A DNA stretch of 64,000 nucleotides from Pycnococcus provasolii (taxonomy: Eukaryota; Chlorophyta; Pseudoscourfieldiophyceae; Pseudoscourfieldiales; Pycnococcaceae), in NCBI GenBank assembly GCA_938743325.2, contig OW568861.1:1302001-1366000 (forward strand), in the 5' to 3' direction. The stretch's first letter is position 1. Every line of letters begins with the position of its first letter. This document shows positions 1 to 64,000 of this stretch, piece by piece. A program made the translations under genes and the position numbers. The notes beneath the pieces were generated by a model, which was not told the origin of the DNA, did no database searches, and saw only the letters and a list, made by a program, of their open reading frames with translations.

Positions 1-1043
1 TTGGAGCCATGCTTGTGCCCATCGTGCCCATAAGAGGAGCACTCTCCATCAAGCTGCACATCCCATCCCAAACACTCATGATCGAGGTGCGAAAATTTCA
101 GATGCACAGTAAGATCCTCGCGCATCTCCTCCGTGGTGTGCGAGTTGGGGTTGTAGCTGTTGAGGTGGCAAGTGGCGAACCGATGTTCCTCAAATTTGGA
201 CTTCCCTGACGTCTTCGATGGGAACTTGTCAATGGGATTGAAGCAGCATTTTCCCTTCAGCTTGAAGTTCATGTCTCCCAACGAATCCGAGTAGAGGTGC
301 TCAGTCTCGAGGATAACTCCAAAGTTGTCGTGGTAGTAAGGATCGTAATCGTACAGCTTCAGATACGACTTCGCCGTGACTTCTCCAACCTTGTACGCGC
401 CCTTCGAACCGTCGTCGAAGTCGACGTGCAGATCTTTCGTGAAGTACTTGACGCCGTCGACGTACGGCTGCGTGTGCGGATCGCACGTCTCTTTCGGCTC
501 GTACGCCTTGTACTCAGGGTAGTCGCAGGTTTTGGAGTACCGCGTCCAGAATTTCCAGAACGACTTTTTCTGGTAGCACGGGTAGGTGTGCGTGTATGGC
601 GAGTACTTGGTGAAGTATCCCTTCTTGTTGTCGTACTTCCCACTGGCACTGCACTTGTCAAAGCACTCGTCGTACTTCGCCTCAGAGCACACGGAACCTT
701 CACACTGCACCTCACAATGCGTCTCACAGTCCTTGATGTCGTGTATGCCGTAACGCGCGGTCTTGGAGTACTTGCGGTATCCCCATGTCCACGGCTTCCA
801 GATCTTGAACTCGTGGACGGTGGTGTAGTACCCGTGCGGGTCACGAGTCGTCTGCCCCCAGTATCCGGTGGGATTGTCGTAGCGTGCGTCTAACTTGGTT
901 CCGTATTTGCTGTAGCGGTAGTCTTCTTCGTATTTGTCGGTCGTTTCTCGCGCGTGAGCTGTTGAGGCACCAGCGACGGCGAGCGCGCACACCGCCAGAG
1001 CGAGTGCATTCACGCGCGACGAAGTCTTCACCGCCATCATCAT
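1..1043 (-). CDS. Secreted Tyr/Cys-rich protein, 3' end outside window (partial)
   Basis: The minus-strand frame is open from an ATG at 1043 to the window edge, giving 347 residues with no stop, so the C-terminus is missing. Three consecutive ATG codons lie at 1043-1035 and I chose the first. Residues 1-27 form a typical signal peptide, with a hydrophobic stretch ALALAVCALAVAGA and likely cleavage after STAHA, so the product is expected to be secreted. The mature part is very rich in tyrosine, lysine, aspartate and cysteine. It has a cysteine cluster near residues 100-120 (CETHCEVQCEG, then CFDKC) and two related aromatic segments, one containing WKPWTWGYRKYSK and one containing WKFWTRYSK. 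No catalytic motif is visible. I do not recognise the family. An extracellular matrix, scale or cell-wall protein is a guess based on composition only. Codon use looks coding (GC-rich third positions), and no internal stop occurs over 1 kb. Confidence 0.75.
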   Translation of the reverse strand, partial: MMMAVKTSSRVNALALAVCALAVAGASTAHARETTDKYEEDYRYSKYGTKLDARYDNPTGYWGQTTRDPHGYYTTVHEFKIWKPWTWGYRKYSKTARYGIHDIKDCETHCEVQCEGSVCSEAKYDECFDKCSASGKYDNKKGYFTKYSPYTHTYPCYQKKSFWKFWTRYSKTCDYPEYKAYEPKETCDPHTQPYVDGVKYFTKDLHVDFDDGSKGAYKVGEVTAKSYLKLYDYDPYYHDNFGVILETEHLYSDSLGDMNFKLKGKCCFNPIDKFPSKTSGKSKFEEHRFATCHLNSYNPNSHTTEEMREDLTVHLKFSHLDHECLGWDVQLDGECSSYGHDGHKHGS

Positions 1044-1745
1044 CGTCGTCACCACAAGAAGAGATGGATGTCACCGCTTCCAGAACAACAAATAAAGGCA
1101 CGATTCTCCAATGCACGAAGCAAGAGACAGTCGTCCTGAGCTGAGCTGAAGCGCGGTTGTACAGTGAGTGTCGCGTGCACCCCTCCCAGTGCGCGTGTCT
1201 TCGAGGAAGCGACAGGAAGTAGGCCCACAGGCGGACAAGCGAGTAGCCTTGTAGCATTCCGAACCGCGTGACATGTCGGAGATGGCGATCCCGAGGGACC
1301 AGGGGGAGGATGTGGGGGGAGGGGAACAACGACGAGCAAGGGCTTGTGTTCCCCGAGGGAAGACTTCGGCCTCGAAGGCGAATCCCAAGGCCAGTTCTGG
1401 GGATACAACGCTGTGCGGGAGTCCGCTATCCCAACCCGCTGAGAACCACCTCGGAGACCCCGGATTCTGAACCGGTCCCCCTCCCAGGCTTAAGGTGGTA
1501 TGTTTACGCTTTAAGCTGACTGCTGTCACATGTGGCTTGGAAGTCACGTGCAGCGGTTTTGCATGCGCCGCCATTCCGATCGGCGTGCTTGCGCCGACAC
1601 CGTGAAGACCGCAATGCTCGTGATGCCCGCGGGACACTAAAAGGAACTACTTACTACTGTACCTAACATCGGCAATTAAATCAGTTGTTTCTGTTTCATG
1701 AATATATAAATATATATTATTATTAACGCTGGTGATTTCGTGATT
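1044..1745. other. Intergenic region upstream of the Tyr/Cys-rich gene
   Basis: About 700 bp between two minus-strand genes. It should hold the 3' UTR of the gene ending at 1746 and the promoter of the gene starting at 1043. Only short overlapping frames are present on the minus strand, beginning with non-ATG codons and lacking recognisable domains, so I call no gene. I recognised no tRNA or other RNA gene. Confidence 0.5.
1697..1725. repeat. AT-rich tract in the 3' flank of the carrier-like gene
   Basis: This short stretch is nearly all A and T (TATATAAATATATATTATTA and its edges), in sharp contrast to the GC-rich surroundings. It starts about 20 bp past the stop codon at 1746 on the minus strand, so it would lie in the 3' UTR. 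It may contribute to 3' end formation, but no clear AATAAA signal is seen. Confidence 0.5.
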
Positions 1746-2735
1746 TCACATCGTGAAGCTCTGCTTACGCGTAATCGTCTTCTTCGGGCTGACCGTGCTT
1801 TGCGTGCGCCGCAGCTTGTCGGCGCCTTTGCCTTGTCTTGCATGCTCCTCAGCTTGACGTCGCGTCTCCTCTCGCAGCGCGTCCTCCGCCTTACGCTGCG
1901 CAACGTCGTGCAGGTAGTCGTGCCCTTTTAGAGTTAAATATGTGTTGGTGATCCCACCGAGGCCGTACGCGGGTGCCATGCGCCCCATGCGAGCGAGCGT
2001 TGTGCTTGCGCTTTGCTTTGCGACCGTCGCAAACCTACTCAGCCCTTTCGTCGCGTCAGGTCGGTTGTACACGTCGAGTGCGAGTAGGTGGATTGGCGTG
2101 CAGACAATTTGCGACGCGATGGGCGACGCCACCTGAATGATTTTCTGCGCCTCGCTCGGCGGCATACCCATGGCACCACTGAGAACCGGCGCGAGTGCTC
2201 GTGGCACGGTGAAAGCGGACGCGATGGTTGCGCAGTCTCTTGTGGCGAAGAGCGCGTAGCACGCGAGCGGCACGGGCGGCGCAACGCCCGTCGCCGCCTT
2301 TCCGAATAGCTTTGCGAAAGCGGCATCTTTCAACAGGCTCGCGGTCATGTTGGTTGCTGTGGTGGTTGCAAATCTTGCCACCTCTCTCTTGCTTGCAGAG
2401 TTTGTGTCAGCTTCATCGTACACGCGGTCGCAGATGGAGTCAGTTAGGTTCGCCGCGGCGTACGTGGATGCGTACACGCCAGCGACGAGCGCGACTTCCG
2501 GCCTTCTGACGAATACGTGCGGTCTAGTGATGAGTTCCTTTGCGCTGGTAGCGAGCGCTTGGGAGAGCGTCGCCACCCCCGCCGCGCTCTGCACGACCGC
2601 CTTGTCGACGAGCGTGATGAAGGGCGCGATGATAGCGGCTGAGGTGACGGCCGCTGCGACGTCGACGGCGCACACGGCGGCGAGCGGCGGGAGGGGCGCG
2701 TCGACGACGTCCACGCGTGCGTCGTCGTCGTGCAT
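1746..2735 (-). CDS. Conserved uncharacterised membrane protein, mitochondrial-carrier-like
   Basis: 329 residues from the ATG at 2735 to the stop at 1746. The frame stays open 76 codons further upstream, but that part is proline-rich, contains the GTGCCCA repeat and the G-run, and looks like promoter. After a short acidic N-terminus (MHDDDARVD) come several weakly hydrophobic helices: about residues 15-45 (ending IAPFITLVDKAVVQ), 75-95, 140-190 (VPLACYALFATRDC), 215-240 (ASPIASQIVCTPIHLLALDVYNRP) and 255-275 (ARMGRMAPAYGLGG). The basic C-terminal tail is rich in Arg, Lys and Gln and probably exposed to the cytosol or matrix. From memory, proteins with the same order of motifs (APF..D+, ATRDC, TPIHLLALDVYNRP, ARMGR..PAYGLGG) occur in fungi and algae as unnamed mitochondrial membrane proteins, loosely similar to SLC25 carriers. 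The substrate is unknown. It is divergent from DEK, 454 bp between start codons. Confidence 0.6.
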   Translation of the reverse strand: MHDDDARVDVVDAPLPPLAAVCAVDVAAAVTSAAIIAPFITLVDKAVVQSAAGVATLSQALATSAKELITRPHVFVRRPEVALVAGVYASTYAAANLTDSICDRVYDEADTNSASKREVARFATTTATNMTASLLKDAAFAKLFGKAATGVAPPVPLACYALFATRDCATIASAFTVPRALAPVLSGAMGMPPSEAQKIIQVASPIASQIVCTPIHLLALDVYNRPDATKGLSRFATVAKQSASTTLARMGRMAPAYGLGGITNTYLTLKGHDYLHDVAQRKAEDALREETRRQAEEHARQGKGADKLRRTQSTVSPKKTITRKQSFTM

Positions 2736-2893
2736 GTATTTCTCTTGTGAAGGCTGTGTTAAGGCGTGCGCGTGTGCGAGGGGGGGAGGAGCACACCGGG
2801 GGGACACGTCAAAAAGGCCCTTTCCTAATAATTCCTCCTGGGCTGTGCAACTGACTGGCCTTGGGACTTGGATCTCGCGCCTCGCCTCAACCG

Positions 2894-2941
2894 GTGCCCA
2901 GTGCCCAGTGCCCAGTGCCCGGGCAGCCGGGGGGGGGGGGG
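2894..2941. repeat. Tandem GTGCCCA repeat followed by G13 run
   Basis: GTGCCCA is repeated three times plus a partial fourth copy (2894-2920). It is followed within 10 bp by 13 consecutive G (2929-2941). The G-run plus nearby GGG groups could form a G-quadruplex on the plus strand. It lies in the divergent promoter. Confidence 0.85.
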
Positions 2942-3040
2942 AGAACCTGGGGGAAGAGCCCACTCAGCCCAGAGAGCCAGAGGGGCGAGAACATCGATGC
3001 GGAAGAAACAATCGAATTAACACCGGCCAGGTCGGGCTCG

Positions 3041-3084
3041 GTTAGGGTTTTCAGAATCCGCATTCCGAATCTAGGGTTAGGGTT
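3041..3084 (+). promoter_or_regulatory. Telobox-like motifs upstream of DEK
   Basis: GTTAGGGTTT at 3041-3050 contains the exact plant-type telobox (TTAGGGTTT, the complement of AAACCCTAA). CTAGGGTTAGGGTT at 3071-3084 gives two more TTAGGG-type units. In land plants, teloboxes are promoter elements bound by Myb-type telomere-binding proteins; a similar role here is inference from position, about 105-150 bp before the DEK ATG. Confidence 0.55.
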
Positions 3085-3189
3085 CCGTTTCCCGCCTTCT
3101 CTCGTCTCGTCCTCCGGGTTTGGTAGATTCTGTCGCCGCGCCGCCGCCGCTTTTTCGTCCTCACACGTTTGAGCAGTCGCGCTTGCTCG

Positions 3190-4134
3190 ATGGACGCCCC
3201 CGCCGACGCCTCGGGAGAAGCAGGAGGAGACGGAGCACGCCTGAAGCGCGTGCGCCGCCCCGTCGAGCGCATAGACGCGCAGTACCAAGCGCCGGAGCGC
3301 ACGCCGCTCGCCATCCCGCAGGGAAGAGGAACGCCGCTCGGGGACATCCCGAACGTCGCCTTCAAACTCACCAAGGTGTCGAGGAACGACGACCTCGCCA
3401 AAAGCGTGCACAGGCTGCTCTTCCGCAAACCAGCCAAGGCGATGGAGATCAAAAAGAACGTCGCCGCATTCCGAGGGTACAGCTACGAAGGAGCGAGCGA
3501 CGAACAGGCGGAGAAGGCGAAGGACAGGGAGAGGCTGGACAGGTACACGGTTGCGGGACTGCACGAGCTCATGGACCTCTTCGACATATCGAGAGCCTCA
3601 GGGGATGGCAAGGAGGCGAAGGCGGACCGAATATTCCAGTTTCTGTGTAAGCCGGAGGCGCGAGAGGGCGCAAAGGACCTGCAGGCGGCGGAAGAAGCTG
3701 CGAAGGCGAAAGTCGCCAGGAAAAGGGAACGCAACGCCAAGAAGAAGGGAAAGGCGAAGGGTGCAGCAGCAGCGCCGCCGCCGCCGCCGCCGTCAAAACG
3801 TGCAAAGACTGCGTCGGGGGCGGTGAAGAAGAAGGCGCCGGCGGACGACGAGGACGACGAGGAGGAGGAGGAGGAGGAGGAGGAAGAGGAGGTGTCAGCC
3901 GGTCAGGAGGAGGAAGACGACGACGACGACGACGACGACGACGTCCCACTTGGAGCGATGAACATCAAGTCGAAGTTGACGAGCTCTATCACAGCCATTC
4001 TAAAAAAGTCTGACCTTGACACCATTACAATGAAGACTGTGCGGAAAGAGCTCGCGACGGAGTTTGGTGAGGATGTTGTTGCAGACAACAAGGCTTTCAT
4101 CAAGGAGACAGTTACAGCGAAGCTTGCAGAGTAA
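3190..4134 (+). CDS. DEK: DEK chromatin protein homologue
   Basis: 314 residues. The first ATG in frame is at 3190; the open frame begins 21 bp earlier only with a TTG. Residues about 45-155 match the DEK central SAP-type DNA-binding region: GTPLGDIPNVAFKLTKVS, then LHRLLF-like (VHRLLFRKP), IKKNVAAFRGYSYE, and a helical segment ending RIFQFLCKP. A lysine-rich linker follows, then a long Asp/Glu block (about residues 220-255). The last 60 residues (IKSKLTSSITAIL to VTAKLAE) match the DEK C-terminal domain (DEK_C), a three-helix DNA-binding fold. In animals and plants DEK binds structured DNA and nucleosomes, introduces positive supercoils and acts as a histone chaperone; the same nuclear role is expected here. 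The basic/acidic alternation and the nuclear signals (KRKR-like clusters) agree. No intron is needed to join the domains. Confidence 0.92.
   Translation: MDAPADASGEAGGDGARLKRVRRPVERIDAQYQAPERTPLAIPQGRGTPLGDIPNVAFKLTKVSRNDDLAKSVHRLLFRKPAKAMEIKKNVAAFRGYSYEGASDEQAEKAKDRERLDRYTVAGLHELMDLFDISRASGDGKEAKADRIFQFLCKPEAREGAKDLQAAEEAAKAKVARKRERNAKKKGKAKGAAAAPPPPPPSKRAKTASGAVKKKAPADDEDDEEEEEEEEEEEVSAGQEEEDDDDDDDDDVPLGAMNIKSKLTSSITAILKKSDLDTITMKTVRKELATEFGEDVVADNKAFIKETVTAKLAE
3844..3942 (+). repeat. GAC/GAG trinucleotide-rich tract encoding the acidic block of DEK
   Basis: Nearly pure runs of GAC, GAG and GAA codons encode stretches of Asp and Glu. It is a coding microsatellite and so prone to length change by slippage. 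Acidic blocks of variable length are usual in DEK and other histone chaperones. Confidence 0.85.
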
Positions 4135-4289
4135 GACAAATTGGCAAGCTGTTGTTGTATTCCTTGCCAGTATCGGGGCTTGACAGTAAATGAATATTTG
4201 TTGTGTTTTTTAAAAACTCTGGCTTTGATCAACTCCACAACACCTCAGCCCATCTCCAATCCTCCTCCAAAAAAAACTTTGCACCTCCT
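4135..4289. other. Convergent 3' intergenic spacer
   Basis: Only 155 bp separate the DEK stop (4134) from the stop of the minus-strand secreted gene (4290). Both 3' UTRs must end here or overlap. The stretch is AT-rich, with T and A runs (TTTTTTAAAAA near 4210 and AAAAAAAA near 4270). Confidence 0.6.
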
Positions 4290-5079
4290 TCAAATTTCGT
4301 CAACAACACGCTTCCATGTGTAGATCCAAACACTGTTGTTTGAGTCGTTGTATGTTGTCAGCGTTCCATCGCTGTTGAAGTGGAACGGGCGGTCGATGGT
4401 GGCATCTTGTAGAGCTTCCCAGTCACTCGTTGTGATGGACTCCTTGATTTTTTGTGCGCCGACGTCTACGACGAATGTGCCCTCATAGCTTCGCGTCTTT
4501 GAATTTTTGTAGCTGTACAGCTAATGTTGTTGTTGGTAGTAGTGTGTGTTGATGGAGTGATTGTTTTGTCAGTACCTGTTATTTGTTGAAATTTCACCTA
4601 ATCTGAGAAAGGCAGAATGTTCAACAATTGCGTCTTTTTACCTCAGGATGTCCACTGTTGTTTGGGAAAAAGTCGCGGAGAGGGTTGATACCATCGCAAG
4701 TTGCACACGCCTGCCAAGGTCCATCGCCAACGCGCGTCTCGATAGATTTGACAGTTCCAGCGACGCCAGTGGGATCGCACGTAAAGGTGCGCCTGGATGC
4801 TTCGCCAGCCTCGGGCACGAACAGGCGGAATGCGGCTCGGCTATTCAGCACGAGCATGTCCGCCGTGAGTCGAACGCCTCCAATTGCTCGAGGCGGCGAG
4901 GTGTTCAGCATTCGCGCGCCAACGCGGTCAATGACGGAGGCAAGTTCCCACGTCCCGCATATGCTTTCCGTCGCAGTCTCGTCAGCGTTGGCAAATGGCA
5001 CGACGGCGACGGTTGTCACCGCCAGCGTGATTGCGAGTGCGAAAATCAAGCGACGGCACGCCATCATCATCACCATCAT
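4290..5079 (-). CDS. Secreted protein, two exons, possibly lipocalin-like
   Basis: Exon 1 is 5079-4642 (146 codons) and exon 2 is 4520-4290 (77 codons including TGA), giving 222 residues. Without splicing, exon 1 would read only six more codons past the donor and stop. Splicing at a consensus GT-AG pair keeps phase 0 and adds 76 plausible residues. I chose the first ATG (5079). Residues about 1-32 form a signal peptide (LIFALAITLAVTTVAVVPF, then ANA and DET), so the protein is secreted or luminal. The mature chain begins near CGTWELASV and ends with FHFNSDGTLTTYND and VWIYTWKR. This beta-strand-rich layout, with an N-terminal GTW and a C-terminal run of strands, resembles lipocalin-type barrels, but that is a tentative fold guess and no ligand can be named. 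Four mature cysteines (CGTW, TCDP, CATC) may form disulfides. Confidence 0.72.
4521..4641 (-). other. Intron, GT-AG, 121 bp
   Basis: On the minus strand the donor is GAG|GTAAAAAG at 4641 and the acceptor is ACATTAG|CTGTAC, ending at 4521. The intron is AT-rich compared with both exons, has an in-frame stop, and is phase 0. A TAG eight bases further on (TGTACAG) is an alternative acceptor but would shift the frame. Confidence 0.75.
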
Positions 5080-5418
5080 TGCGACTGACCGTGGTGCGTT
5101 CGTTCACACGATGATGGAGGATCGGTTGACAATACATACTAACATTTCCATCTTCCACGTGCGGCAGCGATATTCTTCACCACCAGCAGCAGTCACCAAC
5201 GAAGACAGTACGCCGAAGTGTGTGCGTAGCGAACGCGAACGACGGGCGGGAGGGGGAGCGTGAAAGCCAGGGAGAACCAGTCACGTTCGAGGGACGACTC
5301 CTCAGGTGGGCTAGGCCTGTGCTTTTGGGGTACCGGTGTTGATCGGTGATCCTATCGTGGAGAGCTGGATGTGACAAGTAAAATGTAAGGCGGGACTCTT
5401 TTCCCACTTCTTTTACAG
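5080..5418. other. Intergenic region between secreted gene and HTTM gene
   Basis: 339 bp that should hold the promoter of the secreted gene (starting at 5079, minus strand) and the 3' UTR of the HTTM gene. No gene, repeat or clear TATA box was recognised; the minus-strand sequence just upstream of 5079 is of mixed composition. Confidence 0.5.
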
Positions 5419-7107
5419 CTATTCTGTACATGATACGACAACGTCGAGGTCGTGTCCGACATGGCGCGCGGAATTCGAGGCTGCTTTATACCCGAGATAG
5501 GCATCTTCGAGGGAAAGCGATATCGTCGCATTTGCAGGTCGAGGCAGCGGGGGCAAACCACGACGGGTTAGGCATTCGCTAGATCCTGGTGGCTCGACGA
5601 TGAGCTCGCGGTATGCAAATCGCACGCGCGATGGTCGGCCGCCTCCTGTAGTGAAGTCGCCAGATTGCGCCACGCCCGCACGTCGAGGTGCCCACATGCG
5701 CTTGTCACGTTCGCGCTTCGTACGTTCGCAGAGGTGAGCACCAAGCCAGCCAAGCTTTTGCACGACAGTATGCTCCCTTATCGCAACGTCGCCCATGCCC
5801 CATCTGCCAAGCGCTCTCTCAAATCTCATGTTTGGGTACAGTGCACTCGGGGATTCGGGCACATAGTCAAGAAGCGCACCAACTTCGCTGTCGTCGAGGA
5901 GAGGATGATGCCAATCGCTATCGCGCATGGCGGCAAGCACATCGATGTGGCGGCGTTGCGAGGTGCCAAGCAAATTGCCATGCAACTCGCCGCCGAGAAC
6001 GTGGTGGGCTTGCAATTCGGCGGTGATTGTCCACCACCCACCGATTTTGCCGGGATCCGCACTGTACATGACCCAATTTTGGCTGAATCGCACCGCCTCT
6101 CCGACGTTTCCGTCGTCAAGGAACTTTGGCATCCCAGTGAATTCGCACGCGGAGATGTAAAGCATGTACGTGAGCAGCAAGGATGGCAAGATAGATGAGC
6201 ACGATGGTGCAGAGGTTATTGGCGACGTGCTGTGTGACTGTTTTCTCCTCACTGTTGCCTTGTGCGGCGCTGCAGGATTGGGCAAGAGATCGAGCACACC
6301 GCTTGGGAGCCATGCCACCATGACGAGCGCGCCAAGACGCTGCCAATTGACGAGGCGAATGAGTACTGCAATGCCCACGTGCAAACCTGCGATGGCAAGG
6401 ACGGGAATGGCGCGCAAATATCCCTTGCACGACGGCATCATCAAGATCGCCGCGGGCGCAACAGCTTCTGTGGCAACGGCACATGCCGTCATGCACTGCT
6501 TGAGCCACGTCGGCAGCGCGCACGCGAGCGCGGGTGCGCGCGTCGCGAACGTTCCGGCAGTCGCATAGTGCACCGCGCTAAGTTCTGGCAGCCACCACGT
6601 CGTTCCGTGGTATCTAGACGCGAGCGTGAGCCAGTACATTAAAGTTAGCTGCAGCGTGATTCCGAGAGACGCGAGTGTGCAAGGCTGCGTCGTGCCGTCG
6701 AGGGGCAAGCACGCGGTCCAGGCGATGATGTTTCTCAGAAATCGGTCCGACCCGTCGTTGACTGTCTCGCATCGTCCGTGCATGGATGTTAAGAGGAAGT
6801 AGAGTACGGTTTGCGTGTTTAAGGCGAGTTTTCGACTTGGCGCGTGGACTGCATATCCGAGCGCGTATGCGATGGTAGTGAGTGCAAGTATCGCGAAGAA
6901 CGCAGTTTGGAACGTTGCGGACCCTCGCGCGAACCAGATGTTGTGTAAGAAGTGTTTGTGCGGCGTGTCGTTCGGGTGCAAGGCTGCTTCTTCTTTCGGT
7001 TCAGATACGTAGAACGCCAAGCCACCTGCGTCGAGTCTTGTGTTGATGTCCATGAGGATGTGCACGCCTAAACACAGACGCAGGTACACGAGTGCGCGTG
7101 CGTCCAT
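5419..7107 (-). CDS. HTTM-domain multi-pass membrane protein (gamma-carboxylase-like family)
   Basis: 562 residues from the ATG at 7107, which has a good context (ACAAGATGG). An in-frame ATG at 7197 would add 30 residues including WWWW, but a strong splice-acceptor-like sequence lies between, so I prefer 7107. Residues about 5-330 contain seven or eight hydrophobic helices, starting with ALVYLRLCLGVHILMDI and including LLTSMHGRCETVNDGSDRFL followed by LPLDG. This is the pattern of the HTTM (horizontally transferred transmembrane) domain related to vitamin-K-dependent gamma-glutamyl carboxylase. The segment FSQNWVMYSADPGKIGGWW after the last helix also fits the family, in which a W.MF..P motif precedes the luminal part. 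The C-terminal 200 residues are soluble and unrecognised. Family members sit in ER or plasma membranes. Whether this one carboxylates glutamate is unknown; HTTM proteins outside true GGCX are mostly uncharacterised. Confidence 0.82.
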   Translation of the reverse strand: MDARALVYLRLCLGVHILMDINTRLDAGGLAFYVSEPKEEAALHPNDTPHKHFLHNIWFARGSATFQTAFFAILALTTIAYALGYAVHAPSRKLALNTQTVLYFLLTSMHGRCETVNDGSDRFLRNIIAWTACLPLDGTTQPCTLASLGITLQLTLMYWLTLASRYHGTTWWLPELSAVHYATAGTFATRAPALACALPTWLKQCMTACAVATEAVAPAAILMMPSCKGYLRAIPVLAIAGLHVGIAVLIRLVNWQRLGALVMVAWLPSGVLDLLPNPAAPHKATVRRKQSHSTSPITSAPSCSSILPSLLLTYMLYISACEFTGMPKFLDDGNVGEAVRFSQNWVMYSADPGKIGGWWTITAELQAHHVLGGELHGNLLGTSQRRHIDVLAAMRDSDWHHPLLDDSEVGALLDYVPESPSALYPNMRFERALGRWGMGDVAIREHTVVQKLGWLGAHLCERTKRERDKRMWAPRRAGVAQSGDFTTGGGRPSRVRFAYRELIVEPPGSSECLTRRGLPPLPRPANATISLSLEDAYLGYKAASNSARHVGHDLDVVVSCTE

Positions 7108-7114
7108 CTTGTAC

Positions 7115-7130
7115 CTGCAAGAGCAGAGAC
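7115..7130 (-). other. Candidate 3' splice acceptor just upstream of the HTTM start
   Basis: On the minus strand TCTCTGCTCTTGCAG|GTACAAGATGG puts a pyrimidine tract and CAG directly 7 bases before the ATG at 7107. It could end a 5' UTR intron. I could not pick a single donor; several GTGG candidates lie between 7140 and 7170. Confidence 0.4.
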
Positions 7131-7284
7131 TTCTTTGGTGGCCGAGGCGTTGTCTCCACCACCACCACACGAAGGAGAAAGCGCGGGACGACCCCATGGC
7201 ATAGGTCGCTCAGGGGCACGGCATTACCACAGGACCTGGAGGGGCACGTGCAAGGCTGGGCAGGCGGGAGGGGAGGGGAGGCTG

Positions 7285-7311
7285 CTAACCCTAACCCTAA
7301 TCCTAGCCCTC
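7285..7311. repeat. Short telomere-like repeat (CCCTAA type)
   Basis: CTAACCCTAACCCTAATCC followed by a decayed unit TAGCCCT, so about four units of CCCTAA type. On the minus strand it reads TTAGGG and lies about 180-200 bp upstream of the HTTM start codon. It is too short for a chromosome end. It matches the type of motif found upstream of DEK. Confidence 0.8.
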
Positions 7312-7558
7312 ACCCGCTAGGTGGGGATCCGTCATGGAATCACACACTGTAGTACTACAAATCACAGCTGGAGCAGGCCCCGAGACGTGAAGTATGGGGG
7401 AAACGGCAGGAACCGACGCGGCTTGTCTTCTCAGCTTGTCATTAGACTAGTGACCGTGGTATTGCCGCTCGACGTTGTTTCGCGGTTGTTTTGTCACGTT
7501 GTCGTTGTTGCCAAAGGCATATACTTTAGATAGTCTAGTCTACATTACATAGATTCAA

Positions 7559-7586
7559 CCCCCCCTCCCCCCCCCCCTCTTTCCCC
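7559..7586. repeat. C-rich homopolymer tract in the 3' UTR of the giant gene
   Basis: C7, T, C11, TCTTT, C4. On the transcribed sense (minus) strand this is GGGG-A-rich-G11-A-G7, starting about 37 bases after the stop codon. The RNA could fold as a G-quadruplex and might pause the polymerase or aid 3' end formation; this is inference only. Confidence 0.75.
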
Positions 7587-7622
7587 AAATTAAAAACAGC
7601 TTAACCTTAAGTATTCGTACCC

Positions 7623-10012
7623 TTAGTATTCGAAGGTAAGGCCGTCCGTCGATAAGTCGCAGTTGTTCGCGCTCACCTCAACGGCTACAGACCCGGGGCC
7701 ACGACCTGGGCTCTTGCATGTGATGACCGTTTCAGAGACGTACGTCGCCCCAATCGGCCCGGACGTGCCGAATCGGCAGTGTAACCTGTCCGCCTGCGCA
7801 AAGTTGCGACCGGTAACGAATACGTCGATGCCCCCAAATCTTGGACCAATAGAGGGCGACACGCCACTCACCGTCGGCGCAGGCTGGTATGTGTATGGGA
7901 CCTTGCGCTCACCAAAATCAACGCCATTTAGCGCAGCGTCGACGTTCACCTTTCTCACTGTCTTGACTGCTGAGCCCGGCGCTTCCGCCACCGCCAGCAT
8001 GGTGCTGACTGAGACGAAAGGGGCCGAAGTGTCCCCGAAATGGAGCCGCATTGCATCGTGACGATCTTGCAGTAGATCGTGACCTTGAAGGAAGACAACA
8101 GTGCCACCCTCCGACATGCCAAATGCAGGAGCCGCGAAGGCAAGTGCAGGCGCCGCGAGGAATTCAAAGTCCACGTCAATAAGGCGGCGATCATAAACAA
8201 AGTCTGCCACGTGCGCGATAGCGACCTTGCCTGCCGCCCTTGGCGCTGTCATGCACAACGCACTTGTTCCCGCACCATGTAGCGCGAAAGATGTCAAGGC
8301 GTTACCTTCCACGCATATGGGCAGGCGCTGCACGACGTCTTGCGACAGCGCGGAGCCAAATATGGTTATGCTCGTACCTCCCAAGATAGTGCCGCTAGCA
8401 GGAGTCGCCGCCACCACGCGAGGGGCGAGGTGGTACCTTACAGTGTGCGCAACCCCAAAGTCGCGGCCATTGTTAGCGAATGTCAAAGCACGATCACCCG
8501 CAGGTCGCGCCGGAAGGCGGCAGCGAGCCGCGACAGCCCCACGAGCAAGTGCGGGAGCAAACACAATCGAATCCAACGTACAGAGCGATCCCACAGTTCC
8601 TGCTATGTGCTTGCCGTGCAATTCAACCAACTGACCTCCAACCTCGCTGCTCGTGTCCGGAGTAATCCTAAAAAGACTCGCCGGCGCTTCGTACAGGTAT
8701 GATGCAAGAGCTGGCTTGCAGGCTGTCTGAGCATGTTTGACGCCAACATGCACCGCCGATGCCTCCGGAGCGGGTGGTGCCTCGCATATCATCAAGCGTG
8801 AGGAGATGAAGTTTGACTCGGCAGTCTGGCTGCCAAAGTAGCACGTGCTCACATCAGCTCGCATATTTGTAGCCTCTACGTGAACCAGCGTGCCGCCTCC
8901 AAACGAGCCATGCGCAGGCATCATGCCAACCATAACCACCGGATCTAGGTACTCGAACTGGTGCTGCTCGCCGACATAACTGATAGGCTGCGAGAAAGAA
9001 GAGGCGATGTTCAGCGCAGCAAAACCAGCTCTTGAACTCATCGGCGCGAGCAGGCGGAGAACACCCGATGCGTGCAATTCAACTGGAGCGTCACTGCCTG
9101 CAACAACCGCCGTCATATCCATCGAGTGAACACCGAGACGGTGAGACGGAGGTGAGTGAAGCAATACCACTTCTCCACCGCACGTGTCGAGGACAACCGA
9201 AGCCCCGTCCATTGCAGATTCGTGAGCCGAGACTGCGGCGTGAAGCTCGTAGGGGTCATGAAATTGAAAATGTCCTAGATGTGCCGTGCAGCCATGAACC
9301 TCCTCGAACAAGAGGCTCGCCGATGATGGCTGGCGAGCAGGCGATATGCACTCGATTCGATTTTCATGGACAATTCCTGTGACTTGCACGGAGTCGAAGT
9401 GACACTTGCCTGATGTCTCACCATACAGGCTCACACCGTTGACAGCAACCAGTGCACCTCCCGCAACGTCTCCGTGTAACACGTCGTCAGCCAAGGTGAT
9501 CACAGACTTTGGTAACATGCCAAAGTCAAGTGCATTGCTAGAGACGGCACGCGCAGAGTCATCTATAATTGACAGACGAACTGGAGATGGATTTTGCGGC
9601 GGAGGAATTATTTCGCACAAAGCAACGGCGGATGACAAGACTTGGGTTTTGGTGCCAAGTGAACCATCAAATGAACACCTGAGTCCACCAGACGCAAGAT
9701 ACCCAATACCTATGTTTGAGCCGGATATCGAGATGTATCCTCCACCGCAAGATGCGCTAGTAGATGGATGAGACGAGCGCAAATGCATCGGAGATACAGA
9801 TTCAAATTGCATATCGAAGACATCAGCTGCTCGCTTGAAATCCACTACTTGCCGCAACGACACGAAACCTTGTCTATCGATGCGAATATCAAAAGGCAAG
9901 ACTTCGTAAAGCTGTCCAGTGCGATGGTATGTTTCTAGCGGATGCCACATACGATTATACGCGGTGATCTGCACGGACGTCTTCAATTCATGCCAAATCG
10001 TACGAGGTGCAG
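7623..10012 (-). other. C-terminal non-tandem IPT/TIG region of the giant protein
   Basis: About 796 residues carrying roughly eight diverse IPT/TIG-like domains. Signature pieces include SASCGGGYISISGSNIG..CSF, GSFGGGTLVHVEATNM..CYFG, SEVGGQLVELHGKHI, GTILGGTSITIFGSAL, GMSEGGTVVFLQGHDLL and, last, GPRFGGIDVFVTGRNF..CRFG..ITCKSPG. Domains differ strongly from each other, contain lysine and asparagine, and have mixed codon use, so this is the ancient, non-homogenised end of the protein. The frame is open throughout. Confidence 0.8.
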
Positions 10013-13000
10013 ATTCGTAGATTAGTGCATTTCTAGTATATCTGTACTTGTGTGCTTCTGAAACTAAAGCACGTGATTGACTTACTAGGCTAATCATGGC
10101 TTCAGAAGGATCATGTGCAGGCGAAATACAAACCATGTCGGTTGGTGCAATTTGTTGGAGCAAGATTCGACCAACATTACCAAATGAGCAAAACAATCCA
10201 CCGCCATCTAATTGATTTCCAGATAGCGTCAGAGTTGTACCACCAGATTCCGAACCATGCAATGGCAGAATACTCGTCAAATCTGGATTCGAAAAACCAT
10301 GCAATTTTAACTCCCCAGCGGATGATGCCTCCAAGCCAGACAAAAACAGACCTCTACTCTCTTGAAGGTGGACATTCACATTGCATTGTAATAATGTAGA
10401 AGAGACAAAGTTCACAGAGCAAGATGTATTTCCAAGGCCAAGAGAAGTACGCAAGTCAAAATTAGAACCTTTCACATTCAGCACAAGCTCAGCTTCAAAC
10501 AATATCAATGACGGATAAACATGCGAAATAAACGCTTCCAGCCCAACATCAAAATGCACAACAGAAGGAGGAACCACAACAGATCCGCCGCTCACGCGCA
10601 GCCACTGCTCCGCCGACGCGCCCATCGTCAGCCGGCCGCCTGATACCAGACCCACCTCAGTGAAGCCAGCCGCCAGACCGCCGCCCAGCGTGCACTCGAT
10701 CCAGCCAGATGAAAGGAACACGCCCGCGTACTCCGTGCCGCCGATCGAGCATCGCACCGGCGACTCAGAGCTCACGCCCGTGCCGTACACGCTCACTGTC
10801 GCGCCGCCAGACGTCGACACGCGTGCGGGCGATGCGGCGAGCACGCGCACCGACGATGCAGATGCGTACGTGTGCGCGTCCGACACCTGGTGCTGCACGC
10901 CCTGTGTCATCGAGAACGGAACCGCGTCCGAGCCGGACGACGGCACCGAGCACCACACCTGCTCCGCGCTCGTCCACTGCGAAGACACCGCCACCGCGCC
11001 GAAGCGACACGATGGCGGGTGCGACGCCGCGAACCCGGACCCAGACACCTCGACGCGATCCGCGCCAGTCAGACCCGTCACTGACTCCACGCCAGCCGAC
11101 GCAAGCTCGTCCGGCGCGATCGAAGATACGCGCCAGCCCTGCATCGACGCTGACACGTACGCGCCAGATCCTGTCGACGAGACCGACGATGCGAGCGCGG
11201 ATGACACAAACGTCACAGCAGACGACGAGGCGACACCGACCAGCAGATCGGAGCCAGACAGCCATACCACAGTCTCTATGCCTGACACGACAGCGCGAGG
11301 ATACGACGCCGTCACGCGACCGGGTACGACGTACGACACTGACCCGACGTGATCGCCGTCCGCGAGCTGCAGCGATCGGAAGCCAGCAGACATCGCAGGA
11401 AGCGTGCACGTCGACGAGGACGATGCGCATGCCGCCTGCTCGCCGCCGCCAACCACCAGCGACGTCGGACGCGGGCCAGATATCAGCGACACGATCACGG
11501 ATCCGCCCGTCAGCGACGATAGCACGCCCGACGCAGAGTACGCCAACAAGCGCGACGAGGCCGTGTACTCGTACGATGTCCACGACGCGCCCACGCGCTG
11601 GGCGCCTACGCCAAGACTCACGCCCGACGAGGACGGAGCGCGTGCAGGCGAAACGCACTCGTACACGCCCGACCCCGCGCGACGCGTCCACACCATCGAA
11701 GTCGTGCCGAACGAGCACTGCCATGCCGAAGACAGACCGCCGGACGCAGACACCTCCACCGCCGTGCCGCCCGACTCTGACCCTGACGGCGGCGACGCGC
11801 CCGTCACAGACGCGCCGCCGTCGCCCGCCACCTCCAGACGAGCCATCGACGCAGATGTCACCTCACACCGCCAAAGCGACGAAGATGCCATCGACGACGT
11901 TGAGCCGCACAAGCCGCCGTCGAACATGTGCGCGCCTATCACGTCCACCAACGAGCCGCCCGTAGACAACACCACTGACGGATGCACAACAGACACAGAA
12001 GCTGAGTCCGATACGTCCACGAGCGCGCGAGGACCCAGCACGCGCACTGAGCCGCCGCTCACGCGCAGCCACTGCTCCGCCGACGCGCCCATCGTCAGCC
12101 GGCCGCCCGATACCAGACCCACCTCAGTGAAGCCAGCCGCCAGACCGCCGCCCAGCGTGCACTCGACCCAGCCAGATGAAAGGAACACGCCCGCGTACTC
12201 CGTGCCGCCGATCGAGCATCGCACCGGCGACTCAGAGCTCACGCCCGTGCCGTACACGCTCACTGTCGCGCCGCCAGACGTCGACACGCGCGCGGGCGAT
12301 GCGGCGAGCACGCGCACCGACGATGCAGATGCGTACGTGTACGCGTCCGACACCTGGTGCTGCACGCCCTGCGTCATCGAGAACGGAACCGCGTCCGAGC
12401 CGGACGACGGCACCGAGCACCACACCTGCTCCGCGCTCGTCCACTGCGAAGACACCGCCACCGCGCCGAAGCGACACGATGGCGGGTGCGACGCCGCGAA
12501 CCCGGACCCAGACACCTCGACGCGATCCGCGCCAGTCAGACCCGTCACTGATTCCACGCCAGCCGACGCAAGCTCGTCCGGCGCGATCGAAGATACGCGC
12601 CAGCCCTGCGTCGACGCTGACACGTACGCGCCAGATCCTGTCGACGAGACCGACGATGCGAGCGCGGATGACACAAACGTCACAGCAGACGACGAGGCGA
12701 CACCGACCAGCAGATCGGAGCCAGACAGCCATACCACAGTCTCTATGCCTGACACGACAGCGCGAGGATACGACGCCGTCACGCGACCGGGTACGACGTA
12801 CGACACTGACCCGACGTGATCGCCGTCCGCGAGCTGCAGCGATCGGAAGCCAGCAGACATCGCAGGAAGCGTGCACGTCGACGAGGACGATGCGCATGCC
12901 GCCTGCTCGCCGCCGCCAACCACCAGCGACGTCGGACGCGGGCCAGATATCAGCGACACGACCACGGATCCGCCCGTCAGCGACGATAGCACGCCCGACG

Positions 13001-16000
13001 CAGAGTACGCCAACAAGCGCGACGAGGCCGTGTACTCGTACGATGTCCACGACGCGCCCACGCGCTGGGCGCCTACGCCAAGACTCACGCCCGACGAGGA
13101 CGGAGCGCGTGCAGGCGAAACGCACTCGTACACGCCCGACCCCGCGCGACGCGTCCACACCATCGAAGTCGTGCCGAACGAGCACTGCCATGCCGAAGGC
13201 AGACCGCCGGACGCAGACACCTCCACCGCCGTGCCGCCCGACTCTGACCCTGACGGCGGCGACGTGCCCGTCACAGACGCACCGCCGTCGCCCGTCACCT
13301 CCAGACGAGCCATCGACGCAGATGTCACCTCGCACCGCCAAAGCGACGAAGATGCCATCGACGACGTTGAGCCGCACAAGCCGCCGTCGAACATGTGCGC
13401 GCCTATCACGTCCACCAACGAGCCGCCCGTAGACAACACCACCGACGGACGCACGCGTGATATCGAAGCTGAGTCCGATACGTCCACGAGCGCGCGAGGA
13501 CCCAGCACGCGCACTGAGCCGCCGCTCACGCGCAGCCACTGCTCCGCCGACGCGCCCATCGTCAGCCGGCCGCCTGATACCAGACCCACCTCAGTGAAGC
13601 CAGCCGCCAGACCGCCGCCCAGCGTGCACTCGACCCAGCCCGATGAAAGGAACACGCCCGCGTACTCCGTGCCGCCGATCGAGCATCGCACCGGCGACTC
13701 AGAGCTCACGCCCGTGCCGTACACGCTCACTGTCGCGCCGCCAGACGTCGACACGCGCGCGGGCGATGCGGCGAGCACGCGCACCGACGATGCAGATGCG
13801 TACGTGTACGCGTCCGACACCTGGTGCTGCACGCCCTGCGTCATCGAGAACGGAACCGCGTCCGAGCCGGACGACGGCACCGAGCACCACACCTGCTCCG
13901 CGCTCGTCCACTGCGAAGACACCACCACCGCGCCGAAGCGACACGATGGCGGGTGCGACGCCGCGAAGCCGGACCCAGACACCTCGACGCGATCCGCGCC
14001 AGTCAGGCCGTCCGCACCCTCGATCGCGGGATACGAGACCTCGTCAAGTGCCGTCAGAGGTGCGCGCCAGCCCTGCGTTGACGCTGACACGTACGCGCCA
14101 GATCCTGTCGACGAGACCGACGATGCGAGCGCGGATGACACAAACGTCACAGCAGACGACGAGGCGACACCGACCAGCAGATCGGAGCCAGACAGCCATA
14201 CCACAGTCTCTATGCCTGACACGACAGCGCGAGGATACGACGCCGTCACGCGACCGGGTACGACGTACGACACTGACCCGACGTGATCGCCGTCCGCGAG
14301 CTGCAGCGATCGGAAGCCAGCAGACATCGCAGGAAGCGTGCACGTCGACGAGGACGATGCGCATGCCGCCTGCTCGACGCCGCCAACCACCAGCGACGTC
14401 GGACGCGGGCCAGATATCAGCGACACGACCACGGATCCGCCCGTCAGCGACGATAGCACGCCCGACGCAGAGTACGCCAACAAGCGCGACGAGGCCGTGT
14501 ACTCGTACGATGTCCACGACGCGCCCACGCGCTGGGCGCCTACGCCAAGACTCACGCCCGACGAGGACGGAGCGCGTGCAGGCGAAACGCACTCGTACAC
14601 GCCCGACCCCGCGCGACGCGTCCACACCATCGAAGTCGTGCCGAACGAGCACTGCCACGCCGAAGACAGACCGCCGGACGCAGACACCTCCACCGCCGTG
14701 CCGCCCGACTCTGACCCTGACGGCGGCGACGCGCCTGTCACAGACGCACCGCCGTCGCCCGTCACCTCCAGACGAGCCATCGACGCAGATGTCACCTCGC
14801 ACCGCCAAAGCGACGAAGATGCCATCGACGACGTTGAGCCGCACAAGCCGCCGTCAAACATGTGCGCGCCTATCACGTCCACCAACGAGCCGCCCGTAGA
14901 CAACACCACCGACGGACGCACAACAGACACAGAAGCTGAGTCCGATACGTCCACGAGCGCGCGAGGACCCAGCACGCGCACTGAGCCGCCGCTCACGCGC
15001 AGCCACTGCTCCGCCGACGCGCCCATCGTCAGCCGGCCGCCCGATACCAGACCCACCTCAGTGAAGCCAGCCGCCAGACCGCCGCCCAGCGTGCACTCGA
15101 CCCAGCCCGATGAAAGGAACACGCCCGCGTACTCCGTGCCGCCGATCGAGCATCGCACCGGCGACTCAGAGCTCACGCCCGTGCCGTACACGCTCACTGT
15201 CGCGCCGCCAGACGTCGACACGCGCGCGGGCGATGCGGCGAGCACGCGCACCGACGATGCAGATGCGTACGTGTACGCGTCCGACACCTGGTGCTGCACG
15301 CCCTGTGTCATCGAGAACGGAACCGCGTCCGAGCCGGACGACGGCACCGAGCACCACACCTGCTCCGCGCTCGTCCACTGCGAAGACACCACCACCGCGC
15401 CGAAGCGACACGATGGCGGGTGCGACGCCGCGAACCCGGACCCAGACACCTCGACGCGATCCGCGCCAGTCAGGCCGTCCGCGCCCTCGATCGCGGGATA
15501 CGAGACCTCGTCAAGTGCCGTCAGAGGTGCGCGCCAACCCTGCGTCGACGCTGACACGTACGCGCCAGATCCTGTCGACGAGACCGACGATGCGAGCGCG
15601 GATGACACAAACGTCACAGCAGACGACGAGGCGACACCGACGAGTAGATCGGAGCCAGACAGCCATACCACAGTCTCTATGCCTGACACGACAGCGCGAG
15701 GATACGACGCCGTCACGCGACCGGGTACGACGTACGACACTGACCCGACGTGATCGCCGTCCGCGAGCTGCAGCGATCGGAAGCCAGCAGACATCGCAGG
15801 AAGCGTGCACGTCGACGAGGACGATGCGCATGCCGCCTGCTCGCCGCCGCCAACCACCAGCGACGTCGGACGCGGGCCAGATATCAGCGACACGACCACG
15901 GATCCGCCCGTCAGCGACGATAGCACGCCCGACGCAGAGTACGCCAACAAGCGCGACGAGGCCGTGTACTCGTACGATGTCCACGACGCGCCCACGCGCT

Positions 16001-19000
16001 GGGCGCCTACGCCAAGACTCACGCCCGACGAGGACGGAGCGCGTGCAGGCGAAACGCACTCGTACACGCCCGACCCCGCGCGACGCGTCCACACCATCGA
16101 AGTCGTGCCGAACGAGCACTGCCATGCCGAAGACAGACCGCCGGACGCAGACACCTCCACCGCCGTGCCGCCCGACTCTGACCCTGACGGCGGCGACGCG
16201 CGCGTCACAGACGCGCCGCCGTCGCCCGTCACCTCCAGACGAGCCATCGACGCAGATGTCACCTCGCACCGCCAAAGCGACGAAGATGCCATCGACGACG
16301 TTGAGCCGCACAAGCCGCCGTCGAACATGTGCGCGCCTATCACGTCCACCAACGAGCCGCCCGTAGACAACACCACCGACGGACGCACGCGTGATATCGA
16401 AGCTGAGTCCGATACGTCCACGAGCGCGCGAGGACCCAGCACGCGCACTGAGCCGCCGCTCACGCGCAGCCACTGCTCCGCCGACGCGCCCATCGTCAGC
16501 CGGCCGCCTGATACCAGACCCACCTCAGTGAAGCCAGCCGCCAGACCGCCGCCCAGCGTGCACTCGACCCAGCCCGATGAAAGGAACACGCCCGCGTACT
16601 CCGTGCCGCCGATCGAGCATCGCACCGGCGACTCAGAGCTCACGCCCGTGCCGTACACGCTCACTGTCGCGCCGCCAGACGTCGACACGCGCGCGGGCGA
16701 TGCGGCGAGCACGCGCACCGACGATGCAGATGCGTACGTGTACGCGTCCGACACCTGGTGCTGCACGCCCTGCGTCATCGAGAACGGAACCGCGTCCGAG
16801 CCGGACGACGGCACCGAGCACCACACCTGCTCCGCGCTCGTCCACTGCGAAGACACCGCCACCGCGCCGAAGCGACACGATGGCGGGTGCGACGCCGCGA
16901 ACCCGGACCCAGACACCTCGACGCGATCCGCGCCAGTCAGACCCGTCACTGACTCCACGCCAGCCGACGCAAGCTCGTCCGGCGCGATCGAAGATACGCG
17001 CCAGCCCTGCGTCGACGCTGACACGTACGCGCCAGATCCTGTCGACGAGACCGACGATGCGAGCGCGGATGACACAAACGTCACAGCAGACGACGAGGTG
17101 ACACCGACCAGCAGATCGGAGCCAGACAGCCATACCACAGTCTCTATGCCTGACACGACAGCGCGAGGATACGACGCCGTCACGCGACCGGGTACGACGT
17201 ACGACACTGACCCGACGTGATCGCCGTCCGCGAGCTGCAGCGATCGGAAGCCAGCAGACATCGCAGGAAGCGTGCACGTCGACGAGGACGATGCGCATGC
17301 CGCCTGCTCGCCGCCGCCAACCACCAGCGACGTCGGACGCGGGCCAGATATCAGCGACACGACCACGGATCCGCCCGTCAGCGACGATAGCACGCCCGAC
17401 GCAGAGTACGCCAACAAGCGCGACGAGGCCGTGTACTCGTACGATGTCCACGACGCGCCCACGCGCTGGGCGCCTACGCCAAGACTCACGCCCGACGAGG
17501 ACGGAGCGCGTGCAGGCGAAACGCACTCGTACACGCCCGACCCCGCGCGACGCGTCCACACCATCGAAGTCGTGCCGAACGAGCACTGCCATGCCGAAGG
17601 CAGACCGCCGGACGCAGACACCTCCACCGCCGTGCCGCCCGACTCTGACCCTGACGGCGGCGACGCGCCCGTCACAGACGCGCCGCCGTCGCCCGTCACC
17701 TCCAGACGAGCCATCGACGCAGATGTCACCTCGCACCGCCAAAGCGACGAAGATGCCATCGACGACGTTGAGCCGCACAAGCCGCCGTCGAACATGTGCG
17801 CGCCTATCACGTCCACCAACGAGCCGCCCGTAGACAACACCACCGACGGACGCACGCGTGATATCGAAGCTGAGTCCGATACGTCCACGAGCGCGCGAGG
17901 ACCCAGCACGCGCACTGAGCCGCCGCTCACGCGCAGCCACTGCTCCGCCGACGCGCCCATCGTCAGCCGGCCGCCTGATACCAGACCCACCTCAGTGAAG
18001 CCAGCCGCCAGACCGCCGCCCAGCGTGCACTCGACCCAGCCCGATGAAAGGAACACGCCCGCGTACTCCGCGCCGCCGATCGAGCATCGCACCGGCGACT
18101 CAGAGCTCACGCCCGTGCCGTACACGCTCACTGTCGCGCCGCCAGACGTCGACACGCGCGCCGGCGATGCGGCGAGCACGCGCACCGACGATGCAGATGC
18201 GTACGTGTACGCGTCCGACACCTGGTGCTGCACGCCCTCCGTCATCGAGAACGGAACCGCGTCCGAGCCGGACGACGGCACCGAGCACCACACCTGCTCC
18301 GCGCTCGTCCACTGCGAAGACACCACCACCGCGCCGAAGCGACACGATGGCGGGTGCGACGCCGCGAACCCGGACCCAGACACCTCGACGCGATCCGCGC
18401 CAGTCAGACCCGTCACTGACTCCACGCCAGCCGACGCAAGCTCGTCCGGCGCGATCGAAGATACGCGCCAGCCCTGCGTCGACGCTGACACGTACGCGCC
18501 AGATCCTGTCGACGAGACCGACGATGCGAGCGCGGATGACACAAACGTCACAGCAGACGACGAGGTGACACCGACCAGCAGATCGGAGCCAGACAGCCAT
18601 ACCACAGTCTCTATGCCTGACACGACAGCGCGAGGATACGACGCCGTCACGCGACCGGGTACGACGTACGACACTGACCCGACGTGATCGCCGTCCGCGA
18701 GCTGCAGCGATCGGAAGCCAGCAGACATCGCAGGAAGCGTGCACGTCGACGAGGACGATGCGCATGCCGCCTGCTCGCCGCCGCCAACCACCAGCGACGT
18801 CGGACGCGGGCCAGATATCAGCGACACGACCACGGATCCGCCCGTCAGCGACGATAGCACGCCCGACGCAGAGTACGCCAACAAGCGCGACGAGGCCGTG
18901 TACTCGTACGATGTCCACGACGCGCCCACGCGCTGGGCGCCTACGCCAAGACTCACGCCCGACGAGGACGGAGCGCGTGCAGGCGAAACGCACTCGTACA

Positions 19001-22000
19001 CGCCCGACCCCGCGCGACGCGTCCACACCATCGAAGTCGTGCCGAACGAGCACTGCCATGCCGAAGGCAGACCGCCGGACGCAGACACCTCCACCGCCGT
19101 GCCGCCCGACTCTGACCCTGACGGCGGCGACGCGCCCGTCACAGACGCGCCGCCGTCGCCCGTCACCTCCAGACGAGCCATCGACGCAGATGTCACCTCG
19201 CACCGCCAAAGCGACGAAGATGCCATCGACGACGTTGAGCCGCACAAGCCGCCGTCGAACATGTGCGCGCCTATCACGTCCACCAACGAGCCGCCCGTAG
19301 ACAACACCACCGACGGACGCACGCGTGATATCGAAGCTGAGTCCGATACGTCCACGAGCGCGCGAGGACCCAGCACGCGCACTGAGCCGCCGCTCACGCG
19401 CAGCCACTGCTCCGCCGACGCGCCCATCGTCAGCCGGCCGCCCGATACCAGACCCACCTCAGTGAAGCCAGCCGCCAGACCGCCGCCCAGCGTGCACTCG
19501 ACCCAGCCCGATGAAAGGAACACGCCCGCGTACTCCGTGCCGCCGATCGAGCATCGCACCGGCGACTCAGAGCTCACGCCCGTGCCGTACACGCTCACTG
19601 TCGCGCCGCCAGACGTCGACACGCGCGCGGGCGATGCGGCGAGCACGCGCACCGACGATGCAGATGCGTACGTGTACGCGTCCGACACCTGGTGCTGCAC
19701 GCCCTGCGTCATCGAGAACGGAACCGCGTCCGAGCCGGACGACGGCACCGAGCACCACACCTGCTCCGCGCTCGTCCACTGCGAAGACACCACCACCGCG
19801 CCGAAGCGACACGATGGCGGGTGCGACGCCGCGAACCCGGACCCAGACACCTCGACGCGATCCGCGCCAGTCAGGCCGTCCGCGCCCTCGATCGCGGGAT
19901 ACGAGACCTCGTCAAGTGCCGTCAGAGGTGCGCGCCAGCCCTGCGTCGACGCTGACACGTACGCGCCAGATCCTGTCGACGAGACCGACGATGCGAGCGC
20001 GGATGATACAAACGTCACAGCAGACGACGAGGCGACACCGACCAGCAGATCGGAGCCAGACAGCCATACCACAGTCTCTATGCCTGACACGACAGCGCGA
20101 GGATACGACGCCGTCACGCGACCGGGTACGACGTACGACACTGACCCGACGTGATCGCCGTCCGCGAGCTGCAGCGATCGGAAGCCAGCAGACATCGCAG
20201 GAAGCGTGCACGTCGACGAGGACGATGCGCATGCCGCCTGCTCGACGCCGCCAACCACCAGCGACGTCGGACGCGGGCCAGATATCAGCGACACGACCAC
20301 GGATCCGCCCGTCAGCGACGATAGCACGCCCGACGCAGAGTACGCCAACAAGCGCGACGAGGCCGTGTACTCGTACGATGTCCACGACGCGCCCACGCGC
20401 TGGGCGCCTACGCCAAGACTCACGCCCGACGAGGACGGAGCGCGTGCAGGCGAAACGCACTCGTACACGCCCGACCCCGCGCGACGCGTCCACACCATCG
20501 AAGTCGTGCCGAACGAGCACTGCCACGCCGAAGACAGACCGCCGGACGCAGACACCTCCACCGCCGTGCCGCCCGACTCTGACCCTGACGGCGGCGACGC
20601 GCCCGTCACAGACGCGCCGCCGTCGCCCGTCACCTCCAGACGAGCCATCGACGCAGATGTCACCTCGCACCGCCAAAGCGACGAAGATGCCATCGACGAC
20701 GTTGAGCCGCACAAGCCGCCGTCGAACATGTGCGCGCCTATCACGTCCACCAACGAGCCGCCCGTAGACAACACCACCGACGGACGCACGCGTGATATCG
20801 AAGCTGAGTCCGATACGTCCACGAGCGCGCGAGGACCCAGCACGCGCACTGAGCCGCCGCTCACGCGCAGCCACTGCTCCGCCGACGCGCCCATCGTCAG
20901 CCGGCCGCCTGATACCAGACCCACCTCAGTGAAGCCAGCCGCCAGACCGCCGCCCAGCGTGCACTCGACCCAGCCCGATGAAAGGAACACGCCCGCGTAC
21001 TCCGTGCCGCCGATCGAGCATCGCACCGGCGACTCAGAGCTCACGCCCGTGCCGTACACGCTCACTGTCGCGCCGCCAGACGTCGACACGCGCGCCGGCG
21101 ATGCGGCGAGCACGCGCACCGACGATGCAGATGCGTACGTGTACGCGTCCGACACCTGGTGCTGCACGCCCTGCGTCATCGAGAACGGAACCGCGTCCGA
21201 GCCGGACGACGGCACCGAGCACCACACCTGCTCCGCGCTCGTCCACTGCGAAGACACCGCCACCGCGCCGAAGCGACACGATGGCGGGTGCGACGCCGCG
21301 AACCCGGACCCAGACACCTCGACGCGATCCGCGCCAGTCAGACCCGTCACTGACTCCACGCCAGCCGACGCAAGCTCGTCCGGCGCGATCGAAGATACGC
21401 GCCAACCCTGCGTCGACGCTGACACGTACGCGCCAGATCCTGTCGACGAGACCGACGATGCGAGCGCGGATGACACAAACGTCACAGCAGACGACGAGGT
21501 GACACCGACCAGCAGATCGGAGCCAGACAGCCATACCACAGTCTCTATGCCTGACACGACAGCGCGAGGATACGACGCCGTCACGCGACCGGGTACGACG
21601 TACGACACTGACCCGACGTGATCGCCGTCCGCGAGCTGCAGCGATCGGAAGCCAGCAGACATCGCAGGAAGCGTGCACGTCGACGAGGACGATGCGCATG
21701 CCGCCTGCTCGCCGCCGCCAACCACCAGCGACGTCGGACGCGGGCCAGATATCAGCGACACGACCACGGATCCGCCCGTCAGCGACGATAGCACGCCCGA
21801 CGCAGAGTACGCCAACAAGCGCGACGAGGCCGTGTACTCGTACGATGTCCACGACGCGCCCACGCGCTGGGCGCCTACGCCAAGACTCACGCCCGACGAG
21901 GACGGAGCGCGTGCAGGCGAAACGCACTCGTACACGCCCGACCCCGCGCGACGCGTCCACACCATCGAAGTCGTGCCGAACGAGCACTGCCATGCCGAAG

Positions 22001-25000
22001 ACAGACCGCCGGACGCAGACACCTCCACCGCCGTGCCGCCCGACTCTGACCCTGACGGCGGCGACGCGCCCGTCACAGACGCGCCGCCGTCGCCCGTCAC
22101 CTCCAGACGAGCCATCGACGCAGATGTCACCTCGCACCGCCAAAGCGACGAAGATGCCATCGACGACGTTGAGCCGCACAAGCCGCCGTCGAACATGTGC
22201 GCGCCTATCACGTCCACCAACGAGCCGCCCGTAGACAACACCACCGACGGATGCACGCGTGATATCGAAGCTGAGTCCGATACGTCCACGAGCGCGCGAG
22301 GACCCAGCACGCGCACTGAGCCGCCGCTCACGCGCAGCCACTGCTCCGCCGACGCGCCCATCGTCAGCCGGCCGCCCGATACCAGACCCACCTCAGTGAA
22401 GCCAGCCGCCAGACCGCCGCCCAGCGTGCACTCGACCCAGCCCGATGAAAGGAACACGCCCGCGTACTCCGTGCCGCCGATCGAGCATCGCACCGGCGAC
22501 TCAGAGCTCACGCCCGTGCCGTACACGCTCACTGTCGCGCCGCCAGACGTCGACACGCGCGCCGGCGATGCGGCGAGCACGCGCACCGACGATGCAGATG
22601 CGTACGTGTACGCGTCCGACACCTGGTGCTGCACGCCCTGCGTCATCGAGAACGGAACCGCGTCCGAGCCGGACGACGGCACCGAGCACCACACCTGCTC
22701 CGCGCTCGTCCACTGCGAAGACACCGCCACCGCGCCGAAGCGACACGATGGCGGGTGCGACGCCGCGAACCCGGACCCAGACACCTCGACGCGATCCGCG
22801 CCAGTCAGACCCGTCACTGACTCCACGCCAGCCGACGCAAGCTCGTCCGGCGCGATCGAAGATACGCGCCAGCCCTGCGTCGACGCTGACACGTACGCGC
22901 CAGATCCTGTCGACGAGACCGACGATGCGAGCGCGGATGACACAAACGTCACAGCAGACGACGAGGTGACACCGACCAGCAGATCGGAGCCAGACAGCCA
23001 TACCACAGTCTCTATGCCTGACACGACAGCGCGAGGATACGACGCCGTCACGCGACCGGGTACGACGTACGACACTGACCCGACGTGATCGCCGTCCGCG
23101 AGCTGCAGCGATCGGAAGCCAGCAGACATCGCAGGAAGCGTGCACGTCGACGAGGACGATGCGCATGCCGCCTGCTCGCCGCCGCCAACCACCAGCGACG
23201 TCGGACGCGGGCCAGATATCAGCGACACGACCACGGATCCGCCCGTCAGCGACGATAGCACGCCCGACGCAGAGTACGCCAACAAGCGCGACGAGGCCGT
23301 GTACTCGTACGATGTCCACGACGCGCCCACGCGCTGGGCGCCTACGCCAAGACTCACGCCCGACGAGGACGGAGCGCGTGCAGGCGAAACGCACTCGTAC
23401 ACGCCCGACCCCGCGCGACGCGTCCACACCATCGAAGTCGTGCCGAACGAGCACTGCCATGCCGAAGGCAGACCGCCGGACGCAGACACCTCCACCGCCG
23501 TGCCGCCCGACTCTGACCCTGACGGCGGCGACGCGCCTGTCACAGACGCGCCGCCGTCGCCCGTCACCTCCAGACGAGCCATCGACGCAGATGTCACCTC
23601 GCACCGCCAAAGCGACGAAGATGCCATCGACGACGTTGAGCCGCACAAGCCGCCGTCGAACATGTGCGCGCCTATCACGTCCACCAACGAGCCGCCCGTA
23701 GACAACACCACTGACGGATGCACAACAGACACAGAAGCTGAGTCCGATACGTCCACGAGCGCGCGAGGACCCAGCACGCGCACCGAGCCGCCGCTCACGC
23801 GCAGCCACTGCTCCGCCGACGCGCCCATCGTCAGCCGGCCACCCGATACCAGACCCACCTCAGTGAAGCCAGCCGCCAGACCGCCGCCCAGCGTGCACTC
23901 GACCCAGCCCGATGAAAGGAACACGCCCGCGTACTCCGTGCCGCCGATCGAGCATCGCACCGGCGACTCAGAGCTCACGCCCGTGCCGTACACGCTCACT
24001 GTCGCGCCGCCAGACGTCGACACGCGCGCGGGCGATGCGGCGAGCACGCGCACCGACGATGCAGATGCGTACGTGTACGCGTCCGACACCTGGTGCTGCA
24101 CGCCCTGCGTCATCGAGAACGGAACCGCGTCCGAGCCGGACGACGGCACCGAGCACCACACCTGCTCCGCGCTCGTCCACTGCGAAGACACCGCCACCGC
24201 GCCGAAGCGACACGATGGCGGGTGCGACGCCGCGAACCCGGACCCAGACACCTCGACGCGATCCGCGCCAGTCAGGCCGTCCGCGCCCTCGATCGCGGGA
24301 TACGAGACCTCGTCAAGTGCCGTCAGAGGTGCGCGCCAGCCCTGCGTCGACGCTGACACGTACGCGCCAGATCCTGTCGACGAGACCGACGATGCGAGCG
24401 CGGATGACACAAACGTCACAGCAGACGACGAGGCGACACCGACCAGCAGATCGGAGCCAGACAGCCATACCACAGTCTCTATGCCTGACACGACAGCGCG
24501 AGGATACGACGCCGTCACGCGACCGGGTACGACGTACGACACTGACCCGACGTGATCGCCGTCCGCGAGCTGCAGCGATCGGAAGCCAGCAGACATCGCA
24601 GGAAGCGTGCACGTCGACGAGGACGATGCGCATGCCGCCTGCTCGCCGCCGCCAACCACCAGCGACGTCGGACGCGGGCCAGATATCAGCGACACGACCA
24701 CGGATCCGCCCGTCAGCGACGATAGCACGCCCGACGCAGAGTACGCCAACAAGCGCGACGAGGCCGTGTACTCGTACGATGTCCACGACGCGCCCACGCG
24801 CTGGGCGCCTACGCCCAGACTCACGCCCGACGAGGACGGAGCGCGTGCAGGCGAAACGCACTCGTACACGCCCGACCCCGCGCGACGCGTCCACACCATC
24901 GAAGTCGTGCCGAACGAGCACTGCCATGCCGAAGGCAGACCGCCGGACGCAGACACCTCCACCGCCGTGCCGCCCGACTCTGACCCTGACGGCGGCGACG

Positions 25001-28000
25001 CGCCTGTCACAGACGCACCGCCGTCGCCCGTCACCTCCAGACGAGCCATCGACGCAGATGTCACCTCGCACCGCCAAAGCGACGAAGATGCCATCGACGA
25101 CGTTGAGCCGCACAAGCCGCCGTCAAACATGTGCGCGCCTATCACGTCCACCAACGAGCCGCCCGTAGACAACACCACCGACGGACGCACAACAGACACA
25201 GAAGCTGAGTCCGATACGTCCACGAGCGCGCGAGGACCCAGCACGCGCACTGAGCCGCCGCTCACGCGCAGCCACTGCTCCGCCGACGCGCCCATCGTCA
25301 GCCGGCCGCCCGATACCAGACCCACCTCAGTGAAGCCAGCCGCCAGACCGCCGCCCAGCGTGCACTCGACCCAGCCCGATGAAAGGAACACGCCCGCGTA
25401 CTCCGTGCCGCCGATCGAGCATCGCACCGGCGACTCAGAGCTCACGCCCGTGCCGTACACGCTCACTGTCGCGCCGCCAGACGTCGACACGCGCGCCGGC
25501 GATGCGGCGAGCACGCGCACCGACGATGCAGATGCGTACGTGTACGCGTCCGACACCTGGTGCTGCACGCCCTGCGTCATCGAGAACGGAACCGCGTCCG
25601 AGCCGGACGACGGCACCGAGCACCACACCTGCTCCGCGCTCGTCCACTGCGAAGACACCACCACCGCGCCGAAGCGACACGATGGCGGGTGCGACGCCGC
25701 GAACCCGGACCCAGACACCTCGACGCGATCCGCGCCAGTCAGGCCGTCCGCGCCCTCGATCGCGGGATACGAGACCTCGTCAAGTGCCGTCAGAGGTGCG
25801 CGCCAGCCCTGCGTCGACGCTGACACGTACGCGCCAGATCCTGTCGACGAGACCGACGATGCGAGCGCGGATGACACAAACGTCACAGCAGACGACGAGG
25901 TGACACCGACCAGCAGATCGGAGCCAGACAGCCATACCACAGTCTCTATGCCTGACACGACAGCGCGAGGATACGACGCCGTCACGCGACCGGGTACGAC
26001 GTACGACACTGACCCGACGTGATCGCCGTCCGCGAGCTGCAGCGATCGGAAGCCAGCAGACATCGCAGGAAGCGTGCACGTCGACGAGGACGATGCGCAT
26101 GCCGCCTGCTCGCCGCCGCCAACCACCAGCGACGTCGGACGCGGGCCAGATATCAGCGACACGACCACGGATCCGCCCGTCAGCGACGATAGCACGCCCG
26201 ACGCAGAGTACGCCAACAAGCGCGACGAGGCCGTGTACTCGTACGATGTCCACGACGCGCCCACGCGCTGGGCGCCTACGCCAAGACTCACGCCCGACGA
26301 GGACGGAGCGCGTGCAGGCGAAACGCACTCGTACACGCCCGACCCCGCGCGACGCGTCCACACCATCGAAGTCGTGCCGAACGAGCACTGCCATGCCGAA
26401 GACAGACCGCCGGACGCAGACACCTCCACCGCCGTGCCGCCCGACTCTGACCCTGACGGCGGCGACGCGCCCGTCACAGACGCGCCGCCGTCGCCCGTCA
26501 CCTCCAGACGAGCCATCGACGCAGATGTCACCTCGCACCGCCAAAGCGACGAAGATGCCATCGACGACGTTGAGCCGCACAAGCCGCCGTCAAACATGTG
26601 CGCGCCTATCACGTCCACCAACGAGCCGCCCGTAGACAACACCACTGACGGATGCACAACAGACACAGAAGCTGAGTCCGATACGTCCACGAGCGCGCGA
26701 GGACCCAGCACGCGCACCGAGCCGCCGCTCACGCGCAGCCACTGCTCCGCCGACGCGCCCATCGTCAGCCGGCCGCCTGATACCAGACCCACCTCAGTGA
26801 AGCCAGCCGCCAGACCGCCGCCCAGCGTGCACTCGACCCAGCCAGATGAAAGGAACACGCCCGCGTACTCCGCGCCGCCGATCGAGCATCGCACCGGCGA
26901 CTCAGAGCTCACGCCCGTGCCGTACACGCTCACTGTCGCGCCGCCAGACGTCGACACGCGCGCGGGCGATGCGGCGAGCACGCGCACCGACGATGCAGAT
27001 GCGTACGTGTACGCGTCCGACACCTGGTGCTGCACGCCCTGTGTCATCGAGAACGGAACCGCGTCCGAGCCGGACGACGGCACCGAGCACCACACCTGCT
27101 CCGCGCTCGTCCACTGCGAAGACACCGCCACCGCGCCGAAGCGACACGATGGCGGGTGCGACGCCGCGAACCCGGACCCAGACACCTCGACGCGATCCGC
27201 GCCAGTCAGACCCGTCACTGACTCCACGCCAGCCGACGCAAGCTCGTCCGGCGCGATCGAAGATACGCGCCAGCCCTGCGTCGACGCTGACACGTACGCG
27301 CCAGATCCTGTCGACGAGACCGACGATGCGAGCGCGGATGACACAAACGTCACAGCAGACGACGAGGTGACGCCGATCAGCAGATCGGAGCCAGACAGCC
27401 ATACCACAGTCTCTATGCCTGACACGACAGCGCGAGGATACGACGCCGTCACGCGACCGGGTACGACGTACGACACTGACCCGACGTGATCGCCGTCCGC
27501 GAGCTGCAGCGATCGGAAGCCAGCAGACATCGCAGGAAGCGTGCACGTCGACGAGGACGATGCGCATGCCGCCTGCTCGACGCCGCCAACCACCAGCGAC
27601 GTCGGACGCGGGCCAGATATCAGCGACACGACCACGGATCCGCCCGTCAGCGACGATAGCACGCCCGACGCAGAGTACGCCAACAAGCGCGACGAGGCCG
27701 TGTACTCGTACGACGTCCACGACGCGCCCACGCGCTGGGCGCCTACGCCAAGACTCACGCCCGACGAGGACGGAACGCGTGCAGGCGAAACGCACTCGTA
27801 CACGCCCGACCCCGCGCGACGCGTCCACACCATCGAAGTCGTGCCGAACGAGCACTGCCACGCCGAAGACAGACCGCCGGACGCAGACACCTCCACCGCC
27901 GTGCCGCCCGACTCTGACCCTGACGGCGGCGACGCGCCCGTCACAGACGCGCCGCCGTCGCCCGTCACCTCCAGACGAGCCATCGACGCAGATGTCACCT

Positions 28001-31000
28001 CGCACCGCCAAAGCGACGAAGATGCCATCGACGACGTTGAGCCGCACAAGCCGCCGTCGAACATGTGCGCGCCTATCACGTCCACCAACGAGCCGCCCGT
28101 AGACAACACCACTGACGGATGCACAACAGACACAGAAGCTGAGTCCGATACGTCCACGAGCGCGCGAGGACCCAGCACGCGCACCGAGCCGCCGCTCACG
28201 CGCAGCCACTGCTCCGCCGACGCGCCCATCGTCAGCCGGCCGCCCGATACCAGACCCACCTCAGTGAAGCCAGCCGCCAGACCGCCGCCCAGCGTGCACT
28301 CGACCCAGCCCGATGAAAGGAACACGCCCGCGTACTCCGTGCCGCCGATCGAGCATCGCACCGGCGACTCAGAGCTCACGCCCGTGCCGTACACGCTCAC
28401 TGTCGCACCGCCAGACGCTGACACGCGCGCTGGCGATGCGGCGAGCACGCGCACCGACGATGCAGATGCGTACGTGTACGCGTCCGACACCTGGTGCTGC
28501 ACGCCCTGCGTCATCGAGAACGGAACCGCGTCCGAGCCGGACGACGGCACCGAGCACCACACCTGCTCCGCGCTCGTCCACTGCGAAGACACCGCCACCG
28601 CGCCGAAGCGACACGATGGCGGGTGCGACGCCGCGAACCCGGACCCAGACACCTCGACGCGATCCGCGCCAGTCAGACCCGTCACTGACTCCACGCCAGC
28701 CGACGCAAGCTCGTCCGGCGCGATCGAAGATACGCGCCAACCCTGCGTCGACGCTGACACGTACGCGCCAGATCCTGTCGACGAGACCGACGATGCGAGC
28801 GCGGATGACACAAACGTCACAGCAGACGACGAGGTGACGCCGACCAGCAGATCGGAGCCAGACAGCCATACCACAGTCTCTATGCCTGACACGACAGCGC
28901 GAGGATACGACGCCGTCACGCGACCGGGTACGGCGTACGACACTGACCCGACGTGATCGCCGTCCGCGAGCTGCAGCGATCGGAAGCCAGCAGACATCGC
29001 AGGAAGCGTGCACGTCGACGAGGACGATGCGCATGCCGCCTGCTCGCCGCCGCCAACCACCAGCGACGTCGGACGCGGGCCAGATATCAGCGACACGACC
29101 ACGGATCCGCCCGTCAGCGACGATAGCACGCCCGACGCAGAGTACGCCAACAAGCGCGACGAGGCCGTGTACTCGTACGATGTCCACGACGCGCCCACGC
29201 GCTGGGCGCCTACGCCAAGACTCACGCCCGACGAGGACGGAACGCGTGCAGGCGAAACGCACTCGTACACGCCCGACCCCGCGCGACGCGTCCACACCAT
29301 CGAAGTCGTGCCGAACGAGCACTGCCATGCCGAAGGCAGACCGCCGGACGCAGACACCTCCACCGCCGTGCCGCCCGACTCTGACCCTGACGGCGGCGAC
29401 GCGCCCGTCACAGACGCGCCGCCGTCGCCCGTCACCTCCAGACGAGCCATCGACGCAGATGTCACCTCGCACCGCCAAAGCGACGAAGATGCCATCGACG
29501 ACGTTGAGCCGCACAAGCCGCCGTCGAACATGTGCGCGCCTATCACGTCCACCAACGAGCCGCCCGTAGACAACACCACCGACGGATGCACAACAGACAC
29601 AGAAGCTGAGTCCGATACGTCCACGAGCGCGCGAGGACCCAGCACGCGCACCGAGCCGCCGCTCACGCGCAGCCACTGCTCCGCTGATCCGCCCATCGTC
29701 AGCCGGCCGCCCGATACCAGACCCACCTCAGTGAAGCCAGCCGCCAGACCGCCGCCCAGCGTGCACTCGACCCAGCCTGATGAGAGGATCACGCCCGCGT
29801 ACTCCGTGCCGCCGATCGAGCATCGCACCGGCGACTCAGAGCTCACGCCCGTGCCGTACACGCTCACTGTCGCGCCGCCAGACGTCGACACGCGCGCGGG
29901 CGATGCGGCGAGCACGCGCACCGACGATGCAGATGCGTACGTGTACGCGTCCGACACCTGGTGCTGCACGCCCTGCGTCATCGAGAACGGAACCGCGTCC
30001 GAGCCGGACGACGGCACCGAGCACCACACCTGCTCCGCGCTCGTCCACTGCGAAGACACCACCACCGCGCCGAAGCGACACGATGGCGGGTGCGACGCCG
30101 CGAACCCGGACCCAGACACCTCGACGCGATCCGCGCCAGTCAGGCCGTCCGCGCCCTCGATCGCGGGATACGAGACCTCGTCAAGTGCCGTCAGAGGTGC
30201 GCGCCAGCCCTGCGTCGACGCTGACACGTACGCGCCAGATCCTGTCGACGAGACCGACGATGCGAGCGCGGATGATACAAACGTCACAGCAGACGACGCT
30301 GCGACACCGACCAGCAGATCGGAGCCAGACAGCCATACCACAGTCTCTATGCCTGACACGACAGCGCGAGGATACGACGCCGTCACGCGACCGGGTACGG
30401 CGTACGACACTGACCCGACGTGATCGCCGTCCGCGAGCTGCAGCGATCGGAAACCAGCAGACATCGCAGGAAGCGTGCACGTCGACGAGGACGATGCGCA
30501 TGCCGCCTGCTCGACGCCGCCAACCACCAGCGACGTCGGACGCGGGCCAGATATCAGCGACACGACCACGGATCCGCCCGTCAGCGACGATAGCACGCCC
30601 GACGCAGAGTACGCCAACAAGCGCGACGAGGCCGTGTACTCGTACGACGTCCACGACGCGCCCACGCGCTGGGCGCCTACGCCAAGACTCACGCCCGACG
30701 AGGACGGAGCGCGTGCAGGCGAAACGCACTCGTACACGCCCGACCCCGCGCGACGCGTCCACACCATCGAAGTCGTGCCGAACGAGCACTGCCACGCCGA
30801 AGGCAGACCGCCGGACGCAGACACCTCCACCGCCGTGCCGCCCGACTCTGACCCTGACGGCGGCGACGCGCCCGTCACAGACGCGCCGCCGTCGCCCGTC
30901 ACCTCCAGACGAGCCATCGACGCAGATGTCACCTCGCACCGCCAAAGCGACGAAGATGCCATCGACGACGTTGAGCCGCACAAGCCGCCGTCGAACATGT

Positions 31001-34000
31001 GCGCGCCTATCACGTCCACCAACGAGCCGCCCGTAGACAACACCACCGACGGACGCACAACAGACACAGAAGCTGAGTCCGATACGTCCACGAGCGCGCG
31101 AGGACCCAGCACGCGCACCGAGCCGCCGCTCACGCGCAGCCACTGCTCCGCCGACGCGCCCATCGTCAGCCGGCCGCCCGATACCAGACCCACCTCAGTG
31201 AAGCCAGCCGCCAGACCGCCGCCCAGCGTGCACTCGACCCAGCCCGATGAGAGGAACACGCCCGCGTACTCCGTGCCGCCGATCGAGCATCGCACCGGCG
31301 ACTCAGAGCTCACGCCCGTGCCGTACACGCTCACTGTCGCGCCGCCAGACGTCGACACGCGCGCGGGCGATGCGGCGAGCGCGCGCACCGACGATGCAGA
31401 TGCGTACGTGTACGCGTCCGACACCTGGTGCTGCACGCCCTGCGTCATCGAGAACGGAACCGCGTCCGAGCCGGACGACGGCACCGAGCACCACACCTGC
31501 TCCGCGCTCGTCCACTGCGAAGACACCGCCACCGCGCCGAAGCGACACGATGGCGGGTGCGACGCCGCGAACCCGGACCCAGACACCTCGACGCGATCCG
31601 CGCCAGTCAGGCCGTCCGCACCCTCGATCGCGGGATACGAGACCTCGTCAAGTGCCGTCAGAGGTGCGCGCCAGCCCTGCGTCGACGCTGACACGTACGC
31701 GCCAGATCCTGTCGACGAGACCGACGATGCGAGCGCGGATGACACAAACGTCATAGCAGACGACGCTGCGACACCGACCAGCAGATCGGAGCCAGACAGC
31801 CATACCACAGTCTCTATGCCTGACACGACAGCGCGAGGATACGACGCCGTCACGCGACCGGGTACGACGTACGACACTGACCCGACGTGATCGCCGTCCG
31901 CGAGCTGCAGCGATCGGAAACCAGCAGACATCGCAGGAAGCGTGCACGTCGACGAGGACGATGCGCATGCCGCCTGCTCGCCGCCGCCAACCACCAGCGA
32001 CGTCGGACGCGGGCCAGATATCAGCGACACGACCACGGATCCGCCCGTCAGCGACGATAGCACGCCCGACGCAGAGTACGCCAACAAGCGCGACGAGGCC
32101 GTGTACTCGTACGATGTCCACGACGCGCCCACGCGCTGGGCGCCTACGCCCAGACTCACGCCCGACGAGGACGGAGCGCGTGCAGGCGAAACGCACTCGT
32201 ACACGCCCGACCCCGCGCGACGCGTCCACACCATCGAAGTCGTGCCGAACGAGCACTGCCACGCCGAAGGCAGACCGCCGGATGTAGACACCTCCACCGC
32301 CGTGCCGCCCGACTCTGACCCTGACGGCGGCGACGCGCCCGTCACAGACGCGCCGCCGTCGCCCGTCACCTCCAGACGAGCCATCGACGCAGATGTCACC
32401 TCGCACCGCCAAAGCGACGAAGATGCCATCGACGACGTTGAGCCGCACAAGCCGCCGTCGAGCATGTGCGCGCCTATCACGTCCACCAACGAGCCGCCCG
32501 TAGACAACACCACTGACGGATGCACAACAGACACAGAAGCTGAGTCCGATACGTCCACGAGCGCGCGAGGACCCAGCACGCGCACCGAGCCGCCGCTCAC
32601 GCGCAGCCACTGCTCCGCCGACGCGCCCATCGTCAGCCGGCCGCCCGATACCAGACCCACCTCAGTGAAGCCAGCCGCCAGACCGCCGCCCAGCGTGCAC
32701 TCGACCCAGCCCGATGAAAGGAACACGCCCGCGTACTCCGTGCCGCCGATCGAGCATCGCACCGGCGACTCAGAGCTCACGCCCGTGCCGTACACGCTCA
32801 CTGTCGCGCCGCCAGACGTCGACACGCGCGCGGGCGATGCGGCGAGCACGCGCACCGACGATGCAGATGCGTACGTGTACGCGTCCGACACCTGGTGCTG
32901 CACGCCCTGCGTCATCGAGAACGGAACCGCGTCCGAGCCGGACGACGGCACCGAGCACCACACCTGCTCCGCGCTCGTCCACTGCGAAGACACCGCCACC
33001 GCGCCGAAGCGACACGATGGCGGGTGCGACGCCGCGAACCCGGACCCAGACACCTCGACGCGATCCGCGCCAGTCAGACCCGTCACTGACTCCACCCCAG
33101 CCGACGCAAGCTCGTCCGGCGCGATCGAAGATACGCGCCAGCCCTGCGTCGACGCTGACACGTACGCGCCAGATCCTGTCGACGAGACCGACGATGCGAG
33201 CGCGGATGACACAAACGTCACAGCAGACGACGATGCGACACCAACCAGCAGATCGGAGCCAGACAGCCATACCACAGTCTCTATGCCTGACACGACAGCG
33301 CGAGGATACGACGCCGTCACGCGACCGGGTACGGCGTACGACACTGACCCGACGTGATCGCCGTCCGCGAGCTGCAGCGATCGGAAGCCAGCAGACATCG
33401 CAGGAAGCGTGCACGTCGACGAGGACGATGCGCATGCCGCCTGCTCGCCGCCGCCAACCACCAGCGACGTCGGACGCGGGCCAGATATCAGCGACACGAC
33501 CACGGATCCGCCCGTCAGCGACGATAGCACGCCCGACGCAGAGTACGCCAACAAGCGCGACGAGGCCGTGTACTCGTACGACGTCCACGACGCGCCCACG
33601 CGCTGGGCGCCTACGCCAAGACTCACGCCCGACGAGGACGGAGCGCGTGCAGGCGAAACGCACTCGTACACGCCCGACCCCGCGCGACGCGTCCACACCA
33701 TCGAAGTCGTGCCGAACGAGCACTGCCACGCCGAAGGCAGACCGCCGGACGCAGACACCTCCACCGCCGTGCCGCCCGACTCTGACCCTGACGGCGGCGA
33801 CGCGCCTGTCACAGACGCGCCGCCGTCGCCCGTCACCTCCAGACGAGCCATCGACGCAGATGTCACCTCGCACCGCCAAAGCGACGAAGATGCCATCGAC
33901 GACGTTGAGCCGCACAAGCCGCCGTCGAACATGTGCGCGCCTATCACGTCCACCAACGAGCCGCCCGTAGACAACACCACTGACGGATGCACAACAGACA

Positions 34001-37000
34001 CAGAAGCTGAGTCCGATACGTCCACGAGCGCGCGAGGACCCAGCACGCGCACTGAGCCGCCGCTCACGCGCAGCCACTGCTCCGCCGACGCGCCCATCGT
34101 CAGCCGGCCGCCCGATACCAGACCCACCTCAGTGAAGCCAGCCGCCAGACCGCCGCCCAGCGTGCACTCGACCCAGCCCGATGAAAGGAACACGCCCGCG
34201 TACTCCGCGCCGCCGATCGAGCATCGCACCGGCGACTCAGAGCTCACGCCCGTGCCGTACACGCTCACTGTCGCGCCGCCAGACGTCGACACGCGCGCGG
34301 GCGATGCGGCGAGCACGCGCACCGACGATGCAGATGCGTACGTGTACGCGTCCGACACCTGGTGCTGCACGCCCTGCGTCATCGAGAACGGAACCGCGTC
34401 CGAGCCGGACGACGGCACCGAGCACCACACCTGCTCCGCGCTCGTCCACTGCGAAGACACCGCCACCGCGCCGAAGCGACACGATGGCGGGTGCGACGCC
34501 GCGAACCCGGACCCAGACACCTCGACGCGATCCGCGCCAGTCAGGCCGTCCGCGCCCTCGATCGCGGGATACGAGACCTCGTCAAGTGCCGTCAGAGGTG
34601 CGCGCCAGCCCTGCGTCGACGCTGACACGTACGCGCCAGATCCTGTCGACGAGACCGACGATGCGAGCGCGGATGACACAAACGTCACAGCAGACGACGA
34701 GGCGACACCGACCAGCAGATCGGAGCCAGACAGCCATACCACAGTCTCTATGCCTGACACGACAGCGCGAGGATACGACGCCGTCACGCGACCGGGTACG
34801 GCGTACGACACTGACCCGACGTGATCGCCGTCCGCGAGCTGCAGCGATCGGAAGCCAGCAGACATCGCAGGAAGCGTGCACGTCGACGAGGACGATGCGC
34901 ATGCCGCCTGCTCGACACCGCCAACCACCAGCGACGTCGGACGCGGGCCAGATATCAGCGACACGACCACGGATCCGCCCGTCAGCGACGATAGCACGCC
35001 TGACGCAGAGTACGCCAACAAGCGCGACGAGGCCGTGTACTCGTACGACGTCCACGACGCGCCCACGCGCTGGGCGCCTACGCCCAGACTCACGCCCGAC
35101 GAGGACGGAACGCGTGCAGGCGAAACGCACTCGTACACGCCCGACCCCGCGCGACGCGTCCACACCATCGAAGTCGTGCCGAACGAGCACTGCCATGCCG
35201 AAGGCAGACCGCCGGACGCAGACACCTCCACCGCCGTGCCGCCCGACTCTGACCCTGACGGCGGCGACGCGCCCGTCACAGACGCACCGCCGTCGCCCGT
35301 CACCTCCAGACGAGCCATCGACGCAGATGTCACCTCGCACCGCCAAAGCGACGAAGATGCCATCGACGACGTTGAGCCGCACAAGCCGCCGTCGAACATG
35401 TGCGCGCCTATCACGTCCACCAACGAGCCGCCCGTAGACAACACCACTGACGGATGCACAACAGACACAGAAGCTGAGTCCGATACGTCCACGAGCGCGC
35501 GAGGACCCAGCACGCGCGCTGAGCCGCCGCTCACGCGCAGCCACTGCTCCGCCGACGCGCCCATCGTCAGCCGGCCGCCCGATACCAGACCCACCTCAGT
35601 GAAGCCAGCCGCCAGACCGCCGCCCAGCGTGCACTCGACCCAGCCCGATGAGAGGAACACGCCCGCGTACTCCGTGCCGCCGATCGAGCATCGCACCGGC
35701 GACTCAGAGCTCACGCCCGTGCCGTACACGCTCACTGTCGCGCCGCCAGACGTCGACACGCGCGCGGGCGATGCGGCGAGCACGCGCACCGACGATGCAG
35801 ATGCGTACGTGTACGCGTCCGACACCTGGTGCTGCACGCCCTGCGTCATCGAGAACGGAACCGCGTCCGAGCCGGACGACGGCACCGAGCACCACACCTG
35901 CTCCGCGCTCGTCCACTGCGAAGACACCACCACCGCGCCGAAGCGACACGATGGCGGGTGCGACGCCGCGAACCCGGACCCAGACACCTCGACGCGATCC
36001 GCGCCAGTCAGGCCGTCCGCGCCCTCGATCGCGGGATACGAGACCTCGTCAAGTGCCGTCAGAGGTGCGCGCCAGCCCTGCGTCGACGCTGACACGTACG
36101 CGCCAGATCCTGTCGACGAGACCGACGATGCGAGCGCGGATGATACAAACGTCATAGCAGACGACGAGGTGATGCCGACCAGCAGATCGGAGCCAGACAG
36201 CCATACCACAGTCTCTATGCCTGACACGACAGCGCGAGGATACGACGCCGTCACGCGACCGGGTACGACGTACGACACTGACCCGACACGATCGCCGTCC
36301 GCGAGCTGCAGCGATCGGAAGCCAGCAGACATCGCAGGAAGCGTGCACGTCGACGAGGACGATGCGCATGCCGCCTGCTCGACGCCGCCAACCACCAGCG
36401 ACGTCGGACGCGGGCCAGATATCAGCGACACGACCACGGATCCGCCCGTCAGCGACGATAGCACGCCCGACGCAGAGTACGCCAACAAGCGCGACGAGGC
36501 CGTGTACTCGTACGACGTCCACGACGCGCCCACGCGCTGGGCGCCTACGCCCAGACTCACGCCCGACGAGGACGGAACGCGTGCAGGCGAAACGCACTCG
36601 TACACGCCCGACCCCGCGCGACGCGTCCACACCATCGAAGTCGTGCCGAACGAGCACTGCCATGCCGAAGGCAGACCGCCGGACGCAGACACCTCCACTG
36701 CCGTGCCGCCCGACTCTGACCCTGACGGCGGCGACGCGCCTGTCACAGACGCGCCGCCGTCGCCCGTCACCTCCAGACGAGCCATCGACGCAGATGTCAC
36801 CTCGCACCGCCAAAGCGACGAAGATGCCATCGACGACGTTGAGCCGCACAAGCCGCCGTCGAACATGTGCGCGCCTATCACGTCCACCAACGAGCCGCCC
36901 GTAGACAACACCACCGACGGACGCACAACAGACACAGAAGCTGAGTCCGATACGTCCACGAGCGCGCGAGGACCCAGCACGCGCACTGAGCCGCCGCTCA

Positions 37001-40000
37001 CGCGCAGCCACTGCTCCGCCGACGCGCCCATCGTCAGCCGGCCGCCCGATACCAGACCCACCTCAGTGAAGCCAGCCGCCAGACCGCCGCCCAGCGTGCA
37101 CTCGACCCAGCCCGATGAGAGGAACACGCCCGCGTACTCCGCGCCGCCGATCGAGCATCGCACCGGCGACTCAGAGCTCACGCCCGTGCCGTACACGCTC
37201 ACTGTCGCACTGCCAGACGTCGACACGCGCGCGGGCGATGCGGCGAGCACGCGCACCGACGATGCAGATGCGTACGTGTACGCGTCCGACACCTGGTGCT
37301 GCACGCCCTGCGTCATCGAGAACGGAACCGCGTCCGAGCCGGACGACGGCACCGAGCACCACACCTGCTCCGCGCTCGTCCACTGCGAAGACACCGCCAC
37401 CGCGCCGAAGCGACACGATGGCGGGTGCGACGCCGCGAACCCGGACCCAGACACCTCGACGCGATCCGCGCCAGTCAGACCCGTCACTGACTCCACCCCA
37501 GCCGACGCAAGCTCGTCCGGCGCGATCGAAGATACGCGCCAGCCCTGCGTCGACGCTGACACGTACGCGCCAGATCCTGTCGACGAGACCGACGATGCGA
37601 GCGCGGATGACACAAACGTCACAGCAGACGACGAGGTGACACCGACCAGCAGATCGGAGCCAGACAGCCATACCACAGTCTCTATGCCTGACACGACAGC
37701 GCGAGGATACGACGCCGTCACGCGACCGGGTACGACGTACGACACTGACCCGACGTGATCGCCGTCCGCGAGCTGCAGCGATCGGAAGCCAGCAGACATC
37801 GCAGGAAGCGTGCACGTCGACGAGGACGATGCGCATGCCGCCTGCTCGCCGCCGCCAACCACCAGCGACGTCGGACGCGGGCCAGATATCAGCGACACGA
37901 CCACGGATCCGCCCGTCAGCGACGATAGCACGCCCGACGCAGAGTACGCCAACAAGCGCGACGAGGCCGTGTACTCGTACGACGTCCACGACGCGCCCAC
38001 GCGCTGGGCGCCTACGCCAAGACTCACGCCCGACGAGGACGGAGCGCGTGCAGGCGAAACGCACTCGTACACGCCCGACCCCGCGCGACGCGTCCACACC
38101 ATCGAAGTCGTGCCGAACGAGCACTGCCATGCCGAAGACAGACCGCCGGACGCAGACACCTCCACCGCCGTGCCGCCCGACTCTGACCCTGACGGCGGCG
38201 ACGCGCCCGTCACAGACGCGCCGCCGTCGCCCGTCACCTCCAGACGAGCCATCGACGCAGATGTCACCTCGCACCGCCAAAGCGACGAAGATGCCATCGA
38301 CGACGTTGAGCCGCACAAGCCGCCGTCGAACATGTGCGCGCCTATCACGTCCACCAACGAGCCGCCCGTAGACAACACCACTGACGGACGCACAACAGAC
38401 ACAGAAGCTGAGTCCGATACGTCCACGAGCGCGCGAGGACCCAGCACGCGCACTGAGCCGCCGCTCACGCGCAGCCACTGCTCCGCCGACGCGCCCATCG
38501 TCAGCCGGCCGCCCGATACCAGACCCACCTCAGTGAAGCCAGCCGCCAGACCGCCGCCCAGCGTGCACTCGACCCAGCCCGATGAGAGGAACACGCCCGC
38601 GTACTCCGCGCCGCCGATCGAGCATCGCACCGGCGACTCAGAGCTCACGCCCGTGCCGTACACGCTCACTGTCGCGCCGCCAGACGTCGACACGCGCGCG
38701 GGCGATGCGGCGAGCACGCGCACCGACGATGCAGATGCGTACGTGTACGCGTCCGACACCTGGTGCTGCACGCCCTGCGTCATCGAGAACGGAACCGCGT
38801 CCGAGCCGGACGACGGCACCGAGCACCACACCTGCTCCGCGCTCGTCCACTGCGAAGACACCGCCACCGCGCCGAAGCGACACGATGGCGGGTGCGACGC
38901 CGCGAACCCGGACCCAGACACCTCGACGCGATCCGCGCCAGTCAGACCCGTCACTGACTCCACGCCAGCCGACGCAAGCTCGTCCGGCGCGATCGAAGAT
39001 ACGCGCCAGCCCTGCGTCGACGCTGACACGTACGCGCCAGATCCTGTCGACGAGACCGACGATGCGAGCGCGGATGATACAAACGTCACAGCAGACGACG
39101 AGGTGACGCCGACCAGCAGATCGGAGCCAGACAGCCATACCACAGTCTCTATGCCTGACACGACAGCGCGAGGATACGACGCCGTCACGCGACCGGGTAC
39201 GACGTACGACACTGACCCGACGTGATCGCCGTCCGCGAGCTGCAGCGATCGGAAGCCAGCAGACATCGCAGGAAGCGTGCACGTCGACGAGGACGATGCG
39301 CATGCCGCCTGCTCGCCGCCGCCAACCACCAGCGACGTCGGACGCGGGCCAGATATCAGCGACACGACCACGGATCCGCCCGTCAGCGACGATAGCACGC
39401 CCGACGCAGAGTACGCCAACAAGCGCGACGAGGCCGTGTACTCGTACGACGTCCACGACGCGCCCACGCGCTGGGCGCCTACGCCAAGACTCACGCCCGA
39501 CGAGGACGGAGCGCGTGCAGGCGAAACGCACTCGTACACGCCCGACCCCGCGCGACGCGTCCACACCATCGAAGTCGTGCCGAACGAGCACTGCCATGCC
39601 GAAGGCAGACCGCCGGACGCAGACACCTCCACCGCCGTGCCGCCCGACTCTGACCCTGACGGCGGCGACGCGCCCGTCACAGACGCACCGCCGTCGCCCG
39701 TCACCTCCAGACGAGCCATCGACGCAGATGTCACCTCGCACCGCCAAAGCGACGAAGATGCCATCGACGACGTTGAGCCGCACAAGCCGCCGTCGAACAT
39801 GTGCGCGCCTACCACGTCCACCAACGAGCCGCCCGTAGACAACACCACTGACGGATGCACAACAGACACAGAAGCTGAGTCCGATACGTCCACGAGCGCG
39901 CGAGGACCCAGCACGCGCACTGAGCCGCCGCTCACGCGCAGCCACTGCTCCGCCGACGCGCCCATCGTCAGCCGGCCGCCCGATACCAGACCCACCTCAG

Positions 40001-43000
40001 TGAAGCCAGCCGCCAGACCGCCGCCCAGCGTGCACTCGACCCAGCCCGATGAGAGGAACACGCCCGCGTACTCCGCGCCGCCGATCGAGCATCGCACCGG
40101 CGACTCAGAGCTCACGCCCGTGCCGTACACGCTCACTGTCGCGCCGCCAGACGTCGACACGCGCGCGGGCGATGCGGCGAGCACGCGCACCGACGATGCA
40201 GATGCGTACGTGTACGCGTCCGACACCTGGTGCTGCACGCCCTGCGTCATCGAGAACGGAACCGCGTCCGAGCCGGACGACGGCACCGAGCACCACACCT
40301 GCTCCGCGCTCGTCCACTGCGAAGACACCACCACCGCGCCGAAGCGACACGATGGCGGGTGCGACGCCGCGAACCCGGACCCAGACACCTCGACGCGATC
40401 CGCGCCAGTCAGGCCGTCCGCGCCCTCGATCGCGGGATACGAGACCTCGTCAAGTGCCGTCAGAGGTGCGCGCCAGCCCTGCGTCGACGCTGACACGTAC
40501 GCGCCAGATCCTGTCGACGAGACCGACGATGCGAGCGCGGATGACACAAACGTCACAGCAGACGACGAGGCGACACCGACCAGCAGATCGGAGCCAGACA
40601 GCCATACCACAGTCTCTATGCCTGACACGACAGCGCGAGGATACGACGCCGTCACGCGACCGGGTACGGCGTACGACACTGACCCGACGTGATCGCCGTC
40701 CGCGAGCTGCAGCGATCGGAAGCCAGCAGACATCGCAGGAAGCGTGCACGTCGACGAGGACGATGCGCATGCCGCCTGCTCGACGCCGCCAACCACCAGC
40801 GACGTCGGACGCGGGCCAGATATCAGCGACACGACCACGGATCCGCCCGTCAGCGACGATAGCACGCCCGACGCAGAGTACGCCAACAAGCGCGACGAGG
40901 CCGTGTACTCGTACGACGTCCACGACGCGCCCACGCGCTGGGCGCCTACGCCAAGACTCACGCCCGACGAGGACGGAGCGCGTGCAGGCGAAACGCACTC
41001 GTACACGCCCGACCCCGCGCGACGCGTCCACACCATCGAAGTCGTGCCGAACGAGCACTGCCACGCCGAAGGCAGACCGCCGGACGCAGACACCTCCACT
41101 GCCGTGCCGCCCGACTCTGACCCTGACGGCGGCGACGCGCCCGTCACAGACGCGCCGCCGTCGCCCGTCACCTCCAGACGAGCCATCGACGCAGATGTCA
41201 CCTCGCACCGCCAAAGCGACGAAGATGCCATCGACGACGTTGAGCCGCACAAGCCGCCGTCGAACATGTGCGCGCCTATCACGTCCACCAACGAGCCGCC
41301 CGTAGACAACACCACTGACGGATGCACAACAGACACAGAAGCTGAGTCCGATACGTCCACGAGCGCGCGAGGACCCAGCACGCGCACTGAGCCGCCGCTC
41401 ACGCGCAGCCACTGCTCCGCCGACGCGCCCATCGTCAGCCGGCCGCCCGATACCAGACCCACCTCAGTGAAGCCAGCCGCCAGACCGCCGCCCAGCGTGC
41501 ACTCGACCCAGCCCGATGAGAGGAACACGCCCGCGTACTCCGTGCCGCCGATCGAGCATCGCACCGGCGACTCAGAGCTCACGCCCGTGCCGTACACGCT
41601 CACTGTCGCACCGCCAGACGCTGACACGCGCGCGGGCGATGCGGCGAGCACGCGCACCGACGATGCAGATGCGTACGTGTACGCGTCCGACACCTGGTGC
41701 TGCACGCCCTGCGTCATCGAGAACGGAACCGCGTCCGAGCCGGACGACGGCACCGAGCACCACACCTGCTCCGCGCTCGTCCACTGCGAAGACACCACCA
41801 CCGCGCCGAAGCGACACGATGGCGGGTGCGACGCCGCGAACCCGGACCCAGACACCTCGACGCGATCCGCGCCAGTCAGGCCGTCCGCGCCCTCGATCGC
41901 GGGATACGAGACCTCGTCAAGTGCCGTCAGAGGTGCGCGCCAGCCCTGCGTCGACGCTGACACGTACGCGCCAGATCCTGTCGACGAGACCGACGATGCG
42001 AGCGCGGATGATACAAACGTCACAGCAGACGACGATGCGACACCGACCAGCAGATCGGAGCCAGACAGCCATACCACAGTCTCTATGCCTGACACGACAG
42101 CGCGAGGATACGACGCCGTCACGCGACCGGGTACGGCGTATGACACTGACCCGACACGATCGCCGTCCGCGAGCTGCAGCGATCGGAAACCAGCAGACAT
42201 CGCAGGAAGCGTGCACGTCGATGAGGACGATGCGCATGCCGCCTGCTCGACGCCGCCAACCACCAGCGACGTCGGACGCGGGCCAGATATCAGCGACACG
42301 ACCACGGATCCGCCCGTCAGCGACGATAGCACGCCCGACCCAGAGTACGCCAACAAGCGCGACGAGGCCGTGTACTCGTACGACGTCCACGACGCGCCCA
42401 CGCGCTGGGCGCCTACGCCAAGACTCACGCCCGACGAGGACGGAGCGCGTGCAGGCGAAACGCACTCGTACACGCCCGACCCCGCGCGACGCGTCCACAC
42501 CATCGAAGTCGTGCCGAACGAGCACTGCCACGCCGAAGACAGACCGCCGGATGCAGACACCTCCACCGCCGTGCCGCCCGACTCTGACCCTGACGGCGGC
42601 GACGCGCCCGTCACAGACGCACCGCCGTCGCCCGTCACCTCCAGACGAGCCATCGACGCAGATGTCACCTCACACCGCCAAAGCGACGAAGATGCCATCG
42701 ACGACGTTGAGCCGCACAAGCCGCCGTCGAACATGTGCGCGCCTATCACGTCCACCAACGAGCCGCCCGTAGACAACACCACTGACGGATGCACAACAGA
42801 CACAGAAGCTGAGTCCGATACGTCCACGAGCGCGCGAGGACCCAGCACGCGCACTGAGCCGCCGCTCACGCGCAGCCACTGCTCCGCCGACGCGCCCATC
42901 GTCAGCCGGCCGCCCGATACCAGACCCACCTCAGTGAAGCCAGCCGCCAGACCGCCGCCCAGCGTGCACTCGACCCAGCCCGATGAGAGGAACACGCCCG

Positions 43001-46000
43001 CGTACTCCGTGCCGCCGATCGAGCATCGCACCGGCGACTCAGAGCTCACGCCCGTGCCGTACACGCTCACTGTCGCGCCGCCAGACGTCGACACGCGCGC
43101 GGGCGATGCGGCGAGCACGCGCACCGACGATGCAGATGCGTACGTGTACGCGTCCGACACCTGGTGCTGCACGCCCTGCGTCATCGAGAACGGAACCGCG
43201 TCCGAGCCGGACGACGGCACCGAGCACCACACCTGCTCCGCGCTCGTCCACTGCGAAGACACCGCCACCGCGCCGAAGCGACACGATGGCGGGTGCGACG
43301 CCGCGAACCCGGACCCAGACACCTCGACGCGATCCGCGCCAGTCAGACCCGTCACTGACTCCACGCCAGCCGACGCAAGCTCGTCCGGCGCGATCGAAGA
43401 TACGCGCCAGCCCTGCGTCGACGCTGACACGTACGCGCCAGATCCTGTCGACGAGACCGACGATGCGAGCGCGGATGACACAAACGTCACAGCAGACGAC
43501 GAGGCGACACCGACCAGCAGATCGGAGCCAGACAGCCATACCACAGTCTCTATGCCTGACACGACAGCGCGAGGATACGACGCCGTCACGCGACCGGGTA
43601 CGGCGTACGACACTGACCCGACGTGATCGCCGTCCGCGAGCTGCAGCGATCGGAAACCAGCAGACATCGCAGGAAGCGTGCACGTCGACGAGGACGATGC
43701 GCATGCCGCCTGCTCGACGCCGCCAACCACCAGCGACGTCGGACGCGGGCCAGATATCAGCGACACGACCACGGATCCGCCCGTCAGCGACGATAGCACG
43801 CCCGACCCAGAGTACGCCAACAAGCGCGACGAGGCCGTGTACTCGTACGATGTCCACGACGCGCCCACGCGCTGGGCGCCTACGCCAAGACTCACGCCCG
43901 ACGAGGACGGAACGCGTGCAGGCGAAACGCACTCGTACACGCCCGACCCCGCGCGACGCGTCCACACCATCGAAGTCGTGCCGAACGAGCACTGCCATGC
44001 CGAAGGCAGACCGCCGGATGCAGACACCTCCACCGCCGTGCCGCCCGACTCTGACCCTGACGGCGGCGACGCGCCCGTCACAGACGCGCCGCCGTCGCCC
44101 GCCACCTCCAGACGAGCCATCGACGCAGATGTCACCTCGCACCGCCAAAGCGACGAAGATGCCATCGACGACGTTGAGCCGCACAAGCCGCCGTCGAACA
44201 TGTGCGCGCCTATCACGTCCACCAACGAGCCGCCCGTAGACAACACCACTGACGGATGCACAACAGACACAGAAGCTGAGTCCGATACGTCCACGAGCGC
44301 GCGAGGACCCAGCACGCGCACCGAGCCGCCGCTCACGCGCAGCCACTGCTCCGCCGACGCGCCCATCGTCAGCCGGCCGCCCGATACCAGACCCACCTCA
44401 GTGAAGCCAGCCGCCAGACCGCCGCCCAGCGTGCACTCGACCCAGCCCGATGAAAGGAACACGCCCGCGTACTCCGTGCCGCCGATCGAGCATCGCACCG
44501 GCGACTCAGAGCTCACGCCCGTGCCGTACACGCTCACTGTCGCGCCGCCAGACGCTGACACGCGCGCGGGCGATGCGGCGAGCACGCGCACCGACGATGC
44601 AGATGCGTACGTGTACGCGTCCGACACCTGGTGCTGCACGCCCTGCGTCATCGAGAACGGAACCGCGTCCGAGCCGGACGACGGCACCGAGCACCACACC
44701 TGCTCCGCGCTCGTCCACTGCGAAGACACCGCCACCGCGCCGAAGCGACACGATGGCGGGTGCGACGCCGCGAACCCGGACCCAGACACCTCGACGCGAT
44801 CCGCGCCAGTCAGGCCGTCCGCGCCCTCGATCGCGGGATACGAGACCTCGTCAAGTGCCGTCAGAGGTGCGCGCCAGCCCTGCGTCGACGCTGACACGTA
44901 CGCGCCAGATCCTGTCGACGAGACCGACGATGCGAGCGCGGATGACACAAACGTCACAGCAGACGACGAGGTGACACCGACCAGCAGATCGGAGCCAGAC
45001 AGCCATACCACAGTCTCTATGCCTGACACGACAGCGCGAGGATACGACGCCGTCACGCGACCGGGTACGGCGTACGACACTGAACCGACATGATCGCCGT
45101 CCGCGAGCTGCAGCGATCGGAAACCAGCAGACATCGCAGGAAGCGTGCACGTCGACGAGGACGATGCGCATGCCGCCTGCTCGACGCCGCCAACCACCAG
45201 CGACGTCGGACGCGGGCCAGATATCAGCGACACGACCACGGATCCGCCCGTCAGCGACGATAGCACGCCCGACCCAGAGTACGCCAACAAGCGCGACGAG
45301 GCCGTGTACTCGTACGACGTCCACGACGCGCCCACGCGCTGGGCGCCTACGCCAAGACTCACGCCCGACGAGGACGGAACGCGTGCAGGCGAAACGCACT
45401 CGTACACGCCCGACCCCGCGCGACGCGTCCACACCATCGAAGTCGTGCCGAACGAGCACTGCCACGCCGAAGGCAGACCGCTGGATGCAGACACCTCCAC
45501 CGCCGTGCCGCCCGACTCTGACCCTGACGGCGGCGACGCGCCTGTCACAGACGCGCCGCCGTCGCCCGTCACCTCCAGACGAGCCATCGACGCAGATGTC
45601 ACCTCACACCGCCAAAGCGACGAAGATGCCATCGACGACGTTGAGCCGCACAAGCCGCCGTCGAACATGTGCGCGCCTATCACGTCCACCAACGAGCCGC
45701 CCGTAGACAACACCACTGACGGATGCACAACAGACACAGAAGCTGAGTCCGATACGTCCACGAGCGCGCGAGGACCCAGCACGCGCACTGAGCCGCCGCT
45801 CACGCGCAGCCACTGCTCCGCCGACGCGCCCATCGTCAGCCGGCCGCCCGATACCAGACCCACCTCAGTGAAGCCAGCCGCCAGACCGCCGCCCAGCGTG
45901 CACTCGACCCAGCCCGATGAGAGGAACACGCCCGCGTACTCCGTGCCGCCGATCGAGCATCGCACCGGCGACTCAGAGCTCACGCCCGTGCCGTACACGC

Positions 46001-49000
46001 TCACTGTCGCACCGCCAGACGCTGACACGCGCGCGGGCGATGCGGCGAGCACGCGCACCGACGATGCAGATGCGTACGTGTACGCGTCCGACACCTGGTG
46101 CTGCACGCCCTGCGTCATCGAGAACGGAACCGCGTCCGAGCCGGACGACGGCACCGAGCACCACACCTGCTCCGCGCTCGTCCACTGCGAAGACACCGCC
46201 ACCGCGCCGAAGCGACACGATGGCGGGTGCGACGCCGCGAACCCGGACCCAGACACCTCGACGCGATCCGCGCCAGTCAGGCCGTCCGCGCCCTCGATCG
46301 CGGGATACGAGACCTCGTCAAGTGCCGTCAGAGGTGCGCGCCAGCCCTGCGTCGACGCTGACACGTACGCGCCAGATCCTGTCGACGAGACCGACGATGC
46401 GAGCGCGGATGATACAAACGTCACAGCAGACGACGAGGTGACACCGACCAGCAGATCGGAGCCAGACAGCCATACCACAGTCTCTATGCCTGACACGACA
46501 GCGCGAGGATACGACGCCGTCACGCGACCGGGTACGGCGTACGACACTGAACCGACGTGATCGCCGTCCGCGAGCTGCAGCGATCGGAAGCCAGCAGACA
46601 TCGCAGGAAGCGTGCACGTCGACGAGGACGATGCGCATGCCGCCTGCTCGCCGCCGCCAACCACCAGCGACGTCGGACGCGGGCCAGATATCAGCGACAC
46701 GACCACGGATCCGCCCGTCAGCGACGATAGCACGCCCGACGCAGAGTACGCCAACAAGCGCGACGAGGCCGTGTACTCGTACGATGTCCACGACGCGCCC
46801 ACGCGCTGGGCGCCTACGCCAAGACTCACGCCCGACGAGGATGGAACGCGTGCAGGCGAAACGCACTCGTACACGCCCGACCCCGCGCGACGCGTCCACA
46901 CCATCGAAGTCGTGCCGAACGAGCACTGCCATGCCGAAGGCAGACCGCCGGACGCAGACACCTCCACCGCCGTGCCGCCCGACTCTGACCCTGACGGCGG
47001 CGACGCGCCCGTCACAGACGCGCCGCCGTCGCCCGTCACCTCCAGACGAGCCATCGACGCAGATGTCACCTCGCACCGCCAAAGCGACGAAGATGCCATC
47101 GACGACGTTGAGCCGCACAAGCCGCCGTCGAACATGTGCGCGCCTATCACGTCCACCAACGAGCCGCCCGTAGACAACACCACTGACGGATGCACAACAG
47201 ACACAGAAGCTGAGTCCGATACGTCCACGAGCGCGCGAGGACCCAGCACGCGCACTGAGCCGCCGCTCACGCGCAGCCACTGCTCCGCCGACGCGCCCAT
47301 CGTCAGCCGGCCGCCCGATACCAGACCCACCTCAGTGAAGCCAGCCGCCAGACCGCCGCCCAGCGTGCACTCGACCCAGCCCGATGAGAGGAACACGCCC
47401 GCGTACTCCGCGCCGCCGATCGAGCATCGCACCGGCGACTCAGAGCTCACGCCCGTGCCGTACACGCTCACTGTCGCACCGCCAGACGCTGACACGCGCG
47501 CGGGCGATGCGGCGAGCACGCGCACCGACGATGCAGATGCGTACGTGTACGCGTCCGACACCTGGTGCTGCACGCCCTGCGTCATCGAGAACGGAACCGC
47601 GTCCGAGCCGGACGACGGCACCGAGCACCACACCTGCTCCGCGCTCGTCCACTGCGAAGACACCGCCACCGCGCCGAAGCGACACGATGGCGGGTGCGAC
47701 GCCGCGAACCCGGACCCAGACACCTCGACGCGATCCGCGCCAGTCAGGCCGTCCGCGCCCTCGATCGCGGGATACGAGACCTCGTCAAGTGCCGTCAGAG
47801 GTGCGCGCCAGCCCTGCGTCGACGCTGACACGTACGCGCCAGATCCTGTCGACGAGACCGACGATGCGAGCGCGGATGACACAAACGTCACAGCAGACGA
47901 CGAGGTGACACCGACCAGCAGATCGGAGCCAGACAGCCATACCACAGTCTCTATGCCTGACACGACAGCGCGAGGATACGACGCCGTCACGCGACCGGGT
48001 ACGGCGTACGACACTGAACCGACGTGATCGCCGTCCGCGAGCTGCAGCGATCGGAAACCAGCAGACATCGCAGGAAGCGTGCACGTCGACGAGGACGATG
48101 CGCATGCCGCCTGCTCGCCGCCGCCAACCACCAGCGACGTCGGACGCGGGCCAGATATCAGCGACACGACCACGGATCCGCCCGTCAGCGACGATAGCAC
48201 GCCCGACCCAGAGTACGCCAACAAGCGCGACGAGGCCGTGTACTCGTACGATGTCCACGACGCGCCCACGCGCTGGGCGCCTACGCCAAGACTCACGCCC
48301 GACGAGGACGGAACGCGTGCAGGCGAAACGCACTCGTACACGCCCGACCCCGCGCGACGCGTCCACACCATCGAAGTCGTGCCGAACGAGCACTGCCATG
48401 CCGAAGGCAGACCGCCGGACGCAGACACCTCCACCGCCGTGCCGCCCGACTCTGACCCTGACGGCGGCGACGCGCCCGTCACAGACGCGCCGCCGTCGCC
48501 CGTCACCTCCAGACGAGCCATCGACGCAGATGTCACCTCGCACCGCCAAAGCGACGAAGATGCCATCGACGACGTTGAGCCGCACAAGCCGCCGTCGAAC
48601 ATGTGCGCGCCTATCACGTCCACCAACGAGCCGCCCGTAGACAACACCACTGACGGATGCACAACAGACACAGAAGCTGAGTCCGATACGTCCACGAGCG
48701 CGCGAGGACCCAGCACGCGCACTGAGCCGCCGCTCACGCGCAGCCACTGCTCCGCCGACGCGCCCATCGTCAGCCGGCCGCCCGATACCAGACCCACCTC
48801 AGTGAAGCCAGCCGCCAGACCGCCGCCCAGCGTGCACTCGACCCAGCCCGATGAGAGGAACACGCCCGCGTACTCCGTGCCGCCGATCGAGCATCGCACC
48901 GACGACTCAGAGCTCACGCCCGTGCCGTACACGCTCACTGTCGCGCCGCCAGACGCTGACACGCGCGCGGGCGATGCGGCGAGCACGCGCACCGACGATG

Positions 49001-52000
49001 CAGATGCGTACGTGTACGCGTCCGACACCTGGTGCTGCACGCCCTGCGTCATCGAGAACGGAACCGCGTCCGAGCCGGACGACGGCACCGAGCACCACAC
49101 CTGCTCCGCGCTCGTCCACTGCGAAGACACCGCCACCGCGCCGAAGCGACACGATGGCGGGTGCGACGCCGCGAACCCGGACCCAGACACCTCGACGCGA
49201 TCCGCGCCAGTCAGACCCGTCACTGACTCCACGCCAGCCGACGCAAGCTCGTCAAGTGCCGTCAGAGGTGCGCGCCAGCCCTGCGTCGACGCTGACACGT
49301 ACGCGCCAGATCCTGTCGACGAGACCGACGATGCGAGCGCGGATGACACAAACGTCACAGCAGACGACGAGGCGACACCGACCAGCAGATCGGAGCCAGA
49401 CAGCCATACCACAGTCTCTATGCCTGACACGACAGCGCGAGGATACGACGCCGTCACGCGACCGGGTACGGCGTACGACACGGACCCGACGTGATCGCCG
49501 TCCGCGAGCTGCAGCGATCGGAAACCAGCAGACATCGCAGGAAGCGTGCACGTCGATGAGGACGATGCGCATGCCGCCTGCTCGACGCCGCCAACCACCA
49601 GCGACGTCGGACGCGGGCCAGATATCAGCGACACGACCACGGATCCGCCCGTCAGCGACGATAGCACGCCCGACGCAGAGTACGCCAACAAGCGCGACGA
49701 GGCCGTGTACTCGTACGATGTCCACGACGCGCCCACGCGCTGGGCGCCTACGCCAAGACTCACGCCCGACGAGGACGGAACGCGTGCAGGCGAAACGCAC
49801 TCGTACACGCCCGACCCCGCGCGACGCGTCCACACCATCGAAGTCGTGCCGAACGAGCACTGCCATGCCGAAGGCAGACCGCCGGACGCAGACACCTCCA
49901 CCGCCGTGCCGCCCGACTCTGACCCTGACGGCGGCGACGCGCCCGTCACAGACGCGCCGCCGTCGCCCGCCACCTCCAGACGAGCCATCGACGCAGATGT
50001 CACCTCACACCGCCAAAGCGACGAAGATGCCATCGACGACGTTGAGCCGCACAAGCCGCCGTCGAACATGTGCGCGCCTATCACGTCCACCAACGAGCCG
50101 CCCGTAGACAACACCACTGACGGATGCACAACAGACACAGAAGCTGAGTCCGATACGTCCACGAGCGCGCGAGGACCCAGCACGCGCACTGAGCCGCCGC
50201 TCACGCGCAGCCACTGCTCCGCCGACGCGCCCATCGTCAGCCGGCCGCCCGATACCAGACCCACCTCAGTGAAGCCAGCCGCCAGACCGCCGCCCAGCGT
50301 GCACTCGACCCAGCCCGATGAGAGGAACACGCCCGCGTACTCCGCGCCGCCGATCGAGCATCGCACCGGCGACTCAGAGCTCACGCCCGTGCCGTACACG
50401 CTCACTGTCGCGCCGCCAGACGCTGACACGCGCGCGGGCGATGCGGCGATCACGCGCACCGACGATGCAGATGCGTACGTGTACGCGTCCGACACCTGGT
50501 GCTGCACGCCCTGCGTCATCGAGAACGGAACCGCGTCCGAGCCGGACGACGGCACCGAGCACCACACCTGCTCCGCGCTCGTCCACTGCGAAGACACCGC
50601 CACCGCGCCGAAGCGACACGATGGCGGATGCGACGCCGCGAACCCGGACCCAGACACCTCGACGCGATCCGCGCCAGTCAGGCCGTCCGCGCCCTCGATC
50701 GCGGGATACGAGACCTCGTCAAGTGCCGTCAGAGGTGCGCGCCAGCCCTGCGTCGACGCTGACACGTACGCGCCAGATCCTGTCGACGAGACCGACGATG
50801 CGAGCGCGGATGACACAAACGTCACAGCAGACGACGAGGCGACACCGACCAGCAGATCGGAGCCAGACAGCCATACCACAGTCTCTATGCCTGACACGAC
50901 AGCGCGAGGATACGACGCCGTCACGCGACCGGGTACGGCGTACGACACGGACCCGACGTGATCGCCGTCCGCGAGCTGCAGCGATCGGAAACCAGCAGAC
51001 ATCGCAGGAAGCGTGCACGTCGACGAGGACGATGCGCATGCCGCCTGCTCGACGCCGCCAACCACCAGCGACGTCGGACGCGGGCCAGATATCAGCGACA
51101 CGACCACGGATCCGCCCGTCAGCGACGATAGCACGCCCGACGCAGAGTACGCCAACAAGCGCGACGAGGCCGTGTACTCGTACGATGTCCACGACGCGCC
51201 CACGCGCTGGGCGCCTACGCCAAGACTCACGCCCGATGAGGACGGAACGCGTGCAGGCGAAACGCACTCGTACACGCCCGACCCCGCGCGACGCGTCCAC
51301 ACCATCGAAGTCGTGCCGAACGAGCACTGCCACGCCGAAGGCAGACCGCCGGACGCAGACACCTCCACCGCCGTGCCGCCCGACTCTGACCCTGACGGCG
51401 GCGACGCGCCTGTCACAGACGCGCCGCCGTCGCCCGTCACCTCCAGACGAGCCATCGACGCAGATGTCACCTCGCACCGCCAAAGCGACGAAGATGCCAT
51501 CGACGACGTTGAGCCGCACAAGCCGCCGTCGAACATGTGCGCGCCTATCACGTCCACCAACGAGCCGCCCGTAGACAACACCACTGACGGATGCACAACA
51601 GACACAGAAGCTGAGTCCGATACGTCCACGAGCGCGCGAGGTCCCAGCACGCGCACTGAGCCGCCGCTTACGCGCAGCCACTGCTCCGCCGACGCGCCCA
51701 TCGTCAGCCGGCCGCCCGATACCAGACCCACCTCAGTGAAGCCAGCCGCCAGACCGCCGCCCAGCGTGCACTCGACCCAGCCCGATGAGAGGAACACGCC
51801 CGCGTACTCCGTGCCGCCGATCGAGCATCGCACCGGCGACTCAGAGCTCACGCCCGTGCCGTACACGCTCACTGTCGCACCGCCAGACGTCGACACGCGC
51901 GCGGGCGATGCGGCGAGCACGCGCACCGACGATGCAGATGCGTACGTGTACGCGTCCGACACCTGGTGCTGCACGCCCTGCGTCATCGAGAACGGAACCG

Positions 52001-55000
52001 CGTCCGAGCCGGACGACGGCACCGAGCACCACACCTGCTCCGCGCTCGTCCACTGCGAAGACACCGCCACCGCGCCGAAGCGACACGATGGCGGGTGCGA
52101 CGCCGCGAACCCGGACCCAGACACCTCGACGCGATCCGCGCCAGTCAGGCCGTCCGCGCCCTCGATCGCGGGATACGAGACCTCGTCAAGTGCCGTCAGA
52201 GGTGCGCGCCAGCCCTGCGTCGACGCTGACACGTACGCGCCAGATCCTGTCGACGAGACCGACGATGCGAGCGCGGATGACACAAACGTCACAGCAGACG
52301 ACGAGGCGACACCGACCAGCAGATCGGAGCCAGACAGCCATACCACAGTCTCTATGCCTGACACGACAGCGCGAGGATACGACGCCGTCACGCGACCGGG
52401 TACGGCGTACGACACTGACCCGACGTGATCGCCGTCCGCGAGCTGCAGCGATCGGAAACCAGCAGACATCGCAGGAAGCGTGCACGTCGACGAGGACGAT
52501 GCGCATGCCGCCTGCTCGCCGCCGCCAACCACCAGCGACGTCGGACGCGGGCCAGATATCAGCGACACGACCACGGATCCGCCCGTCAGCGACGATAGCA
52601 CGCCCGACGCAGAGTACGCCAACAAGCGCGACGAGGCCGTGTACTCGTACGACGTCCACGACGCGCCCACGCGCTGGGCGCCTACGCCAAGACTCACGCC
52701 CGACGAGGACGGAACGCGTGCAGGCGAAACGCACTCGTACACGCCCGACCCCGCGCGACGCGTCCACACCATCGAAGTCGTGCCGAACGAGCACTGCCAC
52801 GCCGAAGGCAGACCGCCGGACGCAGACACCTCCACCGCCGTGCCGCCCGACTCTGACCCTGACGGCGGCGACGCGCCCGTCACAGACGCACCGCCGTCGC
52901 CCGTCACCTCCAGACGAGCCATCGACGCAGATGTCACCTCGCACCGCCAAAGCGACGAAGATGCCATCGACGACGTTGAGCCGCACAAGCCGCCGTCGAA
53001 CATGTGCGCGCCTATCACGTCCACCAACGAGCCGCCCGTAGACAACACCACTGACGGATGCACAACAGACACAGAAGCTGAGTCCGATACGTCCACGAGC
53101 GCGCGAGGACCCAGCACGCGCACTGAGCCGCCGCTCACGCGCAGCCACTGCTCCGCCGACGCGCCCATCGTCAGCCGGCCGCCCGATACCAGACCCACCT
53201 CAGTGAAGCCAGCCGCCAGACCGCCGCCCAGCGTGCACTCGACCCAGCCCGATGAGAGGAACACGCCCGCGTACTCCGCGCCGCCGATCGAGCATCGCAC
53301 CGGCGACTCAGAGCTCACGCCCGTGCCGTACACGCTCACTGTCGCACCGCCAGACGCTGACACGCGCGCGGGCGATGCGGCGAGCACGCGCACCGACGAT
53401 GCAGATGCGTACGTGTACGCGTCCGACACCTGGTGCTGCACGCCCTGCGTCATCGAGAACGGAACCGCGTCCGAGCCGGACGACGGCACCGAGCACCACA
53501 CCTGCTCCGCGCTCGTCCACTGCGAAGACACCGCCACCGCGCCGAAGCGACACGATGGCGGGTGCGACGCCGCGAACCCGGACCCAGACACCTCGACGCG
53601 ATCCGCGCCAGTCAGACCCGTCACTGACTCCACGCCAGCCGACGCAAGCTCGTCCGGCGCGATCGAAGATACGCGCCAGCCCTGCGTCGACGCTGACACG
53701 TACGCGCCAGATCCTGTCGACGAGACCGACGATGCGAGCGCGGATGACACAAACGTCACAGCAGACGACGAGGCGACGCCGACCAGCAGATCGGAGCCAG
53801 ACAGCCATACCACAGTCTCTATGCCTGACACGACAGCGCGAGGATACGACGCCGTCACGCGACCGGGTACGGCGTACGACACTGACCCGACGTGATCGCC
53901 GTCCGCGAGCTGCAGCGATCGGAAACCAGCAGACATCGCAGGAAGCGTGCACGTCGACGAGGACGATGCGCATGCCGCCTGCTCGCCGCCGCCAACCACC
54001 AGCGACGTCGGACGCGGGCCAGATATCAGCGACACGACCACGGATCCGCCCGTCAGCGACGATAGCACGCCCGACGCAGAGTACGCCAACAAGCGCGACG
54101 AGGCCGTGTACTCGTACGATGTCCACGACGCGCCCACGCGCTGGGCGCCTACGCCAAGACTCACGCCCGACGAGGACGGAACGCGTGCAGGCGAAACGCA
54201 CTCGTACACGCCCGACCCCGCGCGACGCGTCCACACCATCGAAGTCGTGCCGAACGAGCACTGCCACGCCGAAGGCAGACCGCCGGACGCAGACACCTCC
54301 ACCGCCGTGCCGCCCGACTCTGACCCTGACGGCGGCGACGCGCCCGTCACAGACGCGCCGCCGTCGCCCGCCACCTCCAGACGAGCCATCGACGCAGATG
54401 TCACCTCGCACCGCCAAAGCGACGAAGATGCCATCGACGACGTTGAGCCGCACAAGCCGCCGTCGAACATGTGCGCGCCTATCACGTCCACCAACGAGCC
54501 GCCCGTAGACAACACCACTGACGGATGCACAACAGACACAGAAGCTGAGTCCGATACGTCCACGAGCGCGCGAGGACCCAGCACGCGCGCTGAGCCGCCG
54601 CTCACGCGCAGCCACTGCTCCGCCGACGCGCCCATCGTCAGCCGGCCGCCCGATACCAGACCCACCTCAGTGAAGCCAGCCGCCAGACCGCCGCCCAGCG
54701 TGCACTCGACCCAGCCCGATGAGAGGAACACGCCCGCGTACTCCGCGCCGCCGATCGAGCATCGCACCGGCGACTCAGAGCTCACGCCCGTGCCGTACAC
54801 GCTCACTGTCGCGCCGCCAGACGTCGACACGCGCGCGGGCGATGCGGCGAGCACGCGCACCGACGATGCAGATGCGTACGTGTACGCGTCCGACACCTGG
54901 TGCTGCACGCCCTGCGTCATCGAGAACGGAACCGCGTCCGAGCCGGACGACGGCACCGAGCACCACACCTGCTCCGCGCTCGTCCACTGCGAAGACACCG

Positions 55001-58000
55001 CCACCGCGCCGAAGCGACACGATGGCGGGTGCGACGCCGCGAACCCGGACCCAGACACCTCGACGCGATCCGCGCCAGTCAGACCCGTCACTGACTGCAC
55101 GCCAGCCGACGCAAGCTCGTCCGGCGCGATCGAAGATACGCGCCAGCCCTGCGTCGACGCTGACACGTACGCGCCAGATCCTGTCGACGAGACCGACGAT
55201 GCGAGCGCGGATGACACAAACGTCACAGCAGACGACGAGGCGACACCGACCAGCAGATCGGAGCCAGACAGCCATACCACAGTCTCTATGCCTGACACGA
55301 CAGCGCGAGGATACGACGCCGTCACGCGACCGGGTACGGCGTACGACACGGACCCGACGTGATCGCCGTCCGCGAGCTGCAGCGATCGGAAACCAGCAGA
55401 CATCGCAGGAAGCGTGCACGTCGACGAGGACGATGCGCATGCCGCCTGCTCGCCGCCGCCAACCACCAGCGACGTCGGACGCGGGCCAGATATCAGCGAC
55501 ACGACCACGGATCCGCCCGTCAGCGACGATAGCACGCCCGACGCAGAGTACGCCAACAAGCGCGACGAGGCCGTGTACTCGTACGATGTCCACGACGCGC
55601 CCACGCGCTGGGCGCCTACGCCCAGACTCACGCCCGATGAGGACGGAGCGCGTGCAGGCGAAACGCACTCGTACACGCCCGACCCCGCGCGACGCGTCCA
55701 CACCATCGAAGTCGTGCCGAACGAGCACTGCCATGCCGAAGGCAGACCGCCGGACGCAGACACCTCCACCGCCGTGCCGCCCGACTCTGACCCTGACGGC
55801 GGCGACGCGCCCGTCACAGACGCGCCGCCGTCGCCCGTTACCTCCAGACGAGCCATCGACGCAGATGTCACCTCACACCGCCAAAGCGACGAAGATGCCA
55901 TCGACGACGTTGAGCCGCACAAGCCGCCGTCGAACATGTGCGCGCCTGTCACGTCCACCAACGAGCCGCCCGTAGACAACACCACTGACGGATGCACAAC
56001 AGACACAGAAGCTGAGTCCGATACGTCCACGAGCGCGCGAGGACCCAGCACGCGCACTGAGCCGCCGCTCACGCGCAGCCACTGCTCCGCCGACGCGCCC
56101 ATCATCAGCCGGCCGCCCGATACCAGACCCACCTCAGTGAAGCCAGCCGCCAGACCGCCGCCCAGCGTGCACTCGACCCAGCCCGATGAGAGGAACACGC
56201 CCGCGTACTCCGCGCCGCCGATCGAGCATCGCACCGGCGACTCAGAGCTCACGCCCGTGCCGTACACGCTCACTGTCGCGCCGCCAGACGCTGACACGCG
56301 CGCGGGCGATGCGGCGAGCACGCGCACCGACGATGCAGATGCGTACGTGTACGCGTCCGACACCTGGTGCTGCACGCCCTGCGTCATCGAGAACGGAACC
56401 GCGTCCGAGCCGGACGACGGCACCGAGCACCACACCTGCTCCGCGCTCGTCCACTGCGAAGACACCGCCACCGCGCCGAAGCGACACGATGGCGGATGCG
56501 ACGCCGCGAACCCGGACCCAGACACCTCGACGCGATCCGCGCCAGTCAGGCCGTCCGCGCCCTCGATCGCGGGATACGAGACCTCGTCAAGTGCCGTCAG
56601 AGGTGCGCGCCAGCCCTGCGTCGACGCTGACACGTACGCGCCAGATCCTGTCGATGAGACCGACGATGCGAGCGCGGATGACACAAACGTCACAGCAGAC
56701 GACGAGGTGACACCGACCAGCAGATCGGAGCCAGACAGCCATACCACAGTCTCTATGCCTGACACGACAGCGCGAGGATACGACGCCGTCACGCGACCGG
56801 GTACGGCGTACGACACTGACCCGACGTGATCGCCGTCCGCGAGCTGCAGCGATCGGAAACCAGCAGACATCGCAGGAAGCGTGCACGTCGACGAGGACGA
56901 TGCGCATGCCGCCTGCTCGCCGCCGCCAACCACCAGCGACGTCGGACGCGGGCCAGATATCAGCGACACGACCACGGATCCGCCCGTCAGCGACGATAGC
57001 ACGTCCGACGCAGAGTACGCCAACAAGCGCGACGAGGCCGTGTACTCGTACGATGTCCACGACGCGCCCACGCGCTGGGCGCCTACGCCAAGACTCACGC
57101 CCGATGAGGACGGAACGCGTGCAGGCGAAACGCACTCGTACACGCCCGACCCCGCGCGACGCGTCCACACCATCGAAGTCGTGCCGAACGAGCACTGCCA
57201 TGCCGAAGGCAGACCGCCGGACGCAGACACCTCCACCGCCGTGCCGCCCGACTCTGACCCTGACGGCGGCGACGCGCCCGTCACAGACGCGCCGCCGTCG
57301 CCCGTCACCTCCAGACGAGCCATCGACGCAGATGTCACCTCGCACCGCCAAAGCGACGAAGATGCCATCGACGACGTTGAGCCGCACAAGCCGCCGTCGA
57401 ACATGTGCGCGCCTATCACGTCCACCAACGAGCCGCCCGTAGACAACACCACTGACGGATGCACAACAGACACAGAAGCTGAGTCCGATACGTCCACGAG
57501 CGCGCGAGGACCCAGCACGCGCACCGAGCCGCCGCTCACGCGCAGCCACTGCTCCGCCGACGCGCCCATCGTCAGCCGGCCGCCCGATACCAGACCCACC
57601 TCAGTGAAGCCAGCCGCCAGACCGCCACCCAGCGTGCACTCGACCCAGCCCGATGAGAGGAACACGCCCGCGTACTCCGCGCCGCCGATCGAGCATCGCA
57701 CCGGCGACTCAGAGCTCACGCCCGTGCCGTACACGCTCACTGTCGCACCGCCAGACGCTGACACGCGCGCGGGCGATGCGGCGAGCACGCGCACCGACGA
57801 TGCAGATGCGTACGTGTACGCGTCCGACACCTGGTGCTGCACGCCCTGCGTCATCGAGAACGGAACCGCGTCCGAGCCGGACGACGGCACCGAGCACCAC
57901 ACCTGCTCCGCGCTCGTCCACTGCGAAGACACCACCACCGCGCCGAAGCGACACGATGGCGGATGCGACGCCGCGAACCCGGACCCAGACACCTCGACGC

Positions 58001-61000
58001 GATCCGCGCCAGTCAGGCCGTCCGCGCCCTCGATCGCGGGATACGAGACCTCGTCAAGTGCCGTCAGAGGTGCGCGCCAGCCCTGCGTCGACGCTGACAC
58101 GTACGCGCCAGATCCTGTCGACGAGACCGACGATGCGAGCGCGGATGACACAAACGTCACAGCAGACGACGAGGTGACACCGACCAGCAGATCGGAGCCA
58201 GACAGCCATACCACAGTCTCTATGCCTGACACGACAGCGCGAGGATACGACGCCGTCACGCGACCGGGTACGGCGTACGACACTGACCCGACGTGATCGC
58301 CGTCCGCGAGCTGCAGCGATCGGAAACCAGCAGACATCGCAGGAAGCGTGCACGTCGACGAGGACGATGCGCATGCCCCCTGCTCGACGCCGCCAACCAC
58401 CAGCGACGTCGGACGCGGGCCAGATATCAGCGACACGACCACGGATCCGCCCGTCAGCGACGATAGCACGCCCGACGCAGAGTACGCCAACAAGCGCGAC
58501 GAGGCCGTGTACTCGTACGATGTCCACGACGCGCCCACGCGCTGGGCGCCTACGCCAAGACTCACGCCCGACGAGGACGGAACGCGTGCAGGCGAAACGC
58601 ACTCGTACACGCCCGACCCCGCGCGACGCGTCCACACCATCGAAGTCGTGCCGAACGAGCACTGCCATGCCGAAGGCAGACCGCCGGACGCAGACACCTC
58701 CACCGCCGTGCCGCCCGACTCTGACCCTGACGGCGGCGACGCGCCCGTCACAGACGCGCCGCCGTCGCCCGCCACCTCCAGACGAGCCATCGACGCAGAT
58801 GTCACCTCACACCGCCAAAGCGACGAAGATGCCATCGACGACGTTGAGCCGCACAAGCCGCCGTCGAACATGTGCGCGCCTACCACGTCCACCAACGAGC
58901 CGCCCGTAGACAACACCACTGACGGATGCACAACAGACACAGAAGCTGAGTCCGATACGTCCACGAGCGCGCGAGGTCCCAGCACGCGCACCGAGCCGCC
59001 GCTCACGCGCAGCCACTGCTCCGCCGACGCGCCCATCGTCAGCCGGCCGCCTGATACCAGACCCACCTCAGTGAAGCCAGCCGCCAGACCGCCGCCCAGC
59101 GTGCACTCGACCCAGCCCGATGAGAGGAACACGCCCGCGTACTCCGTGCCGCCGATCGAGCATCGCACCGACGACTCAGAGCTCACGCCCGTGCCGTACA
59201 CGCTCACTGTCGCGCCGCCAGACGCTGACACGCGCGCGGGCGATGCGGCGAGCACGCGCACCGACGATGCAGATGCGTACGTGTACGCGTCCGACACCTG
59301 GTGCTGCACGCCCTGCGTCATCGAGAACGGAACCGCGTCCGAGCCGGACGACGGCACCGAGCACCACACCTGCTCCGCGCTCGTCCACTGCGAAGACACC
59401 GCCACCGCGCCGAAGCGACACGATGGCGGGTGCGACGCCGCGAACCCGGACCCAGACACCTCGACGCGATCCGCGCCAGTCAGACCCGTCACTGACTCCA
59501 CGCCAGCCGACGCAAGCTCGTCCGGCGCGATCGAAGATACGCGCCAGCCCTGCGTCGACGCTGACACGTACGCGCCAGATCCTGTCGACGAGACCGACGA
59601 AGCGAGCGCGGATGACACAAACGTCACAGCAGACGACGAGGCGACGCCGACCAGCAGATCGGAGCCAGACAGCCATACCACAGTCTCTATGCCTGACACG
59701 ACAGCGCGAGGATACGACGCCGTCACGCGACCGGGTACGGCGTACGACACGGACCCGACGTGATCGCCGTCCGCGAGCTGCAGCGATCGGAAACCACCAG
59801 ACATCGCAGGAAGCGTGCACGTCGACGAGGACGATGCGCATGCCGCCTGCTCGACGCCGCCAACCACCAGCGACGTCGGACGCGGGCCAGATATCAGCGA
59901 CACGACCACGGATCCGCCCGTCAGCGACGATAGCACGTCCGACACAGAGTACGCCAACAAGCGCGACGAGGCCGTGTACTCGTACGACGTCCACGACGCG
60001 CCCACGCGCTGGGCGCCTACGCCCAGACTCACGCCCGACGAGGACGGAACGCGTGCAGGCGAAACGCACTCGTACACGCCCGACCCCGCGCGACGCGTCC
60101 CCACCATCGAAGTCGTGCCGAACGAGCACTGCCATGCCGAAGGCAGACCGCCGGATGCAGACACCTCCACCGCCGTGCCGCCCGACTCTGACCCTGACGG
60201 CGGCGACGCGCCCGTCACAGACGCGCCGCCGTCGCCCGCCACCTCCAGACGAGCCATCGACGCAGATGTCACCTCGCACCGCCAAAGCGACGAAGATGCC
60301 ATCGAAGACGTTGAGCCGCACAAGCCGCCGTCGAACATGTGCGCGCCTATCACGTCCACCAACGAGCCGCCCGTAGACAACACCACTGACGGATGCACAA
60401 CAGACACAGAAGCTGAGTCCGATACGTCCACGAGCGCGCGAGGACCCAGCACGCGCACCGAGCCGCCGCTCACGCGCAGCCACTGCTCCGCCGACGCGCC
60501 CATCGTCAGCCGGCCGCCCGATACCAGACCCACCTCAGTGAAGCCAGCCGCCAGACCGCCACCCAGTGTGCACCCGACCCAGCCCGATGAGAGGAACACG
60601 CCCGCGTACTCCGCGCCGCCGATCGAGCATCGCACCGGCGACTCAGAGCTCACGCCCGTGCCGTACACGCTCACTGTCGCGCCGCCAGACGTCGACACGC
60701 GCGCGGGCGATGCGGCGATCACGCGCACCGACGATGCAGATGCGTACGTGTACGCGTCCGACACCTGGTGCTGCACGCCCTGCGTCATCGAGAACGGAAC
60801 CGCGTCCGAGCCGGACGACGGCACCGAGCACCACACCTGCTCCGCGCTCGTCCACTGCGAAGACACCACCACCGCGCCGAAGCGACACGATGGCGGGTGC
60901 GACGCCGCGAACCCGGACCCAGACACCTCGACGCGACCCGCGCCAGTCAGGCCGTCCGCGCCCTCGATCGCGGGATACGAGACCTCGTCAAGTGCCGTCA

Positions 61001-64000: not shown

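Follow-up and report, generated by a model that had tools for sequence, protein, structure and literature searches.

A reading frame of at least 18,791 codons encoding a tandem array of IPT/TIG-like domains in a probably eukaryotic genome

The locus and its neighbors

On the minus strand of the window, the 64,000-nucleotide stretch of DNA that was analyzed (0 N), one frame runs open from the window edge to a single stop codon (Table 1). Its 18,791 codons are a lower bound, as the 5' part of the gene lies beyond the window edge, and the visible chain amounts to 1.86 MDa. The size and strand that had originally been predicted for this frame were borne out.

The frame contains 36 complete tandem units, each of exactly 1,467 bp (489 aa). 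An anchor peptide occurs 37 times, always exactly 489 residues apart; over about 53 kb the array has thus retained no net insertion or deletion. At a shift of 1,467 bp, adjacent units were 96.3-99.5% identical in DNA, and pairwise protein identity between units was 93.5-99.8% (mean 97.0%). With the unit borders moved by 18 residues, all 36 units were distinct in both DNA and protein, with 132 variable sites among them. The 19 codons at the window edge repeat the end of the next unit and belong to a further unit, which indicates that the array continues outside the window. At its other end the repeat breaks off abruptly early in the third domain, where a unique tail of 986 residues begins. Tandem Repeats Finder, in which the longest period was 500, did not detect the array.

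Several smaller features lie beside the giant gene. A plus-strand frame (3229-4134) carries a DEK C-terminal domain (PF08766, 9.3e-14) and an acidic low-complexity stretch. On the minus strand, a 592-aa frame (5419-7197) matched no Pfam family above cut-off (YlaH, 18.2 of 27 bits) and no PDB entry better than E 0.47, and a search with six short peptide patterns, which covers close relatives only, gave no match; by eye it has a multi-membrane-spanning look, which we take to be reminiscent of HTTM/vitamin-K carboxylase proteins. A small protein that looks secreted and whose gene appears to have a 121-nt GT-AG intron (about 4290-5080, minus strand) and a frame that by eye appears Tyr-rich and secreted (3-1055, minus strand) both lacked a Pfam family. 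Short telomere-like CCCTAA repeats are found just downstream of the giant gene (7287-7305), and a TGTAA motif follows 76 bases beyond the first base of its stop codon. The window gave 0 Rfam matches and 0 tRNAs. The apparent intron and the DEK_C gene, and more weakly the negative scans for relatives, indicate that the host is probably eukaryotic.

Table 1. Coordinates of the giant gene and its parts within the window.
Feature	Position	Strand	Remark
Open reading frame, at least 18,791 codons plus TAA	7623..63998	-	TAA at 7623-7625; continues past window edge
36 complete units of 1,467 bp (489 aa)	11130..63941	-	no net indel
Last 19 codons of a further unit	63942..63998	-	residues identical to end of next unit
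Example unit, D1-D6	37536..39002	-	borders by eye
Example unit, D1	38730-39002	-	Pfam TIG above cut-off
Example unit, D2	38460-38729	-	Pfam TIG above cut-off
Example unit, D3	38226-38459	-	border by eye
Example unit, D4	37965-38225	-	Pfam TIG above cut-off
Example unit, D5	37728-37964	-	border by eye
Example unit, D6	37536-37727	-	border by eye
18-residue joint cassette at D6-D1 border	38949..39002	-	B version in this unit
Partial last unit (D1 + D2)	10584..11129	-	abrupt divergence afterwards
Unique C-terminal tail, 986 aa	7626..10583	-	11 Ig-like domains by eye, 7/11 above TIG cut-off
Last IPT/TIG domain	7626..7886	-	profile 1-84 of 84; ends at last residue before stop

Coding evidence and domain structure

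When the consensus unit was shuffled 2000 times with its dinucleotides preserved, a single frame held 7.4 stop codons on average and stayed open in 3 shuffles. As the 36 copies of the unit are not independent of one another, stronger evidence for coding comes from the pattern of change between them. Variable sites fell on codon positions 1, 2 and 3 in the numbers 34, 29 and 69 (n = 132). Per possible change, nonsynonymous transitions (41/942) were rarer than synonymous ones (50/492), a ratio of 0.43 (Fisher P 3e-5); this test takes in the variable joint described below, and the relatedness of the copies makes its P values optimistic. At synonymous rates 6.9 stop-making changes were expected, and 0 internal stops were present. 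One variant base in the joint would by itself give a stop and was found only together with a second change in the same codon; even when it is counted as a stop, the result is 1 against 6.9 expected (P about 0.008, Poisson). These data show that the giant array is real protein-coding sequence. A non-coding satellite was ruled out by the selection tests together with the TIG homology described below, and a dead array is contradicted by the lack of internal stops and by selection on the frame.

The nonsynonymous/synonymous ratio alone cannot choose the strand, as it was equally low in one of the antisense frames, which has a single stop in the consensus unit and shares its third codon positions with the sense frame. 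The minus strand was chosen since the TIG homology lies there and the plus-strand frames of one unit (471 and 174 aa) matched no Pfam family at E 1. Long plus-strand frames across the array (471 aa per unit, and twice 960 aa) were considered as genes and taken to be shadows.

The last 2,443 residues of the protein matched Pfam TIG at 1e-89, in agreement with the IPT/TIG character claimed for it in the original prediction. TIG membership was defined as a PF01833 match above the Pfam gathering score, and the domains of the unit were tested singly in one unit. That prediction had six beta-sandwiches in each unit, and three of them (D1, D2 and D4) were recognized directly; an uncut unit likewise showed three TIG stretches. 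In that unit D3 and D5 had no Pfam match, and D6 matched only another family, PF09099, weakly (15.1 bits against a cut-off of 22). Over the last 2,443 residues PF09099 sums to 32.8 bits, and no single stretch passes. In the tail, seven of the eleven domains passed the TIG cut-off, two had no match, and the remaining two scored 20.8 bits against the cut-off of 20.9 (9255-9518) and a weak 13.5 bits (8430-8687). The tail's diverged counterpart of D3 is a TIG match of 28 bits, which makes six sandwiches per unit, with D3, D5 and D6 as IPT/TIG members, plausible. By alignment, the first four domains of the tail follow the same order as D3-D6. This order, together with the clear TIG match of the D3 counterpart, suggests that the unit was copied from an older multi-IPT stretch. 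Counting domains with borders drawn by eye as well as Pfam-recognized ones, the visible chain holds 229 (36 x 6 + 13), within the 220-230 predicted. The final TIG domain is complete to the last profile position, so the protein probably ends at the TAA.

A structure model of D4, built from 14 window sequences, reached a pLDDT of 83.9. Its top Foldseek matches in the PDB were the TIG domain of EBF1 (TM 0.88/0.86) and then that of CAMTA1, and the modeled D4 thus shows the TIG beta-sandwich fold. A model of one full unit followed by the D1 after it failed, with a pLDDT of 33, probably due to lack of sequence diversity. A profile of 17 window domains, searched against solved proteins, matched plexin-A1 (2e-20) and Met (4e-10), with CAMTA1 and COE following.

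Composition and history of the array

Neither Lys nor Asn occurs among the 17,604 residues of the 36 units, whereas the tail (986 aa) has 16 Lys and 27 Asn. Since the units are copies of one another, this absence does not represent 36 independent cases, and in one consensus unit 5.8 AAN codons were expected from the margins and 0 observed (P 0.0015). On the coding strand, the frequency of A is low at each of the three codon positions, 0.08-0.12 in the array versus 0.19-0.22 in the tail. Side-chain nitrogen per residue was 0.19 in the array; the tail had 0.30, and four neighboring frames 0.33-0.40. Nitrogen economy is a possible cause of the missing Lys and Asn. Ser, Gly, Val and Ala make up 59% of the unit. 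The residues F, Y, M, I, N and K have a combined share of 6.7% in the array and 17.3% in the tail. Third-position GC was 0.788 in the array and 0.505 in the tail; the four neighboring frames (0.64-0.75) fall between the two, which makes the tail no less unusual than the array.

The unit is mildly acidic (29 D+E against 21 R), and the array has a computed pI of 5.1. Ten Cys residues, two in each of D1 to D5, occupy identical positions in all 36 units and may pair into disulphides. With 0 Asn, the array has no N-glycosylation motif. The highest 19-residue hydropathy in the tail was 1.43, and no strongly hydrophobic stretch was found there. A Ser-rich stretch of D6, from unit residue 451, reached at least 1.61 in 35 of 36 units and up to 1.88; we read it as a beta-sheet core, with a membrane segment in every unit as the alternative. 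The predicted length of about a micrometer holds for the contour of a straight chain, which for the visible part is about 0.9-1.1 µm at 4 nm per domain (the figure used in the original prediction) to 4.75 nm per domain (from the rod of the bacterial adhesin MpAFP); plexin IPT chains are curved, and the end-to-end length may therefore be shorter. The MpAFP four-domain rod measures 190 Å (PMC4083281).

Differences between units were counted over 1,413 sites, leaving out the joint, and ranged from 5 to 41 over 630 pairs, at most 2.9%. Neighboring units (distance 1) differed by a mean of 14.7, and units 30-33 apart by means of 28.8-30.2; only one pair lies 35 apart, and it had 23 differences. The longest stretch that matched exactly, in register, at two places in the array was 1,117 bp. 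Nearby units are thus more alike, which fits unequal exchange with local conversion and not a scrambled assembly. A second local variant, in D3, occurs in only six units (numbers 29-33 and 35).

The joint at the D6-D1 border (residues 1-18 of each unit) exists in two versions, with 20 units carrying A, 15 carrying B and one a hybrid that switches at Asp-Glu codons common to both. The commonest A and B forms differ at 27 of 54 bases. The order of A and B along the array was ordinary in its number of runs (P 0.50) and non-random at some lags. Among the eight lags examined, all with one-sided P values, units were alike in 24 of 29 pairs at lag 7 (P 0.00015), in a deficit of 8 of 34 at lag 2 (P 0.0006) and in a low 8 of 31 at lag 5 (P 0.003); lags 3 and 4 were somewhat high (P 0.017 and 0.024), and lags 1, 6 and 8 were ordinary. 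Blocks of 3-4 and of 7 units that were duplicated may have left this pattern. Elsewhere in the unit it is seen only faintly: mean differences were 15.6 at lag 3, 15.5 at lag 4 and 16.0 at lag 7, against 17.1 and 17.2 at lags 5 and 6.

Outside the joint, synonymous sites with two states, G/C and A/T, had G/C as the commoner state 42 times and A/T 9 times (P 3e-6); without singletons the counts were 25 versus 9 (P 0.009). At nonsynonymous sites they were 22 versus 15, which is not significant. GC-biased conversion would give such a synonymous skew, and codon preference or a recent change in mutation could do the same. We favor GC-biased conversion because tail and array, presumably parts of one message, differ in third-position GC.

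Interpretation and comparison with known systems

Taken as a whole, the locus is probably a real protein-coding gene of a eukaryotic microbe for a giant secreted or surface filament of IPT/TIG-like domains, stabilized by disulphides, whose array grew by in-frame exchange. Hundreds of serial beta-sandwiches would act as an extender or structural strand, with binding and anchoring functions at the chain ends; the C-terminal tail, a series of diverged IPT-like domains, has no strongly hydrophobic segment. The array may have arisen inside an older multi-IPT gene, one 489-codon block being multiplied by repeated in-frame unequal exchange and the units being kept similar by local gene conversion. 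An extracellular chain is favored on the strength of sequence similarity, as plexin and Met are its nearest sequences. Against this, IPT domains occur in intracellular transcription factors too, and Foldseek ranked EBF and CAMTA1 first, while the profile also matched CAMTA1 and COE.

Whether the filament itself is the product, as a strand of cell covering, flagellar hair or matrix that has no binding head, is a narrower question within this interpretation. The Pfam matches of the last 2,443 residues include no head domain, and the large share of Ser, Gly, Val and Ala in the unit and its side-chain nitrogen, below that of tail and neighbors, would suit such a strand; no feature of the window, however, links the giant protein to a hair or wall. 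We therefore hold this narrower version to be quite possible without expecting it. Rather unlikely, in our estimation, is a more far-reaching version in which the frame ranks among the longest uninterrupted eukaryotic coding exons and encodes a micrometer-scale extracellular filament free of Lys and Asn, with GC-biased conversion driving A-rich codons out and the joint versions ordered non-randomly as a mechanical or recognition code.

The giant frame is likely a single exon. Hidden in-frame introns, or several shorter genes in place of one, would be in keeping with the four donor-like GTRAG motifs of the consensus unit and with the intron apparent in a neighboring gene. Nonsynonymous changes also exceed synonymous ones in residues 40-79 (3 vs 1) and in the joint (14 vs 5), above the neutral share of about 2.3 to 1 derived from possible changes, although these counts are small. 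In the remaining 11 of 13 blocks of the unit, however, nonsynonymous changes were at most twice the synonymous ones; the consensus unit holds no acceptor-like Y6-N-YAG motif, and the three TIG stretches per unit likewise count against a split. We consider a split gene improbable. The possibility that the array is dead, or an assembly artifact with inflated copy number and scrambled order, recalls similar bacterial genes in which extreme repetition hampered sequencing (PMC4083281), yet it sits poorly with 36 units that all differ, with differences that grow with distance and with a window free of N. Accurate reads of a few kb could probably place the units, given the length of the longest exact match, and artifact or decay thus appears very improbable. 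Cleavage of a polyprotein into 489-residue pieces at the joint would account for the exact unit length and for one strongly variable joint per unit. Among dibasic sites, the only kind considered, the sole one per unit is an RR at residue 305, inside D4 and away from the joint, and such processing is hardly to be expected.

Giant Ig-like extender arrays are known in principle, and an IPT/TIG-based version is unusual. In region II of MpAFP, the ice adhesin of Marinomonas primoryensis, a 104-aa repeat present about 120 times (1.5 MDa) is proposed to form a rod of about 0.6 µm, and the repeats are described as identical in DNA (PMC4083281). Both proteins have a very long tandem array of Ig-like beta-sandwiches, and an extender role would follow by analogy. 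As that report describes it, MpAFP is bacterial and its unit is one Ca-dependent domain, whereas the unit described here has about six different IPT-type domains with Cys pairs in an array that is larger and probably eukaryotic. A C-terminal RTX secretion region was absent from the Pfam scan of the last 2,443 residues (E 0.01), which gave four families, none of them RTX.

The closest solved relatives by sequence are the IPT ectodomains of plexin and Met, which share serial IPT domains with the giant protein. Plexin and Met have few such domains, followed by membrane and signaling parts; the giant protein has hundreds of IPT-like domains and no membrane or signaling part in view. Fibrocystin/PKHD1L1 have an IPT array too, together with other domains and a membrane segment. 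No extra domain was found in the last 2,443 residues, nor does tail hydropathy exceed the value given above; the N-terminus lies beyond the window. Titin, an Ig/Fn3 beta-sandwich chain, and PKZILLA-1 are giant eukaryotic proteins as well, and to our knowledge neither is made of near-identical IPT blocks. The Ig I-set/Fn3 domains and kinase of titin-like proteins were not among the Pfam matches of the last 2,443 residues or of one unit, again with the N-terminus beyond the window. Titin is spread over 364 exons (PMC12620988), and PKZILLA is a polyketide synthase (PMC12300183). Dictyostelium Tgr proteins are protist proteins that share TIG domains with the giant protein; they are transmembrane, and their extracellular TIG domains take part in cell-cell binding (PMC12324515). 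A giant near-identical array is not mentioned for Tgr in the available portion of that paper.

Relatives were sought with six short peptide patterns, which cover close relatives only. For the unit, 6 pattern matches in viral contigs and 132 in genome contigs yielded 0 confirmed; for the tail, 3 matches in viral contigs yielded 0 confirmed. Such a protein was unreported among the matches listed from the open-access literature. New here are the array free of Lys and Asn, the 18-residue joint in two versions and the GC-biased synonymous variants.

If the interpretation as a filament is true, the protein would probably be to a eukaryote what the giant Ig-like extenders are to bacteria. The locus would be a natural experiment in how a reading frame that is open over more than 56 kb is multiplied and stays in frame, and bears on the upper size of an uninterrupted eukaryotic coding region. 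Through its variable sites the array records its own recombination history, which makes in-frame unequal exchange and GC-biased conversion directly testable.
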